A DNA stretch of 48,920 nt from Deinococcales bacterium (GTDB taxonomy: Bacteria; Deinococcota; Deinococci; Deinococcales; JAAFIG01). The translations under genes were made by a program, and so were the position numbers. The DNA lies in NCBI GenBank assembly GCA_013298595.1, contig JAAFIG010000034.1, positions 1-48,920 of the forward strand, read 5' to 3'. The notes beneath the pieces were generated by a model. That model searched no databases. It was not told the origin of the DNA and saw nothing but the letters and a program-made list of their open reading frames with translations. Positions 1 through 48,920 of this stretch are shown here, one piece after another. Positions within the stretch are counted from its first letter, which is position 1. Every line of letters starts with the position of its first letter.

Positions 1-1020
1 ACACATGCCGAAAATTTGTTAATCGAGGCTCGAGTTTCACGTCCGACAGAGGCTTCCATTCAGTTAAATCGTTTGTATTTTGCCGAAGGCATGTTTGCTT
101 TTGCTGGTGCAGATTTTGCTAGTGCTAAAGATTGGTTTTTACAGATAGATGGTGTTTTTGATGAGTTTGACCAACCACGTCTCAAAGCTTACTTAGCTGA
201 AATTGCACGGCGTGAAGGTAGTTTAACGCGTGCTTTAGTCAGCGAACTTGTTGAAGTTGTTCATAAATCAGGGCATTCTTTGGCGTTAGTACTTGAGGTG
301 AACATTTTGCAGGGTTTATATCAAGAGTGCATTCGTCGTAATTGGTATCCAGAAGTATTTCAAGAATTAACAAGTTCTGTTTTTATCGAGGATGCTGTTT
401 TGTTAGAAGTTGATTTATTCGCAAAGCCAAAATTTCTTGTTGCAAAAGTGCCTATTAAAATTCCGTTAGCAAAATCTCGAGAATTGCTTGCTTGGTCTGT
501 GCTGAACGGTGCTGGCACTCGAGATGAAATTGTGCAAGCTTTGTGGGGCGATGTTACAAATAAACGTAATCTCGAGTATTTCAAAATTGCTTTGCGTAAA
601 TTACGAGCTTCGTTGTATGAAAGCCCAAGTCTCACGTTTGACCCAATACTATTTGAAAATGGTGCCTATGTTTTGCACCCACGTTTGCAAGTACTGTGTG
701 TTGCGAAAAACATTTTGGATGCTCGAGATGATTTCCCCTCAGATATTGCTGTGCTCGAGTCATTGTTTCTTGGGTATAAAGGCGTATTTTTAAGTGGTAT
801 AGATTCGCCGTGGGTTGTAGAAATGCGTCAAGTTTTACTGGATGTTGTCGTGAGTATCGGCGAGCAACTTGGTTTATTGTTGCTCGAGTCGGATGTATTT
901 AAAGCTATTCGGATTTTTAAGCGTGTACTCGAGTTGGATGCTTTGTCCGATGTTGCTTTGTGTGGTTTACAAAGTCAGGTGCGTGTGCCACTAAATGCAG
1001 AGGCTCGAGTGCTGGCGTAA
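1..1020 (+). CDS. SARP/BTAD-type transcriptional regulator, C-terminal part (5' end outside window)
   Basis: The frame is open from the first base, with no credible start, so the N-terminus lies outside the window. The first ~150 residues look helical and TPR-like. Residues from about 155 (RELLAWSVLNGAGTRDEIV, then ALWGD and later YFKIALRKLRASL) look like an OmpR-type winged helix. The remainder (GYKGVFLSGIDSPWV, then a helical tail with RVLELD) fits a bacterial transcriptional activation domain. That domain order is typical of SARP/AfsR-like regulators, which bind DNA and activate nearby genes. The target is unknown; it may lie upstream. The stop is immediately followed by the convergent end of the M50 protease gene. 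Family call moderately sure; function inferred. Confidence 0.65.
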   Translation, partial: THAENLLIEARVSRPTEASIQLNRLYFAEGMFAFAGADFASAKDWFLQIDGVFDEFDQPRLKAYLAEIARREGSLTRALVSELVEVVHKSGHSLALVLEVNILQGLYQECIRRNWYPEVFQELTSSVFIEDAVLLEVDLFAKPKFLVAKVPIKIPLAKSRELLAWSVLNGAGTRDEIVQALWGDVTNKRNLEYFKIALRKLRASLYESPSLTFDPILFENGAYVLHPRLQVLCVAKNILDARDDFPSDIAVLESLFLGYKGVFLSGIDSPWVVEMRQVLLDVVVSIGEQLGLLLLESDVFKAIRIFKRVLELDALSDVALCGLQSQVRVPLNAEARVLA

Positions 1021-1701
1021 TCACATCAGAAATTGCAGTAAAAATGTTTGCACCGCTCGAATGATTGCCCAAATATATTGATTGCCAAGTATCATCACCA
1101 CAATTAATACTGCACCCATACTAAAAATTTGGGTGTTAAATAATTTGCCAAAAAAAGTTGGCTCGAGTGCACCAAGTGCATGACCACCATCAAGCGGTGG
1201 GATTGGTATGGCATTGAACACCGCTAACATGATGTTTTGTAGTAATAATTGCCCAAGAAATAACACTGCCCAATCTGGCAAGGCGTTACTCGAGAAACCA
1301 AAGCCTGCTATTTGCACGTTTTCGTAGATGGGTGTATTGGTAATTTCGATATTCAGTAATTTGATGCTGATAGCTGCAATCAGTGCCAAGGCAAGGTTCA
1401 TAACAATCCCTGCCATGGATACCACCACACTGCCGAGTACTGGGTTGCGGTATTTATCTGGTCGGGTTTGTACCATACCAAGCCAGCCAAAGCCAACAAT
1501 CACAAATAAGAAAATCCCAATCCCACTGAGGTACCGCAACGGATTCCAATCAAATCGCCCATTTTTGGTTGGCGTATCGTCGCCCTGCCAAATGGCTGCC
1601 AGCGCATGACCGTATTCGTGAATGACCACAGAAATCAGTAATGCCAGCACCCAAATACCACTCGAGATTGGGTCGGTGCGGAAATTCTCGAGGATATTCA
1701 A
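1021..1701 (-). CDS. Site-2 protease family (M50) membrane metalloprotease
   Basis: This 226-residue integral membrane protein has the zinc-binding HEYGH motif at residues 28-32 inside the first hydrophobic segment. It also has the second M50 motif PPLDGGHAL near residue 170, which supplies the third zinc ligand. Four or more further hydrophobic segments are visible. There is no PDZ domain, so it belongs to the short, widespread M50 group rather than RseP type. Such enzymes cut substrates within the membrane; the substrate here is unknown. The start is TTG, preceded by AAAGGTGA, and it overlaps the UbiD stop (TTGA), so translation is probably coupled to the upstream decarboxylase gene. Confidence 0.85.
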   Translation of the reverse strand: MNILENFRTDPISSGIWVLALLISVVIHEYGHALAAIWQGDDTPTKNGRFDWNPLRYLSGIGIFLFVIVGFGWLGMVQTRPDKYRNPVLGSVVVSMAGIVMNLALALIAAISIKLLNIEITNTPIYENVQIAGFGFSSNALPDWAVLFLGQLLLQNIMLAVFNAIPIPPLDGGHALGALEPTFFGKLFNTQIFSMGAVLIVVMILGNQYIWAIIRAVQTFLLQFLM

Positions 1702-3551
1702 AGTTCACCTTTGGGTTTGCGTTTATGACCTGTGGGTGATTTTGGTTTTGCCATACCAATATTGTACTCGTCCCAGCGGTTATCTACGCGTTCAACAATT
1801 TCGGGATTCATAACAATTTTTGGAGGCCAAATTCGTGTGAAACCTTCTTCAGCAATTTTTCTCGAGCCATCCAGCACTAATACATTGCCAGTTGCGCCTA
1901 AAACAATACTCGAGTCGCGTTCTGGGTCTATGTTGTTGAGAAGTGTCCAAAAAGCATCTTCTGCATCGAACACATCGGTTTCGTCGTCCACAATAGCAAT
2001 CAGGCGAATGCCAGATGCTTCGGGTGTGCTGGCTAAGAATGTACCAAGCTCGAGTCCTTGGTGTGCTCTGGTTTTTTGTAAACTCACCCACCAAATCCCA
2101 CCACCTGCTTGGCTTTGCTCAAGGATGCCTTCGTGTTGTGGCAAGTTGTCTCGAGGTGGAGCGGGTGCCCAAGGGGTGGGGTTGCCTTCCTCCCATGTTT
2201 TGATGGTGCCATCAAGAATCAGTTTGCTGCCATAACTCCATTCGCGGCTCGAGTGGTCGAGCACATCGGTTGGACCTTTGGTAAACACGGTGTCGCGTCC
2301 GGGTTCGCAATGTAACAGTGCCTGATGCCAAAACTCGAGGTTATTTTGTGGTTTGGCTGCTCCAGCATCGCAAACAATCGCTACTTTGGTAAACATCGCT
2401 TGTCCTAGTCCAAACATGCCATTTGCCACTTTGTAGGCATGACCAGGATAGGCTTTTTTGATGGTTACATTGACCAAATTATGGGCAATACCGCAAGGTG
2501 GCAAATGATAATCGGCAATTTCGGGCAATATTAACTGCGCGGGTACTAAAAAAATTCGTTCGGTTGTTTCGATCATAAACGCATCTTCCATTGGTGGACG
2601 ACCAACAATGGTGGCAGGATAGACCGCGTTCCGCCGCATGGTGATAGCAGTGACATGAAACAACGGATACAAATCCTCGAGGGTATAAAACCCCGTATGA
2701 TCGCCAAACGGACCTTCTGTTACCCAATCTTCGGTTGGGTCTATGTAACCCTCGAGAATAAATTCGGCATTGGCTGGAACTTCTAAACTGACAGTAATAC
2801 CCTTAACCACTTCTTGGCTTTTACCGCGTAAAAACCCTGTCAAACTGTACTCGTTAATGCCCGGTACAGGTGGAATCGGCGCAGTCGCCGCGTAAATCAA
2901 GGCAGGATCGCCACCAATTGCCACGGCGACCTCGAGTTTTTTGCCTAGTTTCTTGGCTTTCTCGAGATGTTTTGCTCCTGTTTTATGGCGTTGCCAGTGC
3001 ATACCAGTGGTGTTTTTACTCATCACTTGCATGCGGTACATACCCATGTTCATTTCGCCTGTTTCGGGATCGTTGGTAATGACCAGTGGCAGGGTAACAA
3101 ACGGACCACCATCTAAACCCCAGCATTTGAGCACAGGAATTTTATTTAAATCCACTTCATCGCCACGCCAAATAATTTCTTGGGAAACCCCTGTTCGCAC
3201 CCGTTTTGGCGGTAAAGCAATCAGTTCTTTGAGTTTGGGTACATTGCTCAGTAACCCTAAAATACCCCCACCCAATTTAATATCCAGCAATTTCCGCAAC
3301 CGATTTGGAATATCCTCGAGGTCTTGGACACCTAGCGACCATGCCATGCGTTGCCGAGTTGCCATTAAGCCAATGGCAACAGGAAAATCCTTGCCTATCA
3401 CATGTTCAAATAGCACCGCAGGACCACCCGATTTCATCAACCGATCAGCGATCTCAGTAATCTCGAGTTCATGCGATACAGGCGCGGTAACACGAACCAA
3501 TTCCCCTTTTTGCTCGAGGAAACGAATAAAGGCTTGGACATCTGTAAACAT
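1698..3551 (-). CDS. ubiD: UbiD-family prenylated-FMN-dependent decarboxylase
   Basis: This 617-residue protein matches the UbiD family. It shows the prFMN-binding region GMYRMQVMSKNTTGMHWQRH (residues ~170-190), IDPTEDWVTEGPFGDHTGFY (catalytic Glu/Asp region) and a long C-terminal domain. UbiD enzymes decarboxylate aromatic or alpha,beta-unsaturated acids in the cytoplasm; the closest housekeeping role would be menaquinone/ubiquinone synthesis. It is longer than E. coli UbiD (about 497 residues), with an extended C-terminus. A TAAGCT -10 box (3563-3558) lies 6 nt before the ATG, consistent with a leaderless transcript. No UbiX partner is in the window. Family sure; substrate inferred. Confidence 0.85.
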   Translation of the reverse strand: MFTDVQAFIRFLEQKGELVRVTAPVSHELEITEIADRLMKSGGPAVLFEHVIGKDFPVAIGLMATRQRMAWSLGVQDLEDIPNRLRKLLDIKLGGGILGLLSNVPKLKELIALPPKRVRTGVSQEIIWRGDEVDLNKIPVLKCWGLDGGPFVTLPLVITNDPETGEMNMGMYRMQVMSKNTTGMHWQRHKTGAKHLEKAKKLGKKLEVAVAIGGDPALIYAATAPIPPVPGINEYSLTGFLRGKSQEVVKGITVSLEVPANAEFILEGYIDPTEDWVTEGPFGDHTGFYTLEDLYPLFHVTAITMRRNAVYPATIVGRPPMEDAFMIETTERIFLVPAQLILPEIADYHLPPCGIAHNLVNVTIKKAYPGHAYKVANGMFGLGQAMFTKVAIVCDAGAAKPQNNLEFWHQALLHCEPGRDTVFTKGPTDVLDHSSREWSYGSKLILDGTIKTWEEGNPTPWAPAPPRDNLPQHEGILEQSQAGGGIWWVSLQKTRAHQGLELGTFLASTPEASGIRLIAIVDDETDVFDAEDAFWTLLNNIDPERDSSIVLGATGNVLVLDGSRKIAEEGFTRIWPPKIVMNPEIVERVDNRWDEYNIGMAKPKSPTGHKRKPKGEL

Positions 3552-3662
3552 GATGCCAGCTTAGCTTGTGCAAGGTTTCTCGAGAAGGTCGGAACGTACC
3601 AAAAGCAACGCAGCCCACAAGCAATTTGTGAGCTGAGCGTAAAAATGTATCTCGAGTGGTGT

Positions 3663-4214
3663 TTACAGCGCGAATTTTAAGCCAGCACCAATACCAAAAT
3701 CTGCACCGCCTGCAAATAACAATTGCATTTTGATATAAGCATCTACGCCACGGTCTAAACGGAAATCCAGACCTAAATCCCAAATGCCAAATGTGCCAGG
3801 CACCACATAAAGTGTTAAGTCCGAGAAAATACCAATATTGTTATTAAAATTATAATCCACACCACCAGCAAAACCAAAAATAAATCGTGCACCGCCGCTG
3901 CTAAACCCCAAACCAAGGTTTAAGCCAACATAAACAAAACCCTTACTCCTTGCCAAATCGAAAACAAAGGCTGGACCAGCCGAAACTCGTCCGATAACAT
4001 TGCCAGCAAATAGCAAATTAACATAGCCTTTAATTCCCAAATTGATGTTATCAGAAATAGGTGTAATGTTATTTGCATAGATATTGGCATCAATACCAAA
4101 AAGAACTGGATCGGTAAAAATCAGATCCACACCACCGCGAATACTAAAATCTTGTGCATTTGCTTGCGCCGAAAAACCGATGACTGCTAACAGAACAATT
4201 AACCATTTACGCAT
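3663..4214 (-). CDS. Secreted beta-barrel-like outer membrane protein
   Basis: This 183-residue protein starts with a clear Sec signal peptide (MRKWLIVLLAVIGFSA..., cleavage after ANA). The mature part alternates polar and hydrophobic residues, is rich in Gly, Phe and Asn, and ends in FAL, as expected for a small outer-membrane beta-barrel. No named family is recognised. The SD AAAGGAG is strong, unlike the many leaderless genes around it. It faces away from a related gene at 4462-4902 with an almost identical signal peptide, so the two are probably paralogues. The gene contains no CTCGAG at all. Localisation is inferred from composition. Confidence 0.6.
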   Translation of the reverse strand: MRKWLIVLLAVIGFSAQANAQDFSIRGGVDLIFTDPVLFGIDANIYANNITPISDNINLGIKGYVNLLFAGNVIGRVSAGPAFVFDLARSKGFVYVGLNLGLGFSSGGARFIFGFAGGVDYNFNNNIGIFSDLTLYVVPGTFGIWDLGLDFRLDRGVDAYIKMQLLFAGGADFGIGAGLKFAL

Positions 4215-4384
4215 ACGAAAAAGCTCCTTTAAACTAACAATATCATTGATTCAACCTACACCTAACAGCATACTCGAGAAACTGGGTTTCACGTGAATTC
4301 TCTGTAAGAAATGTAACTTTTTTGTCACATACAGCTTTACTTGTTGCAAAACCAGTATTTTATAGACAGGTTACTCAGCTTGTT

Positions 4385-4415
4385 TTGACGCAGACACGTC
4401 GTCATAGGGTATATT
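4385..4415 (+). promoter_or_regulatory. Promoter of the beta-barrel-like gene
   Basis: TTGACG at 4385-4390 and TATATT at 4410-4415 are separated by 19 bases. They sit about 46 bases before the ATG, which has its own AGGAGG Shine-Dalgarno sequence. The spacer is somewhat long, so the exact -10 hexamer is uncertain. Confidence 0.55.
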
Positions 4416-4461
4416 GCAGATACGCCAGTCAGATTCTTGGCGAAATTCTAGGAGGCTTCAT

Positions 4462-4902
4462 ATGAAAAAGTGGCTCATTGCAATCATCGTAATGCTCGGT
4501 TTCGCAGCATCGGCAAACGCACAATCCTTTGGCGTGCGTTTAATTGGCGCTCAGTACAACACCTTTGATCCGGGCAAAGGAACGGGTCTACAAGTTGCTG
4601 TTGGTACATTATTTTTTAGCTTCGACCTTGAAGTAAATTACATCATTGGTCGGCAAACTATTTCTGATGATAAGAAATTTAGCTTCTTCTATGGTGCTGG
4701 TGTTAACGCTGGTTTCTTAGGCTTTTTTAGCTTCGGAGCTTTGGGTATTGGTGCACATGGTGTTTTAGGACTTGAATACCTCCTACAAAAAGACCTTTCA
4801 TTGGGTTTGAGTCTGCATCCAGGAATTCGTTTTTACTTAGGTAGTGCTTCGTTTGTTGCACCATATTTCGGTGGCGGTTTATTCCTCAACTTTAAGATAT
4901 AA
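4462..4902 (+). CDS. Secreted beta-barrel-like outer membrane protein
   Basis: The protein has 146 residues from the ATG at 4462, chosen because AGGAGG lies 7 nt upstream and a signal peptide starts there (MKKWLIAIIVMLGFAA..., cleavage after ANA). The mature part is short, Gly/Phe/Leu-rich, with amphipathic strands and a C-terminal FLNFKI. It fits an 8-stranded or smaller outer-membrane barrel. It resembles the divergent gene at 3663-4214 in signal peptide and composition. A strong hairpin terminator follows. No CTCGAG occurs in the coding part. Precise function unknown. Confidence 0.6.
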   Translation: MKKWLIAIIVMLGFAASANAQSFGVRLIGAQYNTFDPGKGTGLQVAVGTLFFSFDLEVNYIIGRQTISDDKKFSFFYGAGVNAGFLGFFSFGALGIGAHGVLGLEYLLQKDLSLGLSLHPGIRFYLGSASFVAPYFGGGLFLNFKI

Positions 4903-4922
4903 TAACCCTTCACAGTAAACAA

Positions 4923-4948
4923 AAACCTCGAGCAATCGAGGTTTTTTT
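4923..4948 (+). terminator. Rho-independent terminator
   Basis: The 9-bp stem AAACCTCGA / TCGAGGTTT closes a GCAA loop and is followed by a run of seven T. It lies 20 bases after the stop of the beta-barrel-like gene. The left arm contains one of the CTCGAG palindromes. Confidence 0.88.
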
Positions 4949-5038
4949 ATGTCCTAAACTTATCTTATCGGTTTTAGGTAGCCCACCTCGAGCTTCCCTC
5001 AGCACGTTAACACCGAATTGAGTTAGAATGCACCTCAC

Positions 5039-5713
5039 ATGGCAGAGACTGCACGCATATTGGTCATCGAAGACGACCCCGACATTACCCGAGTGCTACG
5101 CTTTGAACTCGAGGAAGCTGGTTTCAGTGTTCATACTGCGGCTGATGGTATCAGTGGTTTAACGGCTGCTCGAGAAGTGATGCCTGATTTGGTGATTTTA
5201 GATTTGGGTTTACCCGATTTTGATGGTGCCGAAATTGCTCGTCGGGTGCGGAAAACCTCGGATATTCCAATCATTATTTTAACGGCAATGGATGCGCTCT
5301 CGACCAAAGTTTCGTTACTCGAGGGTGGTGCGGACGATTACTTAACCAAACCCTTTGAAGCTGCCGAACTGGTGGCTCGGGTGCGGGTACAGTTGCGTAA
5401 GCATCGTGGTGGCGAAGCGTTGATGCTGGGTTTGCTCGAGATTCATATGGAAAAACGTATTGTGCGTTATAACGCCAAAGAAATTCGTTTATCGCCTAAG
5501 GAATTTGAATTACTGGCATTCTTGGCACGGCAACCTGGTCGGGTTTACGCTCGAGATGAAATCGAACGTGGTGTTTGGGGTAGTAATCTCGACGAGAACA
5601 GCAATGTGGTGGATGTGCACATGGCAAACATTCGTAGCAAATTGCGTGATGTAGATGGTTACGGCGTGATTCGGACTGTGCGTGGCATTGGGTACGCCTT
5701 AAAAGGGCAATAA
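5039..5713 (+). CDS. Two-component response regulator, OmpR/PhoB type
   Basis: This 224-residue cytoplasmic DNA-binding regulator has a receiver domain at residues 5-118. It shows the acidic pocket E11-D12-D13, phospho-acceptor D55 in VILDLGLPDFDG, the conserved Thr in ILTAMD and Lys in DDYLTKPF. The C-terminal winged helix (residues ~130-222) contains RLSPKEFELLAFLARQPG and VVDVHMANIRSKL, typical of OmpR/PhoB. The kinase gene follows after 51 bases, so the two form a cognate pair. A TAGAAT box (5024-5029) ends 9 nt before the ATG and no SD is visible, suggesting a near-leaderless start. Signal and regulon unknown. Confidence 0.93.
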   Translation: MAETARILVIEDDPDITRVLRFELEEAGFSVHTAADGISGLTAAREVMPDLVILDLGLPDFDGAEIARRVRKTSDIPIIILTAMDALSTKVSLLEGGADDYLTKPFEAAELVARVRVQLRKHRGGEALMLGLLEIHMEKRIVRYNAKEIRLSPKEFELLAFLARQPGRVYARDEIERGVWGSNLDENSNVVDVHMANIRSKLRDVDGYGVIRTVRGIGYALKGQ

Positions 5714-5764
5714 GCTGGGTGTTATGAGGCGTTACAAGCCCGTCAAGCAACTCAAAGTTAAGCC

Positions 5765-7069
5765 ATGAGTATTCGTTGGCGAGTTGCAAGTGTCATGGCT
5801 ATGCTGCTGGTGTTATTTGCTTTGACACTTGGAGCAGTGGTCAGTGTTGTGGTTTCAAGCACCCTCGAGACCTATCAGAAGCGGTTGCTTGCCGCTGATG
5901 CTGCGCAATTACAACAAGTGTATGCGTCGGATCAGCCAAGTCAAGCGACTCCTCGTACCCTCGGTGGTGTGCGGGTAGCTTTGTTCCCATTTAAGAACTC
6001 AGAACCAGCTATTAACTTAACCAAACTCGAGGTTGAAGCAGCACAAATTGTTTTAGCTCGAGGCTCACGGTTGTACTGGCGTTCGGAGAATTTATTGGTC
6101 TTACTTGAACCAGCGGCAATTGCTTCTAAAAAAGCAAATTATGTTCTAGCAGTGGCTGCCAGTACCACATACATTCGGGATTTAGCTTCTCAGGTTCAAC
6201 TAGCAACGCTTTTTGTGACAGCGGCTTTGCTGGTGGTGGCTTTGATTGCTGGTTTTTTAGCAACTCAACTTGGTTTGCGCCCATTGATTGGTGTGGCAAA
6301 ACAAGCCCAAGAACTCAACGAATCGAATTTAAAACCACTTGCTTATACAGGAGTCCGAGACGAATTGGGTGTCTTGGTCGAAACCTTAAATCGGTTGGTG
6401 TTGCGTTTGAACACAGCTTTTGCAGCGCAAAAAACTTTTTTAGCCGAGGTTGCCCACGAGCTTCGTACACCTGTTACAGCCATCGAAGGATATGTGCGTC
6501 AAGCCAAAAAGGATGCCACCCCAGAAAGTAACAAAATGCTTGAAGATGCAACTCGAGTGGCGAAAAATATGACGCGTTTGGTATCGGATTTACTACAACT
6601 TTCTCGAGGTGAAGTGGTTCAAGAACTTGTACCACATGTTTTAGATGCAAGGGAGCTAATTCAAGGTACTGCCAGCGAATTTAATTTACAAAAAATCAAT
6701 TTACCTAACGAACCACTCGAATTACTTGGCGACCCAGACCGTCTTGCCCAATTGTTACGCAACCTAACCTCCAATGCGATTCGAGCAGCGGGGCATGAAA
6801 AAGTCCAATTAACAGCTCGGCGTAAACAAAATAATCCGCAATTACTCGAATTTATTGTTCAAGATCAAGGCGCAGGTATTGCCCCAGAATTATTGCCTCG
6901 AATCTTTGAAAAATTTGTTAAAGGAGCTACTTCTCGAGGTGCAGGACTTGGTTTAGCCATTGTTTCACAAATCGCTAAAGCCCACGGAGGCAACGTAACA
7001 GTACAATCCGAGGTGGGTAAAGGCACCACATTTACAGTCACGATTCCTGCACTCGAGGAAGAAGAATAA
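5765..7069 (+). CDS. Membrane sensor histidine kinase
   Basis: This 434-residue protein has two membrane segments (residues ~8-30 and ~145-168) enclosing an extracytoplasmic sensor of about 115 residues. A HAMP region follows (LRPLIGVAKQAQELNE). The dimerisation/phospho-acceptor helix has the H box FLAEVAHELRTPVTAIEGYV. The ATPase domain has N box LLRNLTSNAIRAA, G1 DQGAGI, F box FEKF and G2 GAGLGLAIV. All catalytic motifs are present, so it should autophosphorylate and pass phosphate to the upstream response regulator. No SD is evident before the ATG; translation may depend on the upstream gene. The ligand is unknown. Confidence 0.93.
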   Translation: MSIRWRVASVMAMLLVLFALTLGAVVSVVVSSTLETYQKRLLAADAAQLQQVYASDQPSQATPRTLGGVRVALFPFKNSEPAINLTKLEVEAAQIVLARGSRLYWRSENLLVLLEPAAIASKKANYVLAVAASTTYIRDLASQVQLATLFVTAALLVVALIAGFLATQLGLRPLIGVAKQAQELNESNLKPLAYTGVRDELGVLVETLNRLVLRLNTAFAAQKTFLAEVAHELRTPVTAIEGYVRQAKKDATPESNKMLEDATRVAKNMTRLVSDLLQLSRGEVVQELVPHVLDARELIQGTASEFNLQKINLPNEPLELLGDPDRLAQLLRNLTSNAIRAAGHEKVQLTARRKQNNPQLLEFIVQDQGAGIAPELLPRIFEKFVKGATSRGAGLGLAIVSQIAKAHGGNVTVQSEVGKGTTFTVTIPALEEEE

Positions 7070-7116
7070 TTTGTTTCCCACTACCCAGATTTGAAGAAAC
7101 GCGCTAGACTACTGAT

Positions 7117-7371
7117 ATGACCGAAGCAGAAGGCTTAGCCGAAGTTCGTGCTTTTATAGAACGCATGAAACAACACAATGGCGAAGAGGTTCGTGGTGTG
7201 CAGTTTCCACCGGGTGTGGATGCGTACATGCGTGAACTTGTGCTGGCAGGTGATTTTGAAACCGTTTCTTTTATGCACCGTTTAGCTTGGATGTTTGGTG
7301 TACAAGTCGGACAAGCCGCTTCGCAGATGCAGCAGAATCCTGCACCCACAAAGAAACGCGTAGAAGCTTAA
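7117..7371 (+). CDS. Small conserved-looking protein of unknown function
   Basis: This 84-residue soluble protein is acidic in its first half and helical by composition (AEVRAFIERMKQHNGEEVRG, then FMHRLAWMFGVQVGQAA), with a Lys/Arg C-terminus. I do not recognise a family. The TAGACT box at 7105-7110 lies exactly 6 nt before the ATG, which supports expression as a leaderless mRNA separate from the kinase gene 47 bases upstream. The stop overlaps the convergent stop of the DUF4139 gene by four bases (TTAA). Confidence 0.6.
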   Translation: MTEAEGLAEVRAFIERMKQHNGEEVRGVQFPPGVDAYMRELVLAGDFETVSFMHRLAWMFGVQVGQAASQMQQNPAPTKKRVEA

Positions 7372-9269
7372 AGCTTTTGCAATGCCGAAGTTATTTTTTG
7401 CTCGAGCGATTGTTGTTCGAGTAGCATTTTCTTATCATACTGCTCGAGACTCAACATACCATCCTCGAGGGTTTCGAGTTGCTTAACGAAACGTTGACGT
7501 AATTTGCCATCGGCAGGTGTGGTTAGTGGCTCGAGGTTTTTTCGGGTGTCATCCATGCGTGCCCTGATTTTGCTGCGTTCTTGTTCGTTGTTTTGGATTT
7601 GCCAAGTTAAATGATTGATTTGTGTTTGAAACTCGAGAATACTTTTTAAGGTATTCATCGTAGCAGTGTCGAGTAAATGCTGATCAAAGTAACTACTCAG
7701 TAACTGCCCATCAATGCCACGAATTTCTTGGTAACGTTGCGAACTACGTTGCTCGAGTATAGTAAAACTGGTGTTGCGATTGGCGACAGCAACAAACTTA
7801 AAACGCGCATGTTCAAGGTTTTGTTCAAGTGGCACGGTTTGCAATTCGGCATTGTACCAACGAGGATGCTCGAGGGTAATAACAGCATCAGTGGCAAGTT
7901 GGCTTTGGGCTTCGTAAGTAGATTCAAGGTACTCGATCACATCTAAGAACATGCTGCCATCCCGAAAAACAATACCAGTGGTGTTTTCTCGAGAATTGGT
8001 TTGTTGTGCCATACGAATACCCAGTTCCATGGCAAATGCCAAAATCACATCGGCACCCCCTGAACTAAACGGCACCACTGCTTCGCCAGCATAATCGGCA
8101 TCATCTAAAACGGTGCAAGGTCCGCGCTCCAAGGTCAGATTTTGGTTTTTAAAACGCAAACTAGCTGTTGGATGCTGACCTGTTTTGTTTGGGTTATACA
8201 ACAATTCTCTCGAGCCTCGAGTTTTAAAACCCAGAATTGGCACCATACCACTCTCGCCGCGTTTAACACTGACAGGTGTGGCAATATGATAAGCAAATAA
8301 TGCGCCTTGGCTTTCGGTACTGGCTTGCACAGGAGTACTTTCTTGCAGCATAGCAGTGCGTTCTCGAGAACTTCTTTTTTGCATTCTGGCAGGTGCAGGA
8401 GCCGATGCAGCCATCATTTTTGGACTGGCTTCATCGGCATCCATCATGTAATCCATACCTGCACTAAATTCAATTGGAGCATTGACTGTGCGGTTTTCAT
8501 CTCGAATAATCGGGCGTTCAGGCGTATTGGGCGTATGCAGCTCGTAGCGAAAACTAATCGGCATGCCAGCCGTTAAAGTCAACTCGATTTGCTCGAGGTC
8601 TTCTTCGAGTGTGTTATCAAATAAACCCCAACCTTGCACAAAAATATCTCGAGCTTCGTTGTCGCCTTCCACAGGACTCGCCAGTAACCGATACGAAACC
8701 CGCCAAGCAGGAGCAGGAGCAATATAACTAATCTCTACCGCACTGGCTTGCGATAAAGTCACTCGAGCTGTTGCCCGCTCTGTATCGCGCCGACGTGCCG
8801 ACAAAGCAAACTCGAGATCCGCCTGAGCACGCTCCTCGAGCAACGCCACTTTGGTGATATGGGCTAACGGAATGAGTTCAATACCGCCTTCGCTGGAAAT
8901 TGCCAACAAAGCCCGCTCGAGATGCTTTTCTTCTTCGACCTCTAAACCAATAATCTCACCAGTAATATTGCGCTCACCAATAAAAACCATTGCCCTTGCA
9001 CCCACAAATGCCTCGAGCAAACCAGAAATAGGTGGCTGAAAATTCATTGGCTGACGCTGCGCTTCTGGGTTACGATCTGGTGGAGTTTCAAATGCTACAC
9101 CAAGCACCTGAGCGCCATCATCTAAAGTGATAACCGCTAAACTTTTTAAGGCATCATCCATAGCTCGGCGTGGAAATTCCAAAGCAAAACTGCTTTCTGT
9201 ACGCCCAGCGCGTTCAAAAAAACCAAGACCATGTTTGTACAAAATCACGCGTTTAATTGGTAAGTTCAT
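7368..9269 (-). CDS. DUF4139 domain-containing protein
   Basis: This 633-residue soluble protein resembles the DUF4139 family (MuiA-like). It has an N-terminal beta-rich part, the hallmark segment VEISYIAPAPAWRVSYRLLA (~residues 190-210), and a beta-sandwich-like middle (GWGLFDNTLEEDLEQIELTL). A flexible linker rich in Ala/Met/Ser sits around residue 300, and the C-terminus is helical and charged (coiled coil, LEFQTQINHLTWQIQNNEQ). I chose the ATG at 9269, not the in-frame GTG at 9275, because a TAGACT box at 9281-9276 sits 6 nt before it. The molecular role is not established; some relatives are linked to surface polysaccharide phenotypes. About eighteen CTCGAG sites lie inside. Confidence 0.75.
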   Translation of the reverse strand: MNLPIKRVILYKHGLGFFERAGRTESSFALEFPRRAMDDALKSLAVITLDDGAQVLGVAFETPPDRNPEAQRQPMNFQPPISGLLEAFVGARAMVFIGERNITGEIIGLEVEEEKHLERALLAISSEGGIELIPLAHITKVALLEERAQADLEFALSARRRDTERATARVTLSQASAVEISYIAPAPAWRVSYRLLASPVEGDNEARDIFVQGWGLFDNTLEEDLEQIELTLTAGMPISFRYELHTPNTPERPIIRDENRTVNAPIEFSAGMDYMMDADEASPKMMAASAPAPARMQKRSSRERTAMLQESTPVQASTESQGALFAYHIATPVSVKRGESGMVPILGFKTRGSRELLYNPNKTGQHPTASLRFKNQNLTLERGPCTVLDDADYAGEAVVPFSSGGADVILAFAMELGIRMAQQTNSRENTTGIVFRDGSMFLDVIEYLESTYEAQSQLATDAVITLEHPRWYNAELQTVPLEQNLEHARFKFVAVANRNTSFTILEQRSSQRYQEIRGIDGQLLSSYFDQHLLDTATMNTLKSILEFQTQINHLTWQIQNNEQERSKIRARMDDTRKNLEPLTTPADGKLRQRFVKQLETLEDGMLSLEQYDKKMLLEQQSLEQKITSALQKL

Positions 9270-9275
9270 ACTCAC

Positions 9276-9314
9276 AGTCTACGCGAAAACTCATACCTAT
9301 AGTCTACGCGAAAA
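9276..9314 (-). promoter_or_regulatory. Tandemly duplicated leaderless promoter module
   Basis: The 14-mer AGTCTACGCGAAAA occurs twice, at 9276-9289 and 9301-9314, 25 bases apart. Read on the minus strand each copy contains a TAGACT -10 box (9281-9276 and 9306-9301). The proximal box is 6 nt from the ATG of the DUF4139 gene. The distal box is 6 nt from another ATG (9294-9292), which opens a 13-codon frame ending at 9253, out of frame with the main gene. Confidence 0.6.
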
Positions 9315-9335
9315 TATGAAAACAATCTCTCGAGC

Positions 9336-9375
9336 TAACGCAGGCTGGGCGATCACAAGGATCGCCCCTACGTTA
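9336..9375. repeat. Dispersed palindromic repeat, short copy
   Basis: This imperfect 40-base palindrome (TAACG ... CGTTA) has an inner perfect 8-bp stem GGGCGATC / GATCGCCC and an ACAAG loop. The right arm GATCGCCCCTACG matches the right end of the longer repeat inside dnaE (17521-17546), where the stem is GGGCGACC / GGTCGCCC. It stands between convergently placed regions in a 160-base gene-free stretch that holds nothing else recognisable. Confidence 0.75.
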
Positions 9376-9437
9376 AAATTGTGTCCTGTAGAGGTGAACT
9401 TCATGTTCGCCCTGCACAAAAATCTGACTCTCGAGTT

Positions 9438-9899
9438 TTAGTTTACATCTCCAAGGTAAATACCACGTTCGGATTTTTGCAACGCTTTAGCCAAAGCTTT
9501 AGGGTACAACGGTTGCCGCTGCAAACCCTTCAAGGGCAACCAACGCACCCCAATCTGACCAGCATCAGGATGTACGCCATTGTTGGGTTCTTGTCCAACC
9601 TCGAGAAAACACTGAAACATCATTTCGACTTGATGAAACTTAGGATTAGCTTTGGCAAACTCATGATTTTTAGCAATGTAATCACGCACAAACCACAACG
9701 CTCCGACCCGAACTTGCACACCAATTTCCTCGAGACATTCACGCACAATCGCTTCGGATAAAGATTCGCGTTTTTCCTGACCACCGCCGGGCAGAATAAA
9801 AAATTCTTCAGCCGAATTTTCATTGCGTTTTACAGTTACTAATAATTGCTGATTCCGAATAATAATTGCTTTAGCCGACACTCGAGGAGATTTTGCCAT
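9438..9899 (-). CDS. Nudix hydrolase
   Basis: The protein has 153 residues with an intact Nudix box, GX5EX7REUXEEXGU (GGQEKRE...RECLEEIGV, residues ~38-60), the Mg-binding site for hydrolysis of nucleoside diphosphate derivatives. The substrate cannot be predicted; size and simple architecture fit a MutT/ADP-ribose-type housecleaning enzyme. I placed the start at the ATG at 9899 because TATTGT (9910-9905) precedes it by 5 nt. An in-frame ATG at 9938 would add 13 residues but lacks such a box. It lies 51 bases downstream of the signal peptidase gene, same strand, so read-through is possible. Confidence 0.88.
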   Translation of the reverse strand: MAKSPRVSAKAIIIRNQQLLVTVKRNENSAEEFFILPGGGQEKRESLSEAIVRECLEEIGVQVRVGALWFVRDYIAKNHEFAKANPKFHQVEMMFQCFLEVGQEPNNGVHPDAGQIGVRWLPLKGLQRQPLYPKALAKALQKSERGIYLGDVN

Positions 9900-9950
9900 G
9901 TCACACAATAACGGTTGCGCTTCAAGTCGTACATACAAGAATTAGCGTAT

Positions 9951-10610
9951 TTATTTGATGTTATTGAATTCTTCTGGTATCTCGAATCTCTTTGGTGGGA
10001 ATCCCATAAACTGCACGGCGCTAATAAAATCAGCACCACTCACAACTCCAAAGGCTCGAGAATCTTCGCTGCCCCCAGGACTACGGTTATCACCAACAAC
10101 AAAATATTCATCTGCGCCTAGTTGTAAGGGTTTAGGTTTGTAATCTTTTGGTGCTGTGCTGCCACACGGAGATTCAGGACGCAACGGATTTTCTGGTTGA
10201 AAATTCCAGTAATCACTATTTGCAAGGTACGAACAATCATCAAAAGAATTTTGTTTTTTCCAATAAGGAATGGTGTACGTTTCCTCGAGTAACTTACCAT
10301 TCAAAGTGATTCTGCCTTTGTGCATGGAAATGGTGTCATTTGGAAGTCCAATCAGTCTTTTCAAATATTTTGGTCTGGTACCTGCAATGGTTGTTCTGCT
10401 CGAGTTTACGTACAGTAAAATAAATTGTCCACGTTGATAACTGAGTGATTTGCTGAGCCAAAGTACATCGCCATCTCGGATTGTTGGTGCATCGCTACTG
10501 CCATAACCTCGGATCATCGAAATACCAAAGACCCACCACAGCACAACACATAGCAAAATGGGTGTGGTCACTATGACCACACCCCGACGAGTCTCGAGCA
10601 ACTTCATCAT
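9951..10610 (-). CDS. Signal peptidase I-like (S26) membrane protease, divergent active-site box
   Basis: This 219-residue protein has one N-terminal membrane segment (residues ~10-30) and a periplasmic catalytic domain. It keeps the Lys box KRLIGLPND and box E GDNRSPGGSEDSRAFGVV, so the S26 assignment is firm. The serine box, normally SMxPT, reads SDAPT within GSSDAPTIRDGDV. The serine remains but the following Met is Asp. A ~35-residue insert with two Cys (DDCSYL, ESPCG) precedes the last box. The ATG follows the gyrB stop by one base, so it is probably translated from the gyrB message. It would cleave Sec signal peptides, perhaps with altered specificity. A second, canonical SPase elsewhere is likely but not seen. 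Confidence 0.82.
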   Translation of the reverse strand: MMKLLETRRGVVIVTTPILLCVVLWWVFGISMIRGYGSSDAPTIRDGDVLWLSKSLSYQRGQFILLYVNSSRTTIAGTRPKYLKRLIGLPNDTISMHKGRITLNGKLLEETYTIPYWKKQNSFDDCSYLANSDYWNFQPENPLRPESPCGSTAPKDYKPKPLQLGADEYFVVGDNRSPGGSEDSRAFGVVSGADFISAVQFMGFPPKRFEIPEEFNNIK

Positions 10611-10611
10611 T

Positions 10612-12642
10612 TCAAACGTCTACCTTAGCAAACACTGCGTTTTCTTCAATAAATAAACGGCGTGGTGCAACTTCTTGTCCCATTAAATCACTAAAGCATT
10701 CGTTTGCTTCGAGTGCATTGGCAATCGTGACTTGTTTCATGCTGCGGGTGGTTGGGTCGAGTGTGGTTTCCCAGAGTTGCTCGGCGTTCATTTCACCGAG
10801 ACCTTTGTATCGTTGAATCGAGATATTGGTTTTATCGCTGAGTTCTTCTAAACGTTTTTTCAGAGCTTCGTCATTGAAGATATATTCGCCTTTGCGTCCG
10901 ATGGATAATCTGTACAATGGCGGTTGGGCAATGTACAAGTAACCAGCTTCGATAATGGGGCGTAAGAAACGGTAGAAGAAAGTCATGAGTAGCACCGAGA
11001 TATGGCTACCGTCCACATCGGCATCGGTCATGATAACAATACGGTGATAACGCACGTTGGCAAGATCAAAATGGGCATTATCGCCTGTGCCTTGCACACC
11101 AGCGCCAATAGCAGCAATCATGCTACGAATTTCAGTGTTTTTGAGAATCTGCGTGATCTGTGCGCGTTCAACATTCAGTACCTTACCGCGCAAAGGCAAG
11201 ACAGCTTGGAATTTCTTATCTCGAGCACCTTTGGCAGTTCCACCTGCGGAGTTACCTTCGACCAGTAACAACTCGGATTCAGCAGGGTCAGAACTTTGGC
11301 AATCAGATAACTTACCCGGTAAATCATCATTCTCGAGCGGATTTTGCCGACGTACCAAATCTTTGGCTTTACGGGCAGCATCTCTGGCTCGAGCCGCATC
11401 GGCAGCTTTTTCGGCAATGGTTTTACCAATTTTTGGGTTAGCATCTAAGTACTCAGCGAGTTTGTCTGAAACCACACGGCTAACAGCCATTTGCGCTTCT
11501 GGGTTAAGCAATTTAATTTTGGCATTTGATTCAAATTGTGGATCGCCAAGTTGCACACTGACCACAACATTTAAACCCTCGAGCCAATCATCGCCGATGG
11601 GTTCGACAGCCCCTTGTTTAAGGATGTTTTTGTCTTTGAGGTATTTGTTGAGAATACGTGTGTAAGCGGTGCGAAAACCTGTCATGTGGGTACCGTGGTC
11701 GCGGTTGGTAATCATGTTGGCATAAGCAAGTAAATTGGGGGTGTAACCAGTGCTGTGCACTAAGCCAACTTCAACTTTGATACCATCGTGTGAACCACTG
11801 AGTAAAACTGGTTGATCGTAGAGCAGTTTGTCGTCACCAACAAGGCTACGGGCATAGGCAGCAACGCCACCTTTTTCAAAGAAAGTTTCGGTTTTGTGGT
11901 GCCCATCGCGTTCGTCGGTCAGGATAATGGTTGTACCGCCAACCAAAAATGATAATTCTCGCAAACGACGACGAATCCGTGGGTAATCCCAGTGGGTTTC
12001 GATATCTTTGAATACAACAGGATCTGGTTTGAAACTAACAGCCGAGCCGTTACGACCAGCTTCGTTCGTACCAACAATATGCAGTGGTTCGGTCAGGACT
12101 CCACTTTCAAAACCAATGCGGTACATATCTTTGCCTTTGCGAATATCTACCCGCAAAAAAAGCGATAAGGCATTGACCACTTTGGCACCAACGCCGTGCA
12201 AACCACCAGAAACCTTATAGGCACCATCGTCGAATTTACCACCAGCGTGTAAATCGGTGAACGTCACTTCAACAGCTGGGCGACCACCTTCAGATGCCAT
12301 GGCATCCACTGGAAAACCACGTCCGTTATCGGTAATGGTGACCGATTCGTCTTTATGGATAGTCACCGTTACTGTATCGGCAAATTTGGCTTGTACTTCG
12401 TCTATGGCGTTATCAAGAATTTCTGATAGCAACTGATGGAAACCGTCAACGCCTGTACCACCTTGCAAGTACATACCTGGGCGCTTACGAACACCATCTA
12501 AGCCTTTTAAAACTTTGATGTTGTCGGCGGTGTAATTAGCAGAGCCTTCTTGTAACTCGGCTTCTGAGAGCGGGATATCTTCAATGATTTCCTCGAGTGG
12601 AATTTGATTCTCGAGTGAGTTTTGGTTGCTGTCATCTAACAT
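10612..12642 (-). CDS. gyrB: DNA gyrase subunit B
   Basis: This 676-residue type IIA topoisomerase ATPase subunit has GHKL motifs ([34 protein letters not shown]), the transducer domain, TOPRIM metal site [10 protein letters not shown] / MTDADVDG, and the C-terminal [17 protein letters not shown] typical of GyrB rather than ParE. With GyrA (not in the window) it introduces negative supercoils. I chose the ATG at 12642 (MLDDSNQN, preceded by ACGAGGAAAAG). Upstream in-frame TTG/GTG starts would overlap the promoter at 12706-12735. The first ~30 residues are an acidic extension. Only about six CTCGAG sites occur in 2 kb, clearly below the local norm. Confidence 0.95.
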
Positions 12643-12705
12643 CTTTTCCTCGTTTCTGATTTTTTCTCGTGACGTGCGATTTTTGAGCATTTTGCCCAAC
12701 ACAGA

Positions 12706-12735
12706 ATCATACTCTAAAAAGACACTTCGGGTCAA
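12706..12735 (-). promoter_or_regulatory. gyrB promoter
   Basis: On the minus strand TTGACC (12735-12730) and TATGAT (12711-12706) are 18 bases apart, close to the housekeeping sigma consensus. The resulting leader of about 55-60 nt carries a Shine-Dalgarno sequence, unlike most starts in this window. Confidence 0.7.
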
Positions 12736-12856
12736 GCGGTTTTGATGTGTGCAGCACGATGTTTTTTTGGCTTCAAATGTGTGTTTTTTAAGAGCCTCGA
12801 GTGAATCATTAAAATCTCATGGGCTAAAACAGCTTTTACACTGTTCCAGAGGGACT

Positions 12857-14341
12857 TTAGAGTAAATTTAGCCAAACCGTTTTGATTTCCGTGTAATGCT
12901 CGAGTGCATAACTACCCATTTCGCGTCCGATACCGCTTTGCTTAAAACCACCCCACGGCATGGCAGCCTCGAGCATACCGTAGCCATTAACCCAAACCGT
13001 ACCAGCTTTGAGTTGGTGTGCCATGCGAATACCTGCTTTGATATCACTTGTCCAAATTCCAGCCCCTAAACCGTACTGGCTACTGTTCGCTCGGCGGATT
13101 AAATCCTCGGTATCAGTGTATTCGAGCACAGTTAACACAGGTGCAAAGACTTCATCTCGGGCAATCTCGAGTGTATCGGTCGCTTTGTAAATGGTTGGCT
13201 CGAGAAAATACCCATTTATGCCATGTTGTTTACCACCCGTTATCAGTTCAGCACCATCGGCAGTGGCACGTTGCAAAAACCCTTGGACTCGCTCGAGATG
13301 TTGGCTCGAGATCAGCGGACCCATTTGCGTGCTAGGGTCTAAACCAACGCCCAGCACAATCTGTTCGGCTCGAGATTTCAGGGCTGCCAGAACCTCGGCA
13401 CTTTGTGACGCATGAACAAATAATCGGCTACCTGCCACGCAAGCTTCGCCTTGATTAAAAAACATGGCGGTCATTGCCCCTTCGACAGCTTGGTGTAAAT
13501 CTGCATCGGGCAAAATAATATTTGGGCTTTTACCACCTAACTCGAGCGTAATGCGCTTAAAATCTTGGCTGGCTACCTGCATGATTTCTCGTCCGACTCG
13601 AGGACTACCTGTAAATGAAACTTTATTAACCAATGGATGCCGTACCAATGCCGCACCTGCCTCGAGTCCAGTACCGACAATCACATTGATTGCCCCCGCT
13701 GGGAAACCTGCTTCTCGAGCCAGTTCAGCCAGCCAAAGAGCAGTTAGTGGTGTTAATTCCGAGGGTTTAAGCACCACAGCATTACCACAAGCCAGTGCTG
13801 GTGCAAGTTTCCAACACGCAATTGCCAACGGAAAATTCCACGGTGTGATGGCTGCCACCACGCCCACAGGTTCGCGGCGAGTGTACGCCAATGCCTCGCC
13901 AGGCAGGCTGCTTGGAATACTCTGCCCATACAATTTGGTTGCCCAACCAGCAAAGTAACGCAGATGCTCGACAGCTTGTGGCACATCAAACACCAATGTC
14001 TCGAGCAAAGGCTTACCGACATCTAAACTCTCGAGTTCTTGTGCTATTTGGCTGCGTTTCTCGAGTAAATCGGCTAAACGCCATAGCAAACGCCCGCGTT
14101 CGGCTGGTGTGGTTGCCCCCCATGTGCCTTGTAAAGCTCGAGAAGCAGCTTGCACGGCTTTGTCTACATCACCAAGGCTGGCACTTGCCACCTGACAGAT
14201 TTCCGCGCCTGTAGCAGGGTCAAGCACCGCGATTCTCGAGCCATCCAAGTTATCCACAAGAGCATTGTTGATAAATAACAACTTTGGCTGCTCGAGCCAA
14301 GATAGTGTTGCTGCGGATAAAAGTTCTGCGTGTGGGATCAT
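12857..14341 (-). CDS. NAD(P)-dependent aldehyde dehydrogenase
   Basis: This 494-residue cytoplasmic enzyme of the ALDH superfamily oxidises an aldehyde to its acid. Visible motifs are TPWNFPLAIACWKLAPALACGN (cofactor site), SFTGSPRVG, the general-base region LELGGKSPNI and the nucleophile Cys in FFNQGEACVAGSR. The C-terminal PWGGFKQSGIGRE is typical of betaine-aldehyde or phenylacetaldehyde-type members. The substrate is not deducible. The start is the ATG at 14341: TACACT (14353-14348) lies 6 nt before it, while the longer reading frame upstream has no supporting signal. Transcribed divergently from the radical SAM gene. Confidence 0.9.
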   Translation of the reverse strand: MIPHAELLSAATLSWLEQPKLLFINNALVDNLDGSRIAVLDPATGAEICQVASASLGDVDKAVQAASRALQGTWGATTPAERGRLLWRLADLLEKRSQIAQELESLDVGKPLLETLVFDVPQAVEHLRYFAGWATKLYGQSIPSSLPGEALAYTRREPVGVVAAITPWNFPLAIACWKLAPALACGNAVVLKPSELTPLTALWLAELAREAGFPAGAINVIVGTGLEAGAALVRHPLVNKVSFTGSPRVGREIMQVASQDFKRITLELGGKSPNIILPDADLHQAVEGAMTAMFFNQGEACVAGSRLFVHASQSAEVLAALKSRAEQIVLGVGLDPSTQMGPLISSQHLERVQGFLQRATADGAELITGGKQHGINGYFLEPTIYKATDTLEIARDEVFAPVLTVLEYTDTEDLIRRANSSQYGLGAGIWTSDIKAGIRMAHQLKAGTVWVNGYGMLEAAMPWGGFKQSGIGREMGSYALEHYTEIKTVWLNLL

Positions 14342-14347
14342 GGTCAT

Positions 14348-14417
14348 AGTGTACGGGAGAATGATAAGCTGAACGAATACGTCAACAATAAAATGATAAC
14401 ACAAAATCTGTTAACAT
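14348..14417. promoter_or_regulatory. Divergent leaderless promoters (ALDH / radical SAM)
   Basis: In this 82-base intergenic region TACACT on the minus strand (14353-14348) stands 6 nt from the ALDH ATG. TAACAT on the plus strand (14412-14417) stands 6 nt from the radical SAM ATG. No clear -35 hexamers or SD sequences were found. Confidence 0.55.
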
Positions 14418-14423
14418 CATAAT

Positions 14424-15497
14424 ATGAAACCCCAAGCCACACCAAACCACACAGGACGAGGCTCGAGTTTCAACCCCCAAAACCGTTTTGAACAAACCCA
14501 CATCGAATTCGACCCACTGGACGACCACCTCGAGCACCAAGAAATCACCAGACCACGCACCCAATACTTCAAAGATTCAAGCCGCAGCATTTTGTCGTAT
14601 AACACCTCGCCAGACATTCCATTCGAGGTTGGACTCAGCCCATATCGCGGCTGCGAACACGGATGCAGTTACTGTTTTGCTCGTCCTTATCACGAATATC
14701 TGGGTTTCTCGAGTGGCTTGGATTTTGAAAGTAAAATCATGGTCAAGTTCGATGCGCCAACATTACTGCACCAAGAACTCAGTGCCAAACGTTACGAACC
14801 AAAAATCATCACCATGAGCGCCATCACCGATATTTACCAACCACTCGAGCAAAAACTCAAAATCACTCGAGAATGCTTAAAAGTACTGCTCGAGTTTAGG
14901 CAACCCGTGGTTATCATCACCAAAAATCATTTGGTCACACGAGATATCGATTTGCTCCAAGAACTCGCTAAGTACAACTGCATCAGTGTTGCCATTTCTT
15001 TAACCACACTCTCCAACGAATTACGCCTCAAACTCGAGCCGCGTACCTCGAGTCCAGAACGGCGTTTAGCTGCAATTTGCGCCTTAGCCGAAGCGGGCGT
15101 TCCTGTGGGCGTAATGACCGCACCTGTTATTCCTGGTTTAACCGATCACGAATTACCAAGTTTAATCGAAGCTGCTACCCAAGCAGGTGCAAGTTGGGCA
15201 GGATACACCATGCTGCGATTACCATACGCTGTTAAAGATATTTTTCTGGCATGGCTCGAGCAACATGTGCCAGACCGCGCACAAAAAATCATTCATCGCA
15301 TCGAAGATATTCGCGGTGGCAAACTCAACAACAGCGATTTTGGCTCGAGAATGCGAGGACAAGGAATTTTTGCCGAGCAAATCAACAAATTATTCAAAGC
15401 TGCTCTGAAAAAAAGCGGTTTACTCGAGCGAGAAAGAATCCGATTAAGTACAGCGCATTTCCGAATTCCAACAGGGCAAGCAGGATTATTTGATTAG
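14424..15497 (+). CDS. PA0069-like radical SAM protein (spore photoproduct lyase-like)
   Basis: This 357-residue protein has the 4Fe-4S binding motif CEHGCSYC (residues 75-82) followed by FARPYHEYLGFSSGLDFE, the signature of the PA0069/Rv2578c family of radical SAM enzymes distantly related to spore photoproduct lyase. The TIM-barrel part includes VIITKNHLVTRDIDLL and ISLTTLSNELRLKLEPRTSS. These proteins are presumed to act in nucleic-acid repair or modification, but the reaction is unproven. The start is leaderless-type (TAACAT 6 nt upstream). The stop overlaps the convergent SUKH-like gene by four bases. Confidence 0.85.
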   Translation: MKPQATPNHTGRGSSFNPQNRFEQTHIEFDPLDDHLEHQEITRPRTQYFKDSSRSILSYNTSPDIPFEVGLSPYRGCEHGCSYCFARPYHEYLGFSSGLDFESKIMVKFDAPTLLHQELSAKRYEPKIITMSAITDIYQPLEQKLKITRECLKVLLEFRQPVVIITKNHLVTRDIDLLQELAKYNCISVAISLTTLSNELRLKLEPRTSSPERRLAAICALAEAGVPVGVMTAPVIPGLTDHELPSLIEAATQAGASWAGYTMLRLPYAVKDIFLAWLEQHVPDRAQKIIHRIEDIRGGKLNNSDFGSRMRGQGIFAEQINKLFKAALKKSGLLERERIRLSTAHFRIPTGQAGLFD

Positions 15498-16132
15498 AGT
15501 TCTTCCCACTCGAAACCCAATTCTAAAGCAGCTTGTTTCTGATCGCGGCGTTTCCTGAATGCAGCAAAAATTCGCCATTCATCATCAAACCATTGCAGAT
15601 GTGTTAAAGCACAATTCTGTTTAGCATACGCTTTCATCTCGCCAATACGTCCAACATAAGACCAGAATTGCTCGAGTTGCTTTGCTTGTTCAGGCGAACT
15701 ACTTGCCGATACTACATACGGAAAAACTTCGCCAAAAGTGGCTTGCATATAAAGCATGGTCATCAGAAAATCCGAGCAATTTGTATGCTCGGGAAACCAT
15801 GTCAAATCACCATTTTCGGCATATACACCTTGCAAAACAGGCGGGTCGGATACACTTGGCTCGAGCGGCACTCCCCAATAAACTACACCTTGATTTTCTT
15901 CCATAAAAACCAAGTTATTTGCGTCTATAAATAATTTCTCGAGCGGCAAGAAATGCTGATGCGCCTGATTCAAATTCTGCTCGAGACCAGCCACAGCGTA
16001 ATACGCTTTTAAAGCTTCAGGCAAAGCAATTGAGTGTGTCTCGAGTTGCGTTGTTGGCACACCATGTTTACTTTTTAAGACCAAACCAAGTTGAGCAAAC
16101 ACAGCACGATAACGATCTTGAAAAACGAACAT
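15494..16132 (-). CDS. SMI1/KNR4 (SUKH)-like protein
   Basis: This 212-residue cytoplasmic protein has a SUKH-like N-terminal layout: LPEALKAYYAVAGLEQ followed by LPLEKL and VFMEENQGVVYWGVPL. SUKH proteins are often immunity proteins against nuclease toxins, or act as stand-alone regulators; no toxin gene adjoins this one. The start at 16132 is supported by TACGCT (16143-16138) 5 nt upstream. The 237 bases between this start and dnaE are AT-rich and hold no further gene. Family assignment rests on a weak, short pattern. Confidence 0.55.
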   Translation of the reverse strand: MFVFQDRYRAVFAQLGLVLKSKHGVPTTQLETHSIALPEALKAYYAVAGLEQNLNQAHQHFLPLEKLFIDANNLVFMEENQGVVYWGVPLEPSVSDPPVLQGVYAENGDLTWFPEHTNCSDFLMTMLYMQATFGEVFPYVVSASSSPEQAKQLEQFWSYVGRIGEMKAYAKQNCALTHLQWFDDEWRIFAAFRKRRDQKQAALELGFEWEEL

Positions 16133-16369
16133 GATATAGCGTAATAAGATTTGCAATTTGAATCATGATGTCAGAGTGATTTTCCGCCTCGAGATAACAG
16201 AAACTTGAAAACTTACCTAAAATGATCTTAGATATTATTAACATCAGGAAAATAGTATTTGTTAAAATACAAGAGACCTGAATAACATCGTATTTCCAAA
16301 TTTTTGATTCATAATTATCCAATCAAGTACTGCGTTCAGTTTGGCATTTTCGAGTGGTAACATACCCTT

Positions 16370-19300
16370 ATGCCCGATAACCCCGCCACACTAAATCACA
16401 ACCTTGAGACAACACTAAAGCCTCGGCGTTTTGCACATTTGCATCAACACACGCAGTACAGCTTGTTGGATGGTGCAGCTCGAGTCAAGGATTTGCTCAA
16501 ATGGGTGGCAAAAACCAGTCCTGAAAACCCAACCCTCGCCATGACCGACCACGGCAATATGCACGGTGCAGTGCAGTTTTTTAAGTACGCTCAGGACGCT
16601 GGTGTCAAACCCATTATTGGCTACGAAGCGTATGTTTCGGCTGGCTCGAGATTTGATCGGATTCAACGCCGAGATGTGGATGGTGGGTACTATCATTTAA
16701 CGTTGCTGGCAAAGGATTTTAAGGGGTATCAGAACTTGTGTAAGCTTGCCAGTATTGCGTATCTCGAGGGGTTTTATCAAAAACCTCGGATTGACCGAGA
16801 AGTATTGGCTTTGCACCGAGAAGGCATTATTGCCATGAGCGGCTGCCTTGGTGCTGAGGTGCCAAATATGATTCTCAATGATCGGCTCGAGGATGCCGAG
16901 GAGCGCCTGAAATGGTACTTAGCAACCTTTGGTGACGATTACTACATTGAAATCCAAAATCATGGTTTGCCAGAGCAACAAAAAGTCAATCCTGTCTTAA
17001 AAGCATGGGCTACTAAGTACGGTATTGGTATGGTTGCCACCAACGACGGGCATTATGTGCGTCACGAAGATGCGTATGCTCACGAAGTTTTGCTGGCTAT
17101 TCAAACCAAAGCTTTGATGTCCGAAGAAAAACGATTCAAATTTTCGTGCGACGAATTCTATGTTAAATCCCAAGTCGAAATGGAAAAACTGCTTCCCTCG
17201 AGCGAATGGGGCGATCAGATTTATGACAACAGCATGGAAATTGCCAGTAAATGCAATCTCGAGTTACCGATTGGTTCTAAACGTGTGTACCAAATGCCTG
17301 CTTTGCCGATTCCTGAGGGGCGCACCATGGCAGAAGAGCTTCGGGTGCAAGTTTACCGAGGCACAGTGCAACGCTATCCAAAAGAATTTACCCTCGAGTT
17401 ATTACACGAATACGCCGCACTTTCCCTCGAGAAATTAGACAGTGCAACTCGAGAAAAGGTTTTATCCCGAACCGTAGGGGCGGGGCTTGCCTCGCCCTTG
17501 CCCAAGGGTGATGTAGTTCAGGGCGACCATAAAGGTCGCCCCTACGAAAAACGTGTTGAAAACTTGCATCTCGAGGATACGATTTTACTCTTGGCTTTTA
17601 TGGGCGAAATTTGGCTCGAGCAGTCAAAAGATCAGAAGTACACGCAGTACGTGGCATTGGATGCACTCGAGGCAGATGAAGCTGCTGTTTCAAGGTTGGG
17701 ACAAAGTTTGGTGGTGTTGCGTCGGGCGGAGTACGAACTTGGTGTGATTATTCGCATGGGTTTCCCAGATTACTTTTTGATTGTGGCAGATTTTATTAAT
17801 TGGGCGAAGGATCATGGGATTCGGGTTGGTCCTGGGCGTGGTTCAGGTGCGGGTAGTTTGGTGGCGTTTGCGTTGCGGATTACCAATCTTGATCCGATTG
17901 GCTATGGTTTGTTGTTCGAGCGTTTTTTGAACCCTGATCGTGTTTCGATGCCTGATTTTGATGTGGATTTTTCTGATACGCGGCGTAACGAAGTGATTAA
18001 TTATGTGCGTGATAAATACGGCGACGATAAAGTTGCCATGATTGCCACTTACGGAACCATGTCAAGTCGAGCTTGTTTTAAGGATGTGGCTCGAGTGCTG
18101 GAATTACCTTTTGCCGAAGCCGATAAACTCTCGAAACTTGTGCCAGTGGTGTTTGGCAGAGCACTCAGTCTTGAAGCTGCTGAAGAAGCTGTACCTGATA
18201 TCAAAGCGATGCTCGAGGCGAATCCCGAAACTCGTAAAGTGTACGAAATTGCAAAAAATCTTGAGGGGTTAACGCGTCACTCGAGTATTCATGCGTCTGG
18301 TGTGGTGATTGGTCGTGAACGCTTGGATAATATCGTGCCGCTGATGCGTGGTGGCTCGGATGAAGGTGTGGTTTGTCAGTTTGACATGAACAGTGTTGAA
18401 GATATTGGTTTAATTAAAATGGATTTTCTTGGGCTTCGCACCTTGTCTTTTCTCGAGGAAGCTGTGCGGATTATTCAAGAATCTAAAGGTGTTAGCCTCG
18501 AGCCAGATGATTTTCCACTTGATGATGTGAAAACCTATGAACTTGTCTCGAGGGGTGAAACCAAAGGGGTTTTTCAACTCGAGGGTGGTGGGATCACCGA
18601 TGCAGCACGCAAATTAAAACCTCGTCGCATCGAAGATATCAACGCGTTATCGGCGTTGTATCGCCCTGGTCCGATGGAGAATATCCCTGCCTATATCGAA
18701 CGGCATCATGGGCGCGAACAAGTGCGTTATGACCAAGGCGAATTTAACTTACCGAAATGCGAACCGTTGTTGCGTCCGATTCTCGAGGAAACTTACGGCA
18801 TTCCAGTTTACCAAGAGCAAATTATGCAGATTGCTTCCGCAATTGCAGGTTATACGTTAGGGCAAGCAGATTTGCTGCGTAGGGCAATGGGTAAGAAAAA
18901 AGTTGAAGAAATGGAAAAGGAACGCGTGAAATTTGTCGCGGGTGCTAAAACAGTGCATGGCATCCCCGAGGATGAATCTGCTCGTTTGTTCGGTATCCTC
19001 GAGAAGTTTGCTAATTACGGTTTTAATAAGAGCCACAGCGCCGCTTACGCATTTATTTCATTTCAGACAGCCTACATTAAAGCGCATTTTCCTGTTGAAT
19101 TTATGGCAGCACTGTTAACTGTCGAACGCCGAAATTCTGATAAGGTCGCCGAGTATATTTCCGATGCTCGTCAAACCAAACTCGAGCATGGCGAGTTAAT
19201 GCAGGTGTTACCGCCTGATATTAACCGCTCGAGTACCGACTTTAAGGTGGTTGGTGAGCAGATTTTGTTTGGTTTGTACGCAGTGAAATCCTTGGGTGAA

Positions 19301-20353
19301 GAAACCGCCAATGCGATTCTCGAGGAGCGTGAAAAAGCGGGTGTGTTTAAATCCTTAGCCGATTTTTGCTCGAGGTTGCAACATACTGGTTTGAATAAGC
19401 GTTGGATTGAATTTTTGGTTAAATCTGGTGCATTTGACGCTTTTGGTGCTCGGGAAGCTTTACTCGAGAGTGTTGAAGAAGCCATCGAATTTGCTAATGG
19501 TCAGGCGGATATGAATTCGCAAGGTATGGATAGTTTATTTGGCATGGCGACCATTGCGCCTGAACCAAAATTAAAAGTGATTGCACCACCCAAAGATGAA
19601 GAAGAAACTCGGGCTAGAGCTATTGCGCGTTTACAATTTGAAAAAGAAGCCGTGGGTTTGTACATTAGCGGACATCCACTCGAGCATTACCCTGGAATGC
19701 TCGAGGCGGCATCAACTAAGGTTGCTCAGGCAGAGTTGTGGTTTCATACCTCGAGTGCGCCTGTGGGTTATCGTGGGCGTAAACGGGCGGTACTGGCTGG
19801 CATGATTAGTGGGGTGCAACGTAAACCCACCAAATCAGGTGGCATGATGGCACGGTTTATTCTCACCGATGATGCTGGTGCTGCCGAACTGGTGGCGTTT
19901 AGTAGGGCTTACGATAAAATCAGTGAAAAATTGATTGAGGATAGCCCTGCCTTGGTGGTCGTGGAAATCGAACCTGATGGCGAAGAAGGTGTGCGTGTCA
20001 CAGTCGAAGAATTACTGCCGTACTCCGAAGCCAAGGATATGCCAAAAACCTTGGCACTCGAGATGAACCTGAATATGCTTGAGCCAACCATGCTTTCGCA
20101 CTTGGATGAAATGCTCCAAATGCAAGATGGTATTGCCAATATCCCAATTCATCTTCGTTTAATTGGTGATGATGCTTTTGAGATTTGGGAATTAACCCAT
20201 AAAGCCACCGATGCAACATTGCAACGCCTCAAACTCGAGTGTCCGTGGCTGAAAGTGGGTATGGGAATTAGTGGCGAAGCGGTGCTGGCAAAAACCATGC
20301 CAGCGAAAAAACCGTGGGAAGGTAAACCAAAAGAAGCTCGAGCGATGAACTAA
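16370..20353 (+). CDS. dnaE: DNA polymerase III alpha subunit
   Basis: This 1,327-residue replicative polymerase has an N-terminal PHP domain with metal ligands apparently intact (HLHQHTQYSLLDG, MTDHGNMHG, ATNDGHYV). The palm has catalytic aspartates in PDFDVDFSD (from residue 528) and GPGRGSGAGSLVAFAL just before it. Then follow fingers with YRPGPMENIPAYIERHHG and NYGFNKSHSAAYA, and a C-terminal OB/tau-binding region. E. coli DnaE is 1,160 residues. Residues 368-393 are encoded by an inserted palindromic repeat (17473-17546) without loss of frame. TAACAT lies 6 nt before the ATG (leaderless type). cruF starts one base after the stop. Confidence 0.96.
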   Translation: MPDNPATLNHNLETTLKPRRFAHLHQHTQYSLLDGAARVKDLLKWVAKTSPENPTLAMTDHGNMHGAVQFFKYAQDAGVKPIIGYEAYVSAGSRFDRIQRRDVDGGYYHLTLLAKDFKGYQNLCKLASIAYLEGFYQKPRIDREVLALHREGIIAMSGCLGAEVPNMILNDRLEDAEERLKWYLATFGDDYYIEIQNHGLPEQQKVNPVLKAWATKYGIGMVATNDGHYVRHEDAYAHEVLLAIQTKALMSEEKRFKFSCDEFYVKSQVEMEKLLPSSEWGDQIYDNSMEIASKCNLELPIGSKRVYQMPALPIPEGRTMAEELRVQVYRGTVQRYPKEFTLELLHEYAALSLEKLDSATREKVLSRTVGAGLASPLPKGDVVQGDHKGRPYEKRVENLHLEDTILLLAFMGEIWLEQSKDQKYTQYVALDALEADEAAVSRLGQSLVVLRRAEYELGVIIRMGFPDYFLIVADFINWAKDHGIRVGPGRGSGAGSLVAFALRITNLDPIGYGLLFERFLNPDRVSMPDFDVDFSDTRRNEVINYVRDKYGDDKVAMIATYGTMSSRACFKDVARVLELPFAEADKLSKLVPVVFGRALSLEAAEEAVPDIKAMLEANPETRKVYEIAKNLEGLTRHSSIHASGVVIGRERLDNIVPLMRGGSDEGVVCQFDMNSVEDIGLIKMDFLGLRTLSFLEEAVRIIQESKGVSLEPDDFPLDDVKTYELVSRGETKGVFQLEGGGITDAARKLKPRRIEDINALSALYRPGPMENIPAYIERHHGREQVRYDQGEFNLPKCEPLLRPILEETYGIPVYQEQIMQIASAIAGYTLGQADLLRRAMGKKKVEEMEKERVKFVAGAKTVHGIPEDESARLFGILEKFANYGFNKSHSAAYAFISFQTAYIKAHFPVEFMAALLTVERRNSDKVAEYISDARQTKLEHGELMQVLPPDINRSSTDFKVVGEQILFGLYAVKSLGEETANAILEEREKAGVFKSLADFCSRLQHTGLNKRWIEFLVKSGAFDAFGAREALLESVEEAIEFANGQADMNSQGMDSLFGMATIAPEPKLKVIAPPKDEEETRARAIARLQFEKEAVGLYISGHPLEHYPGMLEAASTKVAQAELWFHTSSAPVGYRGRKRAVLAGMISGVQRKPTKSGGMMARFILTDDAGAAELVAFSRAYDKISEKLIEDSPALVVVEIEPDGEEGVRVTVEELLPYSEAKDMPKTLALEMNLNMLEPTMLSHLDEMLQMQDGIANIPIHLRLIGDDAFEIWELTHKATDATLQRLKLECPWLKVGMGISGEAVLAKTMPAKKPWEGKPKEARAMN
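17473..17546. repeat. Palindromic (REP/MITE-like) repeat inserted in dnaE
   Basis: This 74-base element has perfect 10-bp terminal inverted repeats, CGTAGGGGCG and CGCCCCTACG. Inside are three hairpins: GGGCG / CGCCC, CCCTTG-CC-CAAGGG and GGGCGACC / GGTCGCCC. It is read through in frame as GAGLASPLPKGD ... GDHKGRPY, a peptide type produced by related dispersed repeats in many bacteria. A shorter relative is at 9336-9375. Confidence 0.85.
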
Positions 20354-20354
20354 T

Positions 20355-21104
20355 ATGCAATTGTTTGTTTGGGTATTATTTGCTTTGCATTTGCTGGCAC
20401 AACCTGTGTATGCGTTGCTGCCAGCAAATCTCGAGTTAATTGGCACTTTATTTATTGTGTTGACCAGTACAACATTTGCTTTTTTTCATCTCTGGGAAAC
20501 TCGAGGTAATAAAGCAGCCCTGATTTTGTTACTGCTGTGTTTTTTTGTGGCGGGTAGTCTCGAGATGCTGAGTGTACAAACAGGCTTTCCTTTTGGGGTG
20601 TACTCGTATGGTTCACAATTGGGTTTTGCTGTGCTTGGTGTGCCACTTTTGGTGCCATTGTGTTGGCAGATGATGGCGCATAACGCTGCTACTGTTGCCA
20701 GATTACTCAATCCTCGAGCTGCTATTCTGGTGGCTGCTGGTGCTCTTGTTTCGTGGGATGTGTACTTAGATCCGCAAATGGTACGTGGCGGGTACTGGGT
20801 GTGGCAACGCTCGAGTGGAGTATTTACCTATGTTGGTATTCCGCTCGAGAATTACGCTGGGTGGTTTTTAACTGCTCTGATTATTTTTGCTTTGTATTGG
20901 AAATTCACTAAACCCACAGCGATTTCGAGGCTCACATGGTTTGAAGCCTTGCCAATACTTTCTTTTATTTGGACTTGGTTTGGTAGTGGTTTAGTCAATA
21001 TTGTTTGGTGGAATCAACCCATTGTTGGTATCGCTGGTTTAATCTGTATGGGTTTTTTTGCGATTCCTGCTGCAAAGCGTTTACTCGAGATCAGAAATAA
21101 ATAG
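20355..21104 (+). CDS. cruF: Carotenoid hydratase, CruF-like (DUF422) membrane protein
   Basis: This 249-residue protein has about seven hydrophobic segments. It matches the CruF/DUF422 pattern: SVQTGFPFGVYSYGSQLG, PLLVPLCWQMMAH, SWDVYLDPQMV and YVGIPLENYAGWF. CruF adds water to the 1',2' end of gamma-carotene- or lycopene-type carotenoids in the membrane, as in Deinococcus deinoxanthin synthesis. The ATG follows the dnaE stop by one base, so it is probably co-transcribed and translationally coupled with dnaE. No other carotenoid gene is in the window. Alternative: bisanhydrobacterioruberin hydratase-like relative with the same chemistry. Confidence 0.75.
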   Translation: MQLFVWVLFALHLLAQPVYALLPANLELIGTLFIVLTSTTFAFFHLWETRGNKAALILLLLCFFVAGSLEMLSVQTGFPFGVYSYGSQLGFAVLGVPLLVPLCWQMMAHNAATVARLLNPRAAILVAAGALVSWDVYLDPQMVRGGYWVWQRSSGVFTYVGIPLENYAGWFLTALIIFALYWKFTKPTAISRLTWFEALPILSFIWTWFGSGLVNIVWWNQPIVGIAGLICMGFFAIPAAKRLLEIRNK

Positions 21105-21132
21105 TAAAAGTACTGGCTCTGCTTTCTTATTC

Positions 21133-22323
21133 TTAAAAGCCTTTGAGCCATTCTCGCGCAATAATTACATGTTGAATTTCACTCGAGCCTTCACCAATTC
21201 GCATCAGGCGTGCGTCTCGCCAGTAGCGTTCGACAGGGTATTCTTTGATGTAACCGTATCCGCCATGAATTTGAATTGCATCATCACAGGCTTTAACGGC
21301 AACTTCTGAAGCAAACAGTTTAGCTTGAGCAGCTGCCAAGGTGTATGGTCTGCCTGCATCGCGCAGTGTAGCTGCTTTTAAGGTCAGAAGTCTGGCAGCT
21401 TCGAGTTGGGTTGCCATGTCAGCAATTTTAAAACCAATCCCTTGGAAATCGGCAATGCGTTGCCCAAATTGTTCTCGCTCGAGGGCGTATTTACTGGCAG
21501 CTTCGAGAGCAGCTCGTCCGAGTCCAACGGAAATAGCAGCAATGCCAATTCTGCCACCGTCCAGAACTCGCATCACATCTTTAAAGGCTTGTCCTCGAGT
21601 TCCAAGCAGGGCTTCGTGGGGTACGAACATATCTTCAAAGATCAGCATGGCGGTGTCGGAAGCATTTAAACCAAGTTTTTCTTCTTTACGTCCGATGCTA
21701 AGACCTTTGGTTTCTCGAGGCAGTACAAAGGCGCTGATACCATCGGTTTTGCTTTTATCCACTCGAGGTTGGTCGGTGCGGGCATTGATTACGTAGGTAC
21801 CGCCAACGCTGCCTTGGGTGATAAATATCTTGCTGCCATTGATAACAAAGCCACCTTCGACTTCTTTGGCATGGGTTTGCATTCCACCACTATCCGAGCC
21901 GCTGCTGGGTTCGGTTAAACCCCAAGCGCCAAGTTTTGTGGCAGTAGCAAGTTCAGGTAAATACTTGGCTTTTTGGTGTTCGTTACCTGCGACTAATATA
22001 TGCCCTGTGCAAAGCGAATTATGGGATGCCACAGTCAGGGCAAGACTGCCATCCACAGCGGCGATTTCTTCGAGTAACATGGCAAAAGTGCTGCTTGGTA
22101 AGGCACTACCGCCATACAATTCTGGGGTTTGTGCACCCATAATGCCAAGTGTGCCTAGTTGTTTGACAATCTCGTGTGGGAATTCATGGGTGCGGTCTCG
22201 AGTGGCGGCGCTTGGTGCGACTTCTTTTTTCAGATAGTCATGCAGTGCCTCGAGCATGTCTTGCTGTTCTTGGTTGGCTTCAAAGAAAAGCGGTGCTGTG
22301 TTTTTTTCAATTGCTAGGGTCAT
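21133..22323 (-). CDS. Acyl-CoA dehydrogenase
   Basis: This 396-residue FAD flavoenzyme of the acyl-CoA dehydrogenase family oxidises acyl-CoA to trans-2-enoyl-CoA. Motifs: [28 protein letters not shown] (FAD/substrate region), [21 protein letters not shown], the FAD-binding [23 protein letters not shown] and the C-terminal [18 protein letters not shown]. Chain-length specificity cannot be told. TATACT (22335-22330) is 6 nt before the ATG. It ends 28 bases from the convergent cruF stop without an obvious terminator. Confidence 0.93.
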
Positions 22324-22582
22324 AGATAAAGTATAACACTTTTTCAGCGGAGAATATAAAATCCGTCATACAATTGAAGCGTAACTTAGGTGTTTTTCTG
22401 CTAAAGTATTTTAAGTAGTACAAAAAATATAGATTTCTTAGTGCAAAAAATGCGTTTCCAGCCTAAAAATAGCTTGTGTATCTGTTTATAAAATCGGAAA
22501 AATGAGAATGTATGTTGTCTTGAAGACTTGTTTTTGCTACTTTTTTCTCATCCATTCCAGCAGAATCGCGCTAGGCTTGGGT

Positions 22583-23902
22583 ATGGAGCGACTTCATTTA
22601 TGGCTTGTACTGGTTTCGCTGATTGTGGTGGCAAGCAGTCAAACTTTGGCTGCTGCATTACCACAGGCTCGAGTAGCAAGTTACGCGGGCTATACTCGTT
22701 TGGTATTTGATGTGCCAGACCAAGCAGAATACACAATCGAACCCTTAGGTGCAGCCTTGCGGGTTACTTTAATTGGTGCAACAACCAACAGTGGTGTTGT
22801 GCGTGTGGGTAAACCCGAAGTGAGTGGGTATACCCTCGAGTCAGGTAGTGGTAATGCGATTATTTTGATTGTAACCCCTCAAGGCGTGGCAACACGGCGT
22901 GGTTTTCGAGTGCAAAAACTTGAGCCAAACACAGGCAAAACAGGCTTTCGATTGGTGCTGGATTTTAGTGGGGCTTTTTCGGATATCTCGAAGTTACCAG
23001 CCGTAGCTGCTTTGCGTTTACAGAATTTACCAGCTCAGCCATACACTGTATTGCTTGATCCTGGTCATGGTGGACCAGATAGTGGTGCTTTAGGCAAAGA
23101 TTTAATCGAAGCCCAACTCAATTTAGAGGTCAGTTTTCGGATTCGCAAATGGCTTGAAGATAGTGGTGTAAAAGTCGAATTGACCCGTACCAGCAACCAA
23201 GTTTTCTCGAGTAATAAAGAAAAAGATTTACGTGCTAGGGCAGCAGCTTCACGTGGGAAAAACGTTTTTGTTTCGGTGCATGCTAATGCTCGTCCTCGGA
23301 ATTTGTGGAATAGTACCTTTGGTATGGAAGTTTATTATTTTAATCCAGATTTTCAACGTCCATTATTGGTTACCCCTGCACCAGAACCTCAAGCAGCCGA
23401 ACCTCAAGCAGCCGAATCTCGAGTTGAGCCTACACCTGCGTCAACGCCACCTGCGCCCGATACAATCACCAAACCCGAAACACCAGTTAGTGCAATTGCA
23501 ACAACGGCTTCAAGTATTAACAGTAATGGTTTTGGTACGTGGCAACCTATAGACCCAAGCACAGTGCCTGAAACAGCAACTCCACCTGCACCAATACCAG
23601 TGCAGCAAAATCGTACCGATGCTTCTAAGGAATTAGCTGTTAAAGTCTTAGCGCAGATGTTAGGTGCCACTGCTGCGTTCAACCGTGGTGTGCAAACCGC
23701 CGATTATTATGTGATCAAAAACAGTGAATGCCCAGCTATCTTGATCGAAATGGGTTTTGTGACCCATCCAATCGAAGGGGTACAACTCAAAAACAGTAAT
23801 TATTTAGACCGAATTTCTTATGGTGTAGCAGTTGGTATTCTCGAGTATTTAGATGGTTTAGCCAGTCCACTGGCATTACAAAACCTCGAGCAACTCAAGT
23901 AA
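22583..23902 (+). CDS. N-acetylmuramoyl-L-alanine amidase (AmiC-like, Amidase_3)
   Basis: This 439-residue secreted cell-wall hydrolase has a signal peptide at residues 1-25 (MERLHLWLVLVSLIVVASS...). An AMIN-like domain (~30-130; YTRLVFDVPDQAEYTIE) precedes the zinc amidase domain, with LLDPGHGGPDSG (His162), Glu in DLIEAQLN, SVHANA and the catalytic Glu in ILIEMGFVTHP. A ~100-residue Pro/Ala/Thr-rich insert (around residues 240-335) interrupts the catalytic domain. It cleaves peptide stems from peptidoglycan, probably at the septum. The ATG at 22583 is chosen because the signal peptide begins there and TAGGCT (22572-22577) is 5 nt upstream. Confidence 0.9.
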   Translation: MERLHLWLVLVSLIVVASSQTLAAALPQARVASYAGYTRLVFDVPDQAEYTIEPLGAALRVTLIGATTNSGVVRVGKPEVSGYTLESGSGNAIILIVTPQGVATRRGFRVQKLEPNTGKTGFRLVLDFSGAFSDISKLPAVAALRLQNLPAQPYTVLLDPGHGGPDSGALGKDLIEAQLNLEVSFRIRKWLEDSGVKVELTRTSNQVFSSNKEKDLRARAAASRGKNVFVSVHANARPRNLWNSTFGMEVYYFNPDFQRPLLVTPAPEPQAAEPQAAESRVEPTPASTPPAPDTITKPETPVSAIATTASSINSNGFGTWQPIDPSTVPETATPPAPIPVQQNRTDASKELAVKVLAQMLGATAAFNRGVQTADYYVIKNSECPAILIEMGFVTHPIEGVQLKNSNYLDRISYGVAVGILEYLDGLASPLALQNLEQLK

Positions 23903-24634
23903 AGTACAAATAATAAAATCGGGTTTGGGTTCTTTTTCGTTTTCCGAAAAAGCCCCATGCTCGAGCAATTCGGCTTGCCAATGGGTTGTGATAGCAGCAA
24001 CAAATTCGGGGTGATTGGTTCGCTCGAGTATTGGTATGTTTTGTAATGCTGCTGGCATTTGTCGCCAGATCCAAGCGCCACGCACACCAGCGTTATTAGC
24101 ACAAGCAATATCGTGTGATAACAAATCGCCAACATGAACTAAACCCTCGAGCGCATCGGGGTCTTCGGTCAGGGTAATTAAAGCATGTAAAAATCCTGCT
24201 TGGGGCTTAACAAAACCAGTGGTGTCAGGAGCTAAAATAATGGGGAATTCCATTTCGTACTGCTCGAGAACATAGGTCTGGTATTTGGCAAGCCCATTGG
24301 TACCAAGGGCTAATAACCAGCCTCGAGCATCAAGCTTTTCTAAGGCTTTTTGCGTATCCGAGTATAAATAAGCACTATCCCAATGACAATCGGCTGCAAA
24401 CTCGAGTACCCGTGGCATTGTTGGTGCGTGAAACCGCGTTGTTACGGCATCGTGCACATCATCCCAGTCAAAAGCCGCCACAGGGTTATCCGAAGCAAAC
24501 CGTGTTTGATACTCGAGTCTAAAAGCTTCATGGAGTTCTGGGGTGGCATGTTCTTGGCGTAAACGCTGAAAAACTGCGCGTCCAAAGGGCCAATCTAGTA
24601 GTGTTCCATCAAGGTCAAAAGAAATCCAAGGCAT
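23876..24634 (-). CDS. HAD-superfamily hydrolase
   Basis: This 252-residue cytoplasmic phosphatase-like protein begins with motif I FDLDGTLLDW (nucleophile Asp at residue 7). Motif II is LALGTNG, motif III Lys lies around GFVKPQAGFL, and motif IV is HVGDLLSHDIACANNAG. The cap domain is helical, giving a subclass I HAD similar to phosphoglycolate or pyrimidine-nucleotide phosphatases; the substrate is unknown. The last 27 bases overlap, in antisense, the end of the amidase gene, including a shared CTCGAG. TACGCT lies 8 nt before the ATG. Confidence 0.88.
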   Translation of the reverse strand: MPWISFDLDGTLLDWPFGRAVFQRLRQEHATPELHEAFRLEYQTRFASDNPVAAFDWDDVHDAVTTRFHAPTMPRVLEFAADCHWDSAYLYSDTQKALEKLDARGWLLALGTNGLAKYQTYVLEQYEMEFPIILAPDTTGFVKPQAGFLHALITLTEDPDALEGLVHVGDLLSHDIACANNAGVRGAWIWRQMPAALQNIPILERTNHPEFVAAITTHWQAELLEHGAFSENEKEPKPDFIICTLLELLEVL

Positions 24635-24656
24635 TGTTTAAGAGCGTATCAGAAAA

Positions 24657-25532
24657 TCATTGTGGCAGATTGGCTTTAATGGTTTGAATAAATTCTCGAA
24701 CGGCTGGTTGACGCATTTTCTTACGCGTCAGCACCACATGAATAATCCGCTCGAGTGGTACTGGAAATGATGAAGCCACCACATCTGCGGGTAAGGGTTC
24801 AACAGCTAATCGCGGCAAGGTACTAACCCCTAAACCCTGACCAACCATACCTAAAATCACGCTGTCATCATGGATACGAAAAGCAGGTTCAAAAGCCAGA
24901 TTTTGTTCAATTAATACATCTTGTAAATGCCGACTGCAACCACCAAGTGGCATAATATACGGCTGTTTTCTAATATCTGCCCAAGATTTTTTGCGCTTGG
25001 TTTTGGCTTGTAATAACACATATTCGTCTCGAGTTAATTCAAATTCGAGTAAACCACTATTGGTTTTTAAGGAATCAAGAATGCCAATATCGGCACGGTC
25101 GGCACGCACAGCATCTTCGATCAGATTGTCATCATCGCCTTCCTCGAGAAATTCAAAAGTGATCCCTGGAAAGCGTTGCATAAACCCAGAGATAATCGGT
25201 GGTAAAATATGGGTGGCAACACTGCGAATAGACATAATCCGAATTGAACCCGTTAAAGCAGCTTGCTCGAGTTGAACTTCTTGCTCGAGGGCATTGACGC
25301 TATCCACAGCGTTTTTGGCATGACTTAATAATCGAGTACCAAGTCTGGTTAGTTGTGCGCCGTGTCTTCCGCGCTCGAGTAATTGCACATCGAGGCTGCG
25401 TTCTAATTCGCTGATAGCATGACTGAGTGTACTTTGAGATTGCATAGTGGACAAGGCTGCTTCGCTGTAACTGCCATGTTCGGCAATGCAAACCAGTGCA
25501 CGTAATTGGGTTAAAGTGATTCGAGACTTCAT
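24657..25532 (-). CDS. LysR-family transcriptional regulator
   Basis: The protein has 291 residues. The N-terminal winged helix (LTQLRALVCIAEHGSYSEAA, HAISELERSLDVQLLERGRHGAQLT) is classic LysR. The effector domain follows (SIRIMSIRSVATHILPPIISGF, DRADIGILDS, GMVGQGLGVSTLP), and its overall style is close to OxyR/CysB-like members. No redox Cys pair is evident, though one Cys lies in GGCSRHL. The co-inducer is unknown, and the divergent neighbour is the small gene at 25703. TATACC (25545-25540) sits 7 nt before the ATG. Confidence 0.92.
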   Translation of the reverse strand: MKSRITLTQLRALVCIAEHGSYSEAALSTMQSQSTLSHAISELERSLDVQLLERGRHGAQLTRLGTRLLSHAKNAVDSVNALEQEVQLEQAALTGSIRIMSIRSVATHILPPIISGFMQRFPGITFEFLEEGDDDNLIEDAVRADRADIGILDSLKTNSGLLEFELTRDEYVLLQAKTKRKKSWADIRKQPYIMPLGGCSRHLQDVLIEQNLAFEPAFRIHDDSVILGMVGQGLGVSTLPRLAVEPLPADVVASSFPVPLERIIHVVLTRKKMRQPAVREFIQTIKANLPQ

Positions 25533-25702
25533 AACTATAGGTATACAACACCAGCCAAAAACCTATCGAAGTTCTGCATACATAAAAGCCAAAACGTGCA
25601 AATTCTCGTTTGTTCTTCTGTGTGACTGGTTATACAATTCTAGGCAGATACAAGATTGGTTCTTGCATCACAAAACTTCTACAAACCAAGCGAGGTGACA
25701 TC

Positions 25703-25918
25703 ATGACCATGCAACCCGGTGATCTGATTCTTGAAATTATAGGCAAACCCCAAACCCCACTGTGCATACCCGGTGCCAGCAAAACAGAAATCTGGTCAGA
25801 TGCCCGAATTGGCGATGCCAGTTTACACATTCGACTCGAGCAAAATACTGTTGTCAGTAACATCCTCGAGTATTTACTCAGCAAAGGTTTTACACCCATT
25901 GGTGCCAGAACAATTTAA
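25703..25918 (+). CDS. Small protein of unknown function
   Basis: This 71-residue protein starts at the ATG at 25703, which has GCGAGGTGA as ribosome binding site. Sequence: GDLILEIIGKPQTPLCIPGA, then DASLHIRLEQNTVVSNILEY, ending in ARTI. It contains one Cys and a Gly/Pro-rich start, and no family is recognised. A weak promoter candidate is TTGGTT (25656) - 18 bp - TACAAA (25680). It is divergent from the LysR gene and so a possible target of it. The stop overlaps the convergent membrane protein gene by four bases. Confidence 0.5.
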   Translation: MTMQPGDLILEIIGKPQTPLCIPGASKTEIWSDARIGDASLHIRLEQNTVVSNILEYLLSKGFTPIGARTI

Positions 25919-26142
25919 GCTTTGTCCTTACTTTGCTGTAATTCAATGAATACAGCATTTTTAACACCTTCTCCAAAAAAAACAATTCCTGCATTAAATA
26001 CACAAAGCGCTAATGTACCGTACCAAAACCACGGCTCATTGGCGCTTTTAGCTCGAGCCGCATCAGAAATTAAGCTGATACCAAAGCCAATTAAACTTAA
26101 ACCAAGTGGCGAGAAGAATAACCATTTTACTCGAGGGGTCAT
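25915..26142 (-). CDS. Small two-helix membrane protein
   Basis: This 75-residue protein has two predicted membrane segments (WLFFSPLGLSLIGFGISLI and WYGTLALCVFNAGIVFFGE) joined by a short Lys/Ala-rich loop, with a charged C-terminus. No family is recognised. The gene is supported by a TACATT box (26154-26149) exactly 6 nt before the ATG. Confidence 0.55.
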   Translation of the reverse strand: MTPRVKWLFFSPLGLSLIGFGISLISDAARAKSANEPWFWYGTLALCVFNAGIVFFGEGVKNAVFIELQQSKDKA

Positions 26143-26238
26143 GTGCTTAATGTACTCGAATAATCGTGTCTATACGTGGTTTTGGCGCACAAGGTTTCAA
26201 TGAGATTTCTTTCATCTGGGGTTTTATAAACTGCCCAA

Positions 26239-27687
26239 ATGGAATCAGAAATACTTACTCAACCACCACTCGAGAAAACTTCTTTGCCCCGTTTAGCATG
26301 GTGGATTATTGCAATCGCTACAGGTTTTGGTTTACTTGGTAGTTGGTTACTCAATGCCAAATGGGGATTAAACATTGCCCTTTGGATGATGGCATTTGTA
26401 GCAGTGCTGCTCTGGTTTGTACAGCGCTTTTCCTTGCCACAGCAAACCCGCTGGCTTTGGGGTTTTGCCTTGGTTTTTGCTGGTTTTTTTGTTTGGCATA
26501 ACTCGAGTTCATTGCGTTTTTATAACAGTATGGCACTCTGGATTGCTTTGGGTTTAGGGTTTGCTTTTGCTAAACCTGGTTTGCGTGGCACGGGTTTTTT
26601 TGCCTTGCTTTTGGCTTGGTGTGAGTCTTTGCTACAAACGCTATTTGGTTGGATTCCGTTTTTGCTACAAGATTTTCCGTGGCAAAAAATCAGTCTGCCC
26701 AATTTGCAACGCTACCTCCCAATTGCTCGAGGTTTACTGATTACGGTGCCCTTATTACTGGTTTTTGCAGCCATGCTCTCGAGCGCCGATGCTGCTTTTT
26801 CAGCTTTACTACAAAAAGTTTTTTCGCTAAGCATTCCTAATGCCGACGAACTGCTGTGGTGGTTGATTCGTTTTGCTTTTATTGCAGGGACTGTGCTTGG
26901 GGTAATACGACTGATGGTACTTGGGCATAAAACAGTGTACCTACAAACACCTATGCAAATTGGAGTTACAGAACTGAGCATGGCATTAGGTGCACTCAAC
27001 TTTTTATTCGCTACTTTTATCCTGATTCAACTGGGTTACTTTTTTGGTGGACAAAGCCAAATCACAGCTCTAACAGGGTTAACGTATGCCGATTATGCCC
27101 GCAAAGGCTTTAACGAATTATTACAAGTTGTAGCACTTGCCTTTCCAGTTTTAATTGTGGCTTTGCATTGCAGTACAGCAGATGCTCGAGCCACCCGAAA
27201 TGTGCGCTGGTTATCGTATATCACTTTGGTTTTACTGGGCATTATGTTGTTTTCTTCGTGGCAACGCTTAGCTTTGTACCGCCAAGCGTATGGCTTAACC
27301 GAGATCCGATTTTATACAGCTGTGGTTTTAATCTGGTTTTTTTGTATCCTGATTTGGTATGCCATTAGTGCACTACAAGCCCGGTACTCGAGTTTTGTGC
27401 TTGGTGTTTTGCTCAGTGGTTTTCTGACACTTGGTGTGGTTAATTTCCTCAACCCAAATGCCTATATTGTTCGGTATAACTTAGCGCAAAAAACCGAATT
27501 TGATCTCGAGTATGCTTTAACACTTGGTACAGATGCCATTGCGCCATTGCTTGAGTACAGTCAATTTTCGCCTCTGCAACAAAAGCAACTCGAGGCAGCC
27601 CACAAGGAAATGATGCTTAACCCGAGCGGTTGGGATTGGCGCAGTTGGAATTGGTCTGTGGCACAAGCTATTGCGCTGTATAAATAA
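26239..27687 (+). CDS. DUF4173-like polytopic membrane protein
   Basis: This 482-residue protein has about ten or more hydrophobic segments. The middle (GLLITVPLLLVFAAMLSSAD, then AFSALL and a later LNFLFATFILIQLGYFFGG) matches the DUF4173/DUF4153 style of inner-membrane proteins. The C-terminus is cytoplasmic or periplasmic and short. No catalytic residues are apparent and the function is unknown. TAAACT (26227-26232) lies 6 nt before the ATG. The gene runs convergently into the SRP RNA gene. Confidence 0.7.
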   Translation: MESEILTQPPLEKTSLPRLAWWIIAIATGFGLLGSWLLNAKWGLNIALWMMAFVAVLLWFVQRFSLPQQTRWLWGFALVFAGFFVWHNSSSLRFYNSMALWIALGLGFAFAKPGLRGTGFFALLLAWCESLLQTLFGWIPFLLQDFPWQKISLPNLQRYLPIARGLLITVPLLLVFAAMLSSADAAFSALLQKVFSLSIPNADELLWWLIRFAFIAGTVLGVIRLMVLGHKTVYLQTPMQIGVTELSMALGALNFLFATFILIQLGYFFGGQSQITALTGLTYADYARKGFNELLQVVALAFPVLIVALHCSTADARATRNVRWLSYITLVLLGIMLFSSWQRLALYRQAYGLTEIRFYTAVVLIWFFCILIWYAISALQARYSSFVLGVLLSGFLTLGVVNFLNPNAYIVRYNLAQKTEFDLEYALTLGTDAIAPLLEYSQFSPLQQKQLEAAHKEMMLNPSGWDWRSWNWSVAQAIALYK

Positions 27688-27692
27688 AAAGT

Positions 27693-27795
27693 GCGTCATC
27701 GGTGAGTAATGGCACCTAATGGGCATCCCTTAAAGCTGCTTCCTTCCGGATCTGACTTGGTTCGAGAGCCATCACCGCATTACGCCGATGACGCG
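27693..27795 (-). ncRNA. ffs: 4.5S signal recognition particle RNA (small bacterial type)
   Basis: The minus-strand transcript is closed by a perfect 10-bp terminal stem, CCGATGACGC (27794-27785) with GCGTCATCGG (27702-27693). Its tip carries the conserved SRP domain IV sequence GTCAGATCCGGAAGGAAGCA around 27735-27762, with the GGAA tetraloop and asymmetric internal loop that bind Ffh. The length of about 103 nt is the short type without an Alu domain. A consensus promoter precedes it (27802-27830), and ACTTTTTATTT directly after the stem can act as a terminator. SRP RNA with Ffh targets nascent membrane proteins to FtsY/SecYEG. Confidence 0.95.
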
Positions 27796-27801
27796 GGCAG
27801 G

Positions 27802-27830
27802 AGTATACGCTTTAGCGCGAACCGATGCAA
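27802..27830 (-). promoter_or_regulatory. ffs promoter
   Basis: On the minus strand TTGCAT (27830-27825) and TATACT (27807-27802) are separated by exactly 17 bases, placing the transcription start 6-7 nt downstream at the base of the SRP RNA terminal stem. The divergent GNAT gene has its own TAGAAT box at 27837-27842. Confidence 0.8.
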
Positions 27831-27848
27831 CTGTTTTAGAATAACCCC

Positions 27849-28379
27849 ATGACTGTTGCAACCCATAGCTTAGAGTTGCGTCCGATGCTCGAGATGCAGC
27901 CTCGAGATTGGGCACAATTTTACAGATATTTTCGGGATAAAGAAATTGCACAGTTAAATGGTGCAAGCCCAATTTTTATGCCACTGTGGTTGTTCAAACG
28001 AATTGTTATTGGAGAAGAAAAAAGTGGTGAAAGAATCGGTTTAGCTATTTATCTCGAGCAAGTTTTTATTGGCAGTATCGAACTCTACGATATTGTTGAA
28101 TTTCCAAAATCAGCCGTGCTTGGGATTTTACTTGGTGATAAAAAAATATGGGGTATGGGGTATGGAACACAAGCACTTCGTGCTGCGCTGACCTTTGCTT
28201 TTGTAAATAAAAGTTTTCAGCGTATCACACTACAAACACTCGAGGATAATCTGCGAGCACGCAAAAGTTTTGAACGAGTTGGCTTTCGTTTTTATGGAAC
28301 AACTGATGCAGGAAAACGCCGCTTTGCCCATTATGAATTAACAAAAAATTCATGGCTTGAATTGCAGCAAAAAATATAA
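27849..28379 (+). CDS. GNAT N-acetyltransferase (RimJ/RimL-like)
   Basis: This 176-residue protein of the GNAT fold has the acetyl-CoA binding loop in ILLGDKKIWGMGYGTQALRAA (variant of Q/RxxGxG/A) followed by FQRITLQTLEDNLRARKSFERVGF, typical of RimJ/RimL-type acetyltransferases acting on protein N-termini or small amines. The acceptor is unknown. TAGAAT (27837-27842) is 6 nt upstream of the ATG; the promoter region is shared back-to-back with ffs. Confidence 0.85.
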   Translation: MTVATHSLELRPMLEMQPRDWAQFYRYFRDKEIAQLNGASPIFMPLWLFKRIVIGEEKSGERIGLAIYLEQVFIGSIELYDIVEFPKSAVLGILLGDKKIWGMGYGTQALRAALTFAFVNKSFQRITLQTLEDNLRARKSFERVGFRFYGTTDAGKRRFAHYELTKNSWLELQQKI

Positions 28380-28537
28380 ATAAGCTTTTATCACCACCAG
28401 AACTATACAAAAGTCTAAGAAAATAAATAAAATTTCGAGCGATTTTTAAATTATTTTTTGAGATATAACCTATTTTTACGATCCTCGAGCCAAAAAAATC
28501 GGGTCAAAATGCCCGCGATATTTTACGTTAGCTCTGA

Positions 28538-28609
28538 TTATATTGTTCTGGACAATATAAAATTCTAGTGTGCAAAAGTTGCACACAGAATACAAAAACG
28601 TGCTACACT
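28538..28609 (+). promoter_or_regulatory. Promoter and tandem palindromes upstream of the histone-like gene
   Basis: Two perfect palindromes stand in line: TTATATTGT-TCTGG-ACAATATAA (28538-28560) and GTGTGCAA-AAG-TTGCACAC (28568-28586). The second overlaps the probable -35 TTGCAC (28579-28584); the -10 TACACT is at 28604-28609 with a 19-base spacer. The arrangement suggests control by one or two dimeric DNA-binding proteins. The preceding part of the gene-free stretch (28380-28537) is AT-rich and shows nothing else. Confidence 0.6.
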
Positions 28610-28743
28610 CTCTTTGGTGCTGACTTCCAGTAAACCCCTACATATAGTTGTTCAACCGCAATGCGCGGGTCGGGTTGTATCCTCCGAACGCGCAGTGTTT
28701 TTTGGAATCAGTACGTTGACTCATCCAAAAGGGGGTGAATAAC
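28610..28743 (+). promoter_or_regulatory. Structured 5' leader of the histone-like gene
   Basis: About 130 untranslated bases contain a hairpin TGCGCG / CGCGCA (28662-28667 with 28689-28694). A second hairpin, TTTTGGA / TCCAAAA (28700-28706 with 28724-28730), ends exactly where the Shine-Dalgarno GGGGGTG begins. Such placement could modulate translation. Long leaders are exceptional in this window. Confidence 0.45.
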
Positions 28744-29160
28744 ATGGCAGAAAAAACACCTGCTGCAAAACCAGCTGCGAAAGCCGCTGCTAAACCAGCC
28801 GCCAAAAAAGCCGCTGCTAAACCAGCCGCCAAAAAAGCCACTGCAACTGCGAAAGCAACACCAGTGAAGACAGCTGCTAAACCAGCCGCCAAGAAAGCCG
28901 CTGCTAAACCAGCCGCTAAGAAAGCTGCTGCTAAACCAGCCGCTAAGAAAGCTGCTGCTAAACCAGCCGCTAAGAAAGCTGCTGCTAAACCAGCCGCCAA
29001 GAAAGCTGCTGCTAAACCAGCCGCCAAGAAAGCTGCTGCTAAACCAGCCGCCAAGAAAGCTGCTGCTAAACCAGCCGCTAAGAAAGCTGCTGCTAAACCA
29101 GCCGCCAAAGCCGCTAAGCCAGCTGCGAAAGCCGCTAAACCAGCCGCTAAGAAAGCTTAA
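28744..29160 (+). CDS. Lys/Ala/Pro-rich histone H1-like DNA-binding protein
   Basis: This 138-residue, extremely basic, low-complexity protein is made almost entirely of Ala, Lys and Pro. After MAEKTPAAKPAAK come about nine copies of a 9-residue unit (consensus AKPAAKKAA) encoded by a 27-bp tandem DNA repeat, with one interruption (ATATAKATPVKTA). This resembles the C-terminal tail of eukaryotic histone H1 and bacterial H1-like or HU-tail proteins, which compact DNA without a folded domain. The start is fixed by GGGGGTG 8 nt upstream. It has an elaborate promoter and leader and no CTCGAG. Strong expression is inferred. Repeat number may vary between strains. Confidence 0.8.
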   Translation: MAEKTPAAKPAAKAAAKPAAKKAAAKPAAKKATATAKATPVKTAAKPAAKKAAAKPAAKKAAAKPAAKKAAAKPAAKKAAAKPAAKKAAAKPAAKKAAAKPAAKKAAAKPAAKKAAAKPAAKAAKPAAKAAKPAAKKA

Positions 29161-29178
29161 ATTGCTTTCACCAGTGTT

Positions 29179-29202
29179 CCGCTCCTGCATACTCGGGAGC
29201 GG
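29179..29202 (+). terminator. Probable terminator hairpin after the histone-like gene
   Basis: The stem CCGCTCC / GGAGCGG has a 10-base loop, 18 bases after the stop codon. Only a weak T-rich tail (TTCACTT) follows, so it may be a transcript-stabilising hairpin rather than a strong intrinsic terminator. Confidence 0.6.
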
Positions 29203-29262
29203 TTCACTTATCGCACCAAACTTATAAAATAAATTAACGCTCTATGACTCGAGTCAAGGTAC

Positions 29263-30030
29263 TTAAAAAGTTTTTGGAATACAGCTGAGAAAATTAGCAC
29301 CACTGCTCAACTCGAGTAAATGTAAATACACACAACGTAAGAAACCCCGAGCATTGTGCGTGGCAACATCTGATTTGGGTAGCTGTAAAAGATTTTTTGT
29401 CCAAGCCTCTATTGTACTTATTGTAAGTAAACCCTGAGCAATTACTCGAGCTGCTGCAAAAGCAAGACGGTCTTCTTCGTTATGTAAATAGACTGTTTCT
29501 ACCAGTGTTTTGTTGGCTAAGCCTTCAAGCATTTGTTGTAATTCAACTGCACTGGCACTTGGCACAAGTTCATCTAACCAATCGGCACAATGTGCCACAG
29601 CATGCGCCCAACCAAACTCGAGGGTACGTCCTCGCAGATCTTTTTCTGCTGCTAGGTATGCCAAAGCGACCCTGCGTAAATGCTGCATTTGCGCTTCCTC
29701 GAGAAAAGCATTTTGATGATGTGTGCCAACAATGGTTGCCAGAATTAAACAAGCAAATGAACGACCAAAAACAGTTTTTGTTCCAACTTCACCAAGCCCA
29801 CATTGCAATTCTGCTTCGAGATGCACAATTAACTCGAGTTTGGTGTTGTTGGTAAAATACCCACGCGATAACCAATGTGCCAAAATTGAATATGCTAAAT
29901 CATCACGTAATACAGGATTTTCTGAACGCAGTAAAACCAGTAAATCTGGTAGTAACTCAAGTGCTGTATCGGTGGCTGGAATAGCAAAATCATTATGAGC
30001 AATAGTTTGCCAGTAAGTAATATTTTTCAT
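29263..30030 (-). CDS. DUF2785 domain-containing protein
   Basis: This 255-residue, mostly helical cytoplasmic protein matches the DUF2785 pattern: LRDDLAYSILAHWLSRGYF, TVFGRSFACLILATI, the conserved EKDLRGRTLEFGWAHAVAHC and ADWLDELV. Function unknown; the family is found scattered in bacteria. TAGACT (30042-30037) is 6 nt before the ATG. Confidence 0.78.
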   Translation of the reverse strand: MKNITYWQTIAHNDFAIPATDTALELLPDLLVLLRSENPVLRDDLAYSILAHWLSRGYFTNNTKLELIVHLEAELQCGLGEVGTKTVFGRSFACLILATIVGTHHQNAFLEEAQMQHLRRVALAYLAAEKDLRGRTLEFGWAHAVAHCADWLDELVPSASAVELQQMLEGLANKTLVETVYLHNEEDRLAFAAARVIAQGLLTISTIEAWTKNLLQLPKSDVATHNARGFLRCVYLHLLELSSGANFLSCIPKTF

Positions 30031-30078
30031 TGCAAAAGTCTATCGTACCGTTTCCTCAAGTTGCATCCGTCAAGCTGC

Positions 30079-31170
30079 TTAACGCTGAATGTAATTAATA
30101 ATCGCAGTAAAGGCTGCTTCTGAGACTTCTGCTCCAAGCTCAATAGGTGCATTCGTTGCTACAGCAATGGCAAAATTATTTTTTGTATTGATAATGACTT
30201 CAGCATAATTGATGGTGTTCGAGCCGTTATGCCAAAGTGCACCATTGGGAAAAACAAACCATCCCAGTGCCGCTCGAATATCTTGCCCAGCGTTGGCTCG
30301 AGCTTTGTGTAAGTAGATAAAACTTTCACTCGAGAGAATACTATTTATGCCGCGTTCGCCATTGAGGTGTGCCAAAATGTACTTGCCATAATCGGGCATA
30401 CTGCAACGAATGCCATCTGCTCCGTACAACACTGGCGAATTTCCATTGGGTTCTTCTGGCGAAACAGGCTGCAATCGAGTACCAATTTGTTCATGTCCAT
30501 GCGGTTGGCTTAGGGCTTTGAATTGCGTTCCAAAAGCACAGTTTTTCATCTCGAGAGGTATCAGAATTAATTCTTGAATTAAAGCCTCCCATGTTTTACC
30601 TGTGGCTTTTTCGGCAGCCAGAGCCGCCACCACAAAACCAACATTGGAATATGCCACACCACGACTAGGGGCGTACTCGGGTGCCGTATTCAAAGCCTGC
30701 TCGAGATACATGGCTCGTGCAATTTTTGGCTCAAGATTCCAATCGTAAACAGCTTCGTCTGGTAAATTAGCATAAAAACCTGCCACATGAAAAAGTAACT
30801 GCTCGAGCGTAACGTTACGAAATATCGCTAACATTTTTTGTCCAGTGAACACTTGCTCTAGGGTTGTATCCCAACGCAGAATCTTTTGTTCTACCAATTT
30901 AGCAATCATTGTGGCAGTAAAACTTTTTGATAAACTTCCCAATTGAAACGTATCCTCGAGTTGTACTCTGACACCCGAACCGATAGCACGTTCGCCAACC
31001 GCTGTACTTTCAAGTATCTTGCCATTTTGCACAATCACAGCTGCTAAACTTGGCAATGCCAATTTTTGTCGAACCATTTCAAGGGTGCTACTTAAAGAAT
31101 TTTGACTCGAGATACCAAACCCAGAAATAATAAAAATGCCCAGTACGCAAAGTTTAAGCCATGATTTCAT
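30079..31170 (-). CDS. Beta-lactamase-related serine hydrolase (class C fold, DD-peptidase-like)
   Basis: This 363-residue exported protein has a signal peptide (MKSWLKLCVLGIFIISGFGI...). The active-site S-x-x-K is in QLGSLSKSFTATMIAKL (Ser nucleophile, Lys), the Y-x-N motif is in GVAYSNVGFVV, and a C-terminal WHNGSN replaces the KTG box. This is the S12 serine hydrolase family (beta-lactamase class C, D-Ala-D-Ala peptidases, esterases); true antibiotic hydrolysis is not implied. TATACT (31182-31177) lies 6 nt before the ATG. Confidence 0.85.
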   Translation of the reverse strand: MKSWLKLCVLGIFIISGFGISSQNSLSSTLEMVRQKLALPSLAAVIVQNGKILESTAVGERAIGSGVRVQLEDTFQLGSLSKSFTATMIAKLVEQKILRWDTTLEQVFTGQKMLAIFRNVTLEQLLFHVAGFYANLPDEAVYDWNLEPKIARAMYLEQALNTAPEYAPSRGVAYSNVGFVVAALAAEKATGKTWEALIQELILIPLEMKNCAFGTQFKALSQPHGHEQIGTRLQPVSPEEPNGNSPVLYGADGIRCSMPDYGKYILAHLNGERGINSILSSESFIYLHKARANAGQDIRAALGWFVFPNGALWHNGSNTINYAEVIINTKNNFAIAVATNAPIELGAEVSEAAFTAIINYIQR

Positions 31171-31310
31171 ACTCTAAGTATAGGTTACGCCTAGCATTTT
31201 GTCTGCCTATACCCCAAGCTATTAGATGCTGTGACACTCGAGGAAGTTTTGGTACTCAACCCCAGACTCAGTAGATTGTTAGGGCAAAACAAACGTGGCA
31301 CAAATGATGA

Positions 31311-31499
31311 CACCTTGCTGAATTATTCTCGAGATGGCAACGGGTGAAACCAATCCGCTTATTAAAAAAATTTCAAAATAGTGGAGCAGCTGGTGTGACC
31401 AAAAACCAATATGCCTTTTATGGTTTCATGACCCCAGAAGAATGGGATATTCAACAATATGGACATGTCAATCATCATTTATCGCAATTTGGAGTTTGA
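31311..31499 (+). pseudogene. Remnant of a DinB-like/DUF1569 protein (C-terminal fragment)
   Basis: An open stretch of 62 codons without a start ends in YGFMTPEEWDIQQYGHVNHH and LSQFGV, closely resembling the C-terminal signature of DUF1569/DinB-like proteins (TPEEW...HLDHHLRQFG). Upstream the frame meets stops within a few codons, and a neighbouring frame (31230-31350) ends in a stop at the same place, so the 5' part seems lost or frameshifted. The 140 bases before it (31171-31310) show no other gene. Confidence 0.5.
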
Positions 31500-31500
31500 G

Positions 31501-33270
31501 TTAACGTTCAAAAGCACCAACATCAAACCCTGCACCTTTTGGGCGATTACCAAGCAAATCAAAATCATCGATTACAATACTCGAGACAGCCGCTGAACCA
31601 GCATCTATGGCTGGACTGGAGGTAGCTAAATGATAATCGGTTGCGGAGACAAATGATGGATCGCCTGTGATGGCATTTGTATCAAACACAGGCGCAGGTA
31701 ATGGTATGGCTCGAGTCCATAGATTATGACTGATAGCGCCTACGCCACCCGAAAAATCCACATTGCAACACCCAGAAGCATACTCCGAACTGCTTGCAGC
31801 CTGAAAAATATTATTACGAATTTCGAGTTGGTTGGTTGCGGCATTGGTATCGTTGGTTAGTACACCCTGAGCAGGACTTCCTGAGGTGTTGATATTGACA
31901 AAAGTGTTATTGAAAAGCTGCATATTTTGCATGGTGTCGTCCTGCATCCGTACCCCAGCAAAATGTGTATTTGAAACCAAGTTATTCCAAATCACAATAT
32001 TTTTTTGTGAACCATTGGCAAGATTAATTCCATGTTTGCCAACGTTGCGAATAATATTATGGTGAAACCGCACATTATTAATATCTGCGCCATTGAGTTG
32101 TAAACCGCTACCACCAACAATATTCTCGAGGGTGTTATAGGCAAGTTCATAAGAGCCATTGCCGCCAATGTAAAAACCATGATTCTCGAGATCGGTTGTG
32201 CCATCGGGTTGATCAAAAATATCGTGTCCATAATTGCCAAGCCAAATGTTACCCATGCCATTACCTGCAATTGCTCCTGCTCGGCATTTGGTACTGATTT
32301 GGCAACTCGAGGCAGTTAATTCGTTATTGATGATGCGCCAGTGCATACCAAGTGGGTTGAGTTCGCCTCGTTGGGTGTTGATCGGACCATCGTTAAATCC
32401 CGATTCGATGATCAAGTTACTGATTGTCCACCATGCTCCAAAACCTTGGGCTTGCCGCGTACTGTCTGCTGAGCTGATACCACCACCGAATTGGTCATCG
32501 CCAATGGTGTTAGCGCGGTTTATGCGAACTGTTTCATCGGGATACCCCATGATGGTAATAGCCCCAGAACTCGAGCCGCCGCCTTGAGCACAATTGGTTT
32601 TAATCGGACACCCCGATTTATTCAGGGTTTGCAAAAAATAACCTTTGCCATTGGTGCCACCAAAGCCAACACTCGAGTACGTACCACCACGTAGCACTAT
32701 AAAATCGCCTGCTCTTACTCGTCCGTATGCGCCTGAAACACTGGCAGGTTGAATCGAGAATGCTAAACCAATTCCAGGTTTTTGTACGGTTTTAAATGGT
32801 GCAGTAAAAGTTCCGCCACTGCTGGTATCGGTTGTATCTGCGCCAGTGTTGCCATTCACAAAATAAATAGTGCCAGGCAAAACAGTAAATGTCTGGTCGG
32901 TATTTGAAGCCACACCTCCGACTAGCACTTTAATCGGTAAAGCCAAACCAATTTCTGGGTTGTTCAGCGCTCCGATTTGTACAGTGATGCGTTGAATATC
33001 TGCTCGACCTCGAGCCACACCAAGCGAGCGATAATTATCCACTTCGCTAGTACCAATCAGCACTTTGATATTGCTTAATGAAGTTCCAAAGTTCTTACCA
33101 AAAACCGATAAGTAAATGCCGTTGTTATTCTCACCGCCTGAATTTGGTCCAGAAATAATATCGGTGTACAAAACTCGAGGTGCATCGATTGGAATTGGCG
33201 CAGCAGTAGTGGTTCGCGTACAACTCACAAGCGCAACCATCAGCAAACCAATCAGGAATTTAGGTAACAT
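31501..33270 (-). CDS. Lipoprotein with IPT/TIG-like and right-handed beta-helix domains
   Basis: This 589-residue surface protein has a lipoprotein signal peptide with lipobox LVSC (residues 14-17). Residues ~30-120 resemble an IPT/TIG Ig-like domain (YLSVFGKNFGTSLSNIKVLI). From ~130 there is a parallel beta-helix (DUF1565-like TIYFVNGNTGADT, then repeated N-x-I-x-N rungs such as NIWLGNYGHDIF and NNVRFHHNIIRNVG). The end (AIDAGSAAVSSIVIDDFDLLGNRPKGAGFDVGAFE) has the choice-of-anchor Q pattern. Such proteins bind or cut polysaccharides. TATACT (33283-33278) is 7 nt before the ATG. Confidence 0.78.
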   Translation of the reverse strand: MLPKFLIGLLMVALVSCTRTTTAAPIPIDAPRVLYTDIISGPNSGGENNNGIYLSVFGKNFGTSLSNIKVLIGTSEVDNYRSLGVARGRADIQRITVQIGALNNPEIGLALPIKVLVGGVASNTDQTFTVLPGTIYFVNGNTGADTTDTSSGGTFTAPFKTVQKPGIGLAFSIQPASVSGAYGRVRAGDFIVLRGGTYSSVGFGGTNGKGYFLQTLNKSGCPIKTNCAQGGGSSSGAITIMGYPDETVRINRANTIGDDQFGGGISSADSTRQAQGFGAWWTISNLIIESGFNDGPINTQRGELNPLGMHWRIINNELTASSCQISTKCRAGAIAGNGMGNIWLGNYGHDIFDQPDGTTDLENHGFYIGGNGSYELAYNTLENIVGGSGLQLNGADINNVRFHHNIIRNVGKHGINLANGSQKNIVIWNNLVSNTHFAGVRMQDDTMQNMQLFNNTFVNINTSGSPAQGVLTNDTNAATNQLEIRNNIFQAASSSEYASGCCNVDFSGGVGAISHNLWTRAIPLPAPVFDTNAITGDPSFVSATDYHLATSSPAIDAGSAAVSSIVIDDFDLLGNRPKGAGFDVGAFER

Positions 33271-33331
33271 AGCCTAAAGTATAAGCTTCTGCATTTTGCA
33301 AAACGTATAAAAATGTATTTTGGAGTTGACC

Positions 33332-33825
33332 ATGAAAGCAAAACCCATGCCAGAATCATACTTTGCCAATATTTCAAAGCAGCCACTCGTGTTAAAACCA
33401 TTTGACCTAAACAGTAAAAAACAAGCTCTCGAGTACTGCCAGTAACTCAGGCAACTCTTGTCACCTTTTGAAGTACTGAACTGCATGGCTCGACGAAACT
33501 GGAAATTGTTGGTAAAGGCGAATGGGAATTTGCTCTTTGGCTCGAGGATACAAATTGGTACAGTGTGATTGTTTTTTTGATCAATCAGTATAAATCCATT
33601 TTTGTGCTCGATGACGAATTTGTTTTGTTTACAGATGGTGATACCGAAATTATTGGTATGCGAGGCGAAGTCGCAACCCGTAACAAAGCACTAATGAATT
33701 ATTGGCGTACCAATGCCACGGTTCGAGCCGAGTACGCAGAAGGAAAATTAGCCCATGCGTACTCGAGACAAGCTTATTACCGTTGGAAAGATGCTTTGAT
33801 AAATTCTATCCTCGAGCATTTATGA
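33332..33825 (+). pseudogene. Disrupted gene of unknown family (stop plus frameshift)
   Basis: Starting at the ATG at 33332 (TGGAG upstream), 37 codons (MKAKPMPESYFANISKQ...) end at TAA 33443. The same frame continues as LRQLLSPFEVLN. After a shift of frame near 33480 a long open stretch runs to 33825 (LHGSTKLEIVGKGEWEFALW, ...DDEFVLFTDGDTEI..., RQAYYRWKDALINSILEHL). Joined, these would give one protein of about 160 residues. Family not recognised. Either a true pseudogene or an assembly error; the last six bases overlap the convergent aldo/keto reductase gene. Confidence 0.55.
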
Positions 33826-34794
33826 TTGTAGCAACACGGTAATTTGCTGCATTTGCATTTGACTTAATGCTCCTTGCTCGAGCACAGCAGCATTTTCCTT
33901 AACTTGTTGCACAGTTCTAAAACCAGGAATCGGAATGGTGGTATTGCTGCGAGCCAATAACCAAGCCAGTGCGCCTTGGGCTAAGCTCCGCCCGCCTGCA
34001 CAAAGAATTTCGCGGATATCCTCGAGTTTAGCTAACCACTCTGGATTGGGCTGTCCATTCTTAAAGTACGCCATCCAAGCTGGCGAAACAAATCGGACAT
34101 CAGTGCTATCAAAAGCTGCACCATTCGAGAATTTACCAGTCAGAATACCCATACCAAGCGGACCTCGGTTGATACTCGAGAGCCTGTGTTGCTCGAGAAA
34201 CGATAACATTGGGGCGTTATCTTCAAAAATATTTTGTTGATGCTGAATAGCCACGCAATTCGTGCCTTGTGCGAAAATCTCGGCTCGAGCCACATCATCG
34301 GTACTCCAACCGTAACTACGAATCAAACCTTCGCTAACCAAATGCTCGAGGGTTTCAAGCATTTCAGCCGCTTTTTCGAGGGGATAATTACCAACATGCA
34401 ATTGCAACAAATCAATGTAATCGGTGTTTAAGCGGCGCAAACTTGCCTCGAGTGAAACCCTGATTTCGGCAGGGCTGCAATGTACTCCGCTCACCACTTT
34501 GCTGGCTTCATCTACGCCATAACCAAATTTTGTGGCAATCACCACTTTGCTGCGGTTCGCTCCAAGGGCTTTGCCTAAAATGACCTCGCTATGCCCCGCA
34601 CCATAATTAGCAGCTGTATCGAAAAAAGTAATGCCCATGTCCATGGCTGCTTGAATCGCCGCGATAGATTCAGCATCGCTGACTGCACCCCAACCTGCTG
34701 TTTGGGTTTCAAATTTCCATTCGCCACCAATTGCCCAGCAGCCCATCCCGATAGCACTGATTGCCATATTACTCCGACCAAGATTTCTTTGCAT
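33820..34794 (-). CDS. Aldo/keto reductase
   Basis: This 324-residue NADPH-dependent oxidoreductase with a TIM barrel shows the catalytic tetrad: Asp in FFDTAANYGAGHSE, Tyr in the same segment, Lys in IATKFGYG and His in LLQLHVGNYP. The cofactor region is IPGFRTVQQVKENA. Substrates are aldehydes or ketones. It is divergent from a MerR-type regulator, a pairing seen for aldehyde/electrophile-responsive systems (AdhR/NmlR-like), so induction by reactive aldehydes is plausible. I chose the ATG at 34794 rather than GTG at 34800 because TAGGCT (34806-34801) lies 6 nt before it. Confidence 0.9.
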   Translation of the reverse strand: MQRNLGRSNMAISAIGMGCWAIGGEWKFETQTAGWGAVSDAESIAAIQAAMDMGITFFDTAANYGAGHSEVILGKALGANRSKVVIATKFGYGVDEASKVVSGVHCSPAEIRVSLEASLRRLNTDYIDLLQLHVGNYPLEKAAEMLETLEHLVSEGLIRSYGWSTDDVARAEIFAQGTNCVAIQHQQNIFEDNAPMLSFLEQHRLSSINRGPLGMGILTGKFSNGAAFDSTDVRFVSPAWMAYFKNGQPNPEWLAKLEDIREILCAGGRSLAQGALAWLLARSNTTIPIPGFRTVQQVKENAAVLEQGALSQMQMQQITVLLQS

Positions 34795-34800
34795 ATGCAC

Positions 34801-34866
34801 AGCCTAATCCCTCGAGTGCGCTTGAGGTCAAGGTCTTGTCCTTGAGTGCACTCGAGGTTCTAAACT
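34801..34866. promoter_or_regulatory. Divergent MerR-type promoters with two palindromic operators
   Basis: For merR (plus): TTGTCC 34836-34841, 19-base spacer, TAAACT 34861-34866. For the reductase (minus): TTGACC 34831-34826, 19-base spacer, TAGGCT 34806-34801. A 19-bp spacer is the hallmark of MerR-activated promoters. Each spacer carries a near-palindrome, CTTGAGTGCACTCGAG (34841-34856) and CTCGAGTGCGCTTGAG (34811-34826), with centres 30 bp apart. Both starts are leaderless (6 nt after the -10). Confidence 0.8.
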
Positions 34867-34872
34867 AAGCCA

Positions 34873-35247
34873 ATGAATTATTCTATTAGCGATGCCGCTA
34901 CCCGAGCAGGTATAAGCATTCACACCTTGCATTATTATGAACGCGAAGGTTTGCTGCATGTGGCTCGAGCCAGCAGCGGACATCGGCGGTACACGAGCGA
35001 TGATCTTGCATGGATTGGTATTCTTACTTGCTTGCGTGAAACAGGAATGCCGATTCGTACTATGCGCGAATTCGCCAAATTAGTTCAACAAGACTCGAGT
35101 AATATCCCAGAGCGAATTCAGATTTTAGAAGCACATCGGCTCGAGGTGATCGAGCATTTGGCTGCTTTACAACATAATCTCGAGCATGTTGAAGGCAAAA
35201 TTGGTTTTTACAAAAAGGTGCTTGCTCAAGGTAAGACACAGTCATAA
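34873..35247 (+). CDS. MerR-family transcriptional regulator
   Basis: The protein has 124 residues with an N-terminal winged helix (YSISDAATRAGISIHTLHYY, then EREGLL and GHRRYTSDDLAWI) and a C-terminal dimerisation helix (IQILEAHRLEVIEHLAALQH). There is no Cys in the C-terminal region, so it is not a metal or thiol-nitrosyl sensor of the classical cysteine type; it is closest in style to small AdhR/NmlR-like activators. It probably controls itself and the divergent aldo/keto reductase through the 19-bp-spacer promoters at 34801-34866. Confidence 0.9.
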   Translation: MNYSISDAATRAGISIHTLHYYEREGLLHVARASSGHRRYTSDDLAWIGILTCLRETGMPIRTMREFAKLVQQDSSNIPERIQILEAHRLEVIEHLAALQHNLEHVEGKIGFYKKVLAQGKTQS

Positions 35248-35263
35248 AGCACACCTGTGTTTT
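35247..35263 (+). terminator. Weak terminator after merR
   Basis: The short stem AAGCAC / GTGTTT (one G-U pair) has an ACCT loop and continues into T residues, overlapping the merR stop codon. Stability is marginal. Confidence 0.4.
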
Positions 35264-35354
35264 TTGGAGGTTATGGCTAGGCTCGAAATTGATACGTGAA
35301 AACGTAGAGTATTTTCATTCTATTCACATCAGAATTACCAATAAAGAAAATGGC

Positions 35355-35383
35355 TTGACAAGAATGTCTTGAAACTCTATACT
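35355..35383 (+). promoter_or_regulatory. arsR promoter with operator dyad
   Basis: A textbook TTGACA (35355-35360), 17-base spacer, TATACT (35378-35383), 7 nt before the ATG. The spacer begins with the dyad CAAGA-ATG-TCTTG (35359-35371), a likely ArsR operator. A second small dyad, TTAGG-TAAATG-CCTAA, spans the start codon. Confidence 0.75.
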
Positions 35384-35390
35384 TAGGTAA

Positions 35391-35762
35391 ATGCCTAACC
35401 AAATGCTCGAGTATAACCAAATCTTTAATGCACTCGCAGACCCAACTCGTCGCGCTGTGATCGAACGGCTTGGTTATGGTTCAGCCAGTGTTAGCGAACT
35501 TGTCACACCATTTAAAATGGCACTCCCTTCCTTTATGCAGCACCTTGGTGTTCTCGAGCAAAGTGGCTTGGTGACATCCTCAAAAACAGGTCGAGTTCGT
35601 ACCTATACCCTCGAGCCACAAGCCATGCAGCAAGTCGAAGATTGGCTGACTGCACAACGCCGCATTTGGCAACAACGGCTTGACCAATTAGATGAATACT
35701 TGTTGCAGCAAAAAGTCGCCCAGACCGCTAAGCCTTCACTCAAAAAAAGGAGAAAATCATGA
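35391..35762 (+). CDS. ArsR-family transcriptional repressor
   Basis: This 123-residue regulator has the ArsR winged helix ([60 protein letters not shown]) and a basic C-terminal tail. It has no cysteine metal site. Family members of this form are usually paired with an AHSA1/SRPBCC gene, as here: the next gene overlaps by four bases (ATGA). It probably autorepresses through the dyad inside its own promoter. The inducer is unknown. Confidence 0.9.
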
Positions 35763-36229
35763 TGAACTTCAACCCAAAAACCGATTTAATGCTCGAGCGT
35801 ATTGTTGATGTTGCCCCAGAACTTGTTTGGGCAGCTTGGACGCAACCAGAACAACTCAAACAATGGTTCGCACCTCGCCCGTGGACAACTGTGCATTGCG
35901 AAATTGACTTACGAGTTGGTGGTTTATGCAGCACAACCATGCGTTCCCCAGAAGGACAAGATTTCCCAAATACAGGTTGTTACCTCGAGATTATCGAGAA
36001 CAAGAAATTGGTTTTTACCGATGCTTTAGGCGCAGATTTCCGACCATCTGATAAACCTTTTTTTACAGCAGCAATTATTCTCGAGCCATACGGCACAGGC
36101 ACAAAATATATTGCCCATGCGATGCACAAAGACGAAACTGTTCGCCAACAACACGAAGATATGGGTTTCCACGCTGGTTGGGGGATGTGCTTAGATCAAC
36201 TTGTTGAACTGATGACCAAGCATGCCTAA
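35759..36229 (+). CDS. SRPBCC/AHSA1-domain protein
   Basis: This 156-residue protein has the START-like AHSA1 fold: [20 protein letters not shown] followed by [23 protein letters not shown] and a C-terminal helix [15 protein letters not shown]. It is thought to bind hydrophobic ligands in a cavity; no specific ligand is known. Translation is coupled to arsR (ATGA overlap), making a two-gene operon. Confidence 0.88.
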
Positions 36230-36291
36230 AATACCGTTCTGTTTTAAGTCATACTCGAGTATTACCATTTCAGATTGAAAAGAGAAATGAA

Positions 36292-36873
36292 ATGCGAAAA
36301 GTGATTGTAGGAATCTACGTTTCCCTTGATGGTGTCGTAGAAGAACCAATGTGGACGATGCCTTACTTAAATGATGACATTGCCCAAGCCAATTTTGATG
36401 GTGCTATGGCTGCTGATGCGTTGTTATTAGGGCGTGTAACCTACCAAGGTTTCGCTTCTAGTTGGTCTACTTCGGAACACGAAGCTTGGATGAACACAAC
36501 ATTTCCAACATTGCCACCAAGCGCGTTTAACAAACAAATGAATAGCATGGCTAAATACGTTGTCTCGAGGACAATTCAAGAACTGCCGTGGAATAATTCG
36601 TACTTGATAAAAGGTGATATAGCCGAAGAAATTCGTCAACTCAAAGCACAATCTGGTCAGAGTATTTTGGTCAATGGAAGCGTTACGCTGATTAACACCT
36701 TGATGGAACACGACTTAATTGACGAATATTGGTTGATTATGATCCCGATAATTATTGGACAGGGAAGACGCTTGTTTGAAGAAAGAGATCAACCCGTGAA
36801 GCTCAAATTGCAACAGTCAATCATATATGCAAATGGTGTGATGCGCTTAAAGTATGTGTCAGATCGTGGCTGA
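36292..36873 (+). CDS. Dihydrofolate reductase/RibD C-terminal-like protein
   Basis: This 193-residue protein resembles RibD C-terminal reductases (VIVGIYVSLDGVVEEPMW, DALLLGRVTYQGFASSW, ILVNGSVTLINTLMEHDLID, WLIMIPIIIGQGRRLFEE). These use the DHFR-like fold to bind NADPH, but the substrate of this subgroup is unknown. It lies 62 bases after the AHSA1 gene on the same strand with weak AAAAGAGAA as SD. Only one CTCGAG is inside. A related gene is at 37929. Confidence 0.85.
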   Translation: MRKVIVGIYVSLDGVVEEPMWTMPYLNDDIAQANFDGAMAADALLLGRVTYQGFASSWSTSEHEAWMNTTFPTLPPSAFNKQMNSMAKYVVSRTIQELPWNNSYLIKGDIAEEIRQLKAQSGQSILVNGSVTLINTLMEHDLIDEYWLIMIPIIIGQGRRLFEERDQPVKLKLQQSIIYANGVMRLKYVSDRG

Positions 36874-36985
36874 GCCACATTGTTATTGGTCTTCTTTGGG
36901 CGCATTACAGCAGAATGGGTAGCAATACAACAGCATCAAGCAACGCACTGGGGTTTTATGCGACAAGTGACAAAGGAGAATTATT

Positions 36986-37399
36986 ATGGCAGAGTCAATC
37001 ACAGTATCGGTTAACGTCAGCGTTGCTCTCGAGCAGGCTTGGCAAACTTGGACTCAACCTGAACATATAACCCAGTGGAATTTTGCTTCCGACACTTGGG
37101 AATGCCCAACCGCCACCAATAACCCCGTGACTGGCGGAGATTTCTCGTATCGCATGGCAGCTAAAGATGGCGGTTTTGCTTTTGATTTTGCGGGTGTGTA
37201 CACCCAAGTTATTCCGCTTGAGTTAATTGAATTTATGATGGGTAATCGTGCTGTTCAAATCAAATTCGAGATTGTCTCGAGTTTAGAAACTAGGCTTATT
37301 GAAACCTTTGAAATCGAAGATATCAACAGCTCAGAACAGCAACGCAGTGGTTGGCAAGCTATTCTCGAGAATTATAAACGCCACGCGGAATCCTTATGA
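36986..37399 (+). CDS. SRPBCC/AHSA1-domain protein (second copy)
   Basis: The 137-residue protein has the pattern VNVSVALEQAWQTWTQPEHI followed by QWNFASDTW, GGDFSYRMAAKDGGFAFDF and WQAILENYKRHAESL. It differs clearly from the copy at 35759 and is not a recent duplicate. A good SD (AAAGGAG) precedes it. The stop overlaps the start of the next gene (ATGA). Confidence 0.87.
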   Translation: MAESITVSVNVSVALEQAWQTWTQPEHITQWNFASDTWECPTATNNPVTGGDFSYRMAAKDGGFAFDFAGVYTQVIPLELIEFMMGNRAVQIKFEIVSSLETRLIETFEIEDINSSEQQRSGWQAILENYKRHAESL

Positions 37400-37827
37400 A
37401 CAAAATTACGCCGTTCTTATGGTTCGATGGCAATGTTACCGAGATGCTGGCTTTTTATAGCAGTATTTTTCCGAATTCCAAAATTATTGGTACACCGCCC
37501 AGATTGGTACTCGAGGGTCAGGAACTGATTTTGTTTAATGGTGGTCCGCACTTTACGCTCTCCCCTGCTTTTTCGTTGTTTGTTCATTGCGAAAACCAAA
37601 CCGAAATAGATGAACTCTGGGAGAAACTGTTGGCAGATGGTGGCAAACCCAGCCAGTGTGGTTGGCTGACAGATAAGTACGGTTTATCGTGGCAACTTGT
37701 ACCGCCCATGCTTGGGTCATACCTGCAAGACCCCGACCCGATCAAGGCAAAACGTGTGATGGATGCAATGTTGCAAATGAGTAAACTCGAGATAGCTGTT
37801 TTAGAAAAAGCGTATCATAACTACTAA
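37396..37827 (+). CDS. VOC/PhnB-like protein (3-demethylubiquinone methyltransferase-type fold)
   Basis: This 143-residue glyoxalase-fold protein has ITPFLWFDGNVTEMLAFYSS, IFPNSKI and GGPHFTLSPAFSLFVHCENQ, then GGWL-type ending CGWLTDKYGLSWQLVPPMLG. This is the PhnB / 'VOC family' subgroup, often annotated as 3-demethylubiquinone-9 3-methyltransferase but without a methyltransferase fold. Translationally coupled to the upstream AHSA1 gene. Confidence 0.85.
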   Translation: MNKITPFLWFDGNVTEMLAFYSSIFPNSKIIGTPPRLVLEGQELILFNGGPHFTLSPAFSLFVHCENQTEIDELWEKLLADGGKPSQCGWLTDKYGLSWQLVPPMLGSYLQDPDPIKAKRVMDAMLQMSKLEIAVLEKAYHNY

Positions 37828-37928
37828 GTCTCGAGGTGTAACGACATTACCGATAATTGTTTTTGTTAAGCCATTTTGTAGATTGCAGAATTTCGAGTAA
37901 AGGCTATATTGCTTTCTTGAGGTGCTTT

Positions 37929-38459
37929 ATGCGAAAACTTAAATACCACATTGCCAGTACCGTAGATGGTTTTATTGCTCATCCTGACCATACCGTGGAC
38001 GGTTTTACAAATACAGGCAACCATACCGATGAGTATTTGGAAGCTCTCAAGAACGATTATGATACTGTTATTATGGGACGAAAAACCTTTGATTTTGGTT
38101 TGCAGTATGGTGTTACTAACCCTTATCCGTGGTTACGACAATATGTTTTCTCGAGCAGTTTGCAAAAAAAACCAGATGCTGCGGTGGAAGTTATTTCGAG
38201 CGATCCAATTGCTTTTGTACAATCCTTAAAGCTCGAGACAGGAAAAAGCATCTACTTATGTGGTGGGGCGCAATTTGCATCTGCTTTAATTAATGCGGGT
38301 TTAATTGATGAACTGATTTTTAAAATCAACCCTGTGGTTTTTGGAACAGGAATAGGTTTGTTACCAGCCATTCCAAAATATCTTCCTCTGAATTTAATCA
38401 GCACTAAAACGTATAGCAATGGTGTTGTTGTGCTGCATTATAGTATGGAAATCGGTTAA
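37929..38459 (+). CDS. Dihydrofolate reductase/RibD C-terminal-like protein (second copy)
   Basis: This 176-residue protein starts at the ATG at 37929 (GAGGTG upstream), because the family begins there: KLKYHIASTVDGFIAHPDHT. It shows YDTVIMGRKTFDFGLQYGV, YLCGGAQFASALINAGLIDE and NPVVFGTGIGLLPA. NADPH-binding fold, substrate unknown. Similarity to the copy at 36292 is only at family level. Confidence 0.86.
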   Translation: MRKLKYHIASTVDGFIAHPDHTVDGFTNTGNHTDEYLEALKNDYDTVIMGRKTFDFGLQYGVTNPYPWLRQYVFSSSLQKKPDAAVEVISSDPIAFVQSLKLETGKSIYLCGGAQFASALINAGLIDELIFKINPVVFGTGIGLLPAIPKYLPLNLISTKTYSNGVVVLHYSMEIG

Positions 38460-38501
38460 TTGGCAGATGCTCGAGTTGTTGTGCTTTGTTATGCTCACCT
38501 G

Positions 38502-39065
38502 ATGATTCAGCAACAATTTCTGGCTAAGCAAGCCACACTGAGCACAGCGCGGTTACGACTCGAGCCATTAAGTGAACAGCATTTTGCAGGTATTTTTGCG
38601 GCTCTGCAAAACCCAGAAACGAATCGTTTAACAGGTACCCATGCCACGTTTACACCCGAAGTAGTCAAGGATTTCTTAACGGCTTTACCCTCTCGAGATG
38701 ACCGCGCAGATTGGGCAATTATTCGTCAGTCCGATAATGTTTTTCTGGGTGAAGTTGTGCTCAACGATTTAGACACCAATAACCAAAGTATGAATTTTCG
38801 CATTGCCTTAGCGCATCCAGCATTTTTTGGACAAGGGTATGGTACCCAAGCCACTCGAGCCGTAATTGATTACGGCTTAGATATGGTGCAACTCCACCGA
38901 ATTAGTCTTGGAGTATTTGCCTTTAATCCTCGAGCGCAACGGGTTTATGAAAAATGCGGTTTTGTTCAAGAAGGTATAGAGCGTCATGCTTTATTGTGGG
39001 ATGGACAATGGGTCGATCAAATCATCATGTCTATTCTTGCCTCAGATGCTCGAGGTCAACCATGA
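38502..39065 (+). CDS. GNAT N-acetyltransferase
   Basis: The 187-residue protein has LSTARLRLEPLSEQHFAGIF (typical RimJ/RimL start), the acetyl-CoA loop FGQGYGTQATRAVIDYG, and HRISLGVFAFNPRAQRVYEK followed by CGFVQEG. I chose the ATG at 38502 because TATGCT (38490-38495) is 6 nt before it. A TTG at 38460, right after the previous stop, would add 14 residues. The stop overlaps the DUF5946 start (ATGA). Confidence 0.87.
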   Translation: MIQQQFLAKQATLSTARLRLEPLSEQHFAGIFAALQNPETNRLTGTHATFTPEVVKDFLTALPSRDDRADWAIIRQSDNVFLGEVVLNDLDTNNQSMNFRIALAHPAFFGQGYGTQATRAVIDYGLDMVQLHRISLGVFAFNPRAQRVYEKCGFVQEGIERHALLWDGQWVDQIIMSILASDARGQP

Positions 39066-39580
39066 CTTTTGAGCCTTGCATTGGTTGTGGCGGATTATTT
39101 GTTGCCGTGCCAAACGGAGCAGTTCATCGTTATATGGACTCGAGCGTAGCGTGCTGGTCAGCGTTTAATTCACTTTCCGAGACGCTCGAGCTAACGGCTT
39201 TTCATGCTTTACTGGTAGATGTTTATGCTTCGCAACATCCGGGTGTGCCTAGCAATCAAACCATTAATTCTGTGGCAATTCATCTGATGGTTTTGTATGG
39301 GGTGCTCGAGCGTGGTTACAAACCAGAGCAAGCCTTGTGGTTGCGGACTCGTCCAGGTCGAGCCAGCAGCATAGCTAAGCACGATAGATTTCATTGGCTG
39401 CCCCCACCATCGTTTGCCACAAGTTTAACTATTGCTGATGTGATTGCTGGGGCAACACCCTCTGAGCGCTCGAGATTGCTCGAGGTATGGGTGAAAAGTG
39501 TTTGGCAGGCTTGGAAAGAGCTGCATGAAACACAAGTGGCGGCTTGGTTTGAAAAGTTTGTGATGGCTGAGCGTTTCTAA
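39062..39580 (+). CDS. DUF5946 family protein
   Basis: This 172-residue protein begins with a small Cys motif (CIGCGGLF, residues 6-13) followed by VPNGAVHRYMDSSVACWSAF, LLVDVYASQHPG and VAIHLMVLYGVLERG, the DUF5946 pattern. Function unknown. It is coupled to the GNAT gene by an ATGA overlap. Its TAA stop coincides with the left end of a MITE-like element. Confidence 0.78.
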   Translation: MTFEPCIGCGGLFVAVPNGAVHRYMDSSVACWSAFNSLSETLELTAFHALLVDVYASQHPGVPSNQTINSVAIHLMVLYGVLERGYKPEQALWLRTRPGRASSIAKHDRFHWLPPPSFATSLTIADVIAGATPSERSRLLEVWVKSVWQAWKELHETQVAAWFEKFVMAERF

Positions 39581-39750
39581 TACCAATTCGGTTTTAATGT
39601 GAGGTATACGCCTCACATTAAACTTCGCTCCTATGTGACCCACCAGTCCTTTTATGGGCGCGATAAGCGCGTGAGAACCCCGTTTTGGACGGAGTACGTG
39701 TAATTTTCGCTATTTTTGCGAAATGGAGTGTACATAGTCTAAAACGGTAT
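39580..39750. mobile_element. MITE-like structured element
   Basis: About 170 non-coding bases are bounded by ATACC ... GGTAT and flanked by TA. Inside is a perfect 12-bp hairpin TTTAATGTGAGG / CCTCACATTAAA (39593-39622). A GCGCG-type hairpin lies near 39657-39672, TTTCGC / GCGAAA at 39705-39723, and the outer arms CCGTTTTGGAC / GTCTAAAACGG (39680-39690 with 39737-39747) match at 10 of 11 positions. No reading frame of note and no CTCGAG. Ends and structure resemble IS630/Tc1-derived MITEs; a structured RNA is the alternative. Confidence 0.5.
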
Positions 39751-39806
39751 AAGTCACAAGATTGCCAACTCGAATTTGCTGGCTGTGGTGGTATTTGTTA
39801 AGCCTC

Positions 39807-39860
39807 TTGACAAATGCTTTAGGATAGTTCATATTTAGTTAAATAACTTTCTTAACTAAA
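39807..39860 (+). promoter_or_regulatory. Promoter and operator of the ROK regulator
   Basis: TTGACA (39807-39812), 17-base spacer, CATATT (39830-39835). Immediately downstream is a perfect 9-bp inverted repeat TTTAGTTAA / TTAACTAAA (39834-39842, 39852-39860), placed over the transcription start where a repressor would block transcription. It is followed by AAAGGA and the ATG. Confidence 0.8.
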
Positions 39861-39869
39861 GGAATCCTG

Positions 39870-40865
39870 ATGACTGTTGTCCATAATTTACGTCACCACA
39901 ACCGTAGTCGAATTCTCGAGTGGCTTGCCAAAAACGGTAGTGCTTCACGACCAGAAATCGCGGCTGCGATGAATGTTTCTAAGGTAACCATCACCAGTAT
40001 TGTCAATGATTTAATAGCCGACCAGTGGTTACTCGAGAGTGCTAAAACCGAAGGGGCAACCGGCAGACCTGCGGGCTTAGTCCATTTGCACCCTGCGCTT
40101 GGTACCGTACTGGCAATTGATTTACAACCCACCAGTATTCATGTGCAAAGTAGCAACTTACTGGCTGAAACAGGAACTACAAAGCAGTATAAAACCACGA
40201 AAAAACTCGAGCAGGATGTGCTCAAGATTTTGCAAGCCGAACAAAAATTAGCGTCTTACGGAACTTTGCGAGAAGTGGTGGTTGCGGTACCAGCTCCGAT
40301 CCAACCTGATGGTAATCTTGGGCAACCATCAAGATTACATCACTTTGATACCCAACCAATTCTCGAGTGGGGTAGTGCCAATAAAGTGGCTGTGAGTTTT
40401 GAAAACGATGTCAAATTGGCAGCCGTAGCTGAATTTAGTGAAGGTGCAGCCATTTACCAAAACGATTTTGCTTTGCTGAGCGAACGCGAAGATGGCGTAG
40501 CACTGGCGTTGTACTTGGGTGGCACATTATACCGAGGACAAACAGGTCGGGCTGGAGAGATCGCTTTGCTGGGTTGGAAACAACAAAAACAAATTGTACC
40601 CCTCGAGCAACTCGCCCTTGCAACTAGGGAATTAGCTGTAGCTCAAGTGTGTGCGGCACTGGCAGTCACGCTTGATCTCAGTTTATTTTTAATTCAACAA
40701 AGCGATTCTACGGTAGCAACCTTAGATGTTGCTAACCACATTCGAGAATTTGTTTTACGCCCCATAGATGTTCGCTCATCGCAATTTGGTGAAACAGGCA
40801 CTTTGCGCGGCGCTTTGATACAAGCTGCAAAACTCGCTCAGCACAGATTGTTTTCGCAGGAATAA
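39870..40865 (+). CDS. ROK-family transcriptional regulator
   Basis: The 331-residue protein has an N-terminal MarR-like winged helix (RILEWLAKNGSASRPEIAAA, MNVSKVTITSIVNDL) joined to a ROK sugar-kinase-like domain (LAIDLQPTSIHVQ, FENDVKLAAVAEF, GGTLYRGQTGRAGEIALLGW). The ATP-binding and zinc motifs are degenerate, as in NagC/XylR-type regulators rather than kinases. The overlapping palindrome at its promoter suggests autoregulation. It heads the sugar transport and catabolism genes that follow and probably represses them until the sugar is present. Confidence 0.88.
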   Translation: MTVVHNLRHHNRSRILEWLAKNGSASRPEIAAAMNVSKVTITSIVNDLIADQWLLESAKTEGATGRPAGLVHLHPALGTVLAIDLQPTSIHVQSSNLLAETGTTKQYKTTKKLEQDVLKILQAEQKLASYGTLREVVVAVPAPIQPDGNLGQPSRLHHFDTQPILEWGSANKVAVSFENDVKLAAVAEFSEGAAIYQNDFALLSEREDGVALALYLGGTLYRGQTGRAGEIALLGWKQQKQIVPLEQLALATRELAVAQVCAALAVTLDLSLFLIQQSDSTVATLDVANHIREFVLRPIDVRSSQFGETGTLRGALIQAAKLAQHRLFSQE

Positions 40866-40934
40866 TAACCGTTGGTGTTCGTCGGCACTCGAGCAAATCA
40901 ACTCGAGCAATGCAATTTTATTCTAGGAGGATGT

Positions 40935-42182
40935 ATGAAAAAGATGTACAAAGCATTTAGTGGTGCAATCGGTATGGGTTTAGTATTAACAGGTTTGGCA
41001 CTTGGGCAGGGGAATACAACCCTCAATGCACTGTTTATGAAACAAGCCGCTTACAGCGAAGAAGATGTGCAAAACATGACCGCTGAATTCGAGAAAGCCA
41101 ACCCAAGTATCAAAGTCAATCTCGAGTTTGTGCCCTATGAATCTTTGCGTGATAAAACCATCGCTGCTCAAGCTAGTGGTGGTTATGATGTGGTGCTGTT
41201 TGATACGATTTGGCCCGCCGAGTATGCTAAGAATGGTTTCTTACTTGATGTCAGTAGCCGTATCAATAAAGCCGATCAAAACAAAATTTTTACTGGCGCT
41301 TGGAGTACCGTGCAAAGCAAAGGCAAGTACTACGGCATGCCTTGGATTCTTGATACCAAATACCTTTTTTACAACACCGAAATTCTTGAAAAAGCAGGTT
41401 TTAAGAACCCACCACGTACTTTCCAAGAATTGATGACTCAAGCCGAAGTAATTAAACAAAAGAACTTAGTCCAGTACCCACTGGTCTCGAGTTGGTCGCA
41501 ATCCGAGGCATTGGTCGCCGATTACACTTCCTACGTAGCAGCTTTTAAAGGGCGTTTTGTGGATACCTCGGATCGTCCTGTGTTCCAAAATGGTGGTGGC
41601 TTAAAAGCCCTCGAGTGGATGGTAGATTCGGTGAAAAAAGGATTATCGAATCCGAACAGCCGCGAATATGCCGAAGAAGATGTGCGACGGGTTTTCTCGA
41701 GTGGACAAGCCGCTTTTGCCCTGAACTGGACGTATATGTACAACCTGACCCAAGACCCAGCCGAATCAAAGGTGGTTGGTAAAGTTGGTATTGTACCTGC
41801 TCCTGGTGCGGTTGGTGGTGCTGCGGTTAGTGCGGTAAACGGTTCGATGGGTTTGGGTATTACCCGCACCAGCAAACTGGCGAACGAAGCTTGGAAATTT
41901 ATAAATCATCTGACTTCGCAAAAAGTGCAGAATCGGTATGCCAAAAATTCGTTGCCGATCTGGAAAACCTCATATGCCGACCCAATTGTTAGCAAAGGAC
42001 AAGAAGCTGTGATTAAAGCTGCCAATATCAGCATTGGAGCCATGTACTCGAGACCAACTGTGGTGCGCTACGCCGAATGGAGTAACGTTTTGCAAAAAGC
42101 TTTACAAGAAGCTTTGCTGGGTAAAACAACAGCTAAAGCAGCTCTTGCGGATGCAGCCAAGCAAGTGGCAACCTTAAAATAA
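40935..42182 (+). CDS. Sugar ABC transporter solute-binding protein
   Basis: The 415-residue protein starts at the ATG at 40935 (TAGGAGG 4 nt upstream). It has a Sec signal peptide (cleavage near ALG-Q), and there is no lipobox Cys, so it should be freely periplasmic. The body matches family 1 extracellular sugar-binding proteins: MTAEFEKANPSIKVNLEFVP, YDVVLFDTIWPAEYA, GKYYGMPWILDTKYLFYN, and SGQAAFALNWTYMYN. It delivers the substrate to the two permeases downstream. The sugar cannot be read from sequence. Confidence 0.92.
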   Translation: MKKMYKAFSGAIGMGLVLTGLALGQGNTTLNALFMKQAAYSEEDVQNMTAEFEKANPSIKVNLEFVPYESLRDKTIAAQASGGYDVVLFDTIWPAEYAKNGFLLDVSSRINKADQNKIFTGAWSTVQSKGKYYGMPWILDTKYLFYNTEILEKAGFKNPPRTFQELMTQAEVIKQKNLVQYPLVSSWSQSEALVADYTSYVAAFKGRFVDTSDRPVFQNGGGLKALEWMVDSVKKGLSNPNSREYAEEDVRRVFSSGQAAFALNWTYMYNLTQDPAESKVVGKVGIVPAPGAVGGAAVSAVNGSMGLGITRTSKLANEAWKFINHLTSQKVQNRYAKNSLPIWKTSYADPIVSKGQEAVIKAANISIGAMYSRPTVVRYAEWSNVLQKALQEALLGKTTAKAALADAAKQVATLK

Positions 42183-42260
42183 GGTATTTAAAAGTACGCG
42201 TTCAGTATGGCGGCAAGGTAAACCTTGCTCACTTAGAAACTATTCTCTCGAGGATTCATC

Positions 42261-43145
42261 ATGACTCAACAAACAGATAAAAAAACAGCATGGTGGATGC
42301 TCGCGCCATTGCTACTGATTGTACTCGGAGCTATCGGATATCCACTGATTCGGACACTGCTACTCAGTTTTACCAATGCTCGATTAACAGGTTACTCAGA
42401 CCCCATTCAATTCGTTTGGCTCGAGAATTACTGGCAAGCCATTACCAATAGTGCTTTTCGAGAATCGGCGGGGCGTACCACCTATTTTGTACTGGTTAAT
42501 ATCGGTCTCGAGTTACTGCTAGGTGTGCTGGTGGCATTACTACTGAATCAAGCTTTTCGTGGTCGAGCCATTGTGCGGGCATTGCTGATTATTCCGCTAG
42601 CATTACCAACAGTGGTCAGTGCCATTATGTGGCGTTGGATTTACAACCCAGAATTTGGTGTGCTCAATGCTTTGCTAACCCAGCTTGGTTTACTCGGGCA
42701 GTACCGTTCGTATTTAGGTGAACCAGATTTAGCTATGAATATGATTATTTTAGCTGATGTTTGGAAGAATTACCCCATTGTTGCGTTGGTGGCATTATCG
42801 GCTTTACAACTGATTCCAAAAGAACTTTTTGAAGCTGCAGCCATGGATGGTGCGAGTGCTTGGACGCGTTTTTGGCGAATTACATTACCCAGTATTATCC
42901 CTGCTTTAACTGTGGTGATTGTGCTGCGAACCATCGAAGCTGTCAAAGTCTTTGACATTATTTTTGTCATGACCAAAGGTGGTCCTGCCAGCAGCACCCG
43001 CACCCTCTCATTTGAGGTTTACCAAGAGGCTTTCTCGAGTTTAAAAGCAGGTAGTGGTGCTGCATATTCGTACTTGGTGGTATTGATTAGTGCCGTATTG
43101 ATTTTCTTATATATTTGGTTATTACGTCGTCAGGAGCGCCAATGA
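42261..43145 (+). CDS. Sugar ABC transporter permease (MalF/UgpA type)
   Basis: This 294-residue inner-membrane protein has six hydrophobic segments and the EAA loop ELFEAAAMDGASAWTRFWRI near residue 195, which contacts the ATPase. It matches carbohydrate-uptake (CUT1) permeases of the MalF/UgpA group. The stop overlaps the start of the second permease (ATGA). A 78-base gap with no evident terminator separates it from the binding-protein gene. Confidence 0.93.
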   Translation: MTQQTDKKTAWWMLAPLLLIVLGAIGYPLIRTLLLSFTNARLTGYSDPIQFVWLENYWQAITNSAFRESAGRTTYFVLVNIGLELLLGVLVALLLNQAFRGRAIVRALLIIPLALPTVVSAIMWRWIYNPEFGVLNALLTQLGLLGQYRSYLGEPDLAMNMIILADVWKNYPIVALVALSALQLIPKELFEAAAMDGASAWTRFWRITLPSIIPALTVVIVLRTIEAVKVFDIIFVMTKGGPASSTRTLSFEVYQEAFSSLKAGSGAAYSYLVVLISAVLIFLYIWLLRRQERQ

Positions 43146-44026
43146 ACCGAGTTATTGCCCTCGAAGTTCGCAGCCGAGACCGCCGCAAACCGATTCGCTT
43201 GGTCTCGAGTATTGCCTTATATACAGCTGTGGGTTTATTTGTGCTCCTGACGCTTGCTCCTGTGCTGTGGTTACTTTTATCCAGTATCTCGAGTACCAAC
43301 GATTTAACCAATATCCCACTGCGTTGGTTACCAAATACTTGGGATTTCTCGAGATTTACTCGTTTACTAGACCCTAACGGGCAGGGACGCGAATTTGTGG
43401 CTGCACTGAAAAATAGTTTGATTGTGGCAGTTGGCGCAACCATTATTTCATTACTTGTGGCAATACCTGCTGCGTATAGTTTCTCAAGGTTTCGTGGTGC
43501 TCAAAGTCAATTGTTATTTGTGGTTCTTGGCACTTATATGATGCCACCTGTTGCCTTGGTTTTACCGTTGTATAGTATCCTTGCCAGCGTGGGTTTACTG
43601 AACAATGTTTGGGGTTTACTGCTTGTTTATTGCACTATTTTGTCTCCATTCACCACTTGGTTATTGAAAACCAATTTTGATACAATTCCGCTCGAGATTG
43701 AAGAAAGTGCTCAACTTGATGGGCTTAGCCGTTGGGGTGTTTTGTATCGTATTACTGTGCCATTGGCTTTGCCTGGTTTAAGTACAGCCGCTGTTTGGGC
43801 TTTGTTGCTTGCTTGGGATGAATTTTTCTATGCTTTAATTTTTACCAGTAACATCAATACTAAAACCATCCCTGTGGCAATTGCTGATTTTGCTGCTGGC
43901 AGAGCCGTGGATTATGGTTTGATTTGCGCCGCAGGAGCACTGGCTGCACTACCACCTGTACTGATTGGATTTGCTTTACAACGCGGCTTAATGAGCGGGT
44001 TGACTTCGGGCAGTGTTAAAGGCTGA
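43142..44026 (+). CDS. Sugar ABC transporter permease (MalG/UgpE type)
   Basis: This 294-residue partner permease starts at the ATG at 43142, overlapping the upstream stop. It has an N-terminal helix and five more segments, and the EAA loop LEIEESAQLDGLSRWGVLYR. MalG-like features include LLAWDEFFYALIF and TIPVAIADFAAGRAVDYG. With the MalF-type partner it forms the channel. No ABC ATPase gene follows, so an ATPase encoded elsewhere must serve it. Confidence 0.93.
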   Translation: MNRVIALEVRSRDRRKPIRLVSSIALYTAVGLFVLLTLAPVLWLLLSSISSTNDLTNIPLRWLPNTWDFSRFTRLLDPNGQGREFVAALKNSLIVAVGATIISLLVAIPAAYSFSRFRGAQSQLLFVVLGTYMMPPVALVLPLYSILASVGLLNNVWGLLLVYCTILSPFTTWLLKTNFDTIPLEIEESAQLDGLSRWGVLYRITVPLALPGLSTAAVWALLLAWDEFFYALIFTSNINTKTIPVAIADFAAGRAVDYGLICAAGALAALPPVLIGFALQRGLMSGLTSGSVKG

Positions 44027-44179
44027 TGTATCCTCGAGTATACCCATTGTTATTGAAAAAATATGATGCCCCACGAATTCTCCTTCTTTTTGTTTTCCAA
44101 GCATGTTGCAAGTTGAATACATCAGTTTTTTGCCAATATCAATAAATTATTTTTGATCAGTATCGCTGAAAGGATTTTT

Positions 44180-45193
44180 ATGCCAATGGTTTCATCGCAA
44201 ACAGGTCTCGAGTTCATGCTGTTCGAGATGCAACGTCAGCATTCGGATGGTTTGTTATCGCTCGAGGATAATCTTGGCGTGGCGGCTCGGGTGGCAGCTT
44301 CGATCGTTCAGTCGAAGCGTTTGGTTTTGCTGGGCATGGGTGCTTCGCATTTTGCTAATCGGGTAGCAGAAGTGGTGTTTCGTGCCGCTGGTGTGGATGT
44401 GTTTGCAATACCATTATCAGAAGGGTTATACGCGCCATTGCCATTGGGTAACCGCACAGTTGTGATTGCATCACAGTCGGGTGAATCGGGTGAAGCAAAA
44501 CGTTTTCTTGAGCAATTTGGTGTGATGAATACGTTTGGTTTGACTTTAGATAAAAATAGTTCTTTGGCTCGAGCTGTGCCGTGTTTACTAGGGTTTGGTG
44601 GAGTTGAACGGGGTTTTGCTGCGACACGGAGTTTACTGTTGACTTTGGTTTTGCACGCTGCGATTCTCGAGGCGTTAGGTATTTCGCAAAATGCTTTGCG
44701 TTCGGTGTTGGTCGCGCCAATAGAAATACCTCACTTAGCTGCTGTAAGGTTACTCGAGTCTAGTCGTACCATTATTTTTTCGGGTCGTGCGGAGTTGCAG
44801 GGTCTGGCTGAAGTTTCGGCATTACATTGTGCCGAGTTAGCGCGTTTGCCTGCTTTGGCACTTGAAGGTGGACAATTTCGACATGGACCATTGGAATTGC
44901 TCGAGACAGGTGTTGCAGTGGTGTTGTTGCGAGCCACTGGTACCAGTGCAGCCCTGACGGAAACATTGGTAAAAACGTGTCTCGAGGCGGGTGTGCAACC
45001 AATTGTGTTTGATGCAAGCGGAGAAGCGCCAATTGTTGGTGCATTAAATTTGCTTTTTCCTCGAGCTGAGGGTTTAGCTGCCGCTGCAATGCTGCTGCCA
45101 ACCTTACAAAATTTGTTACTTGATATCGCAGCCACACGAGTACAAAAAGTTGGTGAACCACGCCGCTCGAGTAAAATTACAGGGGAATATTAA
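44180..45193 (+). CDS. SIS-domain sugar isomerase/deaminase-like protein
   Basis: The 337-residue protein starts at the ATG at 44180 (GAAAGGA upstream) and carries two SIS domains. The first has RLVLLGMGASHFANRVAEVV and VIASQSGESGEAKRF, a typical sugar-phosphate loop. The second has IIFSGRAELQGLAEVSALHC with QFRHGPLELLETG, like the isomerase half of GlmS or AgaS/FrlB. It probably converts a phosphorylated amino- or keto-sugar. Its neighbours (kinase, transporter, ROK regulator) support a catabolic role. The 153 bases before it hold no other gene. Confidence 0.85.
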   Translation: MPMVSSQTGLEFMLFEMQRQHSDGLLSLEDNLGVAARVAASIVQSKRLVLLGMGASHFANRVAEVVFRAAGVDVFAIPLSEGLYAPLPLGNRTVVIASQSGESGEAKRFLEQFGVMNTFGLTLDKNSSLARAVPCLLGFGGVERGFAATRSLLLTLVLHAAILEALGISQNALRSVLVAPIEIPHLAAVRLLESSRTIIFSGRAELQGLAEVSALHCAELARLPALALEGGQFRHGPLELLETGVAVVLLRATGTSAALTETLVKTCLEAGVQPIVFDASGEAPIVGALNLLFPRAEGLAAAAMLLPTLQNLLLDIAATRVQKVGEPRRSSKITGEY

Positions 45194-46122
45194 TGCCACG
45201 AATTTTTGTGACAGGTAGTGTTTGCGTGGATTTGATTATGGGTTCGCATATGCCGTGGGCAAAACCCGGTACCGAAGTGGTTTTGTCACATAGCGAAACA
45301 CGCCCTGGTGGTGGGGCTGGCAATATGGCATTGGCATTGGCTGCCATGAATGCCGATTTTACTTTGATCGGTAATCGTGGCATGGATGCTTTTGGTGATT
45401 GGCTCGAGGCAACCTTTGCTGGTATGAAGGTTGTTTGGGCACGTAGCACACAACCCACTTCGATTTCGGTGGGAATTACCCATCCTGATAGTGAACGCAC
45501 TTTTTTCACCCACCTTGGGCATTTAACCGATTATCGTTTTGAACATATCGAACCCGTGTTAGCGCATGCCAATGCAGGAGATTTTATTATGCTGGTCGGT
45601 GCTTTTTTTAGTCCAAAGTTACTGCTCGAGTATCCAAAATTATTTGCTTTAGCTAAAGAACGTGGTTTGCAAACCGTGCTTGATACAGGCTGGTCGCCTG
45701 ATGGTTGGACAACTGCTGTGCGTACCGAGGTTACAGGTTGGATTGCTTTAGCCGACCATGTGCTGATTAATCAAGCCGAAGCTTGTGGTATTAGCGGAAC
45801 AAATTCGCTCGAGCAAGCCATTCCAGTGTTGCAAAAAATCATGCACAAAGACGCAGTGCTGATTTGTAAACGTGGTGCCGATGGCGCAGTGATAACCCAT
45901 CAGGGTTTATTGCAAACAGTGGCTGCGCCACAGGTGCAAGTTATAGATACGATTGGGGCAGGAGATACTTTCAATGCTGGGTATTTAGCAACCTTAGCGG
46001 CTGGTGGAGATTTACTCGAGGCTGTACGTTTTGGGGTGCAAAGCGCTTCGTTTGCTATTTCGACCAATCCTCGGCAATATGTTGTAACCCAAGAACTTAG
46101 CGCAGTACGCTTGACAATTTAG
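45193..46122 (+). CDS. PfkB-family carbohydrate kinase
   Basis: This 309-residue ribokinase-like enzyme has N-terminal VTGSVCVDLIMG, the substrate site RPGGGAGNMALALAAM, and the ATP/anion-hole motif DTIGAGDTFNAGYLATL with catalytic Asp. It phosphorylates a sugar that would be handled by the upstream SIS protein. Start and stop overlap (TAATG), so translation is coupled. The combination of SIS and PfkB suggests an amino-sugar or fructosamine-type substrate, which is an inference. Confidence 0.92.
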   Translation: MPRIFVTGSVCVDLIMGSHMPWAKPGTEVVLSHSETRPGGGAGNMALALAAMNADFTLIGNRGMDAFGDWLEATFAGMKVVWARSTQPTSISVGITHPDSERTFFTHLGHLTDYRFEHIEPVLAHANAGDFIMLVGAFFSPKLLLEYPKLFALAKERGLQTVLDTGWSPDGWTTAVRTEVTGWIALADHVLINQAEACGISGTNSLEQAIPVLQKIMHKDAVLICKRGADGAVITHQGLLQTVAAPQVQVIDTIGAGDTFNAGYLATLAAGGDLLEAVRFGVQSASFAISTNPRQYVVTQELSAVRLTI

Positions 46123-46171
46123 CATCACTTTGATGGGGCTGATACACTTGTGTGTTATGTGCTGCAAGGGT

Positions 46172-47548
46172 TTACTGAATCGTGATTTCACGAAGTTTAT
46201 TTGCCCCTAGAGTCGCATCCCAAACCCCAGTGTTGGCAATTTGAATGGCATAATCAGCTCGAGTTGGTAGCAATGGGTCGGGTAGCGCTAGGAACACATC
46301 GTATAAGCCAGCTTGGGGTGCGGTTATTTTGCTGTCTAGGGTTATGGCACCATTTTCGGGTAGCCAAAATCGAGGATCGTAGGTGGTATCTCGAGCTTTG
46401 AGCATATTTTGCCGAATAATTGCGCCAGTGGTTTTGTTTTTGAGGATTATCTCGAGTCCGCGTGAGTTGTATGGGGCGGCAAATCCTATGTTTTGTAAAC
46501 TGATGTTTAATAAAAAACTTGTGCCTGCGGGTACATTATCTGGGGCACTGGTTTTTTTCAACTCGAGTCGGTAACCAAGGCGTTGATTAATTTGGTCAAA
46601 ACAGCCTTCACTTTTCCATTGCTCGAGGGCAGGTTTGTAAAATTGGGCATTGATGTAACTCCAATGGAATCGTTGTAATTCGTTTAGCGCGGTGGGGCAA
46701 TCGGTACGGGCTTTGCTGGGAGAAACTTGGCAGGTTTCGCCGCCCATGACGGTGTATTTGGTCATTTTCTCGAGGTACGCATAGGTTGCAGCTTTGTTCT
46801 CGAGTGGTAAATATGTGCCAGCATCGTGTTCGTTCGATAAAAAACACATGTTGGCAAAAGCAGCTCGAGATTGATTGCTGCCATCAAAGGCGTTGGTGGC
46901 TTCTACTGGTGTTGGGTAGTACAGCATATGATCGGCTGGTAAGCGCAGTTGCATCATGCGGCTTGGTGGTAATGCCTCGAGGATGGCTTCAAAGACTTGG
47001 CGTTTTTGTAGTTGGGTGTCAAGTTGGTTGCTCGAGGAATGCCATTCGCCCCATGCACCAACAAAACCTGTTTCGAGGGTGGCAATCACATCTTGGTTAC
47101 TGGCAAAAATGGGTTTCAGTTGCTCGAGATGGGCACGGATTTGGGTTAATGTGGCATCAGGTGCGCTACCTGTTTCGATACCATCTGGGAAGTTGTAACT
47201 AAAAACCAATGTGGCTTTGATACCGTTTTTTCGCATATCAGCAAAGCCTGTTTGCATTTCGGCTAAGGCTTGATCGGGAATGGCTGTTTGGCGGTACGCA
47301 TCTAAGCGCACATGGGCGCGTACCAACGTGTAACCCGCTTTGCGAACATAGCTATAATCGGTGGTCAATCCCCAATCGGGATTATCGATCAGGCTGGCTG
47401 TTTGATGACAACCACGTTCGGGATTGAGCAGATTCTCGGTGCTTGGGGTGTACAAAACTTCTCGAGCAACCAATGTTTCCACCGCTCGAGATTGGGTGCA
47501 AGCAATACCCAATAAACCAATTGCGCTAATGACCAACCATTTGTGCAT
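46172..47548 (-). CDS. DUF4832/DUF4874 lipoprotein
   Basis: The 458-residue protein has a lipoprotein signal peptide with lipobox LGIAC. An N-terminal DUF4874-like domain follows (LLNPERGCHQTASLIDNPDW, YTLVRAHVRLDAYR, LETGFVGAWGEWHSSSN; a TIM-barrel style). The C-terminal DUF4832 beta domain is RLGYRLELKKTSAPDNVPAG. Relatives are putative glycan-active surface proteins; no activity is shown. TAAACT (47560-47555) lies 6 nt before the ATG and shares two bases with a CTCGAG. It is convergent with the sugar operon and so may act on the same glycan, a guess. Confidence 0.8.
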   Translation of the reverse strand: MHKWLVISAIGLLGIACTQSRAVETLVAREVLYTPSTENLLNPERGCHQTASLIDNPDWGLTTDYSYVRKAGYTLVRAHVRLDAYRQTAIPDQALAEMQTGFADMRKNGIKATLVFSYNFPDGIETGSAPDATLTQIRAHLEQLKPIFASNQDVIATLETGFVGAWGEWHSSSNQLDTQLQKRQVFEAILEALPPSRMMQLRLPADHMLYYPTPVEATNAFDGSNQSRAAFANMCFLSNEHDAGTYLPLENKAATYAYLEKMTKYTVMGGETCQVSPSKARTDCPTALNELQRFHWSYINAQFYKPALEQWKSEGCFDQINQRLGYRLELKKTSAPDNVPAGTSFLLNISLQNIGFAAPYNSRGLEIILKNKTTGAIIRQNMLKARDTTYDPRFWLPENGAITLDSKITAPQAGLYDVFLALPDPLLPTRADYAIQIANTGVWDATLGANKLREITIQ

Positions 47549-47602
47549 GGCTCGAGTTTAGGCATTGCAAATGTACCAGCAGTGAGTGTGCTGTGAATTT
47601 TT

Positions 47603-48562
47603 TTATGTAAACATCGAACTGATACTGTCGCCTGTGTGAATACGTTGAATCGCTTCGGCAAAAACCGAACCCACCGATAAGACTTTTAATTTATCGGTCA
47701 TGGCAAGTTTTTCTGGGGAAACAAAACACGTATTGGTCGAAACACATTCGACAATATCCATGTTTTTGATACGTTCAACAGCTGGTCCGACATACACACC
47801 ATGCGAAACTGCCACGTGTACTTCTCGAGCACCCGCTTCTTTAATCACCGAGACCGATTCGCCAAGGGTACCAGCTGTGGAAATTTCGTCATCCACAATA
47901 AGCACTACTTTATCTTTGACTTCACCAATTAATCCTCGAGCTTCGACTCGAGTATCGGAAACACGATGCTTGTCGATAAAGGCAATACCGCAACCAAGGC
48001 GTTGGGCTAAGCTCGAAGCGCGTTTGATATCACCTGCGTCTGGGGCGAGTACCACGGCATCCTCGAGTGAGGGTAAACTGGTCATAAAATGATTACCAAT
48101 CACCACTTCGGCAGTTAAATGATCCACAGGAATACTAAAAAAACCATGGACTTGCGGGCTGTGCAAAGTCATTAGCAAAGCACGATCTGCTCCTGCCACT
48201 TGAATCATATCTGCCATAACTCGAGCCGCAATTGGGATGCGTGGATGATCTTTTTTATCTGAACGTGCATAACTAAAGTACGGAATCACTGCTGTGACAC
48301 GGTGGGCGCTAGCACTTTTAGCGGCGCTAATCATCAGCAATAACTCGAGAATCGAATCGGAAACATTGTACTCGCCGTTGCCACACAAGGATTGCACAAT
48401 AAAGACATCGGCTTCGCGCAGGCTTTCTTTGAATTGCACTTCGATATTTTCGTTACTGAAGCGCCTCGTCATCGAACGACCTAAGGGAATACCAATATGG
48501 TCACAGATTTCTTGTGCCAGCAGTGGGTTCGATTGACCAGAGAAAACCATTAAACGAGACAT
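47603..48562 (-). CDS. prs: Ribose-phosphate pyrophosphokinase
   Basis: This 319-residue cytoplasmic enzyme makes PRPP from ribose 5-phosphate and ATP for nucleotide, His and Trp synthesis. Motifs: [60 protein letters not shown], and the PRPP-binding loop [16 protein letters not shown]. Length equals the family's usual ~315. The ATG at 48562 is chosen; TAAAAT (48575-48570) stands 7 nt before it, and the longer upstream frame only translates tandem repeats. Confidence 0.95.
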
Positions 48563-48628
48563 GACCTCTATTTTAAGCGGACTCGAGGGGCAATGTGAAG
48601 TCTGATGGGTTTTGGTTGTGGTGTCAGT

Positions 48629-48721
48629 TGCCCATTGGCATGGTTGCAGATGCCCATCGGTCGTGGTGGCAGTACCCATCCCATCGGTCGTGGTGGCGGT
48701 GCCCATCGGTCGTGGTTGCTA
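48629..48721. repeat. 22-bp tandem repeat between prs and the rhodanese gene
   Basis: Four copies of a 22-bp unit, consensus TGCCCATCGGTCGTGGTGGC plus RG, start at 48629, 48651, ~48679 and 48700. The first copy is the most diverged, and a 6-8-base spacer separates the second and third. The block is GC-rich, lacks CTCGAG and occupies most of the 204-base divergent intergenic region. Confidence 0.8.
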
Positions 48722-48766
48722 CCCAGATGACACACGACCCCAGCCCTTCTCGAGTAGACTGCTGGC

Positions 48767-48920
48767 ATGTTTGATCGGATTTCGCCAACAGAAGCTAAAA
48801 GTCGTCTCGAGCAAGGTGCTGTGCTGATCGATGTGCGTGAACAAAACGAATGGGATGCCGCCCATGTCGCCAATGCCACACTGATTCCCTTATCAGAATT
48901 CAGCACCCGTTACACAGAAA
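48767..48920 (+). CDS. Rhodanese-like domain protein (3' end outside window)
   Basis: The first 51 codons are visible: MFDRISPTEAKSRLEQGAVL, then IDVREQNEWDAAHVANATLI and PLSEF. This is the start of a rhodanese/sulfurtransferase fold (LIDVRE...EW...H...A..IP). The catalytic Cys loop lies beyond the window edge. TAGACT (48755-48760) is exactly 6 nt before the ATG. Confidence 0.85.
   Translation, partial: MFDRISPTEAKSRLEQGAVLIDVREQNEWDAAHVANATLIPLSEFSTRYTE

Follow-up and report, generated by a model that had tools for sequence, protein, structure and literature searches.

The palindrome CTCGAG is enormously over-represented, in coding and non-coding DNA alike, throughout the genome of this Deinococcales bacterium, and the excess is a lineage trait. 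We rate CTCGAG as a variant of the highly iterated palindrome (HIP) class and tentatively favour, at slightly less than even confidence, the reading that it is a HIP-class palindrome under DNA-level drive, with a methylase and strand-directed mismatch repair as the mechanism that we infer. In the window, that is the whole stretch of 48,920 nt analysed here, 318 exact copies correspond to a mean of 6.5/kb and to a 33-fold excess over the 9.5 copies expected from base composition. The first-pass annotation had counted nine copies within the first 1,020 bases, which is correct, and had put the overall density at about 9 per kb, which is too high. The features referred to are:

29–48811, unstranded: CTCGAG array (first copy at 29, last at 48806–48811), 318 copies in coding and intergenic DNA and in every frame, 3–11 per 1-kb bin
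16–1020, plus strand: ORF, nine copies, five in frame 1 and four in frame 0
10612–12735, minus strand: gyrB, lower density with 6 copies counted from 10675 (2.9/kb); CTCGAG encodes 4 of 7 Leu-Glu pairs
12857–14404, minus strand: aldehyde dehydrogenase, 17 copies (11/kb); CTCGAG encodes 11 of 12 Leu-Glu pairs
14424–15497, plus strand: ORF, 11 copies (10.2/kb); CTCGAG encodes 6 of 6 Leu-Glu pairs
16370–20353, plus strand: dnaE (DNA polymerase III alpha), 32 copies; CTCGAG encodes 21 of 26 Leu-Glu pairs
25533–26238, unstranded: intergenic, CTCGAG at 25835, 25865, 26052 and 26130
27693–27791, minus strand: bacterial small SRP RNA, 0 copies within as compared to ~0.6 expected, which alone is not informative
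33271–33819, unstranded: intergenic, CTCGAG at 33428, 33541, 33762 and 33811

The density is not confined to the window, as whole-genome pattern counts revealed 27,159 copies of CTCGAG in 4.58 Mb (5.9/kb) as compared to 15 copies of the mirror word GAGCTC, an observed-to-expected ratio (O/E) of 31 by base composition. Statistics for this genome were drawn from such pattern counts and from 911 kb (20% of the genome). Under a synonymous-codon null applied to 473 kb of predicted coding DNA, O/E amounts to 28 overall and to 39, 16 and 30 in the three reading frames, and GAGCTC is observed 0 times versus 53.6 expected. Between genes, CTCGAG reaches 5.5/kb with an O/E of 33.6. The initial description of a highly iterated palindrome occupying every reading frame and intergenic DNA is borne out by these figures. 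An order-4 Markov comparison, which had been proposed as a check, predicts 268 copies in the window and was dropped as uninformative because the hexamer generates its own 5-mers, that is, CTCGA and TCGAG occur in the window almost entirely as parts of CTCGAG itself; genome-wide, counts near the Markov expectation were not found.

All four members of the family and one genus of a second family carry about 6–7 CTCGAG/kb. Counts of CTCGAG and GAGCTC are 26,619–28,178 versus 4–9 in the three further family members, and 21,868 versus 25 and 14,690 versus 2 in the second family. The load is intermediate in Meiothermus and some Trueperaceae, and there is no excess in Thermus-like genomes (ratio 1.1) or in one near relative. 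A Myxococcota MAG, which carries a methylase of the family A2 described below, has 18,912 copies of CTCGAG versus 162 of GAGCTC. A scan of IMG/VR for clustered CTCGAG returned, among the matches listed, mostly GC-rich chance matches.

The genome behaves as if saturated with CTCGAG. The hexamer makes up 68% of all Leu-Glu codon pairs as compared to 1.6% expected, and it occupies 64% of the frame-1-permissive and 38% of the frame-2-permissive positions. The Leu-Glu dipeptide itself is enriched, with an O/E of 2.34 that ranks first among 325 dipeptides, and it is also the top-ranked over-represented dipeptide in genomes G001–G003, G012 and G008; elsewhere, its O/E is 1.11 (G004), 1.08 (Thermus-like genomes) and 0.80 (other phyla). 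Leu-Glu saturation and dipeptide enrichment are results of the present analysis.

A rather unlikely alternative is that selection favours each copy because a widespread DNA-binding protein, serving nucleoid architecture, recombination or repair, binds there, with a small advantage per copy and no biased repair. Density is equal within and between genes and the excess is retained over two families, as this alternative would have it, and a scaled selection coefficient as small as about 3–5 per site would suffice for an odds ratio of e^3–e^5. In lower-density relatives there is a hint of diminishing returns, occupancy being 0.50 with the nearest other CTCGAG at 50–75 bp and 0.63–0.66 beyond 100 bp. 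In the window's genome, however, occupancy is flat at 75–78% over distances of 50–200 bp, which speaks against a function limited by need. Copies at close range are under-represented in coding DNA only and not between genes; a protein footprint was therefore dropped as the source of this deficit, which fits avoidance of mRNA hairpins formed by two palindrome copies pairing together.

Site-specific conservation is likewise absent. Raw conservation of CTCGAG in orthologues is high (75% versus 24% for control hexamers), but this signal for site-specific maintenance vanishes once Leu-Glu is held constant: the probability of a site is 0.86 given an orthologous site and 0.76 without one, a difference that is not significant (p 0.45). 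Forms with one difference are scarce in orthologues (18% versus 41%), which was discounted as evidence because codon usage alone shapes this distribution (39% one-off forms among non-CTCGAG Leu-Glu pairs). The site-by-site comparison that had been suggested thus gave no support for maintenance of single sites beyond genome-wide saturation, and there is no positive evidence for a role of individual sites in chromosome organisation; what stands of the proposed active maintenance is a drive on the motif everywhere. Taken together, flat occupancy and the non-significant effect of an orthologous site favour a per-site DNA-level drive, acting on the motif and not on chosen places, over need-limited function. 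Chi and KOPS are likewise short over-represented words, but they are oriented and non-palindromic, whereas CTCGAG is unable to carry polarity.

The favoured DNA-level drive would act on the hexamer wherever it is able to arise, regardless of frame or gene. A resident CTCGAG-specific DNA methyltransferase, mostly without a restriction partner, would mark the site, and the mark would be read by strand-directed mismatch repair. A site-creating replication error would become methylated and hence be retained, and a site-destroying error opposite the methylated parental strand would be corrected. Gain would in this way outpace loss, the odds ratio lying between some tens and about 130 (ln 3.0–4.9 in the window's family), and single CTCGAG sites would need no function of their own. 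Coupling of methyltransferases to mismatch repair has previously been proposed for cyanobacterial HIPs (PMC4390886), and one family member, G002, has MutS. Somewhat more cautiously still, we suggest that such a self-reinforcing drive, and not selection for site function, may have saturated genomes in at least two phyla and altered their proteins (Leu-Glu at more than twice expectation), and that different, non-orthologous methylases may power it.

Candidate methylases of two adenine-methylase families occur as orphans in Meiothermus. Each of its 18 genomes carries exactly one of the two, the NPPF family A2 in 14 genomes and the M.XhoI-like family A1 in 4. An in-place exchange of A1 for A2 is unsupported, as flanking genes differ. 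The XhoI/PaeR7I restriction-modification systems recognize the same hexamer, and A1 is orthologous to the methylase that adjoins a broken XhoI-family restriction enzyme in G009. Intact enzymes of this family (PF04555) were found only in G018, G031 and G032; it is absent from 107 of the 111 genomes searched, among them G000–G003, G012 and G016, the window's own family included. Moreover, the three genomes bearing the enzyme have fewer sites than their sister genomes, not more (0.7–1.0 versus 1.65–1.97 CTCGAG/kb).

No A1 or A2 orthologue was found in the window's genome or family, G002 having only a 191-bit relative of A1, and genus g18 shows CTCGAG excess without an orthologue of either. A clear orthologue of the M.XhoI-like methylase exists in only 8 of 111 genomes, and it was dropped as a universal cause. 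A phylum-wide methylase association, with p ~1e-11 over genomes outside families f1 and f2, was rejected, too: when 31 genera are compared, CTCGAG excess is not predicted by the presence of a methylase (p = 0.19), that is, relatedness inflates the genome-level value. Genomes of Acidobacteria, Phycisphaerae and Bryobacterales whose A2 homologues share 52–53% identity have a weak excess or none. The window's genome encodes at least five candidate methylases, including a D12 adenine methylase at L024:17851–19017 and, at L074:7908–9038, an orphan C5 methylase with 74% identity to its counterpart in G001 and 59% to that in G012, of which no orthologue was found in G002 or G003. The search for an orphan methyltransferase, as advised in the first-pass annotation, yielded this C5 candidate among others and neither A1 nor A2; CTCGAG methylation in this genome is plausible.

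HIP1 (GCGATCGC), which had been named as the only well-known parallel, is the right one, but this view was too narrow, since alternate cyanobacterial HIPs (GGCGCC, rCCGGy, GCsGC) tied to DNA methyltransferases have been described (Elhai 2015, PMC4390886). Like CTCGAG, HIP1 and the alternate HIPs are palindromes hugely over-represented genome-wide in coding and non-coding DNA; they are replaced by other palindromes in some relatives, and their one-off forms often differ at the first or last base (PMC4390886). The commonest one-off form of CTCGAG is TTCGAG/CTCGAA, and CTTGAG/CTCAAG is high as well. CTCGAG differs from HIP1 in sequence, in the phyla concerned (Deinococcota and Myxococcota, with hosts including Meiothermus and Trueperaceae) and in density (5.9 versus 0.3–2.7 copies/kb); it spans families, whereas HIPs occur in sporadic strains, and HIPs are tied to cognate methyltransferases, whereas this genome offers candidates only. 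The ratchet model of Elhai predicts a density set-point near 1 site/kb (PMC4390886), a value at which the increase did not stop here, which speaks against the favoured mechanism in that version. In line with the first-pass annotation, which knew of no named counterpart with this hexamer, our literature search found no paper naming one.

It appears improbable that CTCGAG serves as a signal for DNA uptake in a naturally competent lineage, with enrichment arising from preferential import and recombination of tagged DNA. Thermus and Deinococcus are naturally transformable, but Thermus-like genomes, for which competence is expected, lack the excess. Known uptake sequences, such as those of Haemophilus and Neisseria, are longer, non-palindromic or stem-forming and, at about 1/kb, far sparser. 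They share with CTCGAG that a short word is repeated densely and genome-wide (PMC4390886); yet occupancy shows no diminishing return even at 6/kb, and Leu-Glu enrichment implies a protein cost. Very-short-patch repair, in which a CTCGAG cytosine methylase and a Vsr-like nuclease would convert T:G to C:G and make sites from CTTGAG, is very improbable and was rejected. The Vsr/Dcm system of E. coli does illustrate how methylation-linked repair shifts the frequencies of its target words, but Vsr (PF03852) was not found in G000–G003, G012 or G016, and CTTGAG/CTCAAG, predicted to be depleted, is instead above expectation (O/E 1.33 overall and 1.9 between genes). Finally, an origin as a by-product of composition or codon/peptide preference, that is of Leu-Glu encoded via preferred codons, is already refuted for this genome and has next to no probability: codon preference accounts for some of the raw count where members of the phylum are GC-rich (29% Leu-Glu occupancy expected in Thermus-like DNA), but it is insufficient, as first argued, given the observed Leu-Glu occupancy, the enrichment in all frames and intergenic DNA and the near absence of GAGCTC.

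To our knowledge, the reason for HIP1's existence has been open since 1995 and was studied in cyanobacteria only. CTCGAG provides a second, denser HIP-like system in other phyla, with relatives graded from none (Thermus-like) over medium (Meiothermus) to saturated (the window's family), and the two interchangeable methylase families of cultivable Meiothermus make the methylase hypothesis directly testable. A DNA-word drive would be able to rewrite codon choice and dipeptide content proteome-wide, which bears on codon-usage, phylogenetic and selection analyses of such genomes. If the repair-drive reading is true, HIPs would represent a general drive phenomenon rather than a cyanobacterial peculiarity.

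The window carries 318 copies of CTCGAG (48,920 bases, 45% GC; first copy at 29, last at 48806-48811) against 9.5 predicted from base composition, and no other palindromic hexamer comes remotely near, the runner-up being TTGCAA with 38 copies. The nine copies counted by the first-pass annotation in the first 1,020 bases were recovered, whereas its density of about 9/kb throughout has to be lowered to a window mean of 6.5/kb; the order-4 Markov check that it proposed expects 268 copies in the window and is unusable as a test, because CTCGAG itself supplies the 5-mers. The entire genome (4,582,226 bases; the window is contig 28) contains 27,159 copies (5.93/kb) as compared to 15 of the reversed word GAGCTC. 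Detailed analysis took in 20% of this genome, and its statistics derive from 911 kb at most. Coding regions are mechanical ORFs, and most genomes compared are MAGs. One misleading long ORF lies opposite window 28735-29160 (+), which encodes a protein with repeats of alanine, lysine and proline (unit AAKPAAKKA, from tandem repeats of 27 bp) resembling, by its predicted sequence, histone H1-type nucleoid proteins.

Predicted coding DNA totalling 473 kb held 2,919 copies versus 104 expected from the amino acids and synonymous codon use, the latter measured outside the sites. Observed/expected ratios (O/E) in the three reading frames were 39, 16 and 30, and between genes the density was 5.5-5.7/kb (O/E 33.6). 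These figures rule out codon and peptide preference as an explanation. As a separate observation, GAGCTC, TTCGAA, CCGCGG, GACGTC, GGCGCC, AGGCCT, CGGCCG and GGGCCC were each absent from 450 kb of this genome (121-258 expected, both strands counted), and GGCC occurred 22 times versus 2,361 expected. Much of this missing set is common to the genome, its three family members (G001-G003) and G012, that is across genera and two families, with CTCGAG as sole exception; our guess is that several past or present restriction systems removed these restriction-type palindromes.

CTCGAG spells 68.1% of 3,935 Leu-Glu pairs, whereas codon use elsewhere predicts 1.6%, and 64% and 38% of permissive positions are occupied in frames 1 and 2, respectively. 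Leu-Glu occupancy reaches 65-73% in the family and 75-88% in genus g11 of a second family; it is 24% in Thermus-like DNA (29% expected) and 10% in G004 (16% expected). Leu-Glu is also the top over-represented dipeptide in the window's genome (O/E 2.34) and holds first rank, at 1.9-2.45, in G001-G003, G012 and G008; Meiothermus has it in third place (1.59). Values are ordinary in G004 (1.11), Thermus-like (1.08) and family f4 genomes (1.06) and low (0.80) in ten loci from other phyla. Thus, the drive towards CTCGAG is strong enough to alter amino acids.

In orthologues aligned with G001, 75% of CTCGAG sites were conserved versus 24% of control hexamers. This apparent site-specific maintenance vanished once Leu-Glu was held constant: where the dipeptide was conserved in both genomes, the probability of a site was 0.86 if the orthologue had one and 0.76 if not (Fisher p 0.45), and G002 and G003 gave similar values. 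Apparent conservation is thus mostly saturation, and weak site-specific conservation would be compatible with these small tables (56-80 pairs). The dnaE gene has an in-frame insert (window about 17470-17570, starting GTAGGGGCGGGGCTTGCC), which is part of a dispersed repeat matching dozens of G001 loci and at which the G002 and G003 alignments break.

Close pairs of copies are rare in coding DNA, and occupancy of Leu-Glu pairs depends on a second copy only at short range: it is 26% with that copy no more than 12 bp away and 44% at up to 18 bp, rises to ~60% at 20-40 bp, and stays level at 75-78% from 50 to 200 bp; G001-G003 and G012 show the same short-range drop. The level occupancy beyond 50 bp means that a nearby copy leaves the drive undiminished, which would not be so for a function served by a single site in each kb. 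Depletion of close pairs was not found in intergenic DNA. A protein footprint would act on coding and intergenic DNA alike; scarcity in coding DNA alone would be better fitted by selection against hairpins in mRNA, since two copies of any palindrome can pair with each other.

Among 111 genomes of the phylum, for which statistics take no account of phylogeny, extreme excess (6-7.7/kb, GAGCTC nearly absent) marks f1, the family of the window's genome (G000, with G001-G003), and g11 (G012, G016). Intermediate excess occurs in g8, g13 (Meiothermus; 2.1/kb, ratio 6), g18, g19 and genus g27 of the Trueperaceae, family f3 (ratio 12). Excess was absent from G004 and the 27 genomes of g7, which we infer to be Thermus. 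In four viral contigs of IMG/VR (L319, L321, L325, L327), CTCGAG stands 7-16 times over the number expected from dinucleotides, and GAGCTC is rare or missing; these may be phages or prophages of CTCGAG-rich hosts.

Only four of the 111 genomes have an XhoI-family REase (PF04555). In G018, G031 and G032 it adjoins an SPPY-type methylase, and CTCGAG density is 0.7-1.0/kb, below the 1.65-1.97/kb of sister genomes. In G009 the restriction half has apparently been lost, leaving as orphan a 583-aa NPPY adenine-methylase of the M.XhoI-like family A1:
L139, G009:C1:1,095,688-1,096,226: REase gene broken by one TGA and one TAG, intact methylase adjoining

Orthologues of A1 without REase occur in g19 and in four Meiothermus, there beside amidase and Na/Ca exchanger genes. 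Family A2 (NPPF, about 550 aa, M.Eco57I-like C-terminal domain) is present in the remaining 14 Meiothermus and nine Trueperaceae. No Meiothermus (n=18) has both or neither, a pattern given by 1 of 3,060 possible arrangements when the margins are fixed and relatedness is left uncorrected. This complementarity suggests that both fill the same role and probably share specificity. Outside the phylum, best support for a methylase link comes from a MAG of 7 Mb, labelled Myxococcota, which encodes an A2 enzyme 51% identical to the query and contains 18,912 CTCGAG versus 162 GAGCTC. Acidobacteria, Phycisphaerae and Bryobacterales with A2 homologues (52-53% identity) show little or no excess (1,462/973, 6,250/3,965 and 1,540/481), so the enzyme alone is insufficient. 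At genus level, methylase presence did not predict excess (p = 0.19), and neither A1 nor A2 was found in f1 or g11.

The window's genome has several candidate methylases, one of which may read CTCGAG. The gene of an orphan C5 enzyme adjoins an RlmKL-like gene; its orthologues share 74% identity in G001 and 59% in G012, and none was found in G002 or G003. The others include a D12 adenine methylase, an Eco57I-type and a CcrM-like methylase and a PglX-like protein. A further candidate lies in a CTCGAG-free stretch that was probably newly acquired; such gaps may mark recently acquired DNA:
L072:1590-5147, G000:C66, about 77.6-81.1 kb: 432-aa methylase gene within 3.5 kb lacking CTCGAG

We favour a methylation-coupled repair drive, in which strand-directed mismatch repair would protect sites once methylated, and newly arisen sites would become methylated and then be kept. 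Such a drive would account for the excess in whatever sequence context, for the lack of response to copies more than 50 bp away and for the protein effects; MutS was found in the family (G002). The main rival is weak selection for a protein-binding site. Vsr-type repair is contradicted. Between genes, C-to-T decay is not strongly commoner at the C of the inner CpG (CTTGAG, 1.9) than at the outer C (TTCGAG, 1.66), and therefore nothing points to 5-methylcytosine at the inner C. The proposed repair drive departs from Elhai's version for highly iterated palindromes (HIPs), in which the GC must be methylated and accumulation should end at about 1/kb (PMC4390886).

HIPs, including alternate palindromes linked to methylases, are a class described in cyanobacteria (PMC4390886), in which we file the CTCGAG system as a variant. 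The open-access papers searched yielded no report of a CTCGAG HIP or of any HIP outside cyanobacteria. New here are the phyla, the motif and how densely it occurs, the effects on saturation and dipeptides, and the complementary pair of methylase families.

What the first reader, a model, noticed from the sequence alone, without database searches (positions are those of the whole stretch)
17473..17546. Palindromic repeat inserted in frame inside the replicative polymerase gene
A 74-base element with perfect 10-bp terminal inverted repeats and three inner hairpins is translated as residues 368-393 of DnaE (GAGLASPLPKGD...GDHKGRPY). It lies between the PHP and palm regions, so the essential enzyme tolerates a repeat-derived loop. 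This is a clear case of a repeat element creating new protein sequence.
Basis: partly seen in the sequence, partly recalled or inferred. Interest (0 to 1): 0.7.

Follow-up and report, generated by a model that had tools for sequence, protein, structure and literature searches.

The report
Mobile hairpin repeat inside DNA polymerase
A small mobile DNA hairpin has inserted into the gene for an uncultured Deinococcales bacterium's main DNA-copying enzyme and is read as about two dozen extra amino acids; this is a known type of event, but here the same repeat also sits in several other conserved genes and in the transposases thought to move it.

Summary
Window 17474-17545 is a head-to-head pair of two GTAG-tagged REP hairpins (repetitive extragenic palindromes) with a 23-nt spacer, read in frame in single-copy dnaE (16370-20353). 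The genome holds 71 exact units of this family at 59 places (reversed-pattern control 0). DnaE of all sampled relatives outside the genus lacks the insert (net +23 residues here). The only sampled congener shares it with identical junctions, but the inside has diverged and grown by 25 codons. So it entered in the genus ancestor and is a loop with little sequence constraint (AlphaFold pLDDT below 50 for residues 375-391, between two helices). At least seven more genes carry in-frame copies: purL, ileS, metH, an XdhC-YHS fusion, a DUF5682 gene and two REP-associated tyrosine transposases (RAYTs). Most sampled family RAYTs carry a REP-like insert between the HUH and Tyr parts. Best reading: RAYT-mobilised REPs land at random, and selection keeps in-frame copies in tolerant loops. 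Intragenic GTAG REPs are known (Di Nocera 2013, including a REP element in Rickettsia conorii DnaE), so the kind is known. New here: the phylum, the number of decorated conserved genes, RAYTs carrying REPs, and a nested 39-nt hairpin repeat.

The parts
16370..20353 (+). dnaE, replicative DNA polymerase III alpha, 1327 aa
   Evidence: PHP, DNA_pol3_alpha, finger, HHH and OB domains; best solved relative is a DNA polymerase III alpha (entry 2hpi)
17474..17497 (+). REP unit 1 (type A): GTAG tag plus hairpin GGGCGGGG-CTTG-CCTCGCCC; read as VGAGLASP
   Evidence: same 24-mer at many places in the genome
17498..17520 (.). 23-nt spacer with a weak stem; this spacer is not seen between other REP pairs
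17521..17545 (-). REP unit 2 (type B), inverted: GTAGGGGCGACCTTTATGGTCGCCC; read on + as GDHKGRPY
   Evidence: perfect 8-bp stem
17477..17545 (+). 69-nt net insertion (23 codons) relative to dnaE of relatives outside the genus; exact ends uncertain by a few bases
   Evidence: protein and DNA alignments with G001, G002, G003
9347..9414 (.). another REP pair in the window: exact type B unit on - (9347-9371) and a degenerate unit on + (9390-9414), GTAG tags facing inward

Best explanation
A GTAG-REP doublet, a non-autonomous hairpin element most likely mobilised on single-stranded DNA by the RAYT/TnpA_REP transposases in the same genomes, inserted into dnaE in the common ancestor of this species and its congener. 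It landed in a tolerant loop between the PHP domain and the polymerase core, and by chance added a multiple of three bases in an open frame, so it was kept. The ribosome reads it as about 23-24 extra, probably unstructured residues. Afterwards the insert drifted in length and sequence while its hairpin ends were kept. Shown: the element, its family, its frame, its absence outside the genus, its divergence within the genus, other in-frame copies, and RAYT genes. Inferred: RAYT-driven movement, translation of the insert, near-neutrality.
For: 71 exact units at 59 places, control 0. The same pattern is abundant in the three other sampled family members (191, 139, 27 hits) and near background in most other order relatives. 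The insert is absent from DnaE of G002, G003 and the more distant relatives, and present in G001 with identical junctions CCCGAACC|GTAGGGGCG and CGCCCCTAC|GAAAAAC. In G001 the insert differs by 25 codons while the flanks are about 90% identical. Residues 375-391 have pLDDT below 50, in a coil between helices 358-370 and 391-396. In-frame copies also occur in purL, ileS, metH, DUF5682, XdhC-YHS and two RAYTs. RAYT genes match NF047646 in two stretches on either side of an insert, and one has a REP directly upstream and another downstream.
Against: No recently empty dnaE site is available, so exact ends and target sequence are not fixed. RAYT scores are below the curated NCBIfam cut-off (54.9 and 59.9 against 80), which the inserts would explain. 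Movement and translation are not observed. Low pLDDT is expected wherever the alignment has no homologous residues.
Confidence: 0.85

Rival explanations
1. The insert was co-opted and now matters for DnaE (for example a partner contact or tuning of fidelity), as Di Nocera et al. speculated for REP-decorated replication and repair proteins.
For: Kept in both genus members; REPs in replication and repair genes are reported repeatedly (PMC3733652).
Against: Length 24 against about 49 residues and a changed peptide between two species whose flanks are about 90% identical; other host genes are metabolic (purL, metH) or tRNA charging (ileS), so there is no functional theme.
Confidence: 0.06
2. The element acts at nucleic acid level inside the gene (mRNA hairpin that slows translation between domains or protects mRNA, or a DNA site for a host protein) and the peptide is a by-product.
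For: Very stable hairpins; in unit 2 one stem pair differs from G001 on both sides (GACC/GGTC against GAAC/GTTC), keeping the stem.
Against: Both stem types exist elsewhere in the genome, so conversion from another copy or template switching explains the double change; one pair is little evidence.
Confidence: 0.08
3. Assembly or binning artefact, or a conserved DnaE loop that only looks like the repeat.
For: The window is from a draft genome of 68 contigs.
Against: An independent assembly of another species has the insert at the same site; the loop is absent outside the genus; the repeat is at 59 places.
Confidence: 0.01

Closest known systems
GTAG-tagged REPs (Di Nocera, De Gregorio, Rocco 2013, PMC3733652), intragenic class
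   Same: GTAG at one end outside the stem, 8-bp stem, short loop, head-to-head dimers, dispersed copies, RAYT genes, in-frame copies encoding 20-30 residues in conserved genes, including replication and repair genes
   Different: That paper does not mention Deinococcus or Thermus; here REPs also sit inside RAYT genes, and a second 39-nt hairpin repeat sits in some REP loops
Rickettsia palindromic elements (RPE), including the REP element in R. conorii dnaE
   Same: Palindromic repeats inserted in frame in many conserved genes, including dnaE (PMC3733652)
   Different: Different phylum; the R. conorii intragenic repeats counted in that paper are CGTC REPs, a superfamily with no associated transposase, not GTAG REPs
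REPIN / BIME with RAYT (REPtron)
   Same: Two REPs in inverted orientation; a RAYT gene with REPs next to it
   Different: The dnaE spacer is not shared with other pairs, and only 8 of 59 places hold two or more exact units within 250 bp

Membership tests
GTAG REP superfamily | GTAG at one end, outside the hairpin stem | tested here: met
   both dnaE units and, by the pattern used, all 71 exact units
GTAG REP superfamily | stem 5-13 bp, loop 2-20 | tested here: met
   8-bp stems, loops of 4-5 nt in dnaE
GTAG REP superfamily | dispersed, multi-copy | tested here: met
   59 places, control 0
GTAG REP superfamily | association with RAYT genes | tested here: met
   two RAYT genes with REPs inside, one also with a REP upstream of the start and one downstream; profile score below the curated cut-off because the match is split
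GTAG REP superfamily | mobilised by RAYT | not testable with these tools
   needs a cleavage or transposition assay
REPIN (mobile REP doublet) | doublet with conserved spacer moving as one unit | tested here: not met
   the dnaE spacer does not recur between other pairs among the fetched loci
Rickettsia palindromic element | in-frame palindromic insertion in conserved genes | tested here: met
   at least eight genes
Rickettsia palindromic element | RPE sequence families of Rickettsia | not tested
   no RPE sequences were compared; a different superfamily (GTAG) fits, so it is not filed here

The most novel reading that the evidence does not exclude
In this Deinococcales family REPs act as in-frame protein remodellers: they recurrently enter the same tolerant loops of conserved enzymes, and a loop in most sampled RAYTs carries a REP-derived insert, so the transposase carries its own substrate in its coding sequence, which could give feedback (a RAYT that cuts its own gene's REP, or whose mRNA folds into its substrate).
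Probability: 0.15. Interest if true: 0.65.

Novelty: new member of a known kind. Interest (0 to 1): 0.42.

Why it matters
It shows an otherwise non-coding mobile hairpin adding residues to the enzyme that copies the chromosome, with a dated branch (before the split of two congeners) and a record of how the peptide then drifted. With purL, ileS, metH and the RAYTs as parallel cases, this family gives a set in which the fate of transposon-derived protein segments can be followed between related species.

Tried and rejected
Conserved DnaE loop: rejected, absent outside the genus. Chance palindrome: rejected. IS200-type TnpA on C14 as the mobiliser: not chosen; it is a strong full-length Y1_Tnp match and its nearest exact REP unit is about 8 kb away, while two RAYTs with REPs were found. 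The first PF01797 genome search missed those RAYTs, because the inserts split the match. A clean empty site to fix ends and target: looked for in purL, purD/M and ileS against G001; those sites are either also filled or degraded, so ends stay uncertain by a few bases. Literature on REPs in Deinococcota: RepRanger (PMC12306157) lists predicted REP counts for some Deinococcota; nothing intragenic found for this phylum in the library searched.

Full report
What is there. The window is contig C28 of a 4.58-Mb draft genome; the nearest named relative of its DnaE is from an uncultured Deinococcales bacterium, 90% identical. The 1,327-codon ORF 16370-20353 is DnaE: PHP, polymerase, finger, HHH and OB domains, best solved relative the Pol III alpha of entry 2hpi. 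At 17473-17546 are perfect 10-nt inverted repeats. Read as units, this is a + strand hairpin GTAG-GGGCGGGG-CTTG-CCTCGCCC (17474-17497), a 23-nt spacer, and a - strand hairpin GTAG-GGGCGACC-TTTAT-GGTCGCCC (17521-17545). RNA folding z is -4.84 with 0 of 200 shuffles as stable.

It is a repeat family. The pattern GTAGGGGCGN{4,14}CGCCC has 76 hits in the genome and 0 for the reversed control; merging the two strands of self-palindromic copies leaves 71 units at 59 places. Two unit types recur: A (24 nt, GAGGCATGCCTC-like, 30 copies counted, mostly preceded by CC) and B (25-26 nt, GACCCTTGTGGTC-like, 34 counted, mostly preceded by T-rich sequence and followed by TG). The dnaE copy joins one A and one B unit, tags outward. 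The pattern has 191, 139 and 27 hits in the congener and two other family members, 49 and 30 in two same-order genomes, and 15 or fewer in the rest.

It is an insertion. Between a conserved Arg and Leu-Glu, DnaE of G003, G008 and G012 has 10 residues and G002 about as many; this DnaE has 33: net +23 codons (69 nt), with residues TV and EKRVENLH matching the old ten by length. The congener G001 has the same junctions, CCCGAACC|GTAGGGGCG and CGCCCCTAC|GAAAAAC, so this is one insertion in the genus ancestor. Its inside has changed: the spacer is longer, the loop of unit 2 holds a 39-nt second hairpin repeat, and one stem pair of unit 2 differs on both sides. The total is 25 codons longer, still in frame, while flanking protein is about 90% identical. 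This is the picture of a segment whose length and peptide hardly matter.

Where it sits. In an AlphaFold model of residues 1-690 (mean pLDDT 85.6) residues 375-391 are below 50 and form coil between helix 358-370 and helices 391-396/401-418. The alignment had no homologous residues there, so low confidence is partly expected.

Other in-frame copies. Stop-to-stop ORFs across each REP, domain searches and alignments show REPs in frame inside purL (three places with exact units plus one with the 39-nt repeat), ileS (insert shared with G001, absent in G002 and G003), metH (linker between homocysteine and pterin domains), a DUF5682 gene, and an XdhC-YHS fusion. Two RAYT genes, C66 and C2, carry REPs in frame between the HUH motif (MPNHIH, MPDHVH) and the Tyr helix. 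RAYT genes of G001, G002 and G003 match the RAYT profile in split stretches, and most carry GTAGGGGC or its complement in that same gap; in one of G002's the gap holds no exact tag. That makes at least 10 of 59 places in at least 8 genes; other places were not each proven intergenic. Since most of a bacterial genome is coding, this is depletion from genes, with in-frame survivors: the pattern expected from random landing and purifying selection (inference).

Mechanism. REPs with GTAG tags are thought to be moved as single-stranded DNA by RAYT/TnpA_REP, for which the tag takes part in choosing the cleavage site (PMC8266576; PMC3733652). RAYT genes are present here, one with a REP just upstream of its likely start and another downstream. 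I therefore infer RAYT-driven insertion into dnaE. The consensus unit is open in two of three forward frames and all three reverse frames (read directly from the sequence), which makes in-frame survival easier. Translation of the insert is inferred from the intact frame of a single-copy essential gene; nothing here measures it.

Comparison. Di Nocera et al. 2013 described intragenic GTAG and CGTC REPs encoding 20-30 residues, often dimers, many in replication and repair genes, and a REP element in the DnaE of Rickettsia conorii. So kind and even host gene are known. That paper does not mention Deinococcus or Thermus, and I found no report of intragenic REPs in this phylum in the library searched, which is a limited library.

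Side finding. A dispersed hairpin repeat of about 39 nt (GACC..GCCCGTCAGGTGC..GGTCAAGA..GC) has 20, 63, 13 and 23 hits in the four genomes G000-G003. In 14 of 71 copies the joined flanks form a stem of 6 bp or more around the insertion point, against 3.2% for shuffled flanks; most of these are REP hairpins, one of them in dnaE of G001. Copies are related to each other, and the flank shuffle does not correct for that.

Noticed in passing
window, whole; also loci of G000-G003, G012: The palindrome CTCGAG occurs 318 times in 48,920 bp (9.5 expected from base composition), 6.5-8.8 per kb in family members and one same-order genome, 1.9 per kb in Trueperaceae/Meiothermus loci; it resembles the HIP1 case of cyanobacteria. 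In dnaE 21 of 32 copies are in the codon phase Leu-Glu.
   Followed up: partly
L126, L101, L216, L280, L288, L304 and others: A second dispersed hairpin repeat of about 39 nt often sits in the loop of REP hairpins, and tandem copies occur (G000 C56:44158-44287).
   Followed up: partly
L201:2190-2954, L209:1315-2010, L237, L242, L246, L247: RAYT transposases of this family carry REP-derived sequence in frame between the HUH motif and the Tyr helix, in several species.
   Followed up: partly
G001:C409 and several same-order genomes: DnaE of the congener and others is interrupted at query residue about 886-902 by several hundred in-frame residues, the size of an intein; the window's DnaE lacks it.
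   Followed up: no
window 9347-9414: A second REP pair in the window, tags facing inward, one unit degenerate.
   Followed up: no
L101:7700-8400: Cluster of four or five REP units between the purD/purM fusion and purB, partly differing from the congener by whole units.
   Followed up: no
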